A stretch of 64,000 bases of DNA. Source: Spirochaetia bacterium 38H-sp (GTDB taxonomy: Bacteria; Spirochaetota; Spirochaetia; Winmispirales; Winmispiraceae). How positions within the stretch are numbered: position 1 is the first letter of the stretch; each line of letters begins with the position of its first letter. This document shows positions 1 to 64,000 of the stretch, piece by piece. The notes beneath the pieces were generated by a model. It was not told where the DNA came from, searched no databases, and saw nothing but the letters and a program-made list of their open reading frames with translations. The stretch is taken from positions 1-64,000 of the forward strand of contig JBCHKQ010000006.1 of NCBI GenBank assembly GCA_039023545.1, written 5' to 3'. The translations under genes and the position numbers were made by a program.

Positions 1-582
1 CGGACCTCCCAAAAAAACAAAATCCCTGTAACCTCTGTCAATCATCCAGTTGGTAAGCTTATACATAGCCTGAAAGTTATCGTTATCCACCCAGAGCATT
101 TTATCATCCGGTATAGGATGACCTATAACTACAAAGGGTATGCTCTGGCTCTGCATATAATCTATACAGTCATCTTTCTCTCTTACAGTAAGCATTACAA
201 AACCATCCACTCTTCTGGAACGATAAAGTTCTTTGATGTATTCCAATTCCTGATTTTGATCCTTGGAAAAAGCATAGAGAATAAAATAATGACAGGACTG
301 AGCATATACGCTCAGTCCGCGCAAGGCATGTATAAAAAACGGGTTTAAAAAAAGGTCTCCCTCATCATTGGGGAGGATTACACCTAGAGACATGGTCTTC
401 TTTTGCACAAGAGATCTGGCCGCAGCATTGGGGTAGTAGTTGAGCTTTGCCATTGCATAAAAGATTCTATCCTTAGTCTCCTGCTTGAGAGGGGCAGAAT
501 CATAGATGGCCCTGGATACCGTAGAAGGTGAAACCCCAGCCATCTTTGCAACGTCCTTTATCGTGACCTTTCTCTTGTTCAT
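1..582 (-). CDS. LacI/GalR-family transcriptional regulator, partial (C-terminus beyond window)
   Basis: The minus strand from the ATG at 582 reads open to position 1, giving the first 194 residues. Residues 1-25 are a classic LacI helix-turn-helix (VTIKDVAKMAGVSPSTVSRA), followed by the hinge region with NYYPNAAARSL and then a periplasmic-binding-protein-like effector domain (SLGVILPNDEGD onward, and FVFLGGP at the cut). The start lies only 4 nt after the glucosidase stop codon (TGA 589-587), so it is the last gene of the sugar operon. It probably represses that operon through the palindrome at 6335-6348. The sugar effector cannot be read from this fragment. Confidence 0.93.
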   Translation of the reverse strand, partial: MNKRKVTIKDVAKMAGVSPSTVSRAIYDSAPLKQETKDRIFYAMAKLNYYPNAAARSLVQKKTMSLGVILPNDEGDLFLNPFFIHALRGLSVYAQSCHYFILYAFSKDQNQELEYIKELYRSRRVDGFVMLTVREKDDCIDYMQSQSIPFVVIGHPIPDDKMLWVDNDNFQAMYKLTNWMIDRGYRDFVFLGGP

Positions 583-586
583 AATA

Positions 587-2860
587 TCATCCGATTTTTA
601 TAACCATATCCTCTGAGCAGTTTACGGCATACTCATGAGTTTCCCAAGTATTATCCATGTTTGGCAACAAAATTACAAGTCTCTTATAGGATGTTTTTCT
701 ATCTATAGAAACTATAAGTTGATTATTTTTTCTAGTATATCTGTGTATGAGTGTTTCCTGTTCCCTGCTTATACCATCATCTTCTATAAAAATACCAGAG
801 TTTTCTCCTTCTGCAATGGGCCAAACTTCCAAATACAGTGTTTCTCTGTCAATTTGACCTGTATGCTGGATATCGTAAGGATAGACGGGTATAACAGCCC
901 CCTCTTTTACGTATATGGGAACAGTATCAAGAGGAGTGTCTGTTATCACGTGCTGCCTTCCATTGTATTTTACAAAACTATTTCTGTCGTACCAGATACC
1001 CTCTGGAACATAAACCAGCCTCTTTTTCTGTCCTTTCTCAAGACAGGGTGCAACCATGATAGAATCACCCCATAAAAATTGATCGCGAATAAAGGCATAC
1101 TCTGCTCTGTCTTCCCAAAAAATAGGACGAAATACAGGGGTGCCTTTTTGTGTCATAAGATAAAACTGAGAATAGAGATACGGCAGCATCCTGTAACGAA
1201 AAGAGACAGCCTTTCTTATCAGAGCAGTTATATCATCTCCAAAAAGATAAGGTTCCTGAGGTTTTGACTCATTTTCATTATGCCCCCTAAAGAAAGGATA
1301 AAAAGAACCCAGCTGATACCAACGCACCATAAGCTCAGGATTGGTATTTTCACCAAAGCCGCCTACATCAGCACCAATAAATCCCACACCAGAAAGGCTC
1401 ATATTGATAAGCTGAGGAACAGACATTGCAAGATGTTCCCAAGTAGAACGATTATCACCTGTCCACACTGCAGCATAACGCTGTATACCTGCAAAACCAG
1501 AACGCGTTAGAAGAAAAGGTCTTCTATCAGGAAGCATTTTATCAAAAGCAGCTCTGGTCGCCATGGCTTCATACATTGCATAAAGATTATGCATCCTGTC
1601 TTGCCCCGACCATCTGCCATCGTCATACATCCTGACTTCTTCCGGTATTGTGTTATCTTCTTTTATAGTTTCTCTAAGAAGTGCAGGCTCGTTCATATCA
1701 TTCCATATGCCTTCTGCTCCTGCAGAGAAATATACCTCATGCAAATCTGCCCACCAATCTCTAACATCTCTTCTGGAAAAATCAGGGAAATGGACCTGTC
1801 CTGGCCATACTCGTCCCTCAAAAAGTCTGCCATCAGGATATTTCATAAAAAAATCGTTAGCTTTTCCCTGATCACAGACATCATATACTCCGGGAGAATC
1901 CGATTTTATGCCTGGGTCAACTATAAATACTGGATGAAATCCCAATTCTTTCATTTCTTTAAGATGTTTTTTGGGATTAGGGTACCTGTTTTTATCAAAC
2001 GTAAACACACGATATGCATCCATATAGTCTATATCGTACCAGAATCCGTCACAGGGTATTTTCTCTTCCCTAAGTCTGGTTGCAACTTCTTTTGCTTCTG
2101 TCTCAGACATATAGCTGTATTTACACTGATGATACCCCAGCGCCCAGAGAGGAGGCATAGAATATCTTCCCGTAAGAGCAGTATACCTTTCTATGATTTC
2201 ATCAGGAGTATCACCGCCTATAAAATACACTGTCAGGTCGTCTCTATAAAGACTCACAATAAGCTTGTCCCAGTCTGTATTGCCTATGTCAAAAATAGAT
2301 TTATACGGAGAATCAAGAAAATATCCCCAAAAAATGTTGTCACTTATATTAACAGACATGAAAAAGGGAATACTGCAGTACATAGGTCGTGTTGCCTCAG
2401 TATGAGGAAAAGCAGCATCATTGTTCCAGTTTTCTATGATATATCCTCTGCGACTAAGAGGAGAAACCTGTTCGCCAAGTCCAAGTATTTCCTCTTTTTT
2501 TCCCAGAGTTCTGTAATCATACAGTGTATCTCCCGTAATATTTATACAATCTCCATGAGAAAGGACTTTTTTTCCATGATAAAAATCAATGGCAGCATTA
2601 TCTCTCAGAACAATAGAATAATCCTCATATGATACCACAAGACCATTATCAGTCTTTTCTGCAGAGGCAGTCAGAGCCTTACTATCATAAATAACAGATA
2701 GGCTTCTGTATTCTTTTAGAGGCAGCTCTCTTCCCGCTCGCACTCTAAAAACTGCCTTATCTATGGCTTCTACTGTTAGTATCAGTCCTTCATATATTGC
2801 AATTACAGTATTATTTTCCTGTTTATATGACTTTATTTTTCCAGCTTTGTAGTTGTTCAT
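587..2860 (-). CDS. Glycoside hydrolase family 31 alpha-glucosidase (or alpha-xylosidase)
   Basis: 757 aa, with no signal peptide, so probably cytoplasmic. The GH31 barrel runs from about residue 235 (MPPLWALGYHQCKYSYMSE). The nucleophile aspartate is D388 in GIWNDMNEP and the likely acid/base is D469 in WTGDNRS. The YDIDYMD segment near 275 is the usual subsite motif. Retaining exo-hydrolysis of alpha-linked glucosides fits its position behind an oligosaccharide ABC importer and in front of a LacI regulator. A 274-bp structured gap separates it from the upstream permease. Alpha-glucosidase is the default reading; alpha-xylosidase cannot be excluded by eye. Confidence 0.93.
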   Translation of the reverse strand: MNNYKAGKIKSYKQENNTVIAIYEGLILTVEAIDKAVFRVRAGRELPLKEYRSLSVIYDSKALTASAEKTDNGLVVSYEDYSIVLRDNAAIDFYHGKKVLSHGDCINITGDTLYDYRTLGKKEEILGLGEQVSPLSRRGYIIENWNNDAAFPHTEATRPMYCSIPFFMSVNISDNIFWGYFLDSPYKSIFDIGNTDWDKLIVSLYRDDLTVYFIGGDTPDEIIERYTALTGRYSMPPLWALGYHQCKYSYMSETEAKEVATRLREEKIPCDGFWYDIDYMDAYRVFTFDKNRYPNPKKHLKEMKELGFHPVFIVDPGIKSDSPGVYDVCDQGKANDFFMKYPDGRLFEGRVWPGQVHFPDFSRRDVRDWWADLHEVYFSAGAEGIWNDMNEPALLRETIKEDNTIPEEVRMYDDGRWSGQDRMHNLYAMYEAMATRAAFDKMLPDRRPFLLTRSGFAGIQRYAAVWTGDNRSTWEHLAMSVPQLINMSLSGVGFIGADVGGFGENTNPELMVRWYQLGSFYPFFRGHNENESKPQEPYLFGDDITALIRKAVSFRYRMLPYLYSQFYLMTQKGTPVFRPIFWEDRAEYAFIRDQFLWGDSIMVAPCLEKGQKKRLVYVPEGIWYDRNSFVKYNGRQHVITDTPLDTVPIYVKEGAVIPVYPYDIQHTGQIDRETLYLEVWPIAEGENSGIFIEDDGISREQETLIHRYTRKNNQLIVSIDRKTSYKRLVILLPNMDNTWETHEYAVNCSEDMVIKIG

Positions 2861-3134
2861 AAGTTCTCCTGCTAAGCCAGAGGCCTATTTTATCTTATTT
2901 AGACTTCCAAGTATAGGAAACCAGTATTATAACAAAATATCATCTCAATATTATCAAATATCAGAAAAACAAACATCGTTTTCTTGATATTATTACAATA
3001 AGTAATACAGAAGAATCGGTATCCCTCAAAACGTCTACACAAACATCCCTAGAGAATAATATTTCTCAAAGAGCAAGGAGGTAAAGAAAGAAACTTATAC
3101 CTTAGAGGGATACCTATCTTCCATAATTTCATAA
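2861..3134 (-). other. Structured intergenic leader between permease and glucosidase
   Basis: This 274-bp gap inside an otherwise tight operon holds a long-range inverted repeat, GGTATCCCTC at 3018-3027 against GAGGGATACC at 3105-3114 (10 bp perfect, 77-nt loop). A smaller internal hairpin, gagaataatatttctc, lies near 3051-3066. Nearer the glucosidase, a minus-strand TATAAT occurs around 2929-2934, about 70 nt before the start. It could be an mRNA processing or attenuation structure or an internal promoter. I do not recognise a known riboswitch. Confidence 0.45.
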
Positions 3135-4007
3135 TCAATCTCCTTTTACGGAGCCAAGGGTAAGACCCGATACCAGATATCTGGATGTATAAATGAAAAG
3201 AGCAACAACAGGTATTGCAACAAGTATGGATGCTGCAGCAAACATACCCCATGCTGTTCTAAACTGCCCCTGAAGCTGTTGAAGACCAAGAGGCCAAGTA
3301 AATAGAAAATCTTTCTGAAGCATTATTCTTGCAAGCAAAAAATCTTTCCATGAATTCATAAAATTAAAAAGAAAAGCAATGGAAAGCCCCGGTAGAGCTA
3401 GGGGAAGTATGATTCTATAAAATGTTTGCATTCTTGTTGCACCATCTATCATGGCAGCTTCTTCCAAAGTATTGGGTATGGTGTCGTAGTAACCTTTTAA
3501 CATCCATACACTAAAAGGAATAGAACCTACAGAATATGCAAGCACTAATCCCCTATAAGTGTTTATAAATCCAAACCTTGCGGCAAGAATATAGAGTGGC
3601 ACCATCATCATGGTAGCAGGTATCATCTGAGTAGAAAGAAGAAACACAAGACCTGCTTTTTTGCCTTTGAAATTCCAACGGGAAAAAGCGTATGCAGAGG
3701 TTGCCGCAAGCATCAGCCCTATAAAAGCGGTGGAAACACTGATAAGAACACTGTTCCAGAGCCATAAAAAGAAATCTTTTTTAAAAAGTACATCTCTGTA
3801 GTTATCAAGTGTTGCTCCTTCCGGTATTATTCTAAGAGATGTAGATAGCAGTCTGTCTCCCGGTCTGAGGGATACGGACAAGACCCTTAATACCGGAAAA
3901 ATTGCTATTACACATGCAATAATCAATACGATATGTGTAAAAATTCTAAAAGCTATGGAGTCGTGCCCCATTTTTCTTCTAAAAAGGACATTGTTTTTTA
4001 TGTTCAT
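3135..4007 (-). CDS. Sugar ABC transporter permease, MalG type
   Basis: 290 aa inner-membrane protein with about six hydrophobic helices. The cytoplasmic EAA loop reads EEAAMIDGATRMQTFYRIILP (near residues 190-210) and docks on an ATPase subunit, which is not encoded here and is presumably shared from elsewhere in the genome, as is common for this family. The start ATG overlaps the stop of the upstream MalF-type permease (ATGA at 4007-4004), indicating translational coupling. The substrate is inferred to be an alpha-glucoside from the adjacent GH31 enzyme. Confidence 0.95.
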   Translation of the reverse strand: MNIKNNVLFRRKMGHDSIAFRIFTHIVLIIACVIAIFPVLRVLSVSLRPGDRLLSTSLRIIPEGATLDNYRDVLFKKDFFLWLWNSVLISVSTAFIGLMLAATSAYAFSRWNFKGKKAGLVFLLSTQMIPATMMMVPLYILAARFGFINTYRGLVLAYSVGSIPFSVWMLKGYYDTIPNTLEEAAMIDGATRMQTFYRIILPLALPGLSIAFLFNFMNSWKDFLLARIMLQKDFLFTWPLGLQQLQGQFRTAWGMFAAASILVAIPVVALFIYTSRYLVSGLTLGSVKGD

Positions 4008-5020
4008 GATTCTCTGACTCCTTTAAGACCGCCTGTTACTTTTATATACCAGATAGAGAAAACAAGCAGAATTGCAAAAATAACCATTGCAAAAGCAGCC
4101 GCAAATCCGTACTGATTATATTCAAATGCAGAACGGAATAAAGCAGTAACAAGAATGTCAGAAGATTCGAGTTCATTCTGGTTTATAAAGTAAGGTACGT
4201 TAAAGTTATTAAAAGTCCATATAACGCCAAGTATTATGGAAGGTGTCAAAATTGGTTTCAGCAACGGGAGGGTTATATTGGAAAATTTATTCCAACTTGT
4301 AGCACCATCCATATCAGCTGCTTCGTAATATTCTTTTGATATGCTTTGCAGACCGCCAAGTGCTATTATCATCATAAAAGGCACACCTAACCATATATTG
4401 GTAATATTCATTGCCACAAAATTCCAGACAGGATCTGCCTTCCATGGAATTGGCTCAGCTCCCAACTTTGTCAAAAGAATATTAAATACACCATACTCAT
4501 AGTGGAATTCTCCTCTCCAAGCCAAACCAGAAATAATGTCCGGTATTGCCCAGGGAAGTATAAGAATGGCCTTATAAATATTCTTTAAAAACATTGGTCT
4601 ATTTAAAAGAATAGCAAGACCAAGGCCTATGGTTACGTGTGCAGTAACCTGTACAACAGTCCAGAGTATTGTTCTCAAAAAGATAGGGAAAAAATATGTC
4701 TGTTTTAATACCGGTTTTGTAAAAACCCTTGCAAAGTTAGAAAGTCCTTGCAGTATGCCAAACTCTGGATGTTTAAATGTTCTTAGGTTCATATTACTAA
4801 AAGCCAGGCTTACTTCAAAAAGCAAAGGCCAAACAACAAGAACAAGTATTCCAACTATGGCAGGAGCAAGAAGCATCCATGTAAGCATATTTTTTGCCTT
4901 GGTTAGCTTTCCAACCAAAAAGAGCATAAGCTCCAGAAAAAGCACTCCAAGCCCGATATAAAGCACCATCTCTCCTATCTGTCCCAGAGATAATGCCATT
5001 ATTTTTTTATCTATCATCAC
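4004..5020 (-). CDS. Sugar ABC transporter permease, MalF type
   Basis: 338 aa with an additional N-terminal hydrophobic segment and the EAA motif YYEAADMDGATSWNKFSNI in the last third, typical of MalF-like subunits. It pairs with the overlapping MalG-type subunit and the binding protein just upstream. A stem-loop at 5038-5058 separates it from the binding-protein gene. That arrangement is known to let the binding protein be made in excess over the membrane subunits. Confidence 0.94.
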   Translation of the reverse strand: MMIDKKIMALSLGQIGEMVLYIGLGVLFLELMLFLVGKLTKAKNMLTWMLLAPAIVGILVLVVWPLLFEVSLAFSNMNLRTFKHPEFGILQGLSNFARVFTKPVLKQTYFFPIFLRTILWTVVQVTAHVTIGLGLAILLNRPMFLKNIYKAILILPWAIPDIISGLAWRGEFHYEYGVFNILLTKLGAEPIPWKADPVWNFVAMNITNIWLGVPFMMIIALGGLQSISKEYYEAADMDGATSWNKFSNITLPLLKPILTPSIILGVIWTFNNFNVPYFINQNELESSDILVTALFRSAFEYNQYGFAAAFAMVIFAILLVFSIWYIKVTGGLKGVRES

Positions 5021-5037
5021 ATGCTCCTTAAAATAAA

Positions 5038-5058
5038 GGGAGAGCCTAAGGCTCCCCC
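5038..5058 (-). terminator. Stem-loop between binding-protein and permease genes
   Basis: Inverted repeat gggagagcc/ggctccccc with a 3-nt loop and one mismatch. On the minus strand it is followed by CTTTATTTT. It probably acts as a partial terminator or as a 3' stabiliser for the binding-protein message. Confidence 0.6.
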
Positions 5059-5074
5059 TTTTTATAAGCTGTTA

Positions 5075-6301
5075 TTATTTTAATGCCTCTACACCAGCAA
5101 GAGCAGCTTCTTGCATTGCTTTTGCAGCTTCCGCAGGAGTTTTCTGATCAGCCAGCACAGCATTCATTTCTGGCTTCATAGCATCCCAATTAGCTCTCAT
5201 CTCCACTACAGAAGGCATAGGAGTACCTACAGTCATCTGATCCGCACTTGCACTTAGAATAGCATCACTCTTTATGATTGGATCATTGAGAGCTTCTTTG
5301 AGTGCAGGAAGACGTGTAAGCGTCTTAACCATTGCAATCTGGTTTTCATAATTTGTTGCAAACTTGATAAAATCAACGACTGCTTCTAGTTTCTGTCCAG
5401 AAACCTCTGCAGGAATCATAAAATACTTTCCGCTTGTATAAGGTGCAGGCCATTTACCCGTTGCACTTACCATAGGAATCCTGGCAACACCCAGCTTATC
5501 ACCAAGAGCTTCCTTATACCCGCTGAGAGACCAGTCTCCATTGATGATCATGGCAGCCTTACCCTCTTTAAAAAGAGTATCAGAACCATCATAGTCTGAT
5601 TCTGCAGGAAGAATTTCGTATTTATATTTGAGATCATAGAGGAACTGGAGAGTATCTACCATAGCCTTGGTATTGAGAGACGGGGTGATTCCATCGTCTG
5701 CAAAGACCTTTCCACCAAAACCGCCAAGCCATGGAACAAGCCAGAAAGGCTCAGTCTGATTAAAAACAAGAGGGATAATTCCCTTTGACTTAAGAGCAGA
5801 TGACATCTTGATTAGGTCATCGGTTGATTTTGGGGGATTAGCTACAAGCTTCTTGTTGTAAATGAGCATAAAATGATTACCGCTAGAAATAGGAACAGCC
5901 CATGTTTTGCCCTTCATCGACACTGAAGGAACATATTTGGAAAGATCCACTAGATCATCAACAGGTTGGATAAGCTCTGCAACAACAAAAGGACCAGCAT
6001 GGTCATTTACTGTCCACAAAAGGTCCGGAGCAGCACCGGCAAGGCTGGCAGTCTGAAAATCTTCTCTTAGAGCTTCTGTGTCTTTATTAAGAACCTCTAT
6101 CGTAAGACCTGGATACTTCGATGCATAAGCATCCGCAATCGATTGCACAAATGCATATGCACCTTCTGCTTCACCTTCTTGAGTCCAGAGTGTAATCGAC
6201 ATTCCTCCAGACTCAGTACCTTCTTCTGCCCCACCATTAGCAAACACATTAGCTCCAACAAGGGCAAAAACAAGGAAAAACACCCAAAAAAACTTCTTCA
6301 T
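5075..6301 (-). CDS. Sugar ABC transporter solute-binding protein
   Basis: 408 aa. The N-terminus is a Sec signal peptide (MKKFFWVFFLVFALVGANVFA) followed by NGGAEEGTE, a mature start often seen in spirochaetal binding proteins. The rest is an extracellular solute-binding family 1 (MalE-like) protein: ITLWTQEGE near the mature start and repeated two-lobe patterns. A good Shine-Dalgarno (GGAGGTGACCC) precedes the ATG. It is the first gene of the operon and has its own promoter and operator. The ligand is inferred, not shown, to be an oligosaccharide with alpha-glucosidic links. Confidence 0.95.
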   Translation of the reverse strand: MKKFFWVFFLVFALVGANVFANGGAEEGTESGGMSITLWTQEGEAEGAYAFVQSIADAYASKYPGLTIEVLNKDTEALREDFQTASLAGAAPDLLWTVNDHAGPFVVAELIQPVDDLVDLSKYVPSVSMKGKTWAVPISSGNHFMLIYNKKLVANPPKSTDDLIKMSSALKSKGIIPLVFNQTEPFWLVPWLGGFGGKVFADDGITPSLNTKAMVDTLQFLYDLKYKYEILPAESDYDGSDTLFKEGKAAMIINGDWSLSGYKEALGDKLGVARIPMVSATGKWPAPYTSGKYFMIPAEVSGQKLEAVVDFIKFATNYENQIAMVKTLTRLPALKEALNDPIIKSDAILSASADQMTVGTPMPSVVEMRANWDAMKPEMNAVLADQKTPAEAAKAMQEAALAGVEALK

Positions 6302-6334
6302 GGGTCACCTCCACATAGGATTCAAAGCTTGCTA

Positions 6335-6348
6335 TGCAAGCGTTTGCA
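6335..6348 (-). promoter_or_regulatory. LacI-family operator
   Basis: TGCAAACGCTTGCA (minus strand) is a near-perfect palindrome with a central CG, the usual LacI/GalR-family site. It begins 3 nt downstream of the -10 box, so bound repressor would sit on the transcription start. A second overlapping inverted repeat, GCTTGC-tat-GCAAGC at 6327-6341, may extend it. Confidence 0.75.
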
Positions 6349-6351
6349 CTA

Positions 6352-6380
6352 ATTATAAAGCATTATTAAAAATTCTGCAA
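6352..6380 (-). promoter_or_regulatory. Sigma-70 promoter of the sugar operon
   Basis: TTGCAG (6380-6375), 17-bp spacer, TATAAT (6357-6352), upstream of the binding-protein gene. A leader of about 45 nt follows, ending in GGAGG. Confidence 0.75.
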
Positions 6381-6459
6381 CAAAAATTTTATCTTAATAT
6401 TGTGTTTTTATTATAGAAAAAAGAAATCTCAAAAATCAAATTTTTTCAGAAAATTTTAA

Positions 6460-7692
6460 TTATTCAAAAAGCATGAGCTGAGAATCATCATTATAGGATT
6501 TTATTTTTTTACTTTTATTATACGTAGAACTCAAAGTTTCTGAAGCGGTTTTTCCACCCCAGATCATGGATTGTTTTTTGTTATAATCAATAACTTTATA
6601 AAAATCGACAATGTTTTTTTTCTGTCTTTCTATGCTAATAATAAAATTATGCAAATTTTTGAGAACTGGACGCCTTAATTCTAAAGGAAGCTTAATTTTA
6701 TGCACAATATCATCCATTTCTGCTATAACATTATCATATATGCATGTCATAACAGGGAACGGATGCCCATCTTTGCCTCCATGTGCAAAGGAAAATCTGG
6801 CAGGATCACTAAACCTGACCGGGTTTCCATATACAAGTTCTGCTACAAGAGCAAGCGATTGCATTGTTCTTGGACCCACATTTTTCATAAGCACAAGATC
6901 TGCAAAGTTTTTTAATTCTTTGTCATAGGCTGCGGCAAGTATGGCTCCTAGCCTTTTCAAGTTAATATCTCTTGGTAGAATATTATGTCTTGTCGGCATG
7001 ACAATACGGCGCAATTCATTATATTGAGAAACTGGAGGTTGGATAAGAAAATCCAGCATACTATCTCTTGATGCACTGGCCCTAGAATCGGAAAGATTGA
7101 TAATTTCTCCTTCATTTTCACCTATAATGGCAGTGTGGGGATCAGAAAAAAAGTCCCCTACACTATCGGAAAGCCAATGATATCTTCTTGCCATCCTCTT
7201 CTCATCATTCATACCCTGCTGCACAACACACCATTTTCCATTATCTGCAAGTATAAAAGTATGAAGATATAGAGAAAAGCCATCCTGAATGCAATTATTA
7301 TCTATTTTTGCAACAAGTCTGGATGTTTTTACAAGCTCATCACCATCAGCACCAAAGCGATAAGAAACATCCATGAGCTGCCTGGGGGTATCTTTGGAAA
7401 ATCGTCCACGGCCTCCGCAGATCACAATACCCAACTGTCTTTTTTGCAAAGCCTTCTGTAGAGCAAAAAGCAATGTCGTAGTACTGCCGGAAGAATGCCA
7501 ATCCATCCCCAAAAGACAAGAAAAAGCCTGAAACCAGTCAGGATTGGAAATCCTGGATAAAAATCCATCGGTACCAAAACTGCTGACTATTTCTTCTGCG
7601 ATAGTACCGGCAAGTTTTTCCATACGTAAGGCAAGCCAATGGGGAACTTTACCGTAATGCAAGGGAAGATCATATGAGCCTTTCTTGTTCAT
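6460..7692 (-). CDS. DUF763 family protein with C-terminal sliding-clamp-like motif
   Basis: 410 aa. The N-terminus matches the DUF763 signature as I remember it from archaea and thermophiles: YDLPLHYGKVPHWL, NPDWFQAFSCLLGMDWHSSG near residue 50, and LGIVICGGRGRFSKDTPRQL near 90. Around 265-280, LMKNVGPRTMQSLALVAEL looks like a helix-hairpin-helix. The last residues are SQLMLFE, where QLMLF fits the bacterial beta-clamp-binding consensus QL[SD]LF. The family's function is not established; HhH plus a clamp motif suggests DNA metabolism. It is a single-gene unit divergent from the Nudix gene. Confidence 0.85.
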   Translation of the reverse strand: MNKKGSYDLPLHYGKVPHWLALRMEKLAGTIAEEIVSSFGTDGFLSRISNPDWFQAFSCLLGMDWHSSGSTTTLLFALQKALQKRQLGIVICGGRGRFSKDTPRQLMDVSYRFGADGDELVKTSRLVAKIDNNCIQDGFSLYLHTFILADNGKWCVVQQGMNDEKRMARRYHWLSDSVGDFFSDPHTAIIGENEGEIINLSDSRASASRDSMLDFLIQPPVSQYNELRRIVMPTRHNILPRDINLKRLGAILAAAYDKELKNFADLVLMKNVGPRTMQSLALVAELVYGNPVRFSDPARFSFAHGGKDGHPFPVMTCIYDNVIAEMDDIVHKIKLPLELRRPVLKNLHNFIISIERQKKNIVDFYKVIDYNKKQSMIWGGKTASETLSSTYNKSKKIKSYNDDSQLMLFE

Positions 7693-7703
7693 AACTATTC
7701 CAA

Positions 7704-7732
7704 TTGACAGTAGTAGTTTTATATATGATTAT
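7704..7732 (+). promoter_or_regulatory. Promoter of the Nudix gene, near-leaderless
   Basis: TTGACA (7704-7709), 17-bp spacer, GATTAT (7727-7732), 10 nt before the ATG at 7743. No Shine-Dalgarno is visible before that ATG. Confidence 0.55.
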
Positions 7733-7742
7733 TATACACCAT

Positions 7743-8258
7743 ATGGAGAAAAAACATAACCAGATAAAAATAAAAAATATAGATTGGAAAAAATGGCAAT
7801 TTACAGAAAAGGCTGTGCTGTGTTTTGTCATAAACAATGATAAAATTTTATTGATCCATAAGAAAAGAGGCCTTGGAAAAGGTAAGATTAATGCTCCGGG
7901 AGGAAGAATAGAAGAAGGAGAAACACCAATAAAAGCAGCAATAAGAGAAACTCAAGAAGAAGTACTGATAACTCCTATAAATCCTGTAAAATATGCAGAA
8001 CTCAATTTTATTTTTACAGATGGTTATTCTTTGTACGGAGAAGCATATATCAGTAAAAGCCATACGGGAATACCAGGAGAAACAGAAGAAGCTAAGCCTT
8101 TTTGGCAAGAAATAGACAAAATACCGTATGATAGAATGTGGGAAGATGACAGGCTATGGCTGCCCCATGTACTTAATGGAAAAAAAGTAAAAGCTTATTT
8201 TATATTTGAAAAAGACAAAATGCTGGATCATAATGTAGAGATAGTAGAATCTTTTTGA
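7743..8258 (+). CDS. Nudix hydrolase, MutT/NUDT1-like oxidised-nucleotide pyrophosphatase
   Basis: 171 aa from ATG 7743. A longer TTG reading from 7704 is rejected because that TTG is the -35 box. The Nudix box GX5EX7REXXEE is present near residues 52-71 (GRIEEGETPIKAAIRETQEEV), with the usual penultimate glycine replaced by L. The C-terminal part, MWEDDRLWLPHVL...KAYFIFEK...LDH, resembles the human MTH1 sequence (MWPDDSYWFP...GYF.F), suggesting hydrolysis of 8-oxo-dGTP or 2-hydroxy-dATP. Its 3' end overlaps the convergent adenosyltransferase gene by 31 bp. Confidence 0.85.
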   Translation: MEKKHNQIKIKNIDWKKWQFTEKAVLCFVINNDKILLIHKKRGLGKGKINAPGGRIEEGETPIKAAIRETQEEVLITPINPVKYAELNFIFTDGYSLYGEAYISKSHTGIPGETEEAKPFWQEIDKIPYDRMWEDDRLWLPHVLNGKKVKAYFIFEKDKMLDHNVEIVESF

Positions 8259-8788
8259 CTGGGATTTTCCAACCATCTGGCAACTACAAATAAAAAATCC
8301 GACAATCTGTTGATATATTTCATAACAATGGATAAGGGAGTAGAAGAATCATCTCTGCAATAGGCAACAAAAAGTCTTTCCAGTCTCCTGCATACTGTAC
8401 GGGAAACATCTGCGTGAGCTGATACAATATTTTTACCCGGCAAGATAAAATGGTCGGGCAGTTCTACTCTCTCCATAAACCATTTTTCCCATTTTTCCAG
8501 TTCTTCCACATCATAATTGGAAATTCTATCCTTATCAGGTATATACTCTGCCTCTGCAACCTGTCCTGCAGCAATTATAAGACGTGATTGAATCTTCTCA
8601 AGACAAGAGTACAGAAAAGAATCCTTTTCTTGCAAATAAGCTTTTACAAGTCCCAACCAAGAAGAAAGCTCGTCTATTCCGCCAAGAACATCAAAAACAA
8701 GTTCGTTTTTTGAAAGTCTTCTCCCGCTTGCAAGAGATGATAGTCCTCCGTCACCTCCACGAGTAGTAACCCCTTCGAAATCAATCAT
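8228..8788 (-). CDS. Cob(I)yrinic acid a,c-diamide (cobalamin) adenosyltransferase, PduO/MMAB type
   Basis: 186 aa. It has the N-terminal ATP-binding TRGGDGGLSSLASGRR (residues 9-24), GGIDELSSWLG (near 37) and the C-terminal helix ADVSRTVCRRLER (near 126-138), all diagnostic of PduO-type ATP:cob(I)alamin adenosyltransferases. It makes adenosylcobalamin from salvaged corrinoid; no other cobalamin genes lie nearby. The start is 4 nt after the sigma factor stop, so it is probably cotranscribed with it. Confidence 0.93.
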   Translation of the reverse strand: MIDFEGVTTRGGDGGLSSLASGRRLSKNELVFDVLGGIDELSSWLGLVKAYLQEKDSFLYSCLEKIQSRLIIAAGQVAEAEYIPDKDRISNYDVEELEKWEKWFMERVELPDHFILPGKNIVSAHADVSRTVCRRLERLFVAYCRDDSSTPLSIVMKYINRLSDFLFVVARWLENPSQKDSTISTL

Positions 8789-8791
8789 AAT

Positions 8792-9784
8792 CTAGTCTTC
8801 CGGCTTAAAATCTCTTACTATTGAAATTTGACTCAGTTTTATAAGAGCTTTTTCCTGTATCTGTCTAACTCTCTCCCGTGTTATGCCAAGTAATTTGCCT
8901 GTTTCCTCCAGAGTAAGTGGTCCGTTATCGTTGAGACCAAACCTTAGACAAATAACATTCTTCTCACGTTCCGTAAGCTCATCTAGGACTTTGAGTAAAA
9001 CATCCTTGAGATACAAGCCAAAAACCCTATCAAAAGGTTCTCCAAAATCATCATCAGCAATAAGATCACCGAGTGTTGTCATATTTTCATCATCAACTGT
9101 AACATCCAGAGAAGCTGTTTCCTGAGAAACTTTCATAACCTCGTTTACACGTTTATCCGATATGCCGGTATAACGTGATAACTCATCCTCGGTTGGATCC
9201 CTTCCCAAATCCTGAGCAAGCTCTTTTGACATCAGAAAAACATTTTTTATGGTATTTAACATATGTATTGGAATTCTTATAACACGACTTTTATCCGCAA
9301 GGGATTTTACAATAGCCTGCCTTATCCACCAAGTGCCATAGGTAGAAAACCTGCAGCCTTTGGTATAATCAAATCTTTCTACGGCTTCTATCAGTCCGAT
9401 ATTCCCTTCATCAATCAAATCAAGAAGAGAAAGTCCTCTATTCTGATATTTTTTTGCAATGGAAACAACAAGCCTGAGATTGGAGTTTATCATTCGGTTT
9501 TTGAGTTCTCTGAGTCTAAACTCAAGAGCTCTTTTCTCATCAAAGCACTCAGCTCGTTTTTCGTAAGGAAGAGAAGCTATTTCTTCCAGCCTTTTCCTGG
9601 TATTATGAATTTCCTCGCCTATCTGCTGTTCTTCTTCAGGAGTAAGCAGAGGATAATTGGCTATTTGCTTAAGATACATGGCAAGAGAATCTACCTCTCC
9701 CTTTGTCTCTTCCATGTACAAGCTAGTCTCGATAACGGTCTCAGAACGAGACCGGGCTTTCTTTCTTTTTTCTTTTGTATCCAT
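8792..9784 (-). CDS. RNA polymerase sigma-70 factor, group 2 (RpoD/RpoS-like)
   Basis: 330 aa, with no region 1.1. Region 1.2 is [21 protein letters not shown]. Region 2 includes [35 protein letters not shown] and [15 protein letters not shown] (2.3-2.4). Region 3 begins [10 protein letters not shown], and region 4 ends with the helix-turn-helix [25 protein letters not shown]. Size and organisation fit an alternative, RpoS-like factor rather than the large housekeeping RpoD. It has its own promoter (TTGACT-N17-TATTGT) and a gagaagg ribosome-binding site. Confidence 0.92.
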
Positions 9785-9796
9785 TACCTTCTCTAA

Positions 9797-9825
9797 ACAA
9801 TAATGCTAGCAAGAGCATAAGTCAA
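9797..9825 (-). promoter_or_regulatory. Promoter of the sigma-factor/adenosyltransferase unit
   Basis: TTGACT (9825-9820), 17-bp spacer, TATTGT (9802-9797), followed by a very short leader containing gagaagg before the ATG at 9784. Confidence 0.65.
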
Positions 9826-9859
9826 GAAAACAGAGAAAAAAACTGACCTTGCTCCCTCC

Positions 9860-10678
9860 CTATCCGCTACGCGGAATTTTTAAGGGATCCACCGGTCTAC
9901 CGTTCTTATATACAAAGAAAAAAACATCGTAACTCCCCCTATAAGGACTGCGTCCTACATATCCTAAAACATCACCCCTTCCTATAACATCACCTGGAGA
10001 AACATCCAGAGATTTGTTACCACCATAAACATACACGTAACCACCTGCAGACTCAACCATAACAACAAGGCCATAAGCGCCATAGGGTCCAGCCCATATA
10101 ACCTTACCCGGCACCACTGCATATACAGGCTCCCCATCAGATGCAGAAATTCCCACCCCGCTAACTTTGCCCTTAATAAGATAGCGTTTGCCAGGATGAG
10201 GCCACATCCAATCAGAAGAAAAAACAGCAGCAGAAGCTTGCTGGACAGTTGCATCAGATGGAGCATTATCTTCTTCTACCTCTGTAACGGCAATATCTGA
10301 CTTAGAACCGGGATTCAAGGATATATCCGTAGGAATAATAAGCAAATCACCAACCTTTATATTATCAGAAGACAAACTGTTAGCCGATTTTATAGCAGAA
10401 ACCTTGATTCCCCATCTACGCGCAATAGAAAAAAGAGTATCTCCTTTCTTTACGGCATAGACTCCAGGAAGAATCAACCGCTCACCTGGTACAATCACCC
10501 CTGATTTTGCATCAGGGTTAGCAGCTATTATGTCATCTACTGCAATACCAAAGCGCTTGGCAATGCCATAGACAGTATCACCTTTCTTTACAACATAAGA
10601 ATAAGACGGAAAATCGGCTGCAACCAGAGACATAGAAGAGAGCAGCAATACCAGTAAGAAAGATAAAAAACGCCTCAT
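9860..10678 (-). CDS. LysM-LysM-M23 protein with degenerate peptidase domain (NlpD/EnvC-like)
   Basis: 272 aa with a signal peptide (residues 1-20, ending SLVAA). There are two LysM domains at about 27-71 (YVVKKGDTVYGIAKRFG) and 74-117 (YAVKKGDTLFSIARRWG), then an M23/LytM-like domain at about 160-268. The zinc ligands appear lost: no HxGxD is seen before EPVYAVVPG, the tyrosine-x-histidine becomes YVYGG, and the HLHF position reads YDVFFF. It is therefore more likely a peptidoglycan-binding amidase activator, like NlpD/EnvC, than an endopeptidase. Promoter TTGTAT-N17-TATGAT at 10731-10703. Confidence 0.85.
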   Translation of the reverse strand: MRRFLSFLLVLLLSSMSLVAADFPSYSYVVKKGDTVYGIAKRFGIAVDDIIAANPDAKSGVIVPGERLILPGVYAVKKGDTLFSIARRWGIKVSAIKSANSLSSDNIKVGDLLIIPTDISLNPGSKSDIAVTEVEEDNAPSDATVQQASAAVFSSDWMWPHPGKRYLIKGKVSGVGISASDGEPVYAVVPGKVIWAGPYGAYGLVVMVESAGGYVYVYGGNKSLDVSPGDVIGRGDVLGYVGRSPYRGSYDVFFFVYKNGRPVDPLKIPRSG

Positions 10679-10702
10679 GCACCTTCTCTATCGGCAAACA
10701 AA

Positions 10703-10731
10703 ATCATAAAACTTATATGACTAGCATACAA
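10703..10731 (-). promoter_or_regulatory. Promoter of the LysM gene
   Basis: TTGTAT (10731-10726), 17-bp spacer, TATGAT (10708-10703), with gagaaggtgc as the ribosome-binding site before the ATG at 10678. Confidence 0.6.
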
Positions 10732-10754
10732 CATAATTAAAAAAATATCAAATT

Positions 10755-10883
10755 ATACCGAACGTCGGGACTGCGCCCTGTTATGTTTGTTCTTTGCATC
10801 TTCTGCCTAGAGGCAGCACAGTCCGCACTAGCGGACTGTGCGTTCGATATAAAAAGAAGGTCGCAGCCCTCCTGCCTTCGGCA
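10755..10883. repeat. Hairpin repeat locus 1: nested inverted pair
   Basis: A plus-oriented copy runs from ATACCGAACG at 10755 to the TGCC-TTC-GGCA mini-hairpin at 10873-10883. Its arms are GGGACTGCG (from 10767) and CGCAGCCC (near 10862). A second, minus-oriented copy sits inside its loop (10804-10850): GGCA end, then GCACAGTCCGC-acta-GCGGACTGTGC, then GTTCGATAT. The locus ends 4 nt from the stop codon of the ABC permease. Confidence 0.85.
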
Positions 10884-10886
10884 AAA

Positions 10887-12083
10887 CTATTCAAAGGCAA
10901 GAGCTTTGACAGGATCAAGACGGGAAGCTTTGTAAGCAGGATAAAATCCAAAGAAAACGCCCACTGCAAAGGCAAAGACAAAAGAGGCTGCCAACGCAAA
11001 CAGGTTGAGAGAAAAGTCCCAAGAAAACAGAAGAGTTATGCCCCAGCTGATTAATACCCCCATGATAAGCCCTATAAATCCTCCGGTAATTGTCAGAACA
11101 ACGGATTCAATCAGAAACTGAAGCCTGATAAAAAACGGGCTCGCACCCATTGCTTTTCTTATACCAATCTCACGAGTTCTCTCCGTAACTGAGACCAGCA
11201 TAATGTTCATAATACCGATTCCCCCAACTATAAGAGATATCGCAGCTACGCCCCCCAATAGAAGCGAAAGTGTATCCGTAACTTGAGAATACATGTCAGC
11301 GATGGTTGCAGCAGAGACAACCCTGAATGCTTCCGAATTATCCCCGGCAATGGATACAAGATAATCTTCCAGCTCGGAAGCTAAGTTTACAACATCAGCT
11401 CCATCTTTTACATTGACAATATACATACCTACAACATCGGTATTTTCTATAGAAGAAATATAAGTGGAGTAAGGAACAAAAACAGAAGAGTCAAAACTGA
11501 TACCAATAGTATCCGAGCGTGACTCCATAACACCCACCACCTTTAATCTGACGGGCACGTCCCTAAAGAGCCTTACATACTTTCCTATAGCATCTCCATC
11601 AGGGAATAAATCCTCAGCAACATCAGAACCAAGAACCACTACGTTTTTTCTTCTCTCATAATCAGAATCGGAAAAGAAACTGCCACTTGCTGCAGAATAA
11701 GAAAAAACAGAAGCAAAATCAGTAAACACGCCCATTACAGTTACATCAGAACTGTATTTACCATATGTCAGAGTAGCAGATGTACGCTGAGTAGGAAGAA
11801 CAGTATCAAAATCAGGAAACTGCTTTTGTATCTTTTCCGCAAGAGCAAAATCAGAAAGTCTTGCAGCCTCCCTCTCTCCCTTTCCTGGAAAAACAGAGAT
11901 AGTATTTAATCCTACGCTTTCTATCTGTTTTTTTACACTATTGGATGCACTGCTGCCAATGGATGTTATTATAATGACCGAAGCAACACCTATAATAATT
12001 CCCAGCATAGATAGAATGGTGCGGCCCCTGTTATGCCACAGACTGACAAAAGCCAATCTTATACTTTCCGCAATCATTTTCAT
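10887..12083 (-). CDS. MacB-type ABC transporter permease
   Basis: 398 aa. An N-terminal membrane helix (TILSMLGIIIGVASVIIITSIG, about 18-42), a large periplasmic MacB_PCD domain, and three C-terminal helices of the FtsX domain, with the conserved RTREIGIRKAMGAS cytoplasmic loop near 305-318. It is the separate permease half of a tripartite efflux system, with the ATPase encoded just upstream (4-nt ATGA overlap at 12083-12080). Export of a macrolide-like compound, peptide or envelope stress product is possible; the substrate is unknown. Confidence 0.92.
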   Translation of the reverse strand: MKMIAESIRLAFVSLWHNRGRTILSMLGIIIGVASVIIITSIGSSASNSVKKQIESVGLNTISVFPGKGEREAARLSDFALAEKIQKQFPDFDTVLPTQRTSATLTYGKYSSDVTVMGVFTDFASVFSYSAASGSFFSDSDYERRKNVVVLGSDVAEDLFPDGDAIGKYVRLFRDVPVRLKVVGVMESRSDTIGISFDSSVFVPYSTYISSIENTDVVGMYIVNVKDGADVVNLASELEDYLVSIAGDNSEAFRVVSAATIADMYSQVTDTLSLLLGGVAAISLIVGGIGIMNIMLVSVTERTREIGIRKAMGASPFFIRLQFLIESVVLTITGGFIGLIMGVLISWGITLLFSWDFSLNLFALAASFVFAFAVGVFFGFYPAYKASRLDPVKALAFE

Positions 12084-12763
12084 AAAGCACTCTCCACAAT
12101 TTTTCCATCCCTTAGTCTTATAGTCCTATCCGCATAAGAAGCTACCTCGTTATCATGGGTAACCACAATAATAGTCTTGCCTTTTTTATTTATTCCTTTA
12201 AAAAGCTCAAGTATTTTTTCACCCGTAACACTATCCAAGGCACCAGTAGGCTCATCAGCAAGAATAATTTCCGGATCATTTACAAGTGCTCTGGCTATAG
12301 CAGCACGCTGTCTTTGTCCTCCGGATAATTCTCCAGGTTTATGATACAATCTATCACCCAGACCTACCGCATTAAGCATTTCTACTGCTTTCTGACGCCT
12401 CTTTTGATAATCAATCCCTGCATAAAGTAAAGGCACTTCCACATTCTCTATAAGGTTAAGCCTGGGAAGCAAAAAAAACTGTTGGAAAACAAATCCAATT
12501 TTCTTATTTCTTATTTTTGCAAGCTCGGTCTCAGAATATCCTGACACATCTATTCCATCTATTTCTATAAGACCACTAGTTGGTACATCAAGACAACCTA
12601 TGATATGCATGAGAGTTGACTTACCAGAACCAGAAGGACCCATGATAGAAACAAACTCGCCAGCATGTATGTCAAAATCTACACCATCAAGAGCCCGCAC
12701 ACTTATGCCACCCATAGGGTAATCCTTTACAACACCTCTTCCGGAAACAACACAAGAACTCAT
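12080..12763 (-). CDS. MacB/LolD-type ABC transporter ATPase
   Basis: 227 aa. Walker A GPSGSGKST (near 42), Q-loop FVFQQFFLLPRL, signature LSGGQRQRAAIARAL (near 144) and Walker B IILADEPTGALD (near 163), then the H-loop VVTHD. It powers the FtsX-type permease encoded directly downstream and lies 6 nt after the adaptor gene, so ATPase, permease, adaptor and TolC-like channel form one operon. Confidence 0.95.
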   Translation of the reverse strand: MSSCVVSGRGVVKDYPMGGISVRALDGVDFDIHAGEFVSIMGPSGSGKSTLMHIIGCLDVPTSGLIEIDGIDVSGYSETELAKIRNKKIGFVFQQFFLLPRLNLIENVEVPLLYAGIDYQKRRQKAVEMLNAVGLGDRLYHKPGELSGGQRQRAAIARALVNDPEIILADEPTGALDSVTGEKILELFKGINKKGKTIIVVTHDNEVASYADRTIRLRDGKIVESAL

Positions 12764-12769
12764 ATTCCC

Positions 12770-13867
12770 CTACCTTCCCTGCTGTCCGTTGTTAGGTCTT
12801 TGTCCGGGACCTGGACCGGGACCTGGACCCATTCCCGGTATCTGTACAGGACCAAAAAGGCCATTATTTTCTTTGTCATCGGACTTACCATTTTTTGTTT
12901 TATCGCTGATAGGCATGATAACAGAGTCGCCTTCTTCCAAACCAGAAATAATCTTATAATAAGTGTCGTCATAGTCTTCCACTCTGATTTTCTTGAGCTC
13001 GGGACGATTGCTATCATCAGAAGGAGCCAGAAGAACGTAAAACTCATCATTTTTGGTAGAAACGGCCTTCTTTTCTATGAGCAATATTTTTTCAGATTCG
13101 GAAGTAATAATCTCGCCTGAGAAAGAAAAACCAGGTTTTATAACATCAGGAACAGAATCCAAGATAATTTTCACGGAAACAGCAGCAATTCCCTGACTGT
13201 TAACAGTAGCATATGGTGCAATGTAATCCACATAGCCATATACTTCCACATCGGGGATGACATCAAAAATAAATTTTACTTTTTGGCCTTCTCTAACTTG
13301 GGTAATATCAATTTCATCTACACTGACCTCTGCCATAAGCTTACTTGGGTCTAGAACACGTGCAATAATTTCATTCTCAGAGATAAAGGCTCCTTCTTCC
13401 ACACTAAAATCCGTAATTATCCCATTGGCAGGGCTATATACACTTTGATGTAAAAGATTACTACTTTCTATTTTTACCTTAAGACGAGCCAGAGAAATTT
13501 CTGACTCAGAACCAGAAACCTCCGCTTCACTCAAGCTTAAAATAGCATTTTCAAGATTGTATTTCTGCTCAATATCATCTAGTTTCAAAAGAAGCTCACC
13601 TTTGTTTACAGTATCTCCATCGGTGACAAATACAGAAGTAACAATTCCAGAACCATAGGAAACAACATCATAATCATACATTGCTTCTACATTACCAGAA
13701 ATATCAACTGTCTCACTACTAACCTTGCTTATAACCTTAAAGATATTTGGGACATTGGGAGAAGAAGTAGCCTTCTTCTGTCTAGCTATCATAAAAAAGG
13801 ATATGATTGCTACAACAATAATAACAATAAGAACTATAAACAATACTGTCTTTTTTTTTCTTGTCAT
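12770..13867 (-). CDS. MacA/HlyD-type periplasmic efflux adaptor
   Basis: 365 aa. An N-terminal membrane anchor (about 5-27) is followed by a split biotinyl-lipoyl domain (VTSVFVTDGDTVNKGELLLKLD near 79 and VYSPANGIITDFSVEEGAFI near 140) around a short coiled hairpin, then beta-barrel and membrane-proximal domains. The C-terminus is an unusual low-complexity tail with repeated Pro-Gly units (PGMGPGPGPGPGQRP). It bridges the inner-membrane ABC transporter and the outer-membrane channel. Its start overlaps the stop of the channel gene by 1 nt. Confidence 0.92.
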   Translation of the reverse strand: MTRKKKTVLFIVLIVIIVVAIISFFMIARQKKATSSPNVPNIFKVISKVSSETVDISGNVEAMYDYDVVSYGSGIVTSVFVTDGDTVNKGELLLKLDDIEQKYNLENAILSLSEAEVSGSESEISLARLKVKIESSNLLHQSVYSPANGIITDFSVEEGAFISENEIIARVLDPSKLMAEVSVDEIDITQVREGQKVKFIFDVIPDVEVYGYVDYIAPYATVNSQGIAAVSVKIILDSVPDVIKPGFSFSGEIITSESEKILLIEKKAVSTKNDEFYVLLAPSDDSNRPELKKIRVEDYDDTYYKIISGLEEGDSVIMPISDKTKNGKSDDKENNGLFGPVQIPGMGPGPGPGPGQRPNNGQQGR

Positions 13868-15255
13868 TAGAATTCCTCCAGTAAAAAATCTCTTTTTATT
13901 TGATAAAACAAAGACAACATATTAATCTTCGCTATAACAAGATCATAATTAGCTTCATCTATCTCTCTTTGACTATTTTTTACATCCAACTCAGAAGCAG
14001 CGCCTTTCTCAAATGCGGCATTAACAAGCTGATACTCTTCTTTTGATAGAATCAGATTTTCTCTAGCAAACTCTATATCCTCCTTATATTGTTGATACAA
14101 TAATTTACAATCTTTTATATTGTTTTCTGCAGAATAAATTTCTAATTCTTCCTTTAATCTAGCCTCTTCAAGACTATTTTGCCTTTCACGCACATCTTTA
14201 TTAGTTGTATCAATATTTATTCCTAGTCCTATAGCCATAGATAATGAGCTAGATGAAATATTATAATTTAAAGATATAGAAGCTGTAGAAGATCCAAGAT
14301 ATAAATTTGCTCCGGACTCAACAATTCCCTCTTCGTATCCAGAATTAGAAAAAACAATCTTACATCCTCCCAAAAGACTTATTTCTGGTATGGGGTTTAC
14401 AGCATCCTGATAATCCGCTTCTGTTTTTTCTGTGTATTTACTCGCTAAAATATAAGAAAAAGATAACTTACTATCTTCCGGAATATCAAATTCACTTTCA
14501 TCTATCTCCGGAATTTCATCAGTTCCTGTGAGGCTTTTATACATAGATCTTTTAATTTTAAGAGATGAAATAAGATTTTTCTTAGTATTTACTTGCTTTC
14601 TTAGTTCATAATCTTTTTTTCTGAATTCAAGAGAATTTTTATTAGTTGTAGATTTTTTAATAAGATTTATATCATTCTCCAATGAATCAATTTCCGAGTC
14701 CACAGCTAAGAGTTCTTTTTTAATCTCTATAATATCTTGTACTATATCTAGAATTTCTAGTGCCAACTCTGCTCTTCTCTTTATTATGTCTTGCTTTACG
14801 CTAAGGAGCTGATATTCTAGGGTCACATATTCAGATCTAGAAGAATATGGATATCCTATCAATGGCTGCTCTACAACAATCCCTGGAGAAAAAGAAAAAG
14901 AATCATCTATAGTATCAATTGAATATGGCATAGAAATAGAAAATGAAGTACCTAAGCTTCCCCCCATTGATATACCCAAAACAGGAGAAATAGAAATTGA
15001 ATATCCAGCTGTATCTGCATCTCTAGAGATGAAAATCAAACTATTGTCATAATCATCGTAAGATTCTCCTTGTAAAGATATATTTAGTCCTTCTGGCTCT
15101 AGATCAAGAAGACTATTTTCTTTCTGTAAATTTAGTATTTTATACTCCTTATCAATGGATAAGGCTGCATCCAATACAGAAGAAAAATCCAGAGAACTAA
15201 TAGAAGATAAAAACCCAAATAAGAATAAAACCAAAGTTATCCTATATCTCACCAT
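13867..15255 (-). CDS. TolC-like outer-membrane efflux protein
   Basis: 462 aa with a signal peptide (1-20). Long alpha-helical heptad-rich stretches (about 165-245 and 370-455) alternate with Ser-rich beta segments, as in the OEP/TolC fold. It lacks a lipobox. It is the first gene of the efflux operon and is transcribed divergently from the ECF sigma gene. Its promoter (GGAAT-N18-GTCAAA, 15310-15282) is a mirror of the sigma gene's own promoter, so the sigma factor probably controls the operon. Confidence 0.87.
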   Translation of the reverse strand: MVRYRITLVLFLFGFLSSISSLDFSSVLDAALSIDKEYKILNLQKENSLLDLEPEGLNISLQGESYDDYDNSLIFISRDADTAGYSISISPVLGISMGGSLGTSFSISMPYSIDTIDDSFSFSPGIVVEQPLIGYPYSSRSEYVTLEYQLLSVKQDIIKRRAELALEILDIVQDIIEIKKELLAVDSEIDSLENDINLIKKSTTNKNSLEFRKKDYELRKQVNTKKNLISSLKIKRSMYKSLTGTDEIPEIDESEFDIPEDSKLSFSYILASKYTEKTEADYQDAVNPIPEISLLGGCKIVFSNSGYEEGIVESGANLYLGSSTASISLNYNISSSSLSMAIGLGINIDTTNKDVRERQNSLEEARLKEELEIYSAENNIKDCKLLYQQYKEDIEFARENLILSKEEYQLVNAAFEKGAASELDVKNSQREIDEANYDLVIAKINMLSLFYQIKRDFLLEEF

Positions 15256-15281
15256 ACAATACTCCGAGTATTTTTACTCTA

Positions 15282-15310
15282 TTTGACAATATGGAATGTA
15301 AAAATATTCC
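15282..15310 (-). promoter_or_regulatory. ECF-type promoter of the efflux operon
   Basis: GGAAT (15310-15306), 18-nt spacer, GTCAAA (15287-15282). The -10-like box ends 26 nt before the ATG at 15255. It has the same two boxes and the same spacer as the divergent promoter at 15328-15356. Confidence 0.75.
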
Positions 15311-15327
15311 ATCATATAATTAAAAAT

Positions 15328-15356
15328 GGAATAAAAAAGATTAAAAACTTGTCTAA
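15328..15356 (+). promoter_or_regulatory. ECF-type autoregulatory promoter of the sigma operon
   Basis: GGAAT (15328-15332), 18-nt spacer, GTCTAA (15351-15356), 40 nt before the GTG start at 15397. GGAA in the -35 and GTC in the -10 are the usual ECF sigma recognition pattern. Confidence 0.75.
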
Positions 15357-15396
15357 TATAATAAGATGAGTAAAAATAACTACAGGGAAATAAGGT

Positions 15397-15921
15397 GTGG
15401 ACAACATAATAAAAGCAGCAAAAAACGGAGATAAAAAGGCTTTTTCTATGATAGTGGAAAAATATAAAGATGATGTTGCCAAAACAATAGCAGGAATCAC
15501 AGGCAAAACAGGCGATATAGAAGATATAGGACAGGATGTATTTATAAAACTTTATAAAAATATAAAAAATTTCAAGGGAGATTCTTCCATAAAAACATAT
15601 ATCATAAGAATAGCAATAAATGAAAGCTTAAATTATAAAAAAAAGAAAGCAAAAAGGCAGGAATCTCATCTTATAGAAGAAATCTCTGCTGCGGAAGAAA
15701 AGAATAATGTCCTGGAAAAGCAGATAATAAATACTGTCATGAAAAGGCTCAACAAAAAACACAGAACACTTCTAACCCTTTTTTACATAAATGATATGCC
15801 TGTCAAAGAAATCGCAATGACTCTTAATATACCCGAGGGAACAGTATTGTCTGGACTTAGTAGAGCAAGAAAAAAATTTAAGGAAATATACAGAACTCTT
15901 GAGGAGGAAAGTGATGAATGA
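15397..15921 (+). CDS. ECF-family RNA polymerase sigma factor
   Basis: 174 aa, GTG start behind aggg/aagg. Sigma region 2 covers about 1-75 (AFSMIVEKYKDDV; DIEDIGQDVFIKLYKNI; KTYIIRIAINESLNYKK) and region 4 about 108-165 (LNKKHRTLLTLFYINDMPVKEIAMTLNIPEGTVLSGLSRARKKF), with no region 3, as in RpoE-type factors. Its stop overlaps the next gene, which encodes a small membrane protein likely to be its anti-sigma factor. The divergent efflux operon shares its promoter motif. Confidence 0.94.
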   Translation: MDNIIKAAKNGDKKAFSMIVEKYKDDVAKTIAGITGKTGDIEDIGQDVFIKLYKNIKNFKGDSSIKTYIIRIAINESLNYKKKKAKRQESHLIEEISAAEEKNNVLEKQIINTVMKRLNKKHRTLLTLFYINDMPVKEIAMTLNIPEGTVLSGLSRARKKFKEIYRTLEEESDE

Positions 15922-16222
15922 TGATAAGATATATAAAAAGTTAAAGACTTTTGCCAATATACAATTTTCTTCTGATTTTACACAAAAATTAATGGAAAAA
16001 ATAGAGAATATAGATTTACAAACAAACAATTTTAAAGAGAAAACATTTGAGCTATGGGAATATATTACAACTATGGCAAAACCAGTCATAATGGCAGCTT
16101 CTTTAGGAATAATACTGTCTTTCTCCTCTTTAATATTTCTCAACACAGTAGAAAAAAGCGATACAGCAGAACAAATTGCAGGAATATTGGTAGAAAACAC
16201 TATAAGTGAGGTTTTAAAATGA
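15914..16222 (+). CDS. Probable membrane anti-sigma factor
   Basis: 102 aa from ATG 15914. The alternative upstream TTG lies in the Shine-Dalgarno GAGGAGG itself. It has a charged N-terminal cytoplasmic segment (DDKIYKKLKTFANIQFSSDFTQKLMEKI), one transmembrane helix (about 56-78, VIMAASLGIILSFSSLIFL) and a short periplasmic tail. No HxxxCxxC zinc motif is present. The start ATG overlaps the sigma gene stop (8-bp overlap). Topology and position support an anti-sigma role; the sequence itself is not a recognised family. Confidence 0.7.
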   Translation: MNDDKIYKKLKTFANIQFSSDFTQKLMEKIENIDLQTNNFKEKTFELWEYITTMAKPVIMAASLGIILSFSSLIFLNTVEKSDTAEQIAGILVENTISEVLK

Positions 16223-16623
16223 AAAAAGAAAAAATAATAGCAATATCAATAATAATTCTTATTTTTATCTCCGGGATAGTTGCAGGATTCTCAGGTTCTA
16301 TTTTTTATTTTAGAAATAATCCAGAAGCTATGAGAATATTATGGAAAAAACCCCAAACAGACGATATTCTACAGAAAAGGATACTAAATCTTCTTAATTT
16401 GAACAGCACACAAGAAGAAAAAATAACAGAGATAACAGAAAAATATGACAAAATAATAAAAGAAAAAGAAAAGGCGCTCAGAAAAGAAGTTTTTACCGAA
16501 CTTACAAATATGTATTCTGAGCTAAAAACAATACTTAACACAGAACAGCAAAAAAAGTTGGAAGAAATAATATTTTCCAGAAGGGGCAAAGACTATATAC
16601 CGCCTCCCCCTCCTGAAAGATAG
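16219..16623 (+). CDS. CpxP/Spy/ZraP-like periplasmic sensor protein
   Basis: 134 aa, starting with ATGA overlapping the previous stop. An N-terminal membrane helix (5-30) is followed by a periplasmic all-helical domain with the LTxxQ-like pattern of the LTXXQ/heavy-metal-resistance family (NLNSTQEEKITEITEKY near 58; ILNTEQQKKLEEII near 108) and a Pro-rich tail (DYIPPPPPER). As third gene of the sigma operon it probably senses misfolded protein or metal in the envelope and modulates the anti-sigma factor. Confidence 0.75.
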   Translation: MKKEKIIAISIIILIFISGIVAGFSGSIFYFRNNPEAMRILWKKPQTDDILQKRILNLLNLNSTQEEKITEITEKYDKIIKEKEKALRKEVFTELTNMYSELKTILNTEQQKKLEEIIFSRRGKDYIPPPPPER

Positions 16624-16627
16624 AACA

Positions 16628-18178
16628 CTACTCCCACTCTATTGTTGCAGGAGGTTTGCTGGAAACATCATATACCACTCTACCAATCGATTTTACTCTA
16701 TTGGTAATCATGGCAGAAATTTCTAGCAAATCCTTCATGGGAAAAGGATAAGCATCAGCAGTCATACCATCGCTGGAAACAACAGCCCGCAAGGCAAGTA
16801 CATAGCCGTAATGTCTGTCATCTCCAGTAACACCTACTGACTTTACAGGAAGAAGAACCGCAAAAGCCTGCCATATGTCATTATAGAGTCCGCGATTTTT
16901 TAATTCGTTTATGTATATATAGTCAGCTTCTCGTAAAATTTCGCATTTTTCTTTGGTAACTTCACCCAAAATTCTTACAGCAAGCCCAGGTCCGGGAAAG
17001 GGATGCCTCTCAAGAACTGACTCTGATATACCAATAAAACGGCCTAATCTTCTTACCTCGTCCTTATAAAGCATAGAGAGAGGCTCTATTATCTTATTTT
17101 CTCTTCTCTTTTGTTCTACAAGAGGAGATCTTACATTATGATGGGATTTTATGACCTTGGCTTTGCTACCTACGCCCTTGCCGGATTCTATCATATCCGT
17201 ATAAAGAGTACCTTGCGCCAAAAAGGAAGCATTGACATTCCTTTTTTCTATTTCTTCCTGTTGTATTTTTATAAAAAGATCACCTATTATTCTTCTTTTC
17301 TCTTCTGGATCTTCCTTACCTTTTAGAGCAGAAAGAAATTTTTCTTCTGCATTTACTATATACAGATTCTTTGCTCCCAATCTTTTTAAATTTTCTTCTA
17401 CCTCTATTGTTTCATTCTTTCTCATAAGTCCGGTATCAACATACATAAGATGTACTTGCGCTGGAGGAAGAGCTTTGAGAAGGATACCGGCAACAACAGT
17501 GGAATCAACGCCACCAGAAATAAGCAAAAGGACATCTTCGTCCCCGACTTGTTTTTTTATATCTTGTGAAACATCATCAAGATAGTTTTGCATTGTCCAT
17601 TCCTTACGACATCCGCATATATTTATAGCAAAGTTTTCCAGAATCCGAGTGCCATATTCACAGTGTGTTACTTCCGGATGAAATTGTATTCCATAGATGG
17701 GAAGGTTTTTGTGCTTAAAAGCTGCTATAATATTATTCTCAGACCTTGCACATACTTTATACAATTCTGGAAGTTCTACAATAGTATCTCCGTGGCTCAT
17801 CCAGGATATAAACTCCTGAGGAACATTCTGAAACAGGTCAAAAGAATTATCAAAGTGTAATCTTGCACGTCCATATTCTCTATGGTCAAGTGGCATGACC
17901 TTACCACCATTAAGATGTGTTATCTGCTGAGCACCGTAACATATTCCGAGAACTGGAACTCCAATATCAAACACTCTGTTATCTACATGCGGTGAATCTT
18001 TATCATACACAGAATAAGGAGAACCAGATAAAATTATGCCTTTTACATCTTCCATAATTTTATCCGTAATTTTTGTATCTCCAGGAAGAATCTCGGAATA
18101 TACCCCAATATCTCTTATTCTTCTGGCAATAAGCTGGCAGGTTTGCCCTCCAAAGTCTAGGACTAGTATTTTTTCCAT
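16628..18178 (-). CDS. guaA: GMP synthase (glutamine-hydrolysing)
   Basis: 516 aa. The class I glutamine amidotransferase domain is about 1-190 (nucleophile Cys in GICYGAQQ near 82; His/Glu in FHPEVTH near 168). The ATP-pyrophosphatase domain follows (LLISGGVDSTVVAGIL near 220), with the C-terminal dimerisation domain ending in PPATIEWE. It converts XMP to GMP. Its start overlaps the purA stop by 16 bp. It is the last gene of purB-guaB-purA-guaA and converges on the sensor gene with a 4-bp gap and no terminator. Confidence 0.98.
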   Translation of the reverse strand: MEKILVLDFGGQTCQLIARRIRDIGVYSEILPGDTKITDKIMEDVKGIILSGSPYSVYDKDSPHVDNRVFDIGVPVLGICYGAQQITHLNGGKVMPLDHREYGRARLHFDNSFDLFQNVPQEFISWMSHGDTIVELPELYKVCARSENNIIAAFKHKNLPIYGIQFHPEVTHCEYGTRILENFAINICGCRKEWTMQNYLDDVSQDIKKQVGDEDVLLLISGGVDSTVVAGILLKALPPAQVHLMYVDTGLMRKNETIEVEENLKRLGAKNLYIVNAEEKFLSALKGKEDPEEKRRIIGDLFIKIQQEEIEKRNVNASFLAQGTLYTDMIESGKGVGSKAKVIKSHHNVRSPLVEQKRRENKIIEPLSMLYKDEVRRLGRFIGISESVLERHPFPGPGLAVRILGEVTKEKCEILREADYIYINELKNRGLYNDIWQAFAVLLPVKSVGVTGDDRHYGYVLALRAVVSSDGMTADAYPFPMKDLLEISAMITNRVKSIGRVVYDVSSKPPATIEWE

Positions 18179-19389
18179 AAATCCTTTCTCATTATAGTTT
18201 TATCTCTATCTTTTCCTACGGAAACAATAACTATATCCGTACCTGTATATTCTTCTATAAATTTAACATAGTCTATGGCTTCTTGGGGAAAGGACTTATA
18301 GTCTTTATAGACGGATAAATCCTTTTTCCATCCCTTAAAATATTTGATAACAGGTTTTGCAGACTCCAGCTCTGATATTGTTGTAGGGAATTCTGTTGTT
18401 TCTTCTCCGTTTATTTCATACGCTACACATAAGCCGATTTTGTCAAAACTGTCATATGTATCAAGATGGGTTAGAACCAGTCCGTCTAGCTGATTGGCTT
18501 CGCATGCATATTTTAGCGCAACAAGATCAAGATAGCCGCATCTCCTTGCTCTGCCGGTAGTAGTCCCGTACTCGTTGCCTATTTCTCTTATGCTTTCCTC
18601 AATGGCTTTTTCTTCCTCGGAAAACTCACTAGGAAATGGGCCATTACCTACTCTGGTAGAATATGCCTTAAAAACACCATATACAGCATCGATAGCTCTG
18701 GGACCTACTCCGCTACCCTGGCATGCCCCAGCAGCAGCTGATATGCCGGAAGAAACAAAAGGATATGTTCCCATATCTATATCAAGCATAAACCCTTGTG
18801 CGCCTTCAAAAAGAACGTTTTTTTCCCTATAATTTCTCATAAATGGGACCATCTTTACAATAAGAGGTTTTATTTTATCCAGATATGGAGAAATATAATC
18901 TTTTTCTTCTTCTGTTAACATGCTTTTTATATCCGGATCAAACAAATCTGCTATTCTTATGCCATCTCTGGAAGCTTTCTTACTGTAGGTTACGCCTATT
19001 CCTCTGCCAGTTGTACCTATAGGTCGTCTTCTCATCTTTTCTGTCATAACGTCTTCTTCTTTATATTTGGGGAAGACCACATGAGCCCTATCAGATATAA
19101 AAACGCGACCGGTCCAATCAATGCCATTTTGTTCCAATTCTTCCAGTTCTTTAAAAAGAGACTCCAAATCTATTACCATGCCTGTTCCAAGGATAACCTT
19201 TGTTTCTGGATATATTATCCCAGAAGGAATCAAGTGTAGTTTATACGTTTTTCCAGCATGCACTATTGTATGTCCTGCATTGGCTCCACCTGAGTATCTG
19301 ACTACAAGATTTGCCCTGCTTGCCAGATAATCAACTATTTTACCCTTTCCTTCGTCCCCCCATTGTGCTCCTATTACTACTACGTTCAT
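18163..19389 (-). CDS. purA: Adenylosuccinate synthetase
   Basis: 408 aa. The GTP-binding N-terminus GAQWGDEGKGKIVD (residues 7-20), GGANAGHTIV (near 35), TTGRGIGVTYSKKA (near 128) and the C-terminal GTTTGRARRCGYLD (near 275) are the family signatures. It makes adenylosuccinate from IMP and aspartate using GTP. It lies 22 nt downstream of guaB and overlaps guaA. Confidence 0.98.
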   Translation of the reverse strand: MNVVVIGAQWGDEGKGKIVDYLASRANLVVRYSGGANAGHTIVHAGKTYKLHLIPSGIIYPETKVILGTGMVIDLESLFKELEELEQNGIDWTGRVFISDRAHVVFPKYKEEDVMTEKMRRRPIGTTGRGIGVTYSKKASRDGIRIADLFDPDIKSMLTEEEKDYISPYLDKIKPLIVKMVPFMRNYREKNVLFEGAQGFMLDIDMGTYPFVSSGISAAAGACQGSGVGPRAIDAVYGVFKAYSTRVGNGPFPSEFSEEEKAIEESIREIGNEYGTTTGRARRCGYLDLVALKYACEANQLDGLVLTHLDTYDSFDKIGLCVAYEINGEETTEFPTTISELESAKPVIKYFKGWKKDLSVYKDYKSFPQEAIDYVKFIEEYTGTDIVIVSVGKDRDKTIMRKDLWKKY

Positions 19390-19411
19390 GAAATCTCCTA
19401 TTTAATATTTT

Positions 19412-20848
19412 CTATCTGGAATAATTGGGTGGCTCCTGAGTTATTGTCACATCGTGGGCATGACTTTCCCTCAGTCCCGCATTGGTTATTTTTATAAATC
19501 TCTTATAGTTTCTAAGCTCTTCCAGTGTCTTGCATCCGCAATATCCCATACCTTTCTTAAGACCTGATACCAACTGATGTAGATAAGCAGAGAGCTCTCC
19601 CTTATAAGGTACTCGTCCCTCTACCCCCTCAGGTACAGGCTCCTCTCCCTGTGCCATCTGATATCTGTCTCCTGAGCCTTCTTTTATTGCTCCTATGGAC
19701 CCCATGCCTCTGTAGGATTTAAATATCCTTCCCTCATATATGATCTCTCTACCTGGAGCTTCTTTAAGACCTGCAAATAGATTACCAATCATTACGGCAT
19801 GGGCACCGGCTCCTATTGCCTTGACAATATCACCAGAAAACTTGATGCCACCGTCTGCAATTACCGGTATATTATGTTTTGAGGCTTCTTCCGCACATTC
19901 CAATACAGCTGAAAACTGTGGCATACCTATACCCGCTACTATTCTGGTTGTACATATAGAACCTGGACCTACTCCAACCTTGATAATATCAGCTCCGGCA
20001 TCAATGAGATGTCTGACACCCTCTGCAGTAGCGACATTACCTCCTATCACTGGAACAGGATAGCTTGTCTTAAGTTTTTTTACAGCATTGATAACATTGA
20101 GGCTATCCCCATGTGCAGTATCTATTACTACAACATCCACACCAGCTTCAACAAGAAGAGGCATTCTCTTATCTATATCTATTGGTGACACTGCCGCACC
20201 TACTATAAGTCTGCCTTTTTTATCCGTAGCGGCGTTGGGATACTTCTGATGTTTTTCTATATCCTTTACAGTAACAAGACCTATAAGTTTTTTATTGCTA
20301 TCCACAAGGGGCAGTTTTTCTACCTTGTGTTTATCAAATAGTTCCTGCGCCTGATCTATGGATGGACGTCCTTCTTCGTACACAACGTCACGTGTCATAA
20401 TAGAAGAGACTTCCATACTGTCATCTTTTGAAAAACGCAAGTCTCGTCCTGTTATTATTCCGCACAGTATGCCAGAATCATCTATAACAGGAAGACCGGA
20501 TATTCCATATCTTGACATTAGAGAACGTGCTACAGAGAGTTTATCGTCATGTTTTACAGTTACTGGCTTATCAATAATCCAATTTAAGAATCTTTTTACA
20601 GAACTAACTTGTTCTGCCTGCTCCTGAGGAGAGAGATTTCTGTGTATTATTCCTATTCCTCCCTGCAGAGCAAGGGCTATAGCCAGCTCTTTTTCCGTAA
20701 CCGTATCCATGGCAGCAGAAATTATAGGAACATTTAGCACAAGTCCTTCTGTCAATCTGGTTTTTACATCTGCCTGAGAAGGCAAAAAATCAGCATAAGC
20801 GGGTATAAGAAGAACGTCGTCATAACTCAATGCTTCTTTTATTGTCAT
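19412..20848 (-). CDS. guaB: IMP dehydrogenase
   Basis: 478 aa. The barrel is interrupted by two CBS domains (about 92-205, [12 protein letters not shown] to VTVKDIEKH). The catalytic cysteine lies in [13 protein letters not shown] (near 298-310). The flap [15 protein letters not shown] lies near 385. It oxidises IMP to XMP. Its ATG overlaps the purB stop by 1 nt. Confidence 0.98.
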
Positions 20849-22284
20849 TATAATGACTCCTTGATATTTTGCATTTCTTTTTTATAGAGATTTGCAAGGG
20901 AAATAGCCTTATCAGTTGCTTTACCCCTATAACGCCATGGCTCAGAGAAGAAAAGCTCAGGATTATCGCCTGTAGTTTCAGCCAGGGCTCTGGCAAGCTT
21001 AGACCATAGTTCCTTGTCCTCTTTTAATAGCTCTACAAGTCTTTTGCCAGTCTTTTCTGACTCCAAAGTGAGTTTTCTGATTATCTCATGTCCTTCCCAT
21101 ATTCCTGAGCGTGCCAGGAGTATGTATGCGGCTTCTGCAAGCACAAAGTCTCCCCCCATAGTGAGGTTTGCCTGCATTCTGTCTCTTTCTACACTCAATC
21201 CCTTTAGAATTTTGTTCATTCTTGCACAGGCTGCTGCAAATCCTGCAAGGTAATCTGTTATAAACCTTCCGGAGGCGGAGTTAGAAAGATCTCTCTGGTG
21301 TTCTGATATTTGATCTGTAAAAAATGTCATAACGCGTGGAGCAAATGCTTTCCAGAGGCTTTTTACATGTTCCGAGTTCCACGGATTCCTTTTGTGGGGC
21401 ATAGTAGAAGAACCAACCTGTGTGCTACTAAAGTATTCCCTTACTTCTCCTATCTCCGTTCTTTGCAGATGTCTTAAATCATCTGCCAGATTGGCAATTA
21501 TTCCAAAAGCTATGTTATATTCCAATAACAGTCTTAAAAGATGCTCAGGCTCTACCAACTGGGTAGAATGGTCTGACGGCAACAGAGCCAGTCTGTCCAT
21601 TATCTTTTTTTCTAATTCTATCGGATCTTTTACAAGTACGCTTGTTGCATTGTAGGCTCCAACAGCACCGGCAAACTTGCCTCTAAGATCGCTTACCAAC
21701 TCTGATATCTTTTTTATGGATTTTCCTAGTCTGGAAACGTATTCTGCAATAGCAAATCCAAATGTTATAGGAACTGCGTGCTGTCCGTGTGTTCTTCCCA
21801 CCTGAGCTGTCTCAGCTTCTTTTTCTGCTATTTCTATAAGTCTTTCTTCTACTTCTATAAGGAGGGGCAGAAGAACCTCTCTTGTCACATCACGGTATCG
21901 CAATGCAGCTGCCGTATCCATTATGTCTACCGATGTGGCACCGAGGTGTACATATGGTCTTATGTCCTCAGGAAGATACCTCATATAGACATTGACTAGT
22001 GCTCTTATATTGTGTTGAGTTTTTTCTTCTTCCAGGTATACATCTGAGGGGTCTACTTTTTTTGTCGCTTCTTTTACTGTTTTTTCCAATTCTGGAGTAA
22101 GAAGTCCTTTTATGGACAGATGTGTAAGAACAAGGGCTTCTTCTACTTGGAGAAGATATTTTACTGTTGCTTCTTCGCTTAGATACAACGAGAGTTTTTC
22201 AAATAATTCTCTGTTGGCAAGATAATATCTGTGATCCAACGGAGAGATGTTCTTGTAAAGAGATCGTAAGTCTTTATTTTCCAT
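20848..22284 (-). CDS. purB: Adenylosuccinate lyase
   Basis: 478 aa fumarase/aspartase-superfamily enzyme with the flexible signature loop STQVGSSTMPHKRNP (near 285-300) and GRTHGQHAVPITFG near 162. It acts twice in purine synthesis (SAICAR to AICAR, adenylosuccinate to AMP). It is the first gene of the branch-point operon. The start ATG is only 6 nt from a strong -10 box, so a leaderless mRNA is predicted; no Shine-Dalgarno is present. Confidence 0.97.
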   Translation of the reverse strand: MENKDLRSLYKNISPLDHRYYLANRELFEKLSLYLSEEATVKYLLQVEEALVLTHLSIKGLLTPELEKTVKEATKKVDPSDVYLEEEKTQHNIRALVNVYMRYLPEDIRPYVHLGATSVDIMDTAAALRYRDVTREVLLPLLIEVEERLIEIAEKEAETAQVGRTHGQHAVPITFGFAIAEYVSRLGKSIKKISELVSDLRGKFAGAVGAYNATSVLVKDPIELEKKIMDRLALLPSDHSTQLVEPEHLLRLLLEYNIAFGIIANLADDLRHLQRTEIGEVREYFSSTQVGSSTMPHKRNPWNSEHVKSLWKAFAPRVMTFFTDQISEHQRDLSNSASGRFITDYLAGFAAACARMNKILKGLSVERDRMQANLTMGGDFVLAEAAYILLARSGIWEGHEIIRKLTLESEKTGKRLVELLKEDKELWSKLARALAETTGDNPELFFSEPWRYRGKATDKAISLANLYKKEMQNIKESL

Positions 22285-22290
22285 GTGCTC

Positions 22291-22319
22291 ATATTGTCAA
22301 ATTTGCCTGCTTTTGTCAA
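22291..22319 (-). promoter_or_regulatory. purB promoter, predicted leaderless
   Basis: TTGACA (22319-22314), 17-bp spacer, CAATAT (22296-22291), then 6 nt to the ATG at 22284. Initiation at the normal distance would begin at or next to the A of ATG. Confidence 0.75.
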
Positions 22320-22385
22320 AGATAATTGACTGCTTTGAGAGTTTTTTCCTTATCTAAAAGTTTTGAAAAATAGTTTGTGCAACAA

Positions 22386-22422
22386 GGGCAGCTAGACTTA
22401 AGGAGAGCTGCCCGTTCGGTAT
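22386..22422 (-). repeat. Hairpin repeat locus 2: single short copy
   Basis: Stem GGGCAGCT (22386-22393)/AGCTGCCC (22406-22413), followed by the conserved end CGTTCGGTAT (22413-22422). The CTGCC-NNN-GGCA module is missing or has become part of the stem. Confidence 0.8.
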
Positions 22423-22442
22423 AAATTATTTTTCCATTTATC

Positions 22443-22471
22443 TTGGCAGATTGTTTCATACAGGCTAAACT
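22443..22471 (+). promoter_or_regulatory. Promoter of the lipoprotein gene, predicted leaderless
   Basis: TTGGCA (22443-22448), 17-bp spacer, TAAACT (22466-22471), then 6 nt to the ATG at 22478. Confidence 0.7.
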
Positions 22472-22477
22472 GCACTT

Positions 22478-23959
22478 ATGAGAAGGTTTGTATTCTTACT
22501 TGTTTTTTTATATCTTCTATCCTCATGTTCCGGAAAGTCATCTTACTACGGTTTCCCTGCAAAGGGTCCTATCATAGAATATTCTACGGGTATTGAGGCT
22601 TCATCAGAGCAAAATACGGGTAGACTCGACAATATAGAGTCCAATCTCAGCCCATACATCTCTATTCCAGATGATTATGTTATTGTGGATATTATTCAGA
22701 CCAATCTGGATATAGATGGTGATGAAGAACAGGTAATCGCTTATAAGAAGAAAAATGATGCAGCAAGCAGGATAGAGCTTGCGGTTGTAGATTATGACAG
22801 CCTTAGGGAGGTTTACAGGCGGGCATGGTCCACTGTTCTAGAGGCTGTTAATCCACACTTTTTTAGTGTTACACCTATGGACATAACAGGAAACCATATC
22901 AATGAGCTTATTGTAGAGGGAATAGATGCTCGCGGCGAGCAAGTGTTTACCATATACCAGAGAGAGCTTTCTCCATGGGGAATTTCTCTTATCTATTCTA
23001 CCATTTTTGATATAAGGACAAAAGGAAAGGTTGAAATTCTGCATAAAAACAGATCTGCAGCATATTCCAGAGGTCAAGCTGACGGGGAAGCTTTTGATTT
23101 GCAAGTCACTCAGGAGCTTTCTGACAATAGTGAGAAGAATATAATAACAACAACGGTTTACAAATGGAATCCTCTCAACAGAACATACGAAAAGGCAGGC
23201 TATACGGAAGAGAACAAGAAGATAGAATCCGATGATTTAAAAAAGCTCTTTGAAGGCACAGCAAATGATATTGAGACCTTTCTCTCGGGACCATGGTTTA
23301 AAGAATCGGGCAGTAAGCGCCTTTTTGTAGATTTTGACCTACAAAATAGAGAGATAACCTTTTTCTCAACCGATATTCAAGAAGCATATATTTGGAAAAG
23401 CTCAGTAAAAAATATCTACAGCGGACTTGGAATCAATGCAAGGAGCAAAATTCTTGCCAATTTGTCACAATATTTCTACGTTACAATTACAGATGAAAAC
23501 ACAATAAAAATATCAGCAAGCAATCTGCAAACACAGGACACATTCTCATGGTCGGGAACGTATTCTCGCCTAACCTACGGATTGCAAAAAAGCCTTCTAA
23601 AGTATGAGTACATCCCTATACTTGGAGCAAGTTATCTGTCCGGACGTTTTTATAACGAAACCAGCGGCGGAGAAATTATATTCTACACACCCAACAGAAT
23701 AAAAATAATATCACCTGATAAAAACATAGAAGGATATTATACAATATACAAAATAAAAGACCATACAATCCTTGAGATAAGAATAAAGGATACTCAGAAA
23801 AGACTTTACTACAGCCTCCTGTATACCGAAACCAACACAGACATAGGAAAAAAGAAAGAAATAACCCTCACACCAGTCACCCTTAAAGCCAGAGAAATAA
23901 CACCAATACCAGGAGAACTATCAACCACATTGCAGCAACTAGAAACAAAAAAACAATAA
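22478..23959 (+). CDS. Lipoprotein of unknown function (possibly pallilysin-related)
   Basis: 493 aa. Lipoprotein signal with lipobox LLSSC (Cys about 17). The N-terminal half resembles FG-GAP/VCBS-type repeats (DIIQTNLDIDGDEEQVIAYKK near 70; DITGNHINELIVEG near 133). The C-terminal half contains repeated beta-strand segments of the kind seen in lipocalin-like domains (YKIKDHTILEIRIKD). I have a vague memory of treponemal pallilysin-related adhesins with a similar layout, but there is no HExxH motif and this is not secure. It is a single-gene unit between two hairpin repeats, with a predicted leaderless promoter. Confidence 0.75.
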   Translation: MRRFVFLLVFLYLLSSCSGKSSYYGFPAKGPIIEYSTGIEASSEQNTGRLDNIESNLSPYISIPDDYVIVDIIQTNLDIDGDEEQVIAYKKKNDAASRIELAVVDYDSLREVYRRAWSTVLEAVNPHFFSVTPMDITGNHINELIVEGIDARGEQVFTIYQRELSPWGISLIYSTIFDIRTKGKVEILHKNRSAAYSRGQADGEAFDLQVTQELSDNSEKNIITTTVYKWNPLNRTYEKAGYTEENKKIESDDLKKLFEGTANDIETFLSGPWFKESGSKRLFVDFDLQNREITFFSTDIQEAYIWKSSVKNIYSGLGINARSKILANLSQYFYVTITDENTIKISASNLQTQDTFSWSGTYSRLTYGLQKSLLKYEYIPILGASYLSGRFYNETSGGEIIFYTPNRIKIISPDKNIEGYYTIYKIKDHTILEIRIKDTQKRLYYSLLYTETNTDIGKKKEITLTPVTLKAREITPIPGELSTTLQQLETKKQ

Positions 23960-23993
23960 ACCGAACGGCGCTGACTACAGTCATCGCCTTTTT
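23960..23993 (+). repeat. Hairpin repeat locus 3: short copy acting as terminator
   Basis: The stop codon TAA (23957-23959) runs into ACCGAACG. GGCG-c-TGACT-ac-AGTCA-t-CGCC (23967-23988) then forms a hairpin followed directly by TTTTT (23989-23993). It looks like an intrinsic terminator for the lipoprotein gene built from the repeat end. Confidence 0.75.
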
Positions 23994-24002
23994 ACAAAAA
24001 AC

Positions 24003-25229
24003 TTATAACTGCTTATAACCATCTAGGAAATCCGCAAGCCTATTAATAGCCTCTTCCAATGTGTCCTTATCAGGCAAAAAAACAATTCTAAGATGATCGG
24101 GTTTTGGCCAGTTAAAACCTGTTCCCTGAACCACAAGAATTTTCTTTTCCCTCAGCAAATCAAGAACAAAACGCTCATCATCTTTTATGGAAAACTTTTC
24201 AATATCCAAGCGTGGAAAACAATAGAGAGCACCGGCAGGTTTCCTACAGCTTACACCCGGAATCCGGTTGAGCATCTCATAACACAAATCGCGCTGCTCA
24301 TGCAACCTGCCCCCCGGAGCAACAAGATCATCTATACTCTGATATCCACCAAGAGCAGTCTGAATACCGTACTGAGCTGGAACATTGCTACAAAGCCTCA
24401 TGCTAGAAAGAAGATTGAGCCCTTCTATATAATCTTCTGCAATAGAGCGTTTACCACTCAACATCATCCACCCACCTCTAAGGCCGGCACCTCTATAAGC
24501 CTTAGAAAGACCATTAAAAGTTATACACAGAACATCCTCGGCTATCAACGACATAGGCTTATACGATTTTTTTGCATCATCATCATATATAATCTTTTCA
24601 TAAATCTCATCCGCCATTATTACTAACTGATGCTCGCAAGCAATTTTATAAATCTCCTCCATAACAGAAGCAGGATAAACAGCTCCCGTAGGATTATTGG
24701 GATTAATAACAACTATAGCCTTAGTTCTAGGAGTTATTTTTTCTCTTATATCTTTTATGTCAGGAATCCAATCGCTTTCTTCGTCGCAAACATAATGCAC
24801 AGGTCTGCCTCCGGCAAGCCTTGTAGCAGCAGTCCATAAGGGATAATCTGGAGAAGGAATAAGAACCTCATCTTCATCATTGAGAAGAGCCTGGAGACTT
24901 ATAGTAATAAGCTCGCTAACACCGTTACCAATAAAAATATAATCAGTATCAGCATCAAAAACACCCTTAGCCTGATAATATTGCATTACAGCCTTTCTCG
25001 CAGGGAAAATACCTTTACTGTCGGAATAGCCCTGAGCATTGGGCATATTTATTATCATATCATGGATAATCTCATCTGGCGCAAAAAGACCAAACGGAGC
25101 GGGATTACCGATATTAAGCTTAAGAATATTAAACCCCTCCTCCTCAAGCCTTTTTGCCTCATGCATAACAGGCCCTCTTATGTCATAACAAATATCATCA
25201 AGCTTGTGAGATTTTATAATTTTTTTCAT
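24003..25229 (-). CDS. alaA: Alanine-forming aminotransferase, AlaA-like (PLP-dependent class I)
   Basis: 408 aa from ATG 25229, which overlaps the preceding stop (ATGA); an upstream GTG adds only four residues. Very close to E. coli AlaA as I remember it: CYDIRGPV.EAKRLEEEG, KLNIGNPAPFG, NPNNPTGAVY, and the PLP lysine in NGLSKAYRGAGLRGGWM. Expected reaction: pyruvate + glutamate to alanine + 2-oxoglutarate. It is cotranscribed with a small membrane protein; why they are paired is unclear. Confidence 0.92.
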   Translation of the reverse strand: MKKIIKSHKLDDICYDIRGPVMHEAKRLEEEGFNILKLNIGNPAPFGLFAPDEIIHDMIINMPNAQGYSDSKGIFPARKAVMQYYQAKGVFDADTDYIFIGNGVSELITISLQALLNDEDEVLIPSPDYPLWTAATRLAGGRPVHYVCDEESDWIPDIKDIREKITPRTKAIVVINPNNPTGAVYPASVMEEIYKIACEHQLVIMADEIYEKIIYDDDAKKSYKPMSLIAEDVLCITFNGLSKAYRGAGLRGGWMMLSGKRSIAEDYIEGLNLLSSMRLCSNVPAQYGIQTALGGYQSIDDLVAPGGRLHEQRDLCYEMLNRIPGVSCRKPAGALYCFPRLDIEKFSIKDDERFVLDLLREKKILVVQGTGFNWPKPDHLRIVFLPDKDTLEEAINRLADFLDGYKQL

Positions 25230-26023
25230 GCAAATATCCACTCAACAGAATCTTGTATCAATCCTGACATCATAAGTACATATATATCAGCTTTTTCTTT
25301 CTCAATCAACTTAAAAATTTTTTCTTTTTTTACATCCTCTTTAAAAGACTTCTTATGCTTACTCACAAAGTCGGCAATCTCCTTATCAGTACCAGAAAAA
25401 GCATTGAGATTATATAGAGCAAGTAAAACAACAATAGATTCCCGTGCATAAGAAAGCAATGACAAAAGCTCTTGCTTTGCAAGAGTATAATCTCCTGTTA
25501 AGAGTATCCCATATATATAGAACCACCCTGCCCAATCACGCAATCTACCTTTCTGTTTCACAGTTATATCTTTATAATAAGGAATAATTATATCTGGATC
25601 CTGGGATTTAATATACGGCAACCCTAGCTCAATACAAAAAGCATCCTTTAGTACAGGTTTATGACTAAGTAATAAAGACAACTCGGAAATATAATCAAAC
25701 CTGTTTTTTAAAACACTCAAAAGTATAAAAAGTTTTATATCATCGTACTTTAATTTGTTTTTATTTATAATAGAATCATATAAAAGCACAAGAAGATTAT
25801 CCCAATTTTCCTCCTCCAGATAAGAAAACATTCTTCTGTTTTTTGTATAAAAAACAACAAGAACAATAAGCAAAACAGCAAGCAACAACAATAAATACCA
25901 ATTAGAAGACCAAAATGAAAAAGCATAATCAGAACCAAGTACCCCAAAAGGCAAAAATAGAAGAACAAGAGAGGAGAAAATTATAAGTCCTACAAAGACA
26001 ATGAAAAGTATCTTAAATTTCAC
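25226..26023 (-). CDS. Membrane protein of unknown function
   Basis: 265 aa, GTG start behind taggag. Two N-terminal transmembrane helices (about 4-27 and 41-60) are followed by a roughly 200-residue cytoplasmic helical domain with paired-helix periodicity (e.g. DWAGWFYIYGILLTGDYTLAKQELLSLL), suggesting TPR-like repeats. I do not recognise the family. It is the first gene of a two-gene unit with alaA, from TTGACC-N17-TACACT. Confidence 0.75.
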   Translation of the reverse strand: MKFKILFIVFVGLIIFSSLVLLFLPFGVLGSDYAFSFWSSNWYLLLLLAVLLIVLVVFYTKNRRMFSYLEEENWDNLLVLLYDSIINKNKLKYDDIKLFILLSVLKNRFDYISELSLLLSHKPVLKDAFCIELGLPYIKSQDPDIIIPYYKDITVKQKGRLRDWAGWFYIYGILLTGDYTLAKQELLSLLSYARESIVVLLALYNLNAFSGTDKEIADFVSKHKKSFKEDVKKEKIFKLIEKEKADIYVLMMSGLIQDSVEWIFA

Positions 26024-26048
26024 AGTAAATTCTCCTATAATAATAAAG

Positions 26049-26077
26049 AGTGTACATTATAGAAACAGGGCGGTCAA
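26049..26077 (-). promoter_or_regulatory. Promoter of the membrane protein/alaA unit
   Basis: TTGACC (26077-26072), 17-bp spacer, TACACT (26054-26049), with a 25-nt leader to the GTG at 26023. The region is shared with the divergent HD-GYP-like gene. Confidence 0.6.
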
Positions 26078-26081
26078 CATA

Positions 26082-27242
26082 ATGAAAGAAATATCGATAT
26101 CGGAGTTAAAACCCGGGACATATTCTACAGAAGATGTATATCTTGATCAGGAATATATACTTCTAAATACCGATTTACCAATAAAACAAGAACTAATACA
26201 CAGACTCATCCAATGGAACTTTACATCAGTATTCACAACGGGAGAATTTATAGAAAATAGTATTGGTACCACTCCAAAAGAAAAAGATTTTACAGAAGAA
26301 AACAAACAAAAAGCATCTCTAAGCACAGAAATATCAGAACAGAATGAAATAAAAGAAGTAAGAGAATATTTTACGGAACTTGTAAATAAGTGTGAAAACA
26401 TATTTTCTTCTTTTTTAAATAATCAGAAAATAGGACCCAATACAACAACAGAGATCGCAAAAAACATAATAAATGCAGTAAAAACAAAGCAGCCTTTTAT
26501 ATTTAGATTACAGGAGCTTGAAGATAATACAAGGAATTATCTGGTCATTCATTCTGCCAAAACAGCTATTCTTGCAGCAGGATTGGGACTGAGGCTGCAA
26601 ATGCCTCAACATAAGCTTGTGGACCTTGTAACAGCTGCCTTATTGCATGAGATAGGCATGATAAGACTTCCGTCCAAGCTTTATCTGGCAAAAAGAAGGC
26701 TATCGCCGGAAGAAAAAAAGGCTATAACAGCACATCCTGTGATAGGTTATAAACTACTAAAACAGTTTGGCTTTCCGCTTCAGGTCTGTCTGGCTGTTCT
26801 GGAACACCATGAACATCTCGACGGTACTGGGTACCCAAGAGCCTTAAAAGATGTCCAAATATCAAAAGAAGCCAGAATTATAGGAATATGTACAAGCTAT
26901 GCAGCCTTCACATCAGAACGTCCCTACAGACCAGCAGTAACAGGACACAACAGTCTACTAGATATGCTCAAATTATCAGGAAAATGGTATGACGAAACTC
27001 TTCTGCGCTCTCTTATTTTTATGATTTCCCTGTTTCCCATAGGTACATATGTAATGCTCCAATCAGGAGCAAAAGGTATTGTAATGGAATCCAATCCAGA
27101 AAATCCAAGATGCCCAATTGTAAAGCTCTTGTATAATGAAAACGGAGCAAGGCTTAAAGACCCTCTCATAATAAGGACAGACGATGGAGCTAACACCATA
27201 AGACGCGCACTTGCCCCCAAAGAAATAGAAGCTCTCAAATAA
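26082..27242 (+). CDS. HD-GYP-like protein with substituted metal ligands
   Basis: 386 aa from ATG 26082; longer in-frame readings would start inside the divergent gene. The N-terminal 40 residues resemble the DUF3391-type segment that precedes many HD-GYP domains (ISELKPGTYSTEDVYL). The C-terminal domain keeps HPVIGYKLL and EHHEHLDGTGYP (about 242-252), but the HD pair reads LLHEIGM (D to E, about 190) and the usual ARILAVADVYDAL reads ARIIGICTSYAAF, losing both aspartates. It is a c-di-GMP phosphodiesterase homologue that may bind rather than cleave. It heads a run of plus-strand genes to 30345. Confidence 0.82.
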   Translation: MKEISISELKPGTYSTEDVYLDQEYILLNTDLPIKQELIHRLIQWNFTSVFTTGEFIENSIGTTPKEKDFTEENKQKASLSTEISEQNEIKEVREYFTELVNKCENIFSSFLNNQKIGPNTTTEIAKNIINAVKTKQPFIFRLQELEDNTRNYLVIHSAKTAILAAGLGLRLQMPQHKLVDLVTAALLHEIGMIRLPSKLYLAKRRLSPEEKKAITAHPVIGYKLLKQFGFPLQVCLAVLEHHEHLDGTGYPRALKDVQISKEARIIGICTSYAAFTSERPYRPAVTGHNSLLDMLKLSGKWYDETLLRSLIFMISLFPIGTYVMLQSGAKGIVMESNPENPRCPIVKLLYNENGARLKDPLIIRTDDGANTIRRALAPKEIEALK

Positions 27243-27310
27243 TAGTTTATTTTCAATTGACATATTCCTGCTTTCTCAGTAGCCTATCCACCTGCAAATT
27301 AGGAGGATTT

Positions 27311-28381
27311 ATGCAGACAGCCTATCGAGAACGCAACAATACAGAAACTTTACTTGCAGCAGACAGTTTTGCAGATATAACAGACATTCTGGGAGAAATA
27401 AGAGACCCTCTTCTTATATCAAAAACTACCTACCTTGATGATAAACACCCTCTCAGAAAAGATGCCATATTGATTATGGATGCAATTGCCTCCATAACTA
27501 ACGGAATATTAGATAATTCTTTGATACAAGAATTGTATAAAATAGAAAAAAACTCTCCCTTCTATTCCTGGCAGCAATTTACACTTGCACTATACTACAT
27601 CTATAAGACCAATACCATAAAAGCAAGGGAATGCATACAAAACATAGATAAAAAAAGTCCATTAAAAATAATGATACCCATATTAACTGCGCTAACAGAA
27701 GATAAAGACTGCGAAGCAGAAGAAGAAAAAAAATTTCTTAATCATATATGTCAGGATACAGGCCTCATAAAAGATATATTTATAGAAACAGAAAGAGCAC
27801 TAGAAGATGACAGAGTTCAGGAAGCAGAACAATTTGCATGTCTTTTGATACAGGAACTCAATAAAATTGATAGAACACATACAGAAAAAACAGCAATAGC
27901 CCTTATTCTGGAATTTGACAAGAGAGATTATAATGCAGAAATTTTCACGGATACTCTACATCATATCATAGGCAAAAAAGAAACAAAAAGACTGTTGGCA
28001 CTTGCATATTTGGAAGAAAATCCAGAAATCAGTCTCATGGCTTGGATGCAATATACCATTATTATGTTAAAGGAAGAAAGTATACATGAGAACACAATAA
28101 ATATATTAAAAATAATTCATACTCTATTGGAATTTATAAACAACAATATTCCTAATACCAATTTTGTTAATGCATACCTGACATATTTAAAAGAGATCAA
28201 TGCCATATTATCCATAGATTATCCAAAACTTTGTTTTTCTTCCTCAGAAGAATTTTCATTGATAGAATGGGAAAAAAAACTCAGACAAGTCCTTGGCATA
28301 AAAAAATCAGTAAAGCTAAAAAAAGACATAACAAAGAAAAAAAGCCACACCAAAACAGAGCAATTGGAATTTGATTTCTAA
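27311..28381 (+). CDS. Hypothetical helical protein
   Basis: 356 aa from ATG 27311, which has AGGAGG 5 nt upstream. It is almost entirely alpha-helical, acidic, and has no signal peptide or membrane segment. Paired helices suggest a TPR-like or HEAT-like solenoid. The C-terminus is a basic Lys-rich linker ending EQLEFDF, loosely like a beta-clamp-binding hexapeptide. I do not recognise the family. It may have its own promoter (TTGACA 27257-27262, N17, TAGCCT). Confidence 0.7.
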   Translation: MQTAYRERNNTETLLAADSFADITDILGEIRDPLLISKTTYLDDKHPLRKDAILIMDAIASITNGILDNSLIQELYKIEKNSPFYSWQQFTLALYYIYKTNTIKARECIQNIDKKSPLKIMIPILTALTEDKDCEAEEEKKFLNHICQDTGLIKDIFIETERALEDDRVQEAEQFACLLIQELNKIDRTHTEKTAIALILEFDKRDYNAEIFTDTLHHIIGKKETKRLLALAYLEENPEISLMAWMQYTIIMLKEESIHENTINILKIIHTLLEFINNNIPNTNFVNAYLTYLKEINAILSIDYPKLCFSSSEEFSLIEWEKKLRQVLGIKKSVKLKKDITKKKSHTKTEQLEFDF

Positions 28382-28388
28382 TTTTGTA

Positions 28389-28416
28389 TTGAATCAAAAA
28401 TTACTTTTACTATACT
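28389..28416 (+). promoter_or_regulatory. Candidate internal promoter
   Basis: TTGAAT (28389-28394), 16-bp spacer, TATACT (28411-28416), 17 nt upstream of the ATG at 28434. Confidence 0.45.
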
Positions 28417-28433
28417 TAAATTGGGACAAAGAT

Positions 28434-28724
28434 ATGACATATGACGAGCTTACAAAACTGACAAAAGAAAAAAACATATTAGAAAGAAACAAAATAGATA
28501 TAAAAAAACTTACACAACAAGAAGTTGTAGAAATTATAGGGGACAAGAGACTAATATTACTGATAACTCCATCAGTAGAAAAAAGTCTGGCAAAACTTGC
28601 AAATGAGATTCCCAGGAGATTAAAGTTTACAGGGCCACGCCCATGGCTTGATAAGCTCTACAAAGAAAACCAACAGCAAGGAGAAGAAGGAAATGACAAA
28701 GGTTCTGATAAGTCTGCCATATAA
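28434..28724 (+). CDS. Small hypothetical protein
   Basis: 96 aa from ATG 28434. It begins MTYDELTKLTKEKNILERNKID and contains PRRLKFTGPRPWLDKLY near residue 65. Charged, soluble and not recognised. Its 3' end overlaps the next gene by 32 bp, so the two are probably translationally coupled. Longer in-frame readings into the upstream gene are possible but have no ribosome-binding site. Confidence 0.6.
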   Translation: MTYDELTKLTKEKNILERNKIDIKKLTQQEVVEIIGDKRLILLITPSVEKSLAKLANEIPRRLKFTGPRPWLDKLYKENQQQGEEGNDKGSDKSAI

Positions 28725-30345
28725 ACATGAAATAAAAATAGATTACGGCACAAGAATCAAAGATATTTTTGAAGAATACATGCCAGAAACCAAAGCAATA
28801 GCAGCGCGAGTTAACAACGAGCTTGTAAGTCTTTCATATAAGGTAGAATTTAACAGCATTATAGAACCAATATCACTGGAGGACAAAGAAGGAAATATAA
28901 TATACAAAGCTACATTATGTTTTATCCTTGCTATGGCGACCCAAGAAGACCGGATAATAACTGAGCTTGTCATAGGCCATTCCCTAGGGGACGGATACTA
29001 TTATACAAAAAGAGATTTTTCAGACATTTCCGAGCAAAAAATAAAACAGCTAGAAAAAAAAATGAGAGAAATTATCTCAGGTAATCTTGAAATAAAAAGA
29101 ACCGTATTATCATATCAGGATGCCATAGAACTTTTTAAAAAGAGAGGACAATATCAGACGGAAAAACTTCTAAAATTTAAAAATCAAAATAAAATACCGG
29201 TATATAAATGCAACAATTACTATGATATAACAACCGTTGCACTACTCCCCAGAACAGGATATATACAAGACTTCAAACTGCAAAAATACAACAATGGATT
29301 CATTCTAAGATTTCCCCAAGAACCAACAAAGAGAATAGACTCTTCCCTATCACCCCCGGAAAAACTATTTGAAATTTACAAGCAGTACAAAGAATGGGGA
29401 AAATCCATAGGAGTATCTTCCGTGGGAGATCTTAATACATTTGTTCAAGAAAGAAAGGAAAGAGAATTTATACAAATTGCAGAATATTTACAGGAAACAA
29501 AAATATCGCAAATAGCTACAAAATTAGCAGAAGATTCCAATAATGTAAAAATAGTTCTAATAGCAGGACCATCATCATCAGGAAAAACAACATTTTCAAA
29601 AAAACTATCCATGTATTTGAGAGTAATGGGCTTAAAGCCACTGGCAATTAGTCTTGATGATTATTTTCAGCCAAGAGAAAAAACTCCGCTTGACGAGGAT
29701 GGAAATTATGATTTCGAATCATTATATGCTCTAGATTTGGAAGCATTAAACATAGACCTCCTGGCATTGATGGAAGGCAAAGCAATACCAAGAAGGGTCT
29801 TTGATTTTAAAAAGGGAGAGCCTAGATATCTGGATAAAAAACTACAAATTCCATCCGATGGTATAATAGTTGTAGAAGGGATACATGCTCTAAATGAGGA
29901 ATTAACAGCAAAGATTCCCCATGAAAATAAAAAAAAGATATATATATCCGCATTGACCCAACTCAACCTTGACGACCACAATAGAATTCCTACTACTGAC
30001 AACAGACTTATAAGAAGAATGGTAAGAGATTCACAGTTTAGAGCAAAAACTGCATTGGATACTTTAAAAATGTGGCCATCTGTACGGAGAGGAGAAGAAA
30101 GGAATATTTTCCCTTTTCAGGAAGAAGCTGATTTTATATTCAACTCAGCTCTTGACTACGAATTAAGTGTGTTAAAGGTTCTTGCAGAGCCTCTTCTGAG
30201 AAGTGTAAAACCATACCACAGAGAATACCTAGAAGCTACCAGATTACTCGGATTTCTGGATAATTTTTTACCCATATCTCCGCAATATGTTCCAGGACGT
30301 TCTATACTTAGAGAATTTATAGGAGACAGCGAATTTCACTATTAA
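28693..30345 (+). CDS. Uridine kinase-like nucleoside kinase with N-terminal TGS and ThrRS SAD domains
   Basis: 550 aa from ATG 28693, chosen for its aaggagaagaagg ribosome-binding site. Residues about 1-60 look like a TGS domain and about 60-190 like the second additional domain of threonyl-tRNA synthetase (IGHSLGDGYYYTKRDF). From about 275 it is a P-loop kinase of the phosphoribulokinase/uridine kinase family (Walker A AGPSSSGKTTF; ISLDDYFQPRE; VVEGIHALNEEL). This architecture is known from Thermotoga, clostridia and spirochaetes. The substrate is inferred to be a nucleoside. Confidence 0.88.
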   Translation: MTKVLISLPYKHEIKIDYGTRIKDIFEEYMPETKAIAARVNNELVSLSYKVEFNSIIEPISLEDKEGNIIYKATLCFILAMATQEDRIITELVIGHSLGDGYYYTKRDFSDISEQKIKQLEKKMREIISGNLEIKRTVLSYQDAIELFKKRGQYQTEKLLKFKNQNKIPVYKCNNYYDITTVALLPRTGYIQDFKLQKYNNGFILRFPQEPTKRIDSSLSPPEKLFEIYKQYKEWGKSIGVSSVGDLNTFVQERKEREFIQIAEYLQETKISQIATKLAEDSNNVKIVLIAGPSSSGKTTFSKKLSMYLRVMGLKPLAISLDDYFQPREKTPLDEDGNYDFESLYALDLEALNIDLLALMEGKAIPRRVFDFKKGEPRYLDKKLQIPSDGIIVVEGIHALNEELTAKIPHENKKKIYISALTQLNLDDHNRIPTTDNRLIRRMVRDSQFRAKTALDTLKMWPSVRRGEERNIFPFQEEADFIFNSALDYELSVLKVLAEPLLRSVKPYHREYLEATRLLGFLDNFLPISPQYVPGRSILREFIGDSEFHY

Positions 30346-30356
30346 ACCGTATAGAT

Positions 30357-32555
30357 TTATATTATGCTAAAACCGCAAATTTGACTTCTCTTTAAGTACT
30401 CTTCTATAATTTTCAAAGAAACCATAGGTATTCCGGAAACTTTATCATAAGCTATGGAAAAACCTCTGCAGTCTGTCTCTGCAATCATCTTACAGCTGTT
30501 GACAATATCTTCCACGAGTGGAATTTTTGCAATCATTTCACCTCTACCAAGAGAAATTCCCATGCCATTATCAAAACTCATGGATATTCTGCCTTCTTTT
30601 ATAATGTTTATCGAGTTGTCATTGGATTCTATAGGAGTATTCTTTTCCCAGAAAACAGGAGTCATCTCCTTAGCAAGAGCATGGAGGACAAGACTGGATA
30701 CAGGTTCGTCTCTAAACCAAGTGGTTCTTAAAAAATACCTTCTAGTTAGAATTTCAAGATAATCCGTTAGATCGTCATCAGAAAAAATAGACATAAAATC
30801 ATTGGTACTTATAGAAAATACATTGGCATAAGAATAAGCTCTATAAAATTCACCTATAGCAGAAGAGGAGAAAACAGCTCCCTCACCTATGACAGATCCC
30901 GGAGGTATTTGACCCCAGTCTTCTTTGGGCTGTTTCATTTCTATTAAGCCATCCACAATATAAAAAACTCTATCAGGAATTTCTCCCGGTTTTAGAACAT
31001 ACTCCTGATGTTCATATTGTCTAAACTCTGAGTTTTGTAAAAGAAAATCTAATCTTTTATCATCAATAAAAGGATAATATTGAATCAGGATATTTCTATA
31101 CTTATCTTCTTTATGGGATTCCGATTCTTTAAAAATTTCATATACAGTACCAAACTCAACACACAGTCCTGCTTTTTTTTCTTCTGAGGAAAGAGGCTCA
31201 TCAATATGACTGAGCAAAATAATATCAGAACTATCAGATAAAAAATCAAGGGGATTACCATGAATCATCCCTTTGCCAGCATCAATTTTTTTAATATCAG
31301 ACTTAATAAAATAAGAATTAATAGCTTTTTCTATAAGTTTGGAATTTACAGGATTTGACCAGACAGTCCCTTTTCTCATGTTATCTATTACTTCCAGAGA
31401 AGAGATATCTGCAAGATGCGCATATATATGTTGTTTTCCGCTAACTCTATCAGTTGCTCTAAAATACATTATAGTAGTTTCTACCGGATGAGGAGAAAAA
31501 AGAGGCATGACCTCAAATCCAGGTTCTATACTATTCCACTGTCCTTCTACAAGATCCATAGGAGAAAAGAAACTCATAAAATCTTTCTCCGGGATACCTG
31601 TCAAAGCAGAAAGTTTTTTTTGTACAGAAAGCCTTACAACAGGTACAGCATAATATCCAAGCTTGTGATCTGTTCTTATAAGTGAAGTTATTCCTGCAAA
31701 ATGATCATCATGACAATGAGTATGGAAAATACCAGCAACACAAGAAGGATGAATCCCCAAAGCTTTAAGAGTTGCAAGAACAGAAGGTCCTGCATCTATA
31801 AGAAACAATTTACCATTGAATACTAAGATCGAGGACATACACGGATTATCGACATCCCAGCCGGTTCCTTCTCCTGTATTGATAATCGACCAATAAGAGT
31901 TAGGATGTTTTTTTACTGGAAGTTCATAAGGAAAAACCTCGGACTTTTCGTATATATTCAAATCCACCATTTCTATCTCTTCTTGATATCTAAATTCAAA
32001 AACATTAAGCTCTTTTCTGGTTATTGTAAGATCTTTTCCTATTGTAACAGGAGAAGCATCAATTGCTCTTATTTCTAGTAACTCGTCAATGGATTTTATT
32101 TTTCCAAAAGCAAAAAAAGTTTTTATATCATAGAAAAATCTTATAAGTTCCTCATCCAGACCAGCCTCTCTAAGCTCTTCTTCCGATATTAATCCGTAAT
32201 TACCTCTAAGAATATATTGTGCCTGTGCATTTATCTGGTTCTTTGAGCCTAGTAGAAGAGGCTTTTTGCCATCATTGTTGGGATGACCAGGAATAATCTT
32301 CCCCTGTCTGTAAAAAATTTGAAGAATAGGAAATTCTGCAAGATTGGTAAACTGTCCATGCTGTAATGGAATATCAGACAATAATATCGCGTTAGGACCG
32401 CTTTCAAAAACAACTCCATTTTTTTCTTTTTTTTCTATAAGTTTTTCTTTTTTTAGAAACTTTATTACATCCTGCGGAACACCACATAATATACTCAAAT
32501 TCTCCTCAGGTATTTCTACCAACCAGCTTCCCGGACAAACTTTAATCTTATGCAT
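30357..32555 (-). CDS. Metallo-beta-lactamase fold / cyclic-nucleotide-binding domain fusion
   Basis: 732 aa from ATG 32555 (ribosome-binding site aagaggtaaag). An unassigned N-terminal region of about 200 aa is followed by an MBL hydrolase domain with HTHCHDDH (about 278-285) and FLIDAGPS before it. A cyclic-nucleotide-binding domain comes next (about 520-620; LKPGEIPDRVFYIVDGLIEM, IPPGSVIGEGAVF), then a weaker second CNB-like segment. A ligand-gated hydrolase is plausible, possibly a phosphodiesterase or nuclease-like enzyme. The substrate is unknown and no close named homologue comes to mind. Confidence 0.82.
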   Translation of the reverse strand: MHKIKVCPGSWLVEIPEENLSILCGVPQDVIKFLKKEKLIEKKEKNGVVFESGPNAILLSDIPLQHGQFTNLAEFPILQIFYRQGKIIPGHPNNDGKKPLLLGSKNQINAQAQYILRGNYGLISEEELREAGLDEELIRFFYDIKTFFAFGKIKSIDELLEIRAIDASPVTIGKDLTITRKELNVFEFRYQEEIEMVDLNIYEKSEVFPYELPVKKHPNSYWSIINTGEGTGWDVDNPCMSSILVFNGKLFLIDAGPSVLATLKALGIHPSCVAGIFHTHCHDDHFAGITSLIRTDHKLGYYAVPVVRLSVQKKLSALTGIPEKDFMSFFSPMDLVEGQWNSIEPGFEVMPLFSPHPVETTIMYFRATDRVSGKQHIYAHLADISSLEVIDNMRKGTVWSNPVNSKLIEKAINSYFIKSDIKKIDAGKGMIHGNPLDFLSDSSDIILLSHIDEPLSSEEKKAGLCVEFGTVYEIFKESESHKEDKYRNILIQYYPFIDDKRLDFLLQNSEFRQYEHQEYVLKPGEIPDRVFYIVDGLIEMKQPKEDWGQIPPGSVIGEGAVFSSSAIGEFYRAYSYANVFSISTNDFMSIFSDDDLTDYLEILTRRYFLRTTWFRDEPVSSLVLHALAKEMTPVFWEKNTPIESNDNSINIIKEGRISMSFDNGMGISLGRGEMIAKIPLVEDIVNSCKMIAETDCRGFSIAYDKVSGIPMVSLKIIEEYLKRSQICGFSII

Positions 32556-32576
32556 TATAACTTTACCTCTTAGAAT

Positions 32577-32605
32577 ACTATAGAGCAAATGACATTAAAA
32601 TACAA
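32577..32605 (-). promoter_or_regulatory. Promoter of the MBL/CNB gene
   Basis: TTGTAT (32605-32600), 17-bp spacer, TATAGT (32582-32577), 21-nt leader with a Shine-Dalgarno. Confidence 0.65.
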
Positions 32606-32635
32606 ACTTATATTTGTAACTATCTGCAAAACAAA

Positions 32636-35600
32636 TCAATAGGAAAACTGATTGTCACTGTATTTTACTTTTGATTCTATCTCTTTTATGGCTTTCCAAG
32701 ATAGAAGAATAGAAAATGAAGAATCCCAAACTGTTTTTAAAAGACCATTCTCTTCCTTTATCTCTGGCAAACCAGTATACGTAAAGGACAAGTCCCAGTC
32801 CCTAAGGTCATGGACAATTGATATATCTATTTTTTGCAGCTTAAACAATGCCTGCTCCCTTGTCTCATTATCAAATATATTAAAAGAAGAAAATATATCG
32901 GATAATGGATTTATCCAGGACATTCCTACCTTCTCTGGAAGCCCTGGTATGTATCTGTAGGCAGCTCTATTGAGAGAAGAAGAACTTATATCAAGACTAA
33001 TAAATTCACGAATAAAAAAAGACATTGTAAATATAAAATCAAGCTTTGTCTCTGTCACACGGATAGGATTAATGGAATATGTAGAAGATGCACCCAGTCT
33101 TAATCCCATTCTATTTTTCCAAAAATACATACTATCAGAGTTGAGATTTAACTTTGCCGTAAAATTGGAAAATAAGAAATCCTTAGAGGTTCCCTGAATC
33201 CACCCTATTCCATATCCACCAAATGTATATGGATATGTATACTGCCAAGTGGAAGAAAAAGTAAGATAGTAAAGCTTTAAAGATAAGGTATGAAGCTCCA
33301 ATCTCCATGAATTATTATCTTCTTCCAGAGGAAGAATTTTTATTAGCTGGCTTGCCTGTATATTATTATCATAAAGATTTATTTTTTGATTAAAAGTAAA
33401 AGAAGAAAATGTCCAATCATTGTTGTCTTTTATATAATTAAGAGTAGAAGACTGTGACCATGCATAGATTGTATCAGTAAGAGATAAAGCAAGGCTTTCA
33501 TCAAGAGGGGGCAGTACATAAGAAGAAGAAAAACTATGACTTGTATCAAGCAAATCTAAGCCCAGCGAAGCTGTAAGTTTATGCGATTTTATATAAGTTT
33601 TATTCCATTCTACAGTCTTATACTCATATACAGGACGTCCGTTATTGGAAACAGAACTCACATCCTCATCAAGTAGAACAGCTACAAGAGAATGCGACAA
33701 AGAAGTATTTCTAAAAGGAGTTATAAAATACAAAGGTTTCAATGTGGAAGTTACAGTCTCTGTAATAGTAAGATTATTCTGCATAAGAATAGGATCCCTT
33801 ATTGCCAGCCATTGAGTATCAGAAAGAGAATCCCCCAACCTGCTCATAAAATACCTTGTTAAGGTTGTATCTGTGTTGGATGCCACGGAGAAAAATTGGT
33901 CATATATATTTATATTATTGCTGAGCATAAATCTGGAGGAAAAAGAATACTTGGCATAAGAAAGACCCCATTTTATATCATCCGGCTTGCTTATATCTGA
34001 TGTATCATAGTAATAAATAGAATTCCACACCGGAGTAATTGTATAAGAAGAAGAGAAAGAAAGAGGTCTGTAGTTATCAGAATCCCACATAGAGCTATAA
34101 ATATCCTGCAGGAAAAGCCAATCCTTAAGCTGGAGGGAATATGGTGCAGTTGTTTCTGTTTCTGATAGACTACCCTCTTTTTCACTATTAACCAAATCTC
34201 TATCTGCAGAAATATCTTCATCCCATGGTGCAAAAAGCTCTGAGTTTACATCCGCTGTATCTTTTTGCATCTGAGAAGAAAATGGATATGAAAATATATT
34301 ACCGGTGATTCCGGAAGAAACAGAAGGAAGGCTAATAGAAACAGGTATAAAAAACATTCTCTCAGGACTTGCAGAATTCACATCAGATCTGCTCTTTGCA
34401 GACCAAGAAAAAATATTAGATATTGAAAGATTATTCCACATAAAATAAGGGGATAAATCCGGTAAATTTGCCCAGTTGGCTTTAACTATCCAGTTCATTG
34501 TTGTTTCCTCGCTTACAGAAGAAGAGCTGGAGGAAGAGGATGTAGAATCAGACTCAGAAGATGTTGAAGAAGACGAGGAATCAACAGAACTGCTATCCAC
34601 TCCTAAGAGCTTTTTCCATGATATATCCTCTTTGCGATCAAGGAAATCTATTGCAACAAAAGGATCAGAAAACAGGGAGATATTCCACTCCATATCTGCA
34701 CCTATGGCATTTAGCTTTGCTGCTGTCTTTATACGATATCTAAAAGGAAGCTCCATAGAAGCAAAATATCCGCTATCAGGATTATCAACTAAACTACCAT
34801 TCTCAAGAAAATATGGTGTATAGCCAGTACCAGATGAAAATAGAGTTCTGCTCTTTGCAATACCTACAAAAAAAGAAAGAGAAGAAAACGGCTTCAAAGA
34901 CCCAAGAGACGCATCTACGCCTGTAAAGTATCCAAGCCCCGTATAATAATCAAGCATAATCTTAAGATAATCAGAGGTATTCTCGGGCGGATTTATAACA
35001 GGAATTTTATGATAAAAAATCCCATGTCTCTCATATATATAGTTGGCATCGTCACCTGTACTCATAAAAGAAAAAGTATTATCTTGGCTGCTTGTCTTTT
35101 TATGACCTATAAAATATGTAGTACTTGTAAAAAATGCCCCTCTTCTGTCGTCAAAGCCAAAAACAGGATTAAACACCATTTCATCCCCGGCATAAAAGAA
35201 AAAAGGGATATACAAAACAGGAATAATTCCTACTTTTAGTATGGCATTGCTTATTATCCAGTCAGATCCTCCATACAGCCACAAATTATCCGCTTGTATG
35301 CCATAATAAGGCGGATTTCCCTGAGAAGAAGTTATAAAAACATTGCTTGACCTTATAACCTCGTCTTTGTCAACAATATTCCTTCTTGCGGATTTGGCAA
35401 CCGTTGCAAAAAGCAGCTCCTCATCCCCTGCATTACTTTTCTTATAAGAAGCCCCCTCTATAAAGAGCCCGGAGGTATCCTCTATTCTGATATAAAGCGT
35501 ATTTCCCTCAAACCTATCCGCTTCCTCTCCTCCTCGCTTCTTTACATACACAACATGGCCGTAAGCTGCCAGAGTATCAGAAGAAATATTATAAAGAATA

Positions 35601-36010
35601 ATATCTGCAGAAATGCTGTGCTCACCCTGTTCATCCTCAAAGAATAACAAAGCATTCTTTAGTAGCACATAAGTTTCATCAATCTCGGAAAAAGACGAGT
35701 ACAGTGCGTAGCCTGCCTTCTTAAGCTCTATCACCCTATTTTCCACATTGGAAACAGGCTTTTCCTGAGGCACAATCCCATAATACGACAGGAGCCGTGC
35801 TTCTAGCGTATCACGCGTACCCGTATCTGCCAGCCCCAACCTTTTGCACCACTCTACAAGCTGAAAATAAGAGGAAGTCTCAATATCCCTCTGTACAGTA
35901 CTTTCTGCAAGACTCTGGTCTGAAACAGCAGAAGAATCGCCACCAGACTCCTGCGCGACAACATAAAAAGAGACAAGCAAAATAAGAACCAGCAGAATAA
36001 ACCTTCTCAC
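32636..36010 (-). CDS. LptD/OstA-like large outer-membrane protein
   Basis: 1124 aa from GTG 36010, which follows GGAAGG; an upstream in-frame ATG precedes the ribosome-binding site. Signal peptide (VRRFILLVLILLVSFYVVAQ). Residues about 50-80 form a SAP-like helix-turn-helix (WCKRLGLADTGTRDTLEARLLSYYGI). About 120-270 is an OstA/LptA-like beta-jellyroll (ISADIILYNISSDTLAAYG), and the rest is a beta-barrel rich in alternating strands, with a Ser-rich low-complexity insert near 530. It is similar in outline to T. pallidum Tp0515. Role inferred: outer-membrane glycolipid assembly. Confidence 0.85.
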   Translation of the reverse strand: MRRFILLVLILLVSFYVVAQESGGDSSAVSDQSLAESTVQRDIETSSYFQLVEWCKRLGLADTGTRDTLEARLLSYYGIVPQEKPVSNVENRVIELKKAGYALYSSFSEIDETYVLLKNALLFFEDEQGEHSISADIILYNISSDTLAAYGHVVYVKKRGGEEADRFEGNTLYIRIEDTSGLFIEGASYKKSNAGDEELLFATVAKSARRNIVDKDEVIRSSNVFITSSQGNPPYYGIQADNLWLYGGSDWIISNAILKVGIIPVLYIPFFFYAGDEMVFNPVFGFDDRRGAFFTSTTYFIGHKKTSSQDNTFSFMSTGDDANYIYERHGIFYHKIPVINPPENTSDYLKIMLDYYTGLGYFTGVDASLGSLKPFSSLSFFVGIAKSRTLFSSGTGYTPYFLENGSLVDNPDSGYFASMELPFRYRIKTAAKLNAIGADMEWNISLFSDPFVAIDFLDRKEDISWKKLLGVDSSSVDSSSSSTSSESDSTSSSSSSSSVSEETTMNWIVKANWANLPDLSPYFMWNNLSISNIFSWSAKSRSDVNSASPERMFFIPVSISLPSVSSGITGNIFSYPFSSQMQKDTADVNSELFAPWDEDISADRDLVNSEKEGSLSETETTAPYSLQLKDWLFLQDIYSSMWDSDNYRPLSFSSSYTITPVWNSIYYYDTSDISKPDDIKWGLSYAKYSFSSRFMLSNNINIYDQFFSVASNTDTTLTRYFMSRLGDSLSDTQWLAIRDPILMQNNLTITETVTSTLKPLYFITPFRNTSLSHSLVAVLLDEDVSSVSNNGRPVYEYKTVEWNKTYIKSHKLTASLGLDLLDTSHSFSSSYVLPPLDESLALSLTDTIYAWSQSSTLNYIKDNNDWTFSSFTFNQKINLYDNNIQASQLIKILPLEEDNNSWRLELHTLSLKLYYLTFSSTWQYTYPYTFGGYGIGWIQGTSKDFLFSNFTAKLNLNSDSMYFWKNRMGLRLGASSTYSINPIRVTETKLDFIFTMSFFIREFISLDISSSSLNRAAYRYIPGLPEKVGMSWINPLSDIFSSFNIFDNETREQALFKLQKIDISIVHDLRDWDLSFTYTGLPEIKEENGLLKTVWDSSFSILLSWKAIKEIESKVKYSDNQFSY

Positions 36011-36040
36011 ACAACCTTCCGGAAACACTATGTACAAAAG

Positions 36041-36069
36041 TTTATAACATTTTTTATGTTTTATGGTAA
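36041..36069 (-). promoter_or_regulatory. Promoter of the LptD-like gene
   Basis: TTACCA (36069-36064), 17-bp spacer, TATAAA (36046-36041), 30 nt upstream of the GTG start. Confidence 0.6.
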
Positions 36070-36134
36070 GTTTTATTTTATCAGTACACAAAAAAAAACC
36101 AAGCCCTCAGCCCCTCAAAAAATTCAAATACATT

Positions 36135-36253
36135 ATACCGAACGCAAGGACCGCGCAAAATGCGCGTCCCTGCTGCCTTTGGCAAAAAAAAGACGAATTT
36201 CAAATGACCCCAAAACACAAAAAAGGCGCAGCAAAAGCTGCGCCGTTCGGTAT
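36135..36253. repeat. Hairpin repeat locus 4: inverted pair
   Basis: The plus copy is 36135-36184: ATACCGAACG, stem GGACCGCGCA/TGCGCGTCC, then CTGCC-TTT-GGCA. The minus copy is 36225-36253: GGCGCAGC-aaaa-GCTGCGCC, then GTTCGGTAT. It occupies the gap between the LptD-like promoter and the 3' end of uvrA. Confidence 0.85.
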
Positions 36254-36300
36254 ATTATAAAAAACTTTAAGATGTATACTTTTTATACTATTCCTACTTC

Positions 36301-39123
36301 TCACAACATGTCTTTAAGATATTGTCCGGTATAAGAACGCTCACAGGAGGCAACATCCTCAGGAGTACCCATGGCAATAACCTCTCCGCCACCGGCACCT
36401 CCTTCTGGTCCCAGATCAATAAGCCAATCAGCTTGTTTTATCACATCAAGATTATGCTCAATAAGAACCACTGTGTTGCCCATATCCACAAGCTGATTGA
36501 GCACGGTAAGAAGCTGCTTGACATCTGCAAAATGCAAACCAGTAGTAGGTTCATCCAGAAGATAAAGAGTCCTGCCAGTACTCCTCTTGGACAGTTCAAG
36601 CGCAAGCTTAATCCGTTGAGCCTCACCACCGGATAGGGTTGTAGCAGGCTGTCCCAGTTTTACATAACTTAGCCCCACATCTAGCAATGTTTTGAGCTTT
36701 CTCTCTATGGCAGGAACAGCTGAGAAAAACTCATATGCCTCTTCTACAGACATCTCCAAAACATCATAAATATTCTTTCCCTTATATCGTATATCAAGCG
36801 TATCCCGGTTAAAACGCCTGCCGCCGCAGACATCACAGGTAACATAGACATCAGGCAAAAAATGCATCTCTATCTTGATGGTACCATCACCTTTACAGTT
36901 CTCGCACCTTCCTCCCTTTACATTAAAAGAAAATCTGCCAGGTTTATAACCACGTGCCTTGGACTCTGGAATACCTGCAAAAAGCTCCCTTATAGGTGTA
37001 AAAAGCCCTACATAAGTTGCCGGATTAGAACGTGGAGTCCTGCCTATAGGACTCTGGTCTATATTGATAAGCTTATCTATGGCCTCGACACCCTCTATAG
37101 AATCATAAGAACCTTCCCGCATCCTTCCTCTGCTGACCCTGTTATAGACAGCCGGCAAAAATACATCGTTGAGCAACGTTGATTTACCAGAGCCAGACAC
37201 ACCTGTTATAACGATAAATGTCCCCAGAGGAAATCTCGCATCTATATTCTTGAGATTATGCTCTCGCGCACCACGCAGCACAATCTCGTTACCATTGCCC
37301 TTTCTTCTCTTTTCAGGGACATCTATCTTGAGCTTACCAGACAAAAACTTGCCGGTGAGACTCTCCTCAGATGCACAGACATCCTCCACAGTCCCCTGAG
37401 CTACAACCCTGCCTCCATTGACACCTGCTCCGGGCCCCAAGTCAACAATCCAATCCGCAGTACGCAAAGTCTGCTCATCATGTTCCACAACAACAAGCGT
37501 ATTACCTATATCACGTAGATGCACAAGCGTATCAAGGAGCTTCTGATTATCCCGCTGATGCAATCCTATAGTAGGCTCATCCAAAACATACAAGACCCCC
37601 ACAAGGCTGGCACCAATCTGCGTGGCAAGCCTAATACGCTGTGCCTCACCACCTGATAACGTAGACGCCCGTCTTTCAAGAGAAAGATATCCTAGGCCAA
37701 CATTCTCCATAAAAGTCAAGCGACTTACAATCTCTTTAAGAATCTGAGATGCAATCTCTTTCTCATTCTGAGACAACCCCTCAGAAAAACCCCTAAAAAA
37801 TACAAGCAAATCGCTTACGGACATACACGTAAGCTCATAAATATTCTTCCCCCCTACGGTAACAGCAAGCACCTCTGGTTTTAGCCTTTTTCCCCCGCAT
37901 TCCTCACACACACGCTGGGACATAAACCCCTCAAGCCAGTCCTTAACCTCTTCCGAAGAAGACTCCATATAGCGCCTCTTTAGGTCCTCCGTAACACCTG
38001 GGAAACGAGTCCTGTACTCAAACCTACCCGTCCTGCGCTTATTTTCATAAGCGACCTCAAACTCTCTATCTGACCCATAGAAAAGAGCCTCTTTAACCTC
38101 CTCAGGAAGCTCACCTATAGGCGTATTGATATCAACACCAAACTCCTTAAAAAAAGCCTCAAACCTGCTACGATTCCAGTTAGCATCCGGATTATAAGGA
38201 ACAAGCCCTCCCTCCAAAAAAGAGAGAGACGGATCCGGCACAATCAAGTCAGGATCAAACTCAAGAGTAACCCCTATACCAGAGCAAGCAGGACAAGCCC
38301 CATACGGACTATTAAAAGAAAACAACCTAGGCTCAAGCTCCGGAAAACTCACACCACACACAGGACAAGCATGTTTCTGAGAAAAAACATGCTCTTTTTC
38401 TCCATCCTTTGTAAGCTCCAACACCACACACAAACCAGCAGCAAGTTCAAGAGCAGTCTCCACAGCCTCAACCAACCTTCTTCTCACATCCCCGCCAATA
38501 ACCAGCCTATCAACAATAACCTCAATTGAATGTTTATGCTTTTTTGATAACACAATCTCTTCATCCAACTGTCTTACAACCCCATCCACACGCACACGCA
38601 CAAAACCTGCACGCCTTGCATCCTCCAGTACCCTACCATGCTCTCCCTTCTTGCCACGCACAACAGGTGCAAGCACCATAACGCGCGCTCCCTCCCCCAG
38701 ATGCAAAACCTGCTCCACAATCTGATCTACAGACTGCTCACTAATCTCACGCCCACACACATGGCAATGAGCAACACCAAGCCTAGCAAAAAGCAGGCGA
38801 AAATAATCATAAATCTCCGTTACAGTTCCTACCGTAGAGCGAGGATTACGATGAGTAGTCTTCTGTTCGATAGAAATAGCAGGAGAAAGCCCTTCGATAT
38901 AATCCACATCAGGCTTATCCATCCTGCCCAAAAACTGCCTGGCATAAGCGGACAAAGACTCAACATAACGCCTCTGTCCCTCCGCATAAATAGTATCAAA
39001 AGCCAGAGACGACTTACCCGACCCCGACAAACCAGAAATCACAATCAAACTATCGCGCGGAAGCTCCAAATCAATATTACGCAAATTATGCTCACGCGCA
39101 CCCTTAATAACAATCTTACCCAT
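36301..39123 (-). CDS. uvrA: Excinuclease ABC subunit A
   Basis: 940 aa, full length. Two ABC modules: Walker [21 protein letters not shown] (near 32) and [13 protein letters not shown] (near 640), with signature [24 protein letters not shown]. Zinc-binding pairs include [17 protein letters not shown] and [11 protein letters not shown]...CDVCGGRR. It is the damage-recognition ATPase of nucleotide excision repair. The promoter lies 7 nt from the ATG, predicting a leaderless transcript. It is a single-gene unit flanked by hairpin repeats. Confidence 0.98.
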
Positions 39124-39130
39124 ACCGCAT

Positions 39131-39159
39131 AATCTACAAACAAAACTCTCTCACATCAA
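39131..39159 (-). promoter_or_regulatory. uvrA promoter, predicted leaderless
   Basis: TTGATG (39159-39154), 17-bp spacer, TAGATT (39136-39131), then 7 nt to the ATG at 39123. No Shine-Dalgarno. Confidence 0.7.
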
Positions 39160-39184
39160 GAATACACGATAACAAAAAACACTT

Positions 39185-39253
39185 ACACCGAACGTCGTCC
39201 CTGCACATACATAGCAAAAACAAAGGAAAACGCAGGGACTCCTGCCTCCGGCA
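39185..39253 (+). repeat. Hairpin repeat locus 5: single full copy
   Basis: ACACCGAACGTC, stem GTCCCTGC (39197-39204)/GCAGGGAC (39232-39239), then CTCCTGCC-TCC-GGCA ending at 39253. It lies between uvrA and nadE. Confidence 0.85.
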
Positions 39254-39292
39254 AACAAAAGACCAAACATAATAAGAAACTAACAGAATCTG

Positions 39293-41098
39293 TCAGTAAG
39301 CTCCGGCACTCTTTATAACACGCTCCCTGAGCTCAAGATACCTCCTGGTAGGCATCCAAGGAAACTGACTCTCGCGCAAATCATAACCAAAAGCAGTCCG
39401 AGAAAGCAAAATCACAGGTGGAGCCTGTATTCTCTTAAAAATACTTCTTCTCATAGTAGATACAAACCACTCAAGATCACTTACAAAAACATCCGGCTTA
39501 TCCAGCTCATACAACATAAAAATATCCTCGGATATCCCCATTTTCTCACAAAAACTATCCTTACCCTCAAGATACCACTCCATAAAATGTTCTGGACTCT
39601 TTTTCCTGTAATCCATAAGATGTTCTATCAATCTGTCATGATAACCAAACTTCATAGGATCTCTCTGATTCTCCTTAAGCTCTGCAGAAGGAGCAATCTC
39701 AAAATTATACCTGTCATCCGGCAAAAGCTCAGAAGGAACAAGCTCCTCATCACTATTTATCCACTTGCACATCTCAAAAACCTCATCTTTTGTAAGGTCA
39801 CCTATGGGAGCAATAGCACCATTTACATCACCGTACAAAGTAGCATACCCCAAAGCAATCTCCAGCTTATTACCATTATTTGTCATAAGTCCGTTATGCA
39901 TTGCAGCAAGATTAGAAAGAATACTTGTACCCCTTATCTTGGCCTGTATATTCTCCTCGGCAAGAGCCCCGGGAACCAATCCACTCTTTTTTAGAACCTC
40001 CCTGTTGAGCTCCACAAGCTCCTGTATCGCAATATCCTTAAAACACACACCCAACCTATCCGCAAGTTTTCTTGCAGAAGACCTGGTAGCACTGCTATTG
40101 TATACAGAAGGCAAATTATAAGTAAAAATCCGCTCCTTACCCAAAGCCCTTGTCATAAGAACAGCAACAAGAGAACTATCCACTCCACCCGATAAACCTA
40201 TTACAAAATTAGGCCTCCAATCCCCCATCATCTCATCAAAACCTCTTATCCCTCTGATAATCGCATTATATTTCTGCTCTATTCTGGAAGGCAGCCGTCT
40301 TTCACCCGCCTTGTTAAAATTATCATCATCCACATAGATAATCCCCTCCTCATAAGGAGCAAGATCATATCCATGAAGCCTCTCACCATCCGCATATACC
40401 GCAGTATCGCCGTCAAAAGTTATGATATTTTTACCATTATTCTGCACACCCACATTATTGACATAATAAAAAGGAATCAGCTTTCCCGCCTTTCTCTCAA
40501 GAATAGAAATCTGCTTATCCCGTGCATAATTCTTTCCGTAAGTCCAGGGACTGGCACTTATACACACAATAAAATCCGCCCCCTGCTCTATCAACTCAAT
40601 AACAGGATCGCTGTCATAATCATTGGACCACATATCCTCGCAGACAATAACCCCCATATCCCTGCCAGCAACATCAAACAACTGTCTCCTCCCCGTCTGC
40701 CTGGGAGTAAAATATCTCTGATCATCAAAAATTCTATAATTGGGCAAAAGCGTCTTTGCCTCCCAAAAAAGACGGCCATCCTTTACAACATAAGCAGCAT
40801 TATACTTTGTACACCTACCATCCCGCCCCCTTTTGTCAAAATCTACAGCAACATTACCATAAACAACACAAATCCCCCTAGCATGCTGCAAAATCACCCC
40901 GTTATAATAAAGCAACTCATTAAGCCAATCATCCTCCAACCATCTATCCCCCACAAAATACCCGCCCACACAAAGCTCCGGAAAAACAACAAGCTCAGCA
41001 CCCTTACTGCGGGCATCATCCATCATAGCAATCATCTTCTCTACATTCTTCTCCGGATTACCGGCCGTAACATCCATCTGCGCAAGGGCAATTCTCAT
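39293..41098 (-). CDS. nadE: NAD+ synthetase, glutamine-dependent
   Basis: 601 aa from ATG 41098; a longer reading from 41116 runs through the agaggag ribosome-binding site. The N-terminal nitrilase-fold glutaminase (about 1-265) has its Glu-Lys-Cys triad in VVFPELCVGG, EAKTLLPNY and VIVCEDMW. The C-terminal synthetase has the PP-loop GLSGGVDSSLVAVL (near 303). It amidates nicotinic acid adenine dinucleotide to NAD+. It is a single-gene unit between two hairpin repeats. Confidence 0.97.
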   Translation of the reverse strand: MRIALAQMDVTAGNPEKNVEKMIAMMDDARSKGAELVVFPELCVGGYFVGDRWLEDDWLNELLYYNGVILQHARGICVVYGNVAVDFDKRGRDGRCTKYNAAYVVKDGRLFWEAKTLLPNYRIFDDQRYFTPRQTGRRQLFDVAGRDMGVIVCEDMWSNDYDSDPVIELIEQGADFIVCISASPWTYGKNYARDKQISILERKAGKLIPFYYVNNVGVQNNGKNIITFDGDTAVYADGERLHGYDLAPYEEGIIYVDDDNFNKAGERRLPSRIEQKYNAIIRGIRGFDEMMGDWRPNFVIGLSGGVDSSLVAVLMTRALGKERIFTYNLPSVYNSSATRSSARKLADRLGVCFKDIAIQELVELNREVLKKSGLVPGALAEENIQAKIRGTSILSNLAAMHNGLMTNNGNKLEIALGYATLYGDVNGAIAPIGDLTKDEVFEMCKWINSDEELVPSELLPDDRYNFEIAPSAELKENQRDPMKFGYHDRLIEHLMDYRKKSPEHFMEWYLEGKDSFCEKMGISEDIFMLYELDKPDVFVSDLEWFVSTMRRSIFKRIQAPPVILLSRTAFGYDLRESQFPWMPTRRYLELRERVIKSAGAY

Positions 41099-41192
41099 AC
41101 ACAACTCCTCTGACAACTATAAACCATACCCAATACACAAAAACATCTTGGGAATATTACACTATACTATTTTTTACCCTGCAAAAACAACA

Positions 41193-41336
41193 ATACCGAA
41201 CGTCGGGCATGCGCCAGTAGAAAAGAAGCAAAAAGGCGCATACCCTCCTGCCTACGGCAAAAAAAGACCAATCACTGTTATATCTTCTTCCGCCAGGAGG
41301 CAGCGCAGAACGCAGTGCGGGCTGCGCGTTCGGTGT
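41193..41336. repeat. Hairpin repeat locus 6: inverted pair
   Basis: The plus copy is 41193-41259: ATACCGAACGTC, stem GGGCATGCGCC/GGCGCATACCC, CTCCTGCC-TAC-GGCA. The minus copy is about 41290-41336: CCGCCAGGAGGCAGC module, stem near GCGCAGAACGC/GCGGGCTGCGC, then GTTCGGTGT. It fills most of the nadE/membrane-protein intergenic region. Confidence 0.85.
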
Positions 41337-41353
41337 AAAACTGCTTTTCCTAC

Positions 41354-41382
41354 TTGATGAGCAAAGACATAAGGCGTATATT
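41354..41382 (+). promoter_or_regulatory. Promoter of the 258-aa membrane protein, predicted leaderless
   Basis: TTGATG (41354-41359), 17-bp spacer, TATATT (41377-41382), then 6 nt to the ATG at 41389. Confidence 0.75.
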
Positions 41383-41388
41383 GAACTC

Positions 41389-42165
41389 ATGATAAGATTT
41401 TTGATAAAAAAAGCATTTTTTGACACTTGGGATAATCTTATACAGGCTGCACTCATCAATCTGGGAGCAGTACTGATTATTGCAGGTTTTCTAGGGCTTG
41501 GAAAACTGGCTCTGAGTCTTGGAGAGGTTATGCTGCCTCTTACGCTGGCCGCGGGTATTATCGTGTTTTTTGTGTACGGCGGCTTTATGGCACTCACTGC
41601 AAAGGATATAGCTTTTTATGGACAGCCCAGCTTTAAAAACTTTTTTTCTTATATAGCCAAGACTTGGAAGGCCAGCATTTTCTATGCTCTTATGGTCATT
41701 CTTATTTTTTACACATGGATTTTTCTACTTCCCTTTTATAACAGCATTGGCGGTGCTATCGGCTTTGTTGCTACCATTGTGCTTCTGTGGGTCATTTTTG
41801 GTTTTGTGCTCATAAGTCCGTGGTTTTTTCCTGTTGCATCACAACTTGATACAAAGCCGATAAAAATTCTTAAGAAGTCTTTTTTGCTTGCACTGGACAA
41901 TCCGGGTTTTACGCTGTTCTTGTTTTTTTCTTCTATCATAACGTTTATTCTTTCTCTTTTTACGGCACTGCTGTTTCCAGGATTTACGGGTATGCTTATC
42001 TGGCAACAGGATGCTCTCAAATTGAGGATGTACAAGTACGAATATCTGGAAGAGAATAAAAACGCTAACAGAAAAAAAATTCCATGGGATGCGCTTATAG
42101 CAGAAGACAGAGAAAGAGTCGGAAAACGTACTCTTAGAGGTATGATTTTCCCATGGAAAGACTGA
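41389..42165 (+). CDS. Polytopic membrane protein, function unknown (DUF624/YesL-like layout)
   Basis: 258 aa with about five or six hydrophobic helices (near 20-45, 48-70, 95-120, 125-150, 175-200) and a charged C-terminal tail of about 45 residues (NANRKKIPWDALIAEDRERVG). The layout recalls YesL/DUF624 proteins, but I cannot confirm the family. It is expressed alone from a predicted leaderless promoter and ends at a bidirectional terminator. Confidence 0.75.
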   Translation: MIRFLIKKAFFDTWDNLIQAALINLGAVLIIAGFLGLGKLALSLGEVMLPLTLAAGIIVFFVYGGFMALTAKDIAFYGQPSFKNFFSYIAKTWKASIFYALMVILIFYTWIFLLPFYNSIGGAIGFVATIVLLWVIFGFVLISPWFFPVASQLDTKPIKILKKSFLLALDNPGFTLFLFFSSIITFILSLFTALLFPGFTGMLIWQQDALKLRMYKYEYLEENKNANRKKIPWDALIAEDRERVGKRTLRGMIFPWKD

Positions 42166-42219
42166 ATAGCTTTACAATATCCGGCTATTACAAAGCTGAC
42201 AAAACTTATACGGAATATA

Positions 42220-42243
42220 AAAGGCAGCCATCCGGCTGCCTTT
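42220..42243. terminator. Bidirectional terminator
   Basis: AAAGGCAGCC (42220-42229), atcc, GGCTGCCTTT (42234-42243), flanked by A-rich and T-rich runs. It lies between convergent genes. Confidence 0.85.
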
Positions 42244-42268
42244 ACATTACAGAAGCTTTAAGAACTGG

Positions 42269-42961
42269 CTAGTCACGCAAATCCGCAATCTGTTTTTGTT
42301 TTACAAGCATTTTGGAAAGATACAGAAAAGGTGTGTCCAGAGCTGCTACAATCCACTTAAATATATAAGTGGTAAAGATAATCTCAAGAACAACAGAAAA
42401 AGGAAACTCACCAAGAAAAGCAATAAGACAAAAAACAATGCTGTCTATCAGCTGACTTACCATTGTGCTTGCATTGTTTCTCAGCCACAACTGATTGGGA
42501 AACCTGTTCTTCCAAAAATGATACGCCCAAACGTCATGAAACTGCGAAAGAAGATAAGCTGTTACACTGCCCAAAACAATACGGGGCATAAGCCCAAAGA
42601 TTGCCGCAAGATGTTCCTGGCTGCTGTCATCGGAAGCAGGTGTAAACCAGAGAGCAAACTGAGTAAGAACAACAAGAGCAATCATGGATACAAGGCCAAA
42701 TATAACAGCCTTCTGTGCCTCTTTCTTGCCATAATGTTCGGACAGCATATCCGTAACAAGAAACGTAGAGGCATACACGATATTGCCCAGTGTCGCAGTG
42801 AGACCAAAGAGATTGACAAGCTTGACAACCTGGACATTGGCAAGAATAACGGAGATGGGAACCCAGATAAAAAGCCCCATCTTTCCCCACAGCCTAAAAC
42901 TTATCATAACCATGGCAAAAGCGGCTATGAGCATAAGAAACCAAAGAAGTTCGTTCTGCAT
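42269..42961 (-). CDS. Queuosine precursor transporter, YhhQ/QPTR (DUF165) family
   Basis: 230 aa with six or seven transmembrane helices. Family features include NIVYASTFLVTDMLSEHYGKKEA (near 60-80), RIVLGSVTAYLLSQFHDVWAYHFWK (near 128-150) and NNASTMVSQLIDSIVF (near 163). It imports preQ0/preQ1 or queuine for tRNA queuosine synthesis. This is strongly supported by the preQ1-I riboswitch covering its ribosome-binding site. Single-gene unit. Confidence 0.93.
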   Translation of the reverse strand: MQNELLWFLMLIAAFAMVMISFRLWGKMGLFIWVPISVILANVQVVKLVNLFGLTATLGNIVYASTFLVTDMLSEHYGKKEAQKAVIFGLVSMIALVVLTQFALWFTPASDDSSQEHLAAIFGLMPRIVLGSVTAYLLSQFHDVWAYHFWKNRFPNQLWLRNNASTMVSQLIDSIVFCLIAFLGEFPFSVVLEIIFTTYIFKWIVAALDTPFLYLSKMLVKQKQIADLRD

Positions 42962-42968
42962 AAGACGA

Positions 42969-43006
42969 CTCCTTGTTTTGATAAGGCGGGTGTCTGCGAC
43001 CGCCGC
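42969..43006 (-). ncRNA. preQ1-I riboswitch (Tte-like), translational
   Basis: The minus strand reads GGCGG-TCGCAGACAC-CCGCC-TTATCAAAACAAGGAG. It matches the Thermoanaerobacter preQ1 aptamer as I remember it (GGGTCGCAGTAACCCC...AACAAAACAAGGG): a P1 stem, the loop core GTCGCAG.A.ACC, and an A-rich tail whose 3' end pairs back as a pseudoknot. The AAGGAG at 42974-42969 is the Shine-Dalgarno, 7 nt from the ATG, so ligand binding should block translation. A further hairpin, CCCGC-aacg-CGGG, lies upstream near 43010-43022. Confidence 0.85.
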
Positions 43007-43063
43007 AATCCCGCAACGCGGGAGAATTGCAAAATAATTATATCAAAATAACAACTCTCAAAA

Positions 43064-43774
43064 TTATTGTGAAACAACCGGATTTTTCAAAACACCAATA
43101 TTCTCAATATCAACCTCAATTACATCCCCCGGAGAAAGCGGTCCTACTCCTGCTGGAGTTCCGGTAGAAATGATATCCCCTTCTTCCAGAGTAACAAACC
43201 TGCTCACAAAGGATATAATCTCAGGAATCTTAAAAATAAGCTCGGAAGTAGAAGCATCCTGGACAACCTTACCATTGAGAATAGACCTAATTCTGAGATT
43301 ATGTACATCACCTATTTTATTAGCAGGCACAACACAAGGACCAATAGGTCCAAAGGTATCCAGAGACTTTCCTCGCCACCAACCGGAGCGATCATAAGTC
43401 TGGATATCACGTTGGCTGACATCATTAAAGCAGGTAAAACCCATCACATAATCCATAGCTTCTGACACCGGCACATTTTTAGCACGCCTGCCAATTATAA
43501 GCGCAAGCTCTGCCTCATAATCAGTCCTCGGACCACCAGCATCCCTCACATACTTTTTGTCCACAACAGGAAGAACAATAGCCTCGCCAGGTCCAACAAG
43601 CACATTTGGCGTTTTGACAAAAAGCACAGGCTCATCAGGCAAATCATTTCTCAGGCTAACCTTCTGAGAAATACTCTCTCTAGCATGCTCTACATAATTG
43701 AGCCCCAGCGCAATAATCTTGGAAGGATTGATATCAATAAAACCGCCATCCGGGATAACAGGCAATTTCAACAT
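43064..43774 (-). CDS. Fumarylacetoacetate hydrolase-family protein
   Basis: 236 aa from ATG 43774 (GGAGG 6 nt upstream). An earlier in-frame reading would run through the tRNA and is rejected. FAH-fold features: KIIALGLNYVEHA near 20, PVLFVKTPNVLVGPG near 48, metal-binding DYEAELALIIG near 84, MGFTCFNDVSQRDIQ near 110, and ISTGTPAGVGPLSPGD near 205. Members cleave acylpyruvates or decarboxylate oxaloacetate; the exact substrate cannot be read here. Confidence 0.9.
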   Translation of the reverse strand: MLKLPVIPDGGFIDINPSKIIALGLNYVEHARESISQKVSLRNDLPDEPVLFVKTPNVLVGPGEAIVLPVVDKKYVRDAGGPRTDYEAELALIIGRRAKNVPVSEAMDYVMGFTCFNDVSQRDIQTYDRSGWWRGKSLDTFGPIGPCVVPANKIGDVHNLRIRSILNGKVVQDASTSELIFKIPEIISFVSRFVTLEEGDIISTGTPAGVGPLSPGDVIEVDIENIGVLKNPVVSQ

Positions 43775-43792
43775 AACAAGCCTCCAAAAAAT

Positions 43793-43815
43793 AAAAAAGC
43801 CCCCATATAGGGGGC
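43793..43815 (-). terminator. Terminator of tRNA-Val
   Basis: GCCCCC-tatat-GGGGGC (43815-43799) followed by TTTTTT (43798-43793) on the minus strand, directly downstream of the tRNA. Confidence 0.85.
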
Positions 43816-43816
43816 A

Positions 43817-43889
<73 letters not shown>

Positions 43890-43903
43890 GTCTTGTTGTC
43901 AGT

Positions 43904-43932
43904 AAACTATCACATAAGCTCAACAGTGTCAA
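43904..43932 (-). promoter_or_regulatory. tRNA-Val promoter
   Basis: TTGACA (43932-43927), 17-bp spacer, TAGTTT (43909-43904), 14 nt before the tRNA 5' end. Confidence 0.75.
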
Positions 43933-43953
43933 TATCTGTAACAAAAATTTTTT

Positions 43954-44100
43954 ATACCGAACGTCGTCCCTCTGCCATAGGACAAAAGAAAAAATGCAGG
44001 GACTCCTGCCACCGGCAGAACAATATACTAGCTGTTACCATCTGCTAAGCTTTGCTTTTGCCAAAGGCAGGCAGACTGTCGTTGACAGTCTGCCGTTCGT
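43954..44100. repeat. Hairpin repeat locus 7: inverted pair
   Basis: The plus copy is 43954-44017: ATACCGAACGTC, stem GTCCCTCTGC/GCAGGGAC, CTCCTGCC-ACC-GGCA. The minus copy is about 44059-44100: TGCC-AAA-GGCAG, GCAGACTGTC-gtt-GACAGTCTGC, CGTTCG. It fills most of the roughly 300-bp gap between tRNA-Val and purL; the remaining bases hold the tRNA and purL promoters. Confidence 0.85.
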
Positions 44101-44158
44101 TTTTTTTATTTTTTACGACCTGTCATCATTTTACACAGAGAAACATGCTGCTATTCCT

Positions 44159-44187
44159 TTGACAAAATGCGTTAAATTTGGAATTAT
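44159..44187 (+). promoter_or_regulatory. purL promoter, predicted (near-)leaderless
   Basis: TTGACA (44159-44164), 17-bp spacer, AATTAT (44182-44187). The first ATG is 5 nt and the second 11 nt downstream. Confidence 0.65.
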
Positions 44188-44192
44188 GCAGT

Positions 44193-47100
44193 ATGAATAT
44201 GATTTCATGTGTTCTTGTGGAAAAAAAGCCGCAGTTTGCTGTATCTGCGCGGCAGCTTCTTGAGGATATTGTCAATACGCTTCATATACGTGGCCTTAGT
44301 GATTTGCGGATTGTTAATCGCTATCTTATTGAGGGTGAGTCTCAGGCTCTCATCAATAAGGCTATCAAAGGTATTTTTGCGGAGCCACCAGTTGATGTTG
44401 TGCTTGATGCGCTTCCGGAGGCAGACAGGATTCTTGCTGTAGAACTTCTTCCCGGACAGTATGATCAGAGGGCAGATTCTGCGGCTCAGTGTCTAAGGCT
44501 TATAAGTCCAGACTCCAATCCTATCGTGAGATATTCCAAAGTCTTCCTTTTTTATGGCAATATTTCTGACAATGACTTTGACAGAATTCGTTCATATCTT
44601 ATCAATCCTACAGATTCACGAGAGGCTTCCTTGCTTATTCCTGAGACTCTGCACGAAGCTGTGGAAAAGCCTTCCGATGCTGTCAGATATATAGAAGGAT
44701 TTATCTCTGCAGATAAAGAAGGACTATTGCACATAAGGCGGGACATGTCCCTTGCCATGGATATTGCAGATCTCATGCATTGTCAGCGGTATTTTCGCGA
44801 TATTGCAGAGAGAAATCCTACGGAGACAGAACTCAGGGTTCTAGATACTTATTGGTCAGACCACTGCAGACATACTACTTTTCTTACTCGCTTTGAAGAG
44901 ATAAATATAGAAGGACAGGATTACCGCGAGGTAATTGAGTCTTCTTATAATGTATACCGTGATATCAAGAAAAAGATTAAGCAGGAAGATCGTCCTCAAA
45001 CTTTGATGGATATTGCCACAATAGGCATGAAGTTTCTAAAACAGGAGGGTTTTCTTGACAATCTGGATGAATCTCCAGAAATAAATGCCTGTACTATAAA
45101 GATAAAAGTAAACACATCCAGTGGAGATGAGGATTGGCTTCTTCTTTTTAAGAATGAGACGCATAATCATCCTACAGAGATTGAGCCTTTTGGCGGTGCA
45201 GCTACGTGTCTTGGTGGCGCCATAAGAGACCCTCTGTCCGGAAGGGCTTACGTATATCAGGCTATGCGTGTTACAGGTGCGGGAGATCCTAGGACTCCTG
45301 TGGAGGAGACTCTTCCTGGCAAGCTTCCTCAGATAAAGATTACTAGAGAGGCTGCTCACGGTTACAGTTCTTATGGAAACCAGATTGGTCTTGCCACAGG
45401 TCAGGTCACAGAGATATATCATCCGGGTTATGTTGCCAAGAGGATGGAGATAGGCGCTGTAATAGGTGCTGTCAGAGCAGAGTGTGTAAGGCGCGAGGAA
45501 CCTGCTGCAGGAGATCTTGTTATTTTGCTGGGTGGTCGTACGGGCCGTGATGGTATTGGAGGTGCTACTGGTTCGTCTTTGGCTCATGACGAGAAAGCTA
45601 TAGAAAAGGCAGGCGCAGAGGTGCAGAAAGGCAATCCTCCTGAGGAGAGAAAGATTCAGCGACTTTTTAGGAATCCTGAACTTCTTTCTCTTATAAAGCG
45701 CTGTAATGATATGGGTGCCGGTGGTGTAAGTGTTGCTATAGGTGAGATTGCAGAGAGTCTTGATATTTTTCTGGATCGTGTGCCCAAGAAATATGCAGGT
45801 CTTAATGCAACAGAGATTGCTCTCAGCGAATCTCAGGAAAGAATGGCTGTTGTTGTAGAAGCTAAGGACGCAGATAGGTTTATAGAGCTTGCCTCAGAGG
45901 AAAATCTGGAAGCCACGGTTGTAGCAGAGGTTACGGACTCTGGTTTTCTAAGAATGTTTTGGAAGGCAAAAAAGGTTGTAGATATAAAGCGTTCTTTTCT
46001 GGATACAAACGGTGCAAGCAAAAACACTCTTGTCACCATAAGTACTCCTGATAAGAAGGAATGTCCTCTTCATGATGATTTTCTGTGTAAAAATGTAGAT
46101 GATCCAAATATCATTGACAAGCTCAAGGAGTATTTCTCCTCTCTTGGCAATGCAAGCCAAAAGGGGTTAAACCAGATGTTTGATAGCTCTATTGGTGCTG
46201 GCTCTGTTCTTCTTCCCTATGGAGGGATTTTCCAGGATACGCCTGTTGATGCAATGGCAGCGCTTATTCCTGCTTTGGAAAATGAGGCCAATACTGCTTC
46301 TCTTATGGCTTATGGTTATAATCCGTATCTGTCAGAGTGGAGTCCTTTTCACGGTGCTTTTCATGCTGTTGTAGAGTCTGTCTGCCGACTAGTTGCTGCA
46401 GGTGGGAGATGGAGAGAAACAAGGCTTTCTCTGCAGGAGTATTTCCCAAAGCCCGGTAATGATGATAAGAGATGGGGATTGCCTGCTGCAGCTCTTCTTG
46501 GTGCCCTAAGCGCTCAGCTTGCGCTTAAGATTCCCGCCATTGGTGGTAAGGATAGTATGTCCGGCAGTTTTAACGATATGGATGTACCACCTACCCTTGT
46601 ATCTTTTGCAGTTTCCACCCAAGAGAAGGATTTTATTATTTCTCCTGAGATAAAAAAACGCAGCAGTAAGCTGTATCTTATACAGACGCCTTTGGATGAT
46701 AATGACCTTCCCGATATTTCGGTTCTGACCGAAAATATGGATTTTATTCAGAAACATATAGAGAAAGCTCATATAATATCTGCCACTGCCATACGGCATG
46801 ATGGACTTGCCGGAGCTCTGCTTAGGATGATGGCAGGTAACAGGATAGGTTGTATTCTTCTTCCAGAAAATAAAAACAGTTCTGTTCTTTGTCCTTCTTA
46901 CGGTAGTTTTCTGGTAGAGGTACCTGTAGATGCTCCCCACTCTCACTTTGAGAACCATCCTAATACTGCCTGTGTTGCAATTACAGAGGGAAATAGTCTT
47001 GTAATTGGGAGGATGTCTGTTCCTGTAGAAGAGCTTGTATCGTCGTGGAAAGCTCCGCTAGAAGGGATTTTCCCTTCTATCCATAAGGAGAAAAAAGAGA

Positions 47101-47960
47101 CAGAGAAGATTGAGGCACGCTTGTATAACTCTGGTTCGTCTTCATCCAAGACAAAGGTGGCAAGGCCAAGGGTTCTTATCCCTGTTTTTCCTGGTACCAA
47201 CTGCGAATATGATACAGAGTATGCTTTTAAAAAGGCTGGTGCAGAGACAAGGGTACTTGTGTTTAAAAATCTTACAGCGTCTCAGATAGAGGCTTCTCTA
47301 GATGAGCTTGCAAAGGCTCTTTCTAGTTCTCAGATTCTTGTGATTCCTGGTGGTTTTAGTGCGGGTGATGAGCCTGAGGGGTCTGGTAAGTTTATTGCTA
47401 CTGTTTTTCGTAATGCTGTGGTAAGGAAGGCTCTGGAAGATATGCTGGATAAGCGGGATGGTCTTATTCTGGGAATTTGTAATGGTTTTCAGGCTCTTAT
47501 CAAGCTTGGGCTAGTTCCTTACGGATATATACGTGATTTGGAGGATGATTCTCCTACTCTTACTACCAACAAGATTGGTTCTCATGTTGCCCGCTATGTT
47601 AACACCAGGATTGTCTCCAATCTTTCTCCATGGTTCCTTGAGGAGGAGCTTGGTGCTGTTCATACTGTCCCTGTTTCTCATACGGAGGGGCGTTTTGTTG
47701 CCGATAGGGCAATGGCAGAAGAGCTTTTTGCCCGCGGACAGGTAGCTACTCAGTATGTGGATGCAGAGGGTAACCCTACGATGGATGCTCGTTTTAATCC
47801 CAATGGTTCTGTACTGGCTATTGAGGGTATAACAAGTCCCGATGGCAGGGTGCTGGGTAAGATGGCTCACTCGGAGAGGCTTAGGCCAGGAATAGCTCGC
47901 AATATTCCAGGCCATAAAGAAGAAAATATTTTTGCAAGTGGTGTAAAGTACTTTTTATAG
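44193..47960 (+). CDS. purL: Phosphoribosylformylglycinamidine synthase, single-chain form
   Basis: 1255 aa from ATG 44193; ATG 44199 (MISCVLVEKKPQF) is equally possible, and an upstream TTG lies inside the promoter. An N-terminal PurS-like region is followed by two AIRS-type synthase halves (ETHNHPTEIEPFGGAATCLGG near 315; MGAGGVSVAIGEIAE near 510; PAIGGKDSMSGSF near 785). The C-terminal glutaminase starts at PVFPGTNCEYDTE, with catalytic Cys in GICNGFQ. It makes FGAM from FGAR and glutamine. First gene of a purine operon with purE, F, M, N and D. Confidence 0.96.
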   Translation: MNMISCVLVEKKPQFAVSARQLLEDIVNTLHIRGLSDLRIVNRYLIEGESQALINKAIKGIFAEPPVDVVLDALPEADRILAVELLPGQYDQRADSAAQCLRLISPDSNPIVRYSKVFLFYGNISDNDFDRIRSYLINPTDSREASLLIPETLHEAVEKPSDAVRYIEGFISADKEGLLHIRRDMSLAMDIADLMHCQRYFRDIAERNPTETELRVLDTYWSDHCRHTTFLTRFEEINIEGQDYREVIESSYNVYRDIKKKIKQEDRPQTLMDIATIGMKFLKQEGFLDNLDESPEINACTIKIKVNTSSGDEDWLLLFKNETHNHPTEIEPFGGAATCLGGAIRDPLSGRAYVYQAMRVTGAGDPRTPVEETLPGKLPQIKITREAAHGYSSYGNQIGLATGQVTEIYHPGYVAKRMEIGAVIGAVRAECVRREEPAAGDLVILLGGRTGRDGIGGATGSSLAHDEKAIEKAGAEVQKGNPPEERKIQRLFRNPELLSLIKRCNDMGAGGVSVAIGEIAESLDIFLDRVPKKYAGLNATEIALSESQERMAVVVEAKDADRFIELASEENLEATVVAEVTDSGFLRMFWKAKKVVDIKRSFLDTNGASKNTLVTISTPDKKECPLHDDFLCKNVDDPNIIDKLKEYFSSLGNASQKGLNQMFDSSIGAGSVLLPYGGIFQDTPVDAMAALIPALENEANTASLMAYGYNPYLSEWSPFHGAFHAVVESVCRLVAAGGRWRETRLSLQEYFPKPGNDDKRWGLPAAALLGALSAQLALKIPAIGGKDSMSGSFNDMDVPPTLVSFAVSTQEKDFIISPEIKKRSSKLYLIQTPLDDNDLPDISVLTENMDFIQKHIEKAHIISATAIRHDGLAGALLRMMAGNRIGCILLPENKNSSVLCPSYGSFLVEVPVDAPHSHFENHPNTACVAITEGNSLVIGRMSVPVEELVSSWKAPLEGIFPSIHKEKKETEKIEARLYNSGSSSSKTKVARPRVLIPVFPGTNCEYDTEYAFKKAGAETRVLVFKNLTASQIEASLDELAKALSSSQILVIPGGFSAGDEPEGSGKFIATVFRNAVVRKALEDMLDKRDGLILGICNGFQALIKLGLVPYGYIRDLEDDSPTLTTNKIGSHVARYVNTRIVSNLSPWFLEEELGAVHTVPVSHTEGRFVADRAMAEELFARGQVATQYVDAEGNPTMDARFNPNGSVLAIEGITSPDGRVLGKMAHSERLRPGIARNIPGHKEENIFASGVKYFL

Positions 47961-47977
47961 TATATGATTGTAAAAAA

Positions 47978-48012
47978 GGCAGCAGGCCGTATGGCTGGCT
48001 GCCGTTCGGTAT
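47978..48012 (-). repeat. Hairpin repeat locus 8: single short copy inside the pur operon
   Basis: GGCAGC (47978-47983) pairs with GCTGCC (47998-48003) with an inner GGCC/GGC pairing, then CGTTCGGTAT (ending 48012). It sits in the 72-bp gap between purL and purE and may stabilise or partly terminate the purL message. Confidence 0.75.
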
Positions 48013-48032
48013 AAATTGACTAAGGAGTTAGG

Positions 48033-48515
48033 ATGAAAGTAGCTATTCTTATGGGTAGTGCATCGGATAAGGATAAGATGAAGGGTGCTGCAAAGGCGCT
48101 TTCTATGTTTGGTATTGAGTATGAGGCGCGTGTTTTGTCAGCACATAGGGTGCCGGAGCTACTAGAGAAGGAGCTCTTACGGATGGAGGCAGAGGGTGCG
48201 GAGTGTGTTATAGCAGGAGCGGGGCTTGCGGCACATCTTCCTGGGGTTGTTGCGTCCAAGACTGTGCTACCTGTAATAGGTGTACCTCTCAATGCGGCTC
48301 TCTCGGGACTGGATGCTCTTTTTTCTATTGTGCAGATGCCCAAGAATATCCCCGTGGCTGCTGTTGCGATTGATAGCTCTTTTAATGCAGGTATTCTGGC
48401 AGTAGAGATTCTTGCAGTAAAGTATCCTGAGCTTAAGAAAAAGCTTGTGGAATATAGAAAATCTCTCAAAAGAGAACTGGAAGAGAATAACAGTCCTTTG
48501 ATTTTGGAGGGATAG
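48033..48515 (+). CDS. purE: 5-(carboxyamino)imidazole ribonucleotide mutase
   Basis: 160 aa, ATG behind aaggag. MGSASDKDKMKGAA (near 7-20), the catalytic His in LSAHRVPE, and AGLAAHLPGVVASK...PVIGVPL are the class I PurE pattern, unlike the class II AIR carboxylase I remember for Treponema denticola. Class I normally needs PurK to make its substrate; no purK lies in this window. The stop overlaps the purF start by one base. Confidence 0.95.
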   Translation: MKVAILMGSASDKDKMKGAAKALSMFGIEYEARVLSAHRVPELLEKELLRMEAEGAECVIAGAGLAAHLPGVVASKTVLPVIGVPLNAALSGLDALFSIVQMPKNIPVAAVAIDSSFNAGILAVEILAVKYPELKKKLVEYRKSLKRELEENNSPLILEG

Positions 48516-49918
48516 TGAGCTTCTTTAATGATAAGATTAAGGATGAGTGCGGGGTTTTTGGAGTATTCAGCAGGAAGGCTATGCCTGTTGCTCATATAAC
48601 TTATTATGGGATTTATTCTTTGCAGCATCGTGGTCAGGAAAGTGCAGGTATTGCCGTTGCTCATGATGATAATAAAATAGATGTCCATAAGGGGATGGGG
48701 CTTGTATCAGAAGTATTTGAAGAGAAGCATCTGGAAAAGATGACAGGTTATGCTGCAATTGGTCATGCCAGGTATTCCACTACAGGCTCAAGCAATATTG
48801 CCAATGCACAACCTCTTCTTGGTCAATCCATAATAGGTCCTATTGCTATTGCTCATAATGGTAATCTTATCAATGCGGATGTACTGCGTGAGCTTATGGA
48901 GGAAAGCGGAGCTGTTTTTCAGACTACAAATGATTCTGAGGTTGTACTCAATCTTGTATCAAGGCGAGCAAGAAAGGGGCTAGAAGATGCTCTTAAGAGC
49001 AGTATACAGGTGATACGGGGGTCCTATGCCATAGTTATGCTTACTCCCAATAGCCTTATAGGTGTAAGGGATCCTCACGGAATACGGCCTCTATGTATAG
49101 GTACTCTGGATGATGGCTATGTTCTTGCTTCCGAGAGTTGTGCTCTTGATGCGGTAGGAGCTAGTTTTTTGCGGGATGTGGAACCGGGAGAGATTGTAAT
49201 TATAAATGACAAAGGGATAACAAGCATAAAGAGTGTAGAAAGAACTCATCTGTCCACATGTTCTTTTGAATATATTTATTTTTCTAGGCCGGATACTATT
49301 CTTGATGGTAGAAGTGTTTACATAACAAGAAAGGAAGCCGGCAGAATTCTATACAGAGAAAGTCCTGTTGATGCAGACCTTGTAAGCGGAGTTCCAGACT
49401 CAGGTATTGTTGCTGCAGAAGGCTGGTCAGAGGAGTCCGGTGTCCCATATGCTCAGACACTTATCAAGAACAAGTATGTGGGTCGTTCTTTTATAGCTCC
49501 GACACAGGAGCTAAGAGAAAAGGTTGTACACGTAAAACTAAATGTCTTAAGGCCCAATGTAGAGGGCAAGCGTATAGTTTTGATTGATGATTCCATAGTT
49601 AGAGGTACTACCAGCAGGAGGCTGGTAAGAATGTTAAAAGAGGCAGGGGCAAAAGAGGTGCATTTTAGGATTGCAGCACCGCCTGTTATGTATCCCTGTT
49701 ACTTTGGCATAGATATTCCCACCAGAGCAGAGCTTATAGCAGTAGGAAAGTCTACTGATGAGGTGGCGGCAGCACTAGGTGCCGACTCTTTGGCATATAT
49801 CAGCACAGAAGGGCTTCTTAAATCCATAGGCGGAGGGCATCCGTATTGTACTGGTTGTTTTACTGGGACATATCCTATGTCCGCCGCAATAGAAAAAGGA
49901 AAATATACAATGGAGTAA
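48515..49918 (+). CDS. purF: Amidophosphoribosyltransferase
   Basis: 467 aa, GTG start. An 11-residue propeptide (MSFFNDKIKDE) precedes the nucleophile Cys12 of CGVFGVFS, which must be exposed by processing. The Ntn-type glutaminase domain is followed by the PRTase domain with PRPP loop IVLIDDSIVRGTTSRR (near 352-367). Cysteines near 247 (STCSFEYIYF) and 446-449 (YCTGCFTG) match those that bind an Fe-S cluster in the Bacillus-type enzyme. It catalyses the committed step of purine synthesis. Confidence 0.97.
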   Translation: MSFFNDKIKDECGVFGVFSRKAMPVAHITYYGIYSLQHRGQESAGIAVAHDDNKIDVHKGMGLVSEVFEEKHLEKMTGYAAIGHARYSTTGSSNIANAQPLLGQSIIGPIAIAHNGNLINADVLRELMEESGAVFQTTNDSEVVLNLVSRRARKGLEDALKSSIQVIRGSYAIVMLTPNSLIGVRDPHGIRPLCIGTLDDGYVLASESCALDAVGASFLRDVEPGEIVIINDKGITSIKSVERTHLSTCSFEYIYFSRPDTILDGRSVYITRKEAGRILYRESPVDADLVSGVPDSGIVAAEGWSEESGVPYAQTLIKNKYVGRSFIAPTQELREKVVHVKLNVLRPNVEGKRIVLIDDSIVRGTTSRRLVRMLKEAGAKEVHFRIAAPPVMYPCYFGIDIPTRAELIAVGKSTDEVAAALGADSLAYISTEGLLKSIGGGHPYCTGCFTGTYPMSAAIEKGKYTME

Positions 49919-49939
49919 ATCTCCTCATAGGAAGGATAT

Positions 49940-50959
49940 ATGAAAGAAAAAAAAGATTCTCTCACCTATAAGGCTGCAGGTGTAGATATAGAAGAAGGAT
50001 ATAAAACCGTCCAGAGCATAAAAAAAGAGGTTGAGAGTACATTTGACAGCAATGTCATGGATGGAATAGGCAGTTTTGCCGGTATGTATGCTCTTGCAGG
50101 CTACAGAGAGCCTGTTCTTGTCTCAGGTACGGATGGTGTTGGGACAAAGCTTGAGGTTGAGTTTGCAATGGACCGTTATGAAAATGCCGGTATAGACTGC
50201 GTTGCAATGTGCGTCAACGATATACTCTGCCATGGAGCAAAACCGCTTTTCTTTCTTGATTATCTTGCCTGTGGAAAGCTGGAGGCAGAAAAGGCGGCCA
50301 GGCTGGTAAAAGGCATTGCGGAAGGCTGCAGACAGGCAGATTGTTCTCTGATTGGCGGAGAGACAGCAGAGATGCCTGGATTCTATCCTCCTGGTAAATA
50401 TGATATAGCAGGCTTTGCCGTAGGTGTCGTAGAAAAATCCACAATAATAAACGGAAGCAATATACAAGAAGGAGACCTTTTGATAGGGCTGGCATCAAGC
50501 GGTGTCCATAGCAATGGCTTTTCCCTTGTTAGAAAAGCGGTTACAAACTATGAGGAAAAATATAATGGGCATATTGCGGGAGAACTTCTTGTAACGCCTA
50601 CAAAAATATATGTAAAACCCATTCTTGGTCTTCTTACAAAGCTGCCTGGTGCTGTTAAAGGTATGGCTCACATAACAGGAGGCGGTTTTAGAGAAAACAT
50701 TCCCAGAATGTTTAGAGAAGATTTTACAGCGGTTATAAAAAAAGGAAGCTGGGAAATACTGCCAGTATTTAAATACCTAATGAGTAAAGGAATATCAGAA
50801 GAAGAGATGTACAACACCTTTAATATGGGTATAGGATTTGTCCTGACAATAACCCCAGAGGCAAAAGATGCGGTAATAAAATACATGGAAAACATTGGTA
50901 TAAAAGCTACACAGATAGGTATTATAAAAAAAGGGAAAAAAGGCATATGTTTAGAATAG
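49940..50959 (+). CDS. purM: Phosphoribosylformylglycinamidine cyclo-ligase (AIR synthetase)
   Basis: 339 aa, ATG behind aggaagg. Begins LTYKAAGVDIEEGYKTVQSIK. ATP-binding VLVSGTDGVGTKLEVEF near 55 and AMCVNDILCHGAKPLFFLDY near 90 are diagnostic. It closes the imidazole ring of FGAM to give AIR. Its 3' end overlaps purN by 13 bp. Confidence 0.97.
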   Translation: MKEKKDSLTYKAAGVDIEEGYKTVQSIKKEVESTFDSNVMDGIGSFAGMYALAGYREPVLVSGTDGVGTKLEVEFAMDRYENAGIDCVAMCVNDILCHGAKPLFFLDYLACGKLEAEKAARLVKGIAEGCRQADCSLIGGETAEMPGFYPPGKYDIAGFAVGVVEKSTIINGSNIQEGDLLIGLASSGVHSNGFSLVRKAVTNYEEKYNGHIAGELLVTPTKIYVKPILGLLTKLPGAVKGMAHITGGGFRENIPRMFREDFTAVIKKGSWEILPVFKYLMSKGISEEEMYNTFNMGIGFVLTITPEAKDAVIKYMENIGIKATQIGIIKKGKKGICLE

Positions 50960-51552
50960 GCGTTCTGGTATCCGGAAGCGGAACCAATCTCCAATATATA
51001 ATCGATACCATAAAACAAAACAAACTTGATATAAAAATAGAAAAAGTAATAAGTGACAGAGAAGCTTATGCCTTAGAGAGAGCGAAAAAAGCAAACATAA
51101 AAACTATTCTTGTTGACAGAAAAATCTATAAAAACAAACTTTCGGACAAAATACTGGAAGAACTGGGAGAAGACCTGGACTTGATAGTTCTTGCCGGCTT
51201 TTTGTCAATACTTAGAGGAAGAATACTTGAGGTATATAAAAATCGCATAATAAACATACACCCTTCCCTTATACCAAGTTTTTGCGGTGAGGGTATGTAT
51301 GGTCTCAAGGTACATCAGGCAGCATTGGACTACGGCGTAAAGGTATCCGGCTGCACAGTACATATAGTAGACAGTGGAACTGATACAGGGCCCATAATCC
51401 TGCAAAAGACAGTACCAGTATATGCAGAAGACACTGCAGAAACCCTGCAAGAACGCATACATCAGCAGGAATATATTGCTCTAGAAGAAACAATAAGACT
51501 ATTTGCAGAAAACAGGATAAAAATAGAGGAAAGGAAGGTGTATATAAAATGA
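50947..51552 (+). CDS. purN: Phosphoribosylglycinamide formyltransferase
   Basis: 201 aa. GVLVSGSGTNLQYIID at the N-terminus, the catalytic Asn/His in NIHPSLIPSF near 105, and the Asp in VDSGTDTGPII near 140 are the GART signature. It uses 10-formyl-THF. It overlaps purM upstream and purD downstream (ATGA). Confidence 0.97.
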   Translation: MFRIGVLVSGSGTNLQYIIDTIKQNKLDIKIEKVISDREAYALERAKKANIKTILVDRKIYKNKLSDKILEELGEDLDLIVLAGFLSILRGRILEVYKNRIINIHPSLIPSFCGEGMYGLKVHQAALDYGVKVSGCTVHIVDSGTDTGPIILQKTVPVYAEDTAETLQERIHQQEYIALEETIRLFAENRIKIEERKVYIK

Positions 51553-52814
51553 AGATGATGATAATAGGAAGCGGTGGTAGAGAACATGCTCTTGCATGGA
51601 AATGTGCACAGTCCCCCAAAATACAAAAAATATACTGCTGCCCTGGTAATGGAGGAACTGCTACACTGGAAAAAGCAGAGAACATAGACATATCTGACTA
51701 CCAAAAAATGGCGGACTTTGCAAAAGAAGAAGGGGTAGAACTAGTAATGGTAGGACCAGAAGCTCCCCTTGTAGAAGGGATATCGGATATATTCCAAAAA
51801 GAAAGAATACCTATCATAGGTCCAGTAAAAGAAGCCGCAATGCTGGAAGGAAGCAAAGCCTTTGCCAAAGAGTTTATGAAAAAATATAATGTTGCAACCG
51901 CAGATTACATAATAACTGACTCATATGACAAAGCAATGGACTTTGTAAGAACTGCTAACTATCCTCTGGTAATAAAAGCGGACGGACTTGCTGCAGGAAA
52001 AGGAGTTAGAATAATAGACAATCGTCAGGATGCAGAAAGAACCATAAAAGAGTACATGATAGAAAAAATATTCGGTGATGCGGGAACAAAAATAGTAATA
52101 GAAGAATACCTCACAGGCATAGAAGCCTCCATTCTGAGCATAACCGACGGCAGCACCATAATCCCGTTTATCTCAGCCCAGGACCATAAACCCATAGGAG
52201 AAGGAAACACAGGTGACAACACAGGCGGAATGGGCGTAATAGCACCCAACCCCGCAGTGGACAAAAAGGTCATGGCAGACTTTACAGAAAACATCATGAA
52301 ACCCACCTTAGAAGGCATAAAAAAAGAGGGCTGGGACTTTAGAGGCATAATATTTTTTGGCATCATGATAACAAAAAAAGGTGCAAAATTACTCGAATAT
52401 AATGTACGCTTTGGCGACCCTGAGACACAAGCGTTGCTGCCAATGCTCAAGACAGACCTTATAGATATCCTTACAGCCTGCTGGGAGAAAAAACTCCACA
52501 CAATAGAACTGCAATGGAATGCACAACACTCTTGCTGCGTAGTTGCAGCATCTGGAGGCTATCCGGGCTCGTACAAAAAGGGCTATCCAATAGAAGGCCT
52601 AGAAAAAACAAAAAACACAATCTTCATAGCAGGCGCAAAAAAAGAAGGAGAAAAACTCATAACAAGCGGCGGCCGCGTACTTGCAGTATGTGCAACAGGC
52701 AGTACAAGAGAAGAAGCAAGAAAAAAAGCCTACTCAGACATGCAAAAAATACACTTTACAGACATATACTACAGAAAAGACATAGGCACAATACTACCCA
52801 AAACCAGTCAATAA
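51549..52814 (+). CDS. purD: Phosphoribosylamine-glycine ligase
   Basis: 421 aa ATP-grasp enzyme. MMIIGSGGREHALAWKCAQS at the N-terminus, VIKADGLAAGKGV near 140, and EYNVRFGDPETQALLP near 285 are the family signatures. It adds glycine to phosphoribosylamine. Last gene of the operon; its stop codon TAA is also the first bases of hairpin repeat locus 9. Confidence 0.97.
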   Translation: MKMMIIGSGGREHALAWKCAQSPKIQKIYCCPGNGGTATLEKAENIDISDYQKMADFAKEEGVELVMVGPEAPLVEGISDIFQKERIPIIGPVKEAAMLEGSKAFAKEFMKKYNVATADYIITDSYDKAMDFVRTANYPLVIKADGLAAGKGVRIIDNRQDAERTIKEYMIEKIFGDAGTKIVIEEYLTGIEASILSITDGSTIIPFISAQDHKPIGEGNTGDNTGGMGVIAPNPAVDKKVMADFTENIMKPTLEGIKKEGWDFRGIIFFGIMITKKGAKLLEYNVRFGDPETQALLPMLKTDLIDILTACWEKKLHTIELQWNAQHSCCVVAASGGYPGSYKKGYPIEGLEKTKNTIFIAGAKKEGEKLITSGGRVLAVCATGSTREEARKKAYSDMQKIHFTDIYYRKDIGTILPKTSQ

Positions 52815-52884
52815 ACCGAACGTCGGGAGAGCGCCAGTTTGGAAAAACCCATCTGCATTGGCGCTCCCCCTCCTGCCTTCGGCA
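52815..52884 (+). repeat. Hairpin repeat locus 9: single full copy between convergent genes
   Basis: It begins at the purD stop (TAAACCGAACGTC), then stem GGGAGAGCGCC (52824-52834)/GGCGCTCCCCC (52860-52870), then CTCCTGCC-TTC-GGCA ending at 52884, 5 bp from the convergent nfnB stop. It fills the whole intergenic space. Confidence 0.85.
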
Positions 52885-52889
52885 TTCCT

Positions 52890-54386
52890 TTAGTGAGAAG
52901 ACCTTAAAAAACTATCTATACTTTTTGCAGCACGGCGTCCTGCCCCCATAGCCTCTATGACAGTCGCAGCACCAGTTACGATATCTCCACCTGCAAAAAT
53001 CCTAGGATGAGAAGTACAAAGATTATCATCTGCAACAATATTGCCCCTTGAGTTAACCTTTACCTCTGGCATAGTGGTTCTTATAAGAGGATGAGCTAGG
53101 TTTCCAAGTGCAAAGATAACAGCATCAAGCTCAAGCACATGCTCACTGCCCTTAACAAGCACAGGTCTTGCGCGGCCGCTCTCATCGGGTTCCCCCAGCT
53201 CATAAGATACACACTCTGCAGCAACAACCCTGCCATGTTCATCACCGATTATCCTAGAAATATTCTGCAAAAACAAAAACTCAATTCCCTCTTCCATCGC
53301 ATGAATAACCTCTTCTCGCCTGGCAGGCATCTCTTTCTCTGTTCTGCGATAAACAACAAACACCTTATCCGCACCCAGCCTAAGCGCCATACGAGCTGCA
53401 TCCATAGCAACATTACCACCACCTACAACAGCAACCCGCTTTGCAGGATAAACAGGAGTATCAGCTTTTTCTCTATCATAAGCCTTGAGAAGATTGGCAC
53501 GTGTGAGATATTCATTAGCAGAAAAAACACCAACAAGATCCTCACCCTCAATCCCAGGAAATTTTGGAAGCCCGGCCCCTGCACCTATAAAAATAGCATC
53601 AAAACCATCCTCCTCAAGAAGTTGAGAAAGAGTACGGGTCTTACCAATCAGAAAATCATATACAAACCTGACACCCAATTGTTCTAGATGAGCAATCTCC
53701 TCCTTTACAAGAACTTTAGGAAGCCTAAACTCGGGTATACCATAGACCATAACACCGCCAGCCTTGGGAAAAGCATCAAAAACAGTAACTGCATGCCCAA
53801 GCCTTCTAAGCTCAACAGCAGCACTAAGACCCGCAGGACCACTGCCGACAACAGCAACATTAAAACCACTATCAGGAGCCACATCAGGAAGAGAATACTC
53901 ACCACTAGTTCTCTCCCAGTCCGCAACAAAGCGCTCAAGCCTACCTATGGACACAGCCTTAAGAGGGTCTTTAAACACTTTACCAACAGTACAAGCAGCC
54001 TGACACTGTCTCTCCTGTGGACAAACCCTACCGCAAACAGAAGGAAGCAGATTTGTGCGCTTTATAACATCAACAGCAGCCTTAAAATCCCTCTTCTGTA
54101 TCTCAGAAATAAAAGAAGGAATATCTATAGAAACAGGACAACCTTCTATGCATGGAGCATTCTTACAATCAAGACATCTGTTAGCCTCCACAACAGCCTG
54201 AGCTTCGGAATATCCCAAGGCAACCTCCTCAACAGAAGAACGCCTTTCCTCAGGCGCTCTCTCCGGCATTTTCTGCAGAGGAATCGCAAGCCTTTCTTTA
54301 TTGGTAAGCTCCTTACCCTCTATATCAGCAAGGATATTCTTTGCAATAACATCAAGTTCATCCTGAGTAAAAAACTTCTCTGACAT
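52890..54386 (-). CDS. nfnB: NADH-dependent ferredoxin:NADP+ oxidoreductase large subunit (NfnB; GltD-like)
   Basis: 498 aa from ATG 54386. The N-terminal Fe-S region has CxxCx4Cx3C at 71-83 (CLDCKNAPCIEGC) and a second set near 117-129 (CGRVCPQERQCQAAC). The FAD motif VVGSGPAGLSAAVELRRLG and NAD(P) motif VAVVGGGNVAMDAAR follow. Next to an NfnA-type FNR subunit this indicates the flavin-bifurcating transhydrogenase rather than glutamate synthase small subunit. Alternative name: sulfide dehydrogenase SudA. It lies 2 nt after nfnA. Confidence 0.92.
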   Translation of the reverse strand: MSEKFFTQDELDVIAKNILADIEGKELTNKERLAIPLQKMPERAPEERRSSVEEVALGYSEAQAVVEANRCLDCKNAPCIEGCPVSIDIPSFISEIQKRDFKAAVDVIKRTNLLPSVCGRVCPQERQCQAACTVGKVFKDPLKAVSIGRLERFVADWERTSGEYSLPDVAPDSGFNVAVVGSGPAGLSAAVELRRLGHAVTVFDAFPKAGGVMVYGIPEFRLPKVLVKEEIAHLEQLGVRFVYDFLIGKTRTLSQLLEEDGFDAIFIGAGAGLPKFPGIEGEDLVGVFSANEYLTRANLLKAYDREKADTPVYPAKRVAVVGGGNVAMDAARMALRLGADKVFVVYRRTEKEMPARREEVIHAMEEGIEFLFLQNISRIIGDEHGRVVAAECVSYELGEPDESGRARPVLVKGSEHVLELDAVIFALGNLAHPLIRTTMPEVKVNSRGNIVADDNLCTSHPRIFAGGDIVTGAATVIEAMGAGRRAAKSIDSFLRSSH

Positions 54387-54388
54387 TA

Positions 54389-55237
54389 CTACTCTCCCTC
54401 TCCTGGAACAATAGAATCTAGTCTGCACTGATGATCCTTTTCTTTTTCAATATCCTTATAAGCGCCAAGACGCTTAAACATAAGGTCAAAATCTACAAGA
54501 TGTCCGTCAAACTCAGGCCCGTCCACACATACAAACTTAACCTCATCACCCACGCGCACTCTGCATCCACCGCACATACCAGTACCGTCGACCATAATCG
54601 TATTAAGCGAAACCACAGTAGGAATGGCATAAGGCCTTGTGGTCTCAGCACAGAACTTCATCATAATAGGAGGCCCAATGGCAACAACCTCATCCACTCC
54701 ACCCTGCTCGCACAGCTCTTTTAAAGGCTCAGTAACAAGAGCCTTTCTACCGTAAGAACCGTCATCCGTACACACAATAAGCTTATCCGACACAGAAGAC
54801 AACTCCTTTTCCATGATAACAAGCTCGCGGGAACGCGCACCTATTATGCTGATAACCTCAGCTCCAGTCTCCTTAAATGCACGCGCAATGGGAAATACTG
54901 GAGCAGCCCCTATACCGCCTCCAACACACACAACACGTCCACGCTTCTCAATATGCGTAGGATGCCCAAGAGGCCCCAACACATGGGCAACACCCTCTCC
55001 CACAGAAAGAGAACACAACATCCTACTCGTCTTTCCCACAACCTGCACAATCAAAGTAATAGTCCCCTCTGCCCTATCCACATCAGCAACACTTAGAGGT
55101 ATTCTCTCACCAAACTCATCGTCAAGCTGAATCACAACAAACTGCCCTGGCTTATGAGAAGTTGCAACATGTGGCGCTTCCAAAACCAGTCGGAAAACAT
55201 TCTCGGATAACCTGAGTTTTTCTCTTATCGCAAACAC
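54389..55237 (-). CDS. nfnA: NADH-dependent ferredoxin:NADP+ oxidoreductase small subunit (NfnA; FNR-like)
   Basis: 282 aa from GTG 55237, chosen because GGAGG lies 5 nt upstream. FAD-binding barrel (KPGQFVVIQLDDEFGERIPLS), the NAD-binding segment VCVGGGIGAAPVFPIA near 100, and a C-terminal [2Fe-2S] site (DGTGMCGGCRV, KFVCVDGPEFDGH). With NfnB it couples NADH and reduced ferredoxin to NADP+ reduction, a common feature of anaerobes. Confidence 0.92.
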   Translation of the reverse strand: MFAIREKLRLSENVFRLVLEAPHVATSHKPGQFVVIQLDDEFGERIPLSVADVDRAEGTITLIVQVVGKTSRMLCSLSVGEGVAHVLGPLGHPTHIEKRGRVVCVGGGIGAAPVFPIARAFKETGAEVISIIGARSRELVIMEKELSSVSDKLIVCTDDGSYGRKALVTEPLKELCEQGGVDEVVAIGPPIMMKFCAETTRPYAIPTVVSLNTIMVDGTGMCGGCRVRVGDEVKFVCVDGPEFDGHLVDFDLMFKRLGAYKDIEKEKDHQCRLDSIVPGEGE

Positions 55238-55343
55238 AAAACCCTCCAAAAAATAAAACACTGTACCACTTTGTGCAATATTATATATAAAAAAATTAAT
55301 AAAGAAAAGTAGATACCATAAGATAATAAATTATCAAAACTTA

Positions 55344-55477
55344 GATCGAACGTCGTACCCGCACCATGTAAGGAATAAAATACAGCATGGTGCGGCCACT
55401 CCTGCCTTTGGCAAAATGCATTTTTCTTTCCGCCGGGAAGCAGCGTGAGATGCGAAAGCATCTCACGCGTTCGGTAT
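55344..55477. repeat. Hairpin repeat locus 10: inverted pair
   Basis: The plus copy is 55344-55413: GATCGAACGTC, stem CCGCACCATG/CATGGTGCGG, ACTCCTGCC-TTT-GGCA. The minus copy is about 55430-55477: CCGCCGGGAAGCAGC module, GTGAGATGC-gaaa-GCATCTCAC, then GCGTTCGGTAT. It fills most of the 286-bp gap between nfnA and the CapA-like gene. Confidence 0.85.
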
Positions 55478-55488
55478 AAAAATTATAA

Positions 55489-55517
55489 ATGACACATCAT
55501 ATGCTTTATGTTAATCT
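55489..55517 (+). promoter_or_regulatory. Promoter of the CapA-like gene, predicted leaderless
   Basis: ATGACA (55489-55494), 17-bp spacer, TAATCT (55512-55517), then 6 nt to the GTG at 55524. Confidence 0.7.
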
Positions 55518-55523
55518 TTTTAC

Positions 55524-56894
55524 GTGAAACAGACGATTTTTCTGAGTTTTTGCGTATTCTATCTACTGGCCTGCTGTAGCGCCTACAAGCAAGATGATGC
55601 GGATTTTGCGACGGTAAACGATGTGCCGATACCACAAGAGATTGCAAAATGGGTAATGGCAGAAGAAGCCTATCAGGGAGAGATTCCGGACGAAAAAGGG
55701 CTCTGGAAACCCATACGTGAGATACTTTATGCAGTCCCTGTCTCTTTTACAGAAGGAATCACTGCCAATTTTACAGAGGAAGAAGCCTGGAAGCTGGCAA
55801 TTCCGATTGAGGAACTCACAGCCCCATACGTTGCAGCACGGGTAGAGGGGAAACTGCCGGGAGAAGAAGATTATAAGTTAAAAAAATTGCTATGGATAGG
55901 ACTTAAGAGAAATAAGGAGGAGTATAACCCTATTGCAGAGAAATGGTTTAAGAAACTGGGGTTTGAAACACTCAGGGTTGTATGGCTGGGGTTTACAGGC
56001 GATATAAGCCCTAGTGGAGAGATGGGCAGACTTTTTGATAGTGACGGAGGGATAACAAAGGTGCTGGATGGACTTGCATATTCTCTTGCAGAATTTGACT
56101 TTCTAGCTGGAAACTTGGAGGGAGCGGTTACACAGAGCAAAAAGGCTTATCCAAAAAAATATACATTTTCTGTATCAGAAGAAACCTTATCAGGATTGTC
56201 AGCCCTTGGTTTTGACTGGCTTAGCATTTCCAACAATCATAGCTGGGATTTTTATGCAGAAGGTTTTATAGAAACACTTGAGGCCCTAAGAAAATATGCT
56301 ATAGACACCTCAGGTGCTGGGAAAAATATAAAAGACGCAAAAAGGTGGGCAGAATATACGCTGGGAAACAGCAAAATAAGGATAATAGGGGTCAGTGCCT
56401 ACCTCAGGGAAAATAGCGGTTTTGACGGAAAAACTCTGACAATGGCAGGAGAGAGCAAGGCAGGAGTGATCTGGACAGACAGCGAAGCGATTGAAGATGC
56501 CATATCCCCACGAGAAGGACTGGATATTGTCTTTATACATGGCGGATTAGAATACACTGATAAGCCTCGTTCTGACTGGGTCAAGCTTTACAGGAGCATT
56601 ATAGACAGGGGAGCGGATATTGTTATTGCTTCTCACCCGCATGTGATACAAGGTGCAGAAGCCTACAACGGAGGATACATTTTTTACTCCCTAGGCAACT
56701 TTCTTTTCCCTGACGATGTAGATGATATAAGAGCCTTTATGGGATTTATTCTTAAGCTTGGTATATATGACAATAAAGTCATAGCAGTAGATTGCATACC
56801 ATTTATTAGTGACGGAATAAGCTTAAGTCCTGCTGGAGAAAAAATCGGTAAAGAAATCATAAAGAGATTTAAAACTTTATCAGAAGAATTATAA
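55524..56894 (+). CDS. CapA/PgsA-family metallophosphatase-like lipoprotein
   Basis: 456 aa, GTG start. Lipoprotein signal with LLACC near 14-18. A lineage-specific segment of about 130 aa is followed by the CapA fold: GFTGDISPSGEMGRLF near 155, DFLAGNLEGAV near 193, SISNNHSWDF near 235, VIASHPHVIQGAEAYNGGYIFYSLGNFLF near 372-400. The Asp/Asn/His residues are those of calcineurin-like phosphoesterases. Known relatives act in poly-gamma-glutamate or capsule synthesis; the substrate here is unknown. Single-gene unit with a predicted leaderless promoter. Confidence 0.88.
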   Translation: MKQTIFLSFCVFYLLACCSAYKQDDADFATVNDVPIPQEIAKWVMAEEAYQGEIPDEKGLWKPIREILYAVPVSFTEGITANFTEEEAWKLAIPIEELTAPYVAARVEGKLPGEEDYKLKKLLWIGLKRNKEEYNPIAEKWFKKLGFETLRVVWLGFTGDISPSGEMGRLFDSDGGITKVLDGLAYSLAEFDFLAGNLEGAVTQSKKAYPKKYTFSVSEETLSGLSALGFDWLSISNNHSWDFYAEGFIETLEALRKYAIDTSGAGKNIKDAKRWAEYTLGNSKIRIIGVSAYLRENSGFDGKTLTMAGESKAGVIWTDSEAIEDAISPREGLDIVFIHGGLEYTDKPRSDWVKLYRSIIDRGADIVIASHPHVIQGAEAYNGGYIFYSLGNFLFPDDVDDIRAFMGFILKLGIYDNKVIAVDCIPFISDGISLSPAGEKIGKEIIKRFKTLSEEL

Positions 56895-56960
56895 GCAAAA
56901 GTTTTGTAAACAGTCCTAGCACAACTTTAAAAACATTAGCTTTTACAGCCATAAATCCAT

Positions 56961-56993
56961 AAAAAAAAGAGCTGCATTATAATAATGCAGCTC
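56961..56993 (-). terminator. Terminator of the mcsA-mcsB-clpC operon
   Basis: Perfect GAGCTGCATTA/TAATGCAGCTC stem (56969-56993), followed on the minus strand by a run of eight or more T residues (56968-56961). Confidence 0.88.
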
Positions 56994-57016
56994 CGTGTCG
57001 TGCATGTTGTTTACTA

Positions 57017-59536
57017 TCAGCCTACTCTATTGGCAGATAACTCTGGTTTTTTTTCTTCTTTTGCCTTATCGGAAAATATCAGTTTTTCTCCTCTAGTACT
57101 GACAAATATTTTTGACCCCGGAGCAAAACGCCTCTTTAAAATCTCAAGAGAAAGCGGGTCTTCAAGCTCTCTCTGTATGGTCCTTCTAAGAGGGCGCGCT
57201 CCATACTTAGGATCATAGCCCTTATCCAAGAGAAAATCACGTGCCTTTTTACTTATATCTATATCCATTCCCTGCTCACGCACACGAGAAAAAACCTCTT
57301 CCAGAAGAATTTTTAGTATGTTTGCAAGATCATCTCTGCTAAGACTCTTAAACACAACAGTCTCATCAATTCTGTTAAGAAACTCAGGACGGAAGAGTTT
57401 TCTAAGCTCATTTAGAGCAGATGACTGTATGTCTTTAAAATCTATTATACCTTCCTGAGTCTGAAACCCTACGGCAGATTCCCTCGTAATCTCTCTTGCT
57501 CCAACATTGGATGTCATAATAAGCACAGTATTGCGGAAAGACACCTTATGTCCCAGATTATCCTGCAGCTCTCCTTCTTCCAGTATCTGAAGAAGTATAT
57601 TAAACACATCAGGATGAGCTTTTTCTATCTCGTCAAAAAGAATAACAGAGTACGGCCTGTGTCTTACCTTCTCTGTAAGCACACCACCTTCTTCATAACC
57701 AACATATCCTGGAGGTGCACCTACAAGTCTGGAAACATTATGTTTTTCCATAAAGTCGGACATATCCAACCTTATAAGAGCAGAGGTATCGCCAAAAAGG
57801 TATTCTGCAAGGGTCTTTGCAAGGAGAGTCTTACCCACTCCCGTAGGCCCCAAAAAGACAAAGGACCCCATAGGTCTGTTGGGAGAACTAAGTCCAGTAC
57901 GCGCTCTTCTTATTGCAGATGCTATAACCTTTATAGCCGTGTCCTGACTTACAACTTTCCTGTGCAATTCCTCTTCTATGTGTAACAGCTTCTCGGATTC
58001 TGTCTGAGCTATTCTCACAAGAGGTATTCCCGTAATATCAGATACAACCTCCTGCACATCTTCCTGGTCAACAATATTCTGAGTTTTCTTTATCTCCATC
58101 TTCCAGGCAGTTCTCAGTCTTTCCTGCTCTTTCTTGAGTTGGTTTATCTGATCTCTTATTGCAGCAGCTCTTTCGTAGTTTTGAGTATTTACAAGCATTA
58201 TTTTCTCAGAAGTAAGCTCATCAATACGTTTATCTATCTCCTCTATTTCTTTGGGCCTATTGAGAGTCTGTACATGTGTTCTAGAGCCAGCTTCATCCAG
58301 AAGGTCTATAGCCTTATCCGGAAGATGTCTATCTGTTATGTATCTGGATGACAATATTGCTGCAGCTTCAAGCGCCTTTTTTGTATATGTCACATTATGA
58401 AAGTCTTCATACCTTGATTTTATTCCTTCCAGTATACGTATACTCTCATCTACAGAAGGCTCCTTGACATACACAGGCTGAAAACGCCTTTCCAGAGCTG
58501 CATCCTTTTCTATATACTTTCTGTACTCATCTATAGTTGTAGCGCCTATACATTGCACTTCACCTCTGGAAAGCGCCGGTTTTAACATGTTGGAAGCATC
58601 AATAGCACCCTCTGCTCCACCTGCACCTATTATCGTGTGAAGCTCATCTATAAATAATATTACATTCTTTACAGCAGTTATTTCCTTCATCACCCTTTTT
58701 AAACGTTCTTCAAACTCTCCGCGATACTTTGTCCCTGCGACAAGAGCAGCCAAATCAAGAACAAGTATTCTCTTTTTTTCGAGTATTTCCGGTACTTCTC
58801 CGCGTACTATCCTCTGTGCCAGAGCTTCTACTATGGCTGTTTTTCCTACTCCGGGTTCTCCTATAAGCACAGGATTATTTTTTGTTCTTCTGGCAAGAAC
58901 CTGTATAATTCTCCTGAGTTCTCGCTCGCGGCCTATCACAGGGTCAAGCTTATTTTGAGAAGCAAGCATGCTCAAATCACGGGAAAACTCATCAAGAAGA
59001 GGAGTGTTCTTTCTGTAAGCTCCAGCTCCAGAAAAAGCAGCCTTTTTGCTATCTTCCTGGCTTTTTTCTCCCCATCCTCCGTTATACACACTCTCCGAAG
59101 CTTTAAGCTCTGAAACAGCTTCTCGTATAGATTCCAGGTCCACACCTGCATGGGCAAAAAAGTTTATTGTAATGGAGCCTTTTTCTCTTACACAAGATAT
59201 TAGTATATGCTCTGTTCCTATATACTCGTCTTCCATTTTTCTGGCTTCTTCCGCAGCATATTCCAAAACACGTCTAGTCCTCTGCGAAAGAGGTACATCT
59301 CCTAGAATAAAACCGCCCTCTCTCTTCTTTGTCATATTTTTTTCTATAAAGATCTGCAACTCTTCTGGATTAATTCTGAGTTTCTTTAGAGCCCTATAGG
59401 CCTTACCGCTTCCTTCTCTTATTATTGCGAGAAGAACATGCTCCGGTTCCAGCTCATCTGAGTGATATCTCTTTGCTTCGTCCTGGGCAAGAATCGTAAG
59501 TACTTTCTGTGCTCTCTGCGTAAGGTCTCTAAACAT
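57017..59536 (-). CDS. clpC: ATP-dependent Clp protease ATP-binding subunit ClpC
   Basis: 839 aa. Double ClpN domain (1-145), first AAA+ module (Walker [15 protein letters not shown] near 208), the middle coiled region with a UVR motif near 430-460 ([18 protein letters not shown]), and second AAA+ module ([20 protein letters not shown] near 555). It unfolds substrates for ClpP. Last gene of mcsA-mcsB-clpC; no ctsR repressor gene is present upstream. Confidence 0.96.
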
Positions 59537-59552
59537 AATGTCCTCTTTTTCC

Positions 59553-60599
59553 TTATATCCTCGTCAATTGAGAGGATATCCAGCTTGCTCTTTCCCTCTC
59601 CTCTTCTTCACGTGAGAAGGAAAGTCTTTTCTCTTCCAGCCTTTCTCTTATATGTCCGGGCTGGCATTCTATATATAATCTTAAAAAGCTGTCCACATCA
59701 AAACCATCTATTAATGACCAGACAGCTCCTGTTCTAAGGGAGAGCAGAGCCTCGGTACATTCTCTGGAAGAAAGTCTCTCGCTATTCTTTAAAAACTCAT
59801 AAGCCTCAAGGACTCTCTTCCTTGCATCTTCCCTTAGCCCCTTATGGGATAAAATATCCGTTTTTCTCTCCCTCTCATAATTTATTACTATATGATAGCA
59901 CTCTTCAAGTCTTTTTATTATTTTTTCAGGTTTTTCGTCGTTAAATGGTTTTGTGGATAATATGGCAAGGCCCTGAGTAGCACAATCTCGCAGGGCTTTA
60001 ACAGGTTCCAGAGAAAAACCAAATTCAGATACAATTTTTCTTATATAATCGTCATCCTGATTAGAAAGGGAAGCCGGTATATGCAATAACAATGTAACAT
60101 TGATACCATTGCCAACATCCGTAAAATTTGCATTGAGATACCCAAGCTCCAAAGAAAAAGCAAAAGAAAGCTCCTTATCCAGTCGTCTATCAAGCTCTGC
60201 CATATGTGTCATGGCAGGACTCATAATCCTACCTTTGCTAAGATAGATAACCCTCAGATGATCGGAAACAAGCCCCAAACCAAAAATATTGGGAGAACTG
60301 GAAGTAAGCAAAAAAGAAGATTGATAGGTAAGCAAATCACCTCTGTCGACAACATTTTCTTCAACAAGCTTCTTTTTTAAAAGAGGTGGCATACTTCTAA
60401 ACCTAAGTAAAGAAGCATTGGAGAATTGCTTTTTCCAAGCAGAAAGTATGATATCTTCCAAAGAGGCAATCTGGGTGGAGGCCAGTCCACCGACAAAAGG
60501 AAAATCTATTATATTTCTAGCTAACCTTATTCTTGTGGACACAACAACATCGTCGGATGGCAATTCTGTTGAGTACCATTTCTTCTGATGTATTGACAT
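59553..60599 (-). CDS. mcsB: McsB-like protein, probably catalytically inactive
   Basis: 348 aa phosphagen-kinase-fold protein. The nucleotide-binding STRIRLARN (21-29) and SDHLRV (112-117) are kept. Compared with Bacillus McsB as I remember it, the catalytic NEED loop reads LVSD (110-113), and the active-site TSCPTNVGTGLRAS reads NANFTDVGNGINVT (156-169), replacing the catalytic Glu, Cys and an ATP-binding Arg. It may act only as a scaffold or activator of ClpC with McsA. Its start lies one nucleotide after the mcsA stop. Confidence 0.88.
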   Translation of the reverse strand: MSIHQKKWYSTELPSDDVVVSTRIRLARNIIDFPFVGGLASTQIASLEDIILSAWKKQFSNASLLRFRSMPPLLKKKLVEENVVDRGDLLTYQSSFLLTSSSPNIFGLGLVSDHLRVIYLSKGRIMSPAMTHMAELDRRLDKELSFAFSLELGYLNANFTDVGNGINVTLLLHIPASLSNQDDDYIRKIVSEFGFSLEPVKALRDCATQGLAILSTKPFNDEKPEKIIKRLEECYHIVINYERERKTDILSHKGLREDARKRVLEAYEFLKNSERLSSRECTEALLSLRTGAVWSLIDGFDVDSFLRLYIECQPGHIRERLEEKRLSFSREEEERERASWISSQLTRI

Positions 60600-60600
60600 A

Positions 60601-61140
60601 TCAGTCCTGACCAGATGATTCTTCTTCTATCTGTTTTAAGCGATCTCGTATTCTTGCAGCCTTCTCGTAATCTTCCGACATGAGAGCATGCTCAAGACTA
60701 TGCTTTAACCTGACTCTGTCTATAAGAGCAGTCTTAAAACCGGCAAAACGAGGAGGTACATTGCCCTTATATCTATATCCTTCTTGGAAGTACTTTAATA
60801 TCTCACTTCTAAAGGCATAATAACAATCGGGACAACCTGCACGATATCTAGCAGAGAACTCTTCATACGGCATACCGCAGGTAGGGCAATAAAGCCCCTC
60901 ATACTCTATATCCGAGTCATCCACAGACATAGCTTCCTCATCAAAAATATCATCAAAACCTTCTTCTGTTAAAAAGGCCTGAAAAAATTCATCCATACTA
61001 AAATTGATCTCACCTCCAAAATTCTCGATCTCAAAACTCTCAGCACACTGAGCACATAGCTCTATCTCTTTGATGTTACCATCCACAATCTGTTGAATCC
61101 TTATAACAACTTCCGATTCGCCACAAATACTACATGCCAT
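60601..61140 (-). CDS. mcsA: McsA-like zinc-finger/UVR protein
   Basis: 179 aa. Two zinc-binding pairs, CSICGES...CAQCAES (near 3-35) and CPTCGMPY...CPDCYYAF (near 86-107). The C-terminal UVR motif (LEHALMSEDYEKAARIRDRLKQIEEE near 145-172) is as in ClpC activators. It normally activates McsB and delivers ClpC substrates. It heads the operon, with taggag upstream of the ATG. Confidence 0.92.
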   Translation of the reverse strand: MACSICGESEVVIRIQQIVDGNIKEIELCAQCAESFEIENFGGEINFSMDEFFQAFLTEEGFDDIFDEEAMSVDDSDIEYEGLYCPTCGMPYEEFSARYRAGCPDCYYAFRSEILKYFQEGYRYKGNVPPRFAGFKTALIDRVRLKHSLEHALMSEDYEKAARIRDRLKQIEEESSGQD

Positions 61141-61216
61141 AAAAAGAAACTCCTAAAAGCAAAATCGTTGCTTAAGTTAATTGTAATACGAAAAGCGATA
61201 AAAGGAAATACGCTTT

Positions 61217-62485
61217 TTATTCCCTTCGTAAAATTTCAACTGGCTTTAATACCATGACTTTTTTTGCAGGAAAATAAGAAGATAAAAAAGATAACATAAA
61301 GCCGGATAATAAAATAACAAAAACACTTGTATAGTCAATATTTACAGGAATATAATCCAGATAAAAATCGGATGAGAAAAAATTGGATAATCTAACTTCC
61401 CTTCCCTGTAAAACAAAAAATAAAGTCGAGAAAAAATTTATAAGTTTCTGTATCATTACAAATATATTGTTTATATTTATGGATATAAAAAGGCCTATGA
61501 GAAGCCCTATACCAGCCCCAGCTACACCTATAAATATACCTGATAAAAAATAAGCTTTGGAAATATCAGCCGGATGAGTACCCATAACCTTTAACATTGA
61601 GATTTCTTCCGCTCGTTCAATAACCAGCATTGCAAGAGAAGAAGATATGCTTAGTGCAGCAATAATAGCAAGAAAAGCCATTATAAAGAGCAATATTGCC
61701 CGGCTTGTAGAAAAGGATATAAATTGAGCCTTTCCCAATTCTTTCCATGTCAAGACAAACCATCCTCTGCCAAGAAGCTTTGATACATTATCCTTTACTC
61801 TTTGCGTTATGTAAAAAGGATCATCAGTTTTTATACCCACTATTTGTCTGGAAGAATCTTTGTCAAAAAGCCTTACAGCTTTTTCATACGGAACATATAT
61901 CCAAAGCTTATCAACATCCTGATATCCGGTAGAAATCACACCAACTACTCTAAAAATACTTATTCTAGGAAGAAGCTTATTTTTTCCAAACTTTCTAGTA
62001 GTAAGCAGCTTAAGATTGTCTCCTGTTGTTAATCCCAACTGACGTGCTACCTCAACACCTATCACCGCATTATTGCCAACAAGCTCAAAAGTACCGGATT
62101 CTATCCTTATAGCATCTTGCAACCCCTTATCGTTTTTATAAACATCATTTGGTATGCCCTTTACTGTAACACCAGTTCTCCCGTTTTCCGATAAAACCAA
62201 TCCTACCCCGTCAATCTCAGGAAAAGCAAAAAAACCAGTATCGGACAACCTTTTTGCAGCAGATTCCATATCAGCAGAATCGGAAAAAGAAATAGCCTGC
62301 ATGTGATAAGTTGTAGTCTCAATCAATTTTCCTGTTAATCCGTTTATCATCCCGTCGGAAATATAAAAAACTACAACAAAAGGGATAATACCTATAGCAA
62401 TTGCGATAATAGAAGACCTTACTCTTCCAGCAAGCTTACCGGCATTAAAGAGGTTTTTCCAGGCAAGAAAAAGAACTTCTCTCAT
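61217..62485 (-). CDS. Lipoprotein-releasing ABC transporter permease (LolC/LolE)
   Basis: 422 aa. N-terminal helix (IIAIAIGIIPFVVVFYISDGM), a periplasmic MacB_PCD domain with ENGRTGVTVKGIP and IGVEVARQLGLTTGD, and three C-terminal helices of the FtsX domain with ERAEEISMLKVMGTHPADIS. An insertion of about 40 residues between the last two helices (FFVLQGREVRLSNFFSSDFYLDY) is typical of LolE. ATGA overlap with the upstream lolD. Confidence 0.9.
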   Translation of the reverse strand: MREVLFLAWKNLFNAGKLAGRVRSSIIAIAIGIIPFVVVFYISDGMINGLTGKLIETTTYHMQAISFSDSADMESAAKRLSDTGFFAFPEIDGVGLVLSENGRTGVTVKGIPNDVYKNDKGLQDAIRIESGTFELVGNNAVIGVEVARQLGLTTGDNLKLLTTRKFGKNKLLPRISIFRVVGVISTGYQDVDKLWIYVPYEKAVRLFDKDSSRQIVGIKTDDPFYITQRVKDNVSKLLGRGWFVLTWKELGKAQFISFSTSRAILLFIMAFLAIIAALSISSSLAMLVIERAEEISMLKVMGTHPADISKAYFLSGIFIGVAGAGIGLLIGLFISININNIFVMIQKLINFFSTLFFVLQGREVRLSNFFSSDFYLDYIPVNIDYTSVFVILLSGFMLSFLSSYFPAKKVMVLKPVEILRRE

Positions 62486-63159
62486 AATTGCTTAAGCCTT
62501 CCATTTTCAAGATGAAAATGACAATCCGCTCTATTTGCAAGACTCATATCATGAGTAACCATAACAAGAGTTACTCCCTCATCTCTTACAAGAGAAAAGA
62601 AAATATCTTCAACTGTTCTTGATGTTCTTTCATCCAGATTACCAGTGGGTTCGTCCGCAAGTATTATAGAAGGGTTGTTAACAAGTGCTCTTGCTATTGC
62701 TATTCTTTGTCTTTCTCCTCCAGACAGCTGATGTGGATAATGTGTCATTCTATCAGAGAGTCCCACCTTTTCTATCAGATATCTTGCCCTATCTTCTGAG
62801 TCTTTTTTTGATATTCCTGACATATAGGCCGGTAGAAAAACATTTTCAAGACTTGTGCATTCTCTAAGAAGATAATGCATTTGAAAGACAAATCCAAGAT
62901 GATTTCTTCTGAATTCTGTAAGCTCCTCCTCTGATAAGTTTGATATATCCTGTCCAGAGATTTCTACCCGACCGCTATCCGGTTTATCAAGTCCCCCTAT
63001 TATATGAAGAAGAGTACTCTTACCGGAGCCGCTTTCTCCTGTTATAACATAGACCCTGCCACTCTCCATGGATACAGAGATACTATCAAGAATTCTTATT
63101 ATAGTTCCGCCAGAGGAATACTCTTTGACAATATCATTTGCAACAATAGAATTATTCAT
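62482..63159 (-). CDS. lolD: Lipoprotein-releasing ABC transporter ATPase
   Basis: 225 aa. Walker [13 protein letters not shown] (near 41), signature LSGGERQRIAIARAL (near 144), Walker B SIILADEPTGNLDE (near 163) and H-loop MVTHDM. It sits between two LolC/E-type permease genes, overlapping both, which supports a LolCDE assignment over MacB. Confidence 0.93.
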   Translation of the reverse strand: MNNSIVANDIVKEYSSGGTIIRILDSISVSMESGRVYVITGESGSGKSTLLHIIGGLDKPDSGRVEISGQDISNLSEEELTEFRRNHLGFVFQMHYLLRECTSLENVFLPAYMSGISKKDSEDRARYLIEKVGLSDRMTHYPHQLSGGERQRIAIARALVNNPSIILADEPTGNLDERTSRTVEDIFFSLVRDEGVTLVMVTHDMSLANRADCHFHLENGRLKQL

Positions 63160-64000
63160 TTCTAAGGACCTCTGTAACTGTGTTTTTTTTCATAATATTC
63201 GATGCAGAAAAAGCAGCATATCCGGAAACAAAGCTGGCATAAAGAACAACAAAAAAAACCTCCAAGGTTTTGACCTTATACGGAATTCCAGAAATATAAA
63301 ATGAAGTCGGAGAAAAAATACTTACTTTGGAAAACACTCTGTTTCCTCCGGTAATCTCTGCAATCCAATTAAAAAACTCAAAAACAGTGTTGACAGACAA
63401 CTCGACAAGCTCAAAGATAACCCCCATATTCAAAGAGAGAAAATAACCCCATAAAACTCCTACAAATGAGCCCAAAACACCTATAATCAAACCTTCTAGC
63501 AGAAAAACAAACCGTACATCCCTTTCTCTTGCACCTATAGCCATAAGGAGTGCAAGTTCTCCCCTTCTCTCAAAAATAGAACGCCTAAAACTATGAATAA
63601 GATTCAAGCCTATGACAAGAAAAATGAATCCTACTAGCAGGACCAAGAATGTTTTTTCCATTCTTAGAGCGGAAAAAAGTGCTCTGTTATAATCAGAAAA
63701 AGAATGAGCATCGTATCCCTTTCTTCTTAATAAGTCAGCATAATGTTCTGAGTATGAGGAGTCAATAAGCTTTATTGCCGTAAAAACCTCTTCTGCATCA
63801 GAAAGATTAAGTGCATTATCAATAGACATAAAAACAAAAGAATTGTCTATTGCATAATTCCCTGTCCTAAACAGTCCAGCAATCCGGTAAGAAGAAGAAA
63901 CCGGACTTATTATACCTATTTTATTAGGAACCATAGTTATAAATGTAATCTCATCTCCAGGCAAAAGCCCCATAGAGAAAGCAAGTTCTTTTCCTACTAC
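63152..64000 (-). CDS. Lipoprotein-releasing ABC transporter permease (LolC/LolE), 5' end beyond window
   Basis: The frame stays open to position 64000 (VVGKELAFSMGLLPGD at the edge), so the N-terminus is missing. The visible part holds the end of the periplasmic domain and the FtsX membrane domain, with RRGELALLMAIGARERDVRFV near the middle and an insertion between the last helices. First gene of lolC-lolD-lolE. With them it extracts lipoproteins from the inner membrane for outer-membrane delivery. Confidence 0.9.
   Translation of the reverse strand, partial: VVGKELAFSMGLLPGDEITFITMVPNKIGIISPVSSSYRIAGLFRTGNYAIDNSFVFMSIDNALNLSDAEEVFTAIKLIDSSYSEHYADLLRRKGYDAHSFSDYNRALFSALRMEKTFLVLLVGFIFLVIGLNLIHSFRRSIFERRGELALLMAIGARERDVRFVFLLEGLIIGVLGSFVGVLWGYFLSLNMGVIFELVELSVNTVFEFFNWIAEITGGNRVFSKVSIFSPTSFYISGIPYKVKTLEVFFVVLYASFVSGYAAFSASNIMKKNTVTEVLRNE

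What the first reader, a model, noticed from the sequence alone, without database searches (positions are those of the whole stretch)
10755..55477. Ten-locus family of modular hairpin repeats with conserved ends and locus-specific stems
A unit ATACCGAACG-(stem)-loop-(stem')-[ACTC]CTGCC-NNN-GGCA occurs at ten intergenic sites (10755, 22386, 23960, 36135, 39185, 41193, 43954, 47978, 52815, 55344). The ends and the mini-hairpin are nearly invariant. The main stem sequence differs at each site, yet both arms change together (e.g. GTCCCTGC/GCAGGGAC, GGGCATGCGCC/GGCGCATACCC, CCGCACCATG/CATGGTGCGG). Such covariation means the fold, in RNA or single-stranded DNA, is what is selected or recognised. It resembles REP/REPIN or integron attC logic, but I know no published family with these ends.
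Basis: partly seen in the sequence, partly recalled or inferred. Interest (0 to 1): 0.75.

Follow-up and report, generated by a model that had tools for sequence, protein, structure and literature searches.

The report
Orphan REP-like tagged hairpins in spirochaete
A bacterium that is probably a relative of the spirochaete Winmispira carries roughly 450 copies of a small DNA element made of a fixed 'tag' plus a hairpin whose stem differs at nearly every site but stays paired; it is built like known REP elements but with a new tag and no recognisable copying enzyme, so how it spread is an open, testable question.

Summary
The tag ATACCGAACG occurs 327 times in the 2.35 Mb genome, against 9 for the reversed control. 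In an 864 kb sample, 168 of 192 ACCGAAC sites are followed directly by a hairpin ending in a CTGCC-NNN-GGCA mini-hairpin (110) or a T-tract (58). Stems covary very strongly. Such copies align with one another at 76-85%, so they spread by copying. The family was not found in order-mates, 248 class genomes, GTDB contigs or viral contigs. Best reading: a REP/REPIN/BIME-like palindromic element with a new tag. The genome has no RAYT/IS200-type transposase, so it is an orphan family. Stem mismatches are strand-asymmetric (82 C-containing against 14 G-containing on the tag strand), opposite to the genome's ordinary terminators. Some copies probably double as terminators. The copying mechanism is inferred, not shown.

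The parts
10751..10893 (+). Nested unit: long half (tag at 10755, 5' arm) with a short half (tag end GTTCGAT at 10842-10848) inside its loop; 3' arm and mini-hairpin of the long half beyond it
   Evidence: 73-78% identical to C1:733518 and C1:687343
10804..10852 (-). Short half inside the nested unit, one tag mismatch
22374..22424 (-). Type I half: tag + hairpin + T-rich tail, tag 58 nt upstream of the gene at 22478
23956..24000 (+). Type I half: tag directly after the TAA stop codon of 22478-23959, hairpin + TTTTT
36133..36255 (.). Inverted pair directly downstream of uvrA (36301-39123, minus strand): type II short half (+, tag 36137) and type I half (-, tag 36251), 114 bp tag to tag
39183..39251 (+). 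Long half (CGTC foot), single
41191..41338 (.). Complete long-half + short-half unit, tags 41195+ and 41334-, 139 bp
43952..44105 (.). Long half (tag 43956+) with a short half whose tag has decayed (44101-, AACGAACG), 145 bp
47966..48014 (-). Type I half between purL-like and purE-like genes, opposite to their direction
52811..52882 (+). Long half; tag starts directly after the TAA stop codon of the purD-like gene 51549-52814
55341..55479 (.). Complete unit: long half (tag variant ATCGAACG, 55345+) and short half (tag 55475-), 130 bp

Best explanation
This is a lineage-specific family of REP-like (REPIN/BIME-type) non-autonomous palindromic elements. The basic half is TTATACCGAAC followed at once by a hairpin and then by a small TGCC-NNN-GGCA hairpin or a T-tract. 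Two such halves, one long-looped and one short-looped, face each other with tags outermost and form the element of about 145 bp that was copied around the genome (shown: architecture, dispersal by copying, covariation, strand asymmetry). I infer that it spread as single-stranded DNA: an enzyme acting in trans recognised the tag and the hairpin shape, perhaps with its mid-stem irregularity, rather than the stem sequence, so stems could drift as long as both arms agreed. That enzyme is not recognisable in this genome. Solitary halves are remnants or separately kept copies. Those next to stop codons, above all the T-tract form, probably now serve the host as gene-end terminators or 3'-end stabilisers (inferred from position only).
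For: Copy number 327 against 9 control; at least 150 short-half structure-model hits over contigs C1-C7 (where only 150 of 828 candidates were scored). 30/30 close pairs inverted with tags outside; with relaxed tags 67/165 copies have an inward-facing partner, against 1 tandem and 0 outward. 18 of 30 pairs are long+short heterodimers. Copies from different loci, several of them whole units, align at 76-85% over about 96-171 bp. No target duplication, as expected for IS200/REP-type movement. Mid-stem mismatch peak around stem position 6-7, as in E. coli REPs, where a mid-stem mismatch is needed by TnpA_REP (PMC8266576). HH heterodimers with structured spacers are documented for REPs (PMC3733652). 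The strand asymmetry does not follow gene direction or replication strand; the complement strand is predicted more stable in both RNA and DNA models (p 6e-7 to 5e-4), while motif-less terminators lean the other way.
Against: No Y1 transposase (control rings) or TnpB (control rings) in a 99.9% complete genome; the Y2 search was uninformative. The tag is neither GTAG nor, in most copies, CGTC. Stems are more diverse than I would expect of a REP family, and near-identical recent copies are few, so recent activity is not shown. The tag is perfect in most copies, solitary ones included, which fits host selection in place at least as well as past mobility.
Confidence: 0.62

Rival explanations
1. Host transcription element: a tagged terminator or 3'-end structure kept in place by selection on RNA, not a mobile element.
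For: Among single copies the tag is within 20 nt of the stop codon in 31/35 convergent and 15/20 same-direction tandem cases, and a TAA/TAG stop abuts the tag in 12 copies; 58/168 have T-tracts; convergent gaps are preferred.
Against: 74 of 160 intergenic copies (46%) point the other way; 13 pairs lie between divergent genes; 52 of 86 strong terminators have no tag; the tag-strand RNA is the less stable fold, unlike in ordinary terminators; copies from different loci, several of them whole units, share sequence over 96-171 bp.
Confidence: 0.2
2. Template-switch maintenance: the hairpins covary because replication errors copy one arm onto the other, without selection for the fold.
For: Pair types change with almost no G-T intermediates on the tag strand; the mechanism is documented for hairpins (PMC8794818).
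Against: Does not explain the invariant tag, the dispersed bipartite unit or the strand asymmetry of mismatches; it may act in addition.
Confidence: 0.08
3. Ordinary MITE of a DDE transposase with a 12 bp terminal inverted repeat TTATACCGAACG.
For: Terminal inverted repeats and a 136-158 bp length.
Against: No target-site duplication; no multi-copy insertion sequence in 864 kb; solitary halves are common; each end has its own hairpin of unrelated sequence.
Confidence: 0.07
4. Integron attC-like recombination sites.
For: Hairpin with strand-biased irregularities, often next to stop codons.
Against: Both orientations, no array, no integron integrase; no GTTRRRY core.
Confidence: 0.01

Closest known systems
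GTAG-type REPs / REPINs with RAYT (TnpA_REP), e.g. E. coli BIMEs, P. fluorescens REPINs
   Same: Short unpaired tag 5' of an imperfect hairpin; extragenic; hundreds of copies; tag-outside inverted doublets; long-loop + short-loop heterodimers as in Enterobacteriaceae; mid-stem mismatches
   Different: Tag TTATACCGAAC, not GTAG; no RAYT in the genome; stems differ almost everywhere; extra mini-hairpin or T-tract after each stem
CGTC-tagged REPs (incl. Neisseria dRS3), reported also from Spirochaetes
   Same: No dedicated transposase; HH dimers; in 25 of 168 copies CGTC directly precedes the stem
   Different: The other 143 copies lack CGTC at the stem foot; none of the 24 IIa stems starts with AT; no CCA tail; longer conserved tag
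Intrinsic terminators
   Same: 58/168 copies have a GC-rich hairpin + T-tract, mostly after stop codons
   Different: Fixed 5' tag; reversed stability asymmetry; 110/168 copies lack the T-tract
Bacterial MITEs (NEMIS/Correia, RUP, ERIC)
   Same: Size and terminal inverted repeats
   Different: No target duplication found; independent hairpins at each end; solitary halves

Membership tests
GTAG REP/REPIN | GTAG (or close variant) tetranucleotide tag | tested here: not met
   Tag is TTA(T/A/G)ACCGAAC
GTAG REP/REPIN | RAYT / Y1 transposase in the genome | tested here: not met
   PF01797: 0 matches in own genome, control rings in 5 of 14
GTAG REP/REPIN | Extragenic imperfect palindrome in high copy | tested here: met
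   160 of 168 intergenic; hairpin directly after tag
GTAG REP/REPIN | Inverted doublets with tags outside | tested here: met
   30/30 close pairs; 67 inward, 1 tandem, 0 outward
CGTC REP | CGTC tag at the stem foot | tested here: not met
   25/168 copies only
CGTC REP | Stem of 8-9 bp starting with AT, CCA tail | tested here: not met
   0 of 24 IIa stems start with AT; tail is TGCC-NNN-GGCA or T-tract
Integron attC | Integron integrase and cassette array | tested here: not met
   Only XerC, XerD and a fragment; copies scattered in both orientations
Intrinsic terminator | T-tract after hairpin in the direction of the upstream gene | tested here: inconclusive
   Met in 38 of 160 intergenic copies; 18 T-tract copies point the other way
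MITE | Target-site duplication | tested here: not met
   No excess of flank identity in 43 pairs
IS91/Helitron-like | Y2 HUH transposase | tested here: inconclusive
   PF04986: none, but no control genome rang

The most novel reading that the evidence does not exclude
A third superfamily of REP-like elements, moved by an enzyme of an unrecognised kind that reads a long tag and hairpin shape but not stem sequence, so that stems are free to diversify; or a domesticated genome-wide set of tagged hairpins read by an unknown host protein.
Probability: 0.25. Interest if true: 0.8.

Novelty: new variant of a known kind. Interest (0 to 1): 0.55.

Why it matters
It is a REP-like system without a recognisable RAYT, probably in a deep spirochaete lineage, with covarying stems at some 450 sites of one genome. 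REPs without a dedicated transposase (the CGTC type) were described in 2013 and what spreads them was left open in that paper. This family offers many copies, a clear tag and a defined bipartite unit with which to ask that question, and a natural experiment on how hairpins evolve (selection, strand choice or template switching). The strand asymmetry gives a simple way to ask which strand of a repeat is recognised.

Tried and rejected
Presence elsewhere: in order-mates G001/G002 the hits inspected look coding, with no hairpin; the best other class genome, G233 with 42 tags, shows no tagged hairpin at the ten sites looked at; the GTDB contig scan gave 5 single hits in unrelated taxa, taken as chance; viral contigs 0. 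An analogous family in the sister genome: none among hairpin feet. A REPtron-like gene flanked by copies: 23 ORFs flanked on both sides were listed; three of them tested by Pfam are UvrA, NAD synthetase and PurL, one has a pallilysin domain, and the rest were judged only by eye, so no transposase candidate came up but one is not excluded. Plain terminator reading: rejected as a full explanation by orientation and stability. Replication-strand explanation of the asymmetry: rejected, same on both strands. TSD search negative. A literature search for intergenic hairpin repeats in spirochaetes found nothing. The whole genome was not available as a file, so detailed counts are from an 864 kb sample. 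I first read the mismatch asymmetry as proof that the complement strand folds; that is too strong, because E. coli REPs also carry C-containing mid-stem mismatches on the strand their transposase binds.

Full report
What is there. The window is G000:C6:1-64000 of a 2.35 Mb, 25-contig genome and is 39% GC. Its two order-mates have genome lengths 2,560,222 and 2,472,645 bp and are about 61% GC in the stretches read. From memory these are the two sequenced Spirochaeta (Winmispira) thermophila genomes; RepRanger lists DSM 6578 as 2.6 Mb and 61% GC, and NCBI places Winmispira in Winmispirales. The organism is therefore probably an unnamed relative of Winmispira; this is inference.

The tag. ATACCGAACG occurs 164+163 times in the genome, against 5+4 for the reversed pattern; ACCGAACG 246+244 against 50+33. 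I took C1:1-800000 and the window (864 kb) as a sample. Of 192 ACCGAAC sites, 168 are followed within 0-3 nt by a hairpin that ends in a T-tract (type I, 58) or in TGCC-NNN-GGCA (type II, 110); 160 of the 168 are intergenic by a simple gene caller of my own. The same classifier accepts 34 of 576 locally shuffled tails and 45 of 600 random intergenic sites. Scaling gives about 450 exact-tag copies per genome (estimate). The tag consensus is TTA(T/A/G)ACCGAAC; the following G pairs with the C that closes the stem.

Covariation. For 19 copies of equal span, the 11-bp stem has 89% standard pairs against 55% after shuffling, covariation score 0.846 against 0.184, and sliding the register by 1-3 columns drops it to at most 0.22; ten of eleven pairs show changes on both sides. 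A second, disjoint set of 18 gives the same. One caution: copies entered these sets because a hairpin was found, so the percentage paired is inflated; the slid controls share the sequences but not the register.

Pairs and units. All 30 neighbouring pairs closer than 350 bp are inverted with tags outermost. With tags allowed two mismatches, 67 of 165 copies have an inward-facing partner at 60-200 bp, 1 a tandem one, 0 an outward one. In 18 of the 30 pairs one half has a long loop and the other a short one, giving a 136-158 bp unit. Copies from different loci, several of them whole units, align over 96-171 bp at 76-85% identity, which shows spread by copying rather than repeated invention. In a third form the short half lies in the loop of the long half; the window copy at 10755 has two relatives. 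No target duplication is seen.

Where it sits. For copies in the direction of the preceding gene the median distance from stop codon to tag is 10 nt in both types. Among single copies, the tag is within 20 nt of the stop in 31/35 convergent and 15/20 same-direction tandem cases, while reversed tandem copies are less tightly placed (10/23, measured to the hairpin end). In 12 cases the stop codon TAA/TAG abuts the tag. Convergent gaps carry copies more often than divergent ones. Type I copies favour the direction of the upstream gene (38 to 18), type II do not (48 to 56). 52 of 86 strong terminators have no tag, so the tag is not a general terminator part.

Strand asymmetry. On the tag strand, stem mismatches contain C 82 times and G 14 times (p 7e-13); A-C 46, G-T 11 (p 3e-6); they peak at stem positions 6-7. 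The bias holds in all four sub-types, in nearly all gene contexts (type II convergent copies are the exception, 6 G-T to 3 A-C) and on both replication strands; ordinary motif-less terminators show G-T 11, A-C 6. Predicted stability agrees: the complement strand folds better in RNA and DNA models for each class, the reverse for ordinary terminators, though weakly there. Two readings remain. Either the complement strand is the functional fold, or the tag strand is and needs a mid-stem irregularity with C, as in E. coli REPs, where the mismatches A12A13-G26C27 are required and C27 is contacted by the transposase (PMC8266576). A mutational bias against G in these stems is a third, less likely, source. 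Copies are related, so the p-values are optimistic.

Enzymes. No Y1 transposase and no TnpB, with controls ringing; the Y2 search was uninformative because no control rang. Tyrosine recombinases: a XerD-like gene next to ftsZ, a XerC-like gene next to hslV/topA, and a fragment (gene names by context, from general knowledge). No multi-copy insertion sequence in 864 kb.

Distribution. Among 248 class genomes the next highest count is 42 (G233), and none of the hits inspected there is a tagged hairpin. The scan of GTDB contigs gave five single hits in unrelated taxa (records very near the window may be left out), viral contigs none. No analogous tagged hairpins in 360 kb of the sister genome. So the family is, as far as these collections show, confined to this genus, of which one genome is held.

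Comparison. Di Nocera and colleagues describe GTAG and CGTC superfamilies of REPs, the latter without a dedicated transposase and present in Spirochaetes among others; tag-outside (HH) dimers and heterodimers with different loops and structured spacers are common (PMC3733652). The present family works like these. It is not a member of either by tag, stem or tail. REPIN theory treats the doublet as the mobile unit and singlets as remnants (PMC3116915), which fits the pair data; however, solitary halves here keep perfect tags and stems, which suggests that they are also under selection in place.

Verdict. A new variant of a known kind: an orphan REP-like family with a new tag, a bipartite unit and extreme but compensated stem diversity. 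Architecture, dispersal, covariation and asymmetry are shown; single-stranded mobilisation by a lost or unrecognised enzyme and later host use are inferred.

Noticed in passing
G000 C1:114190-115690 (L014): CRISPR-like array with 20 copies of a repeat ending ...ACCTGACCAAAGGGATTACGAC; a tagged hairpin copy (C1:115863-) lies just beyond it.
   Followed up: partly
G001 (L119-L136): Sister genome shows 9-mers repeated about 33 times (such as TTTCAGTAT, ATCCGCTAG, GTTGCAGCC), probably a CRISPR repeat.
   Followed up: no
window 22478-23959 +: Protein with a Pallilysin beta-barrel domain (PF18663; from memory known from Treponema).
   Followed up: no
G000 C1:119751-124445 (L014-L015): Several tandem-repeat stretches 82-94% alike over this region and an inverted relative at C1:491351, probably repetitive genes.
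   Followed up: no
window 10755, C1:733518, C1:687343: Nested form of the element (short half inside the loop of the long half), three copies 73-78% alike.
   Followed up: partly
G000 C7:36939-37046 (L118): Fragment of a tyrosine recombinase C-terminus with a stop inside, a possible relic of a mobile element.
   Followed up: no
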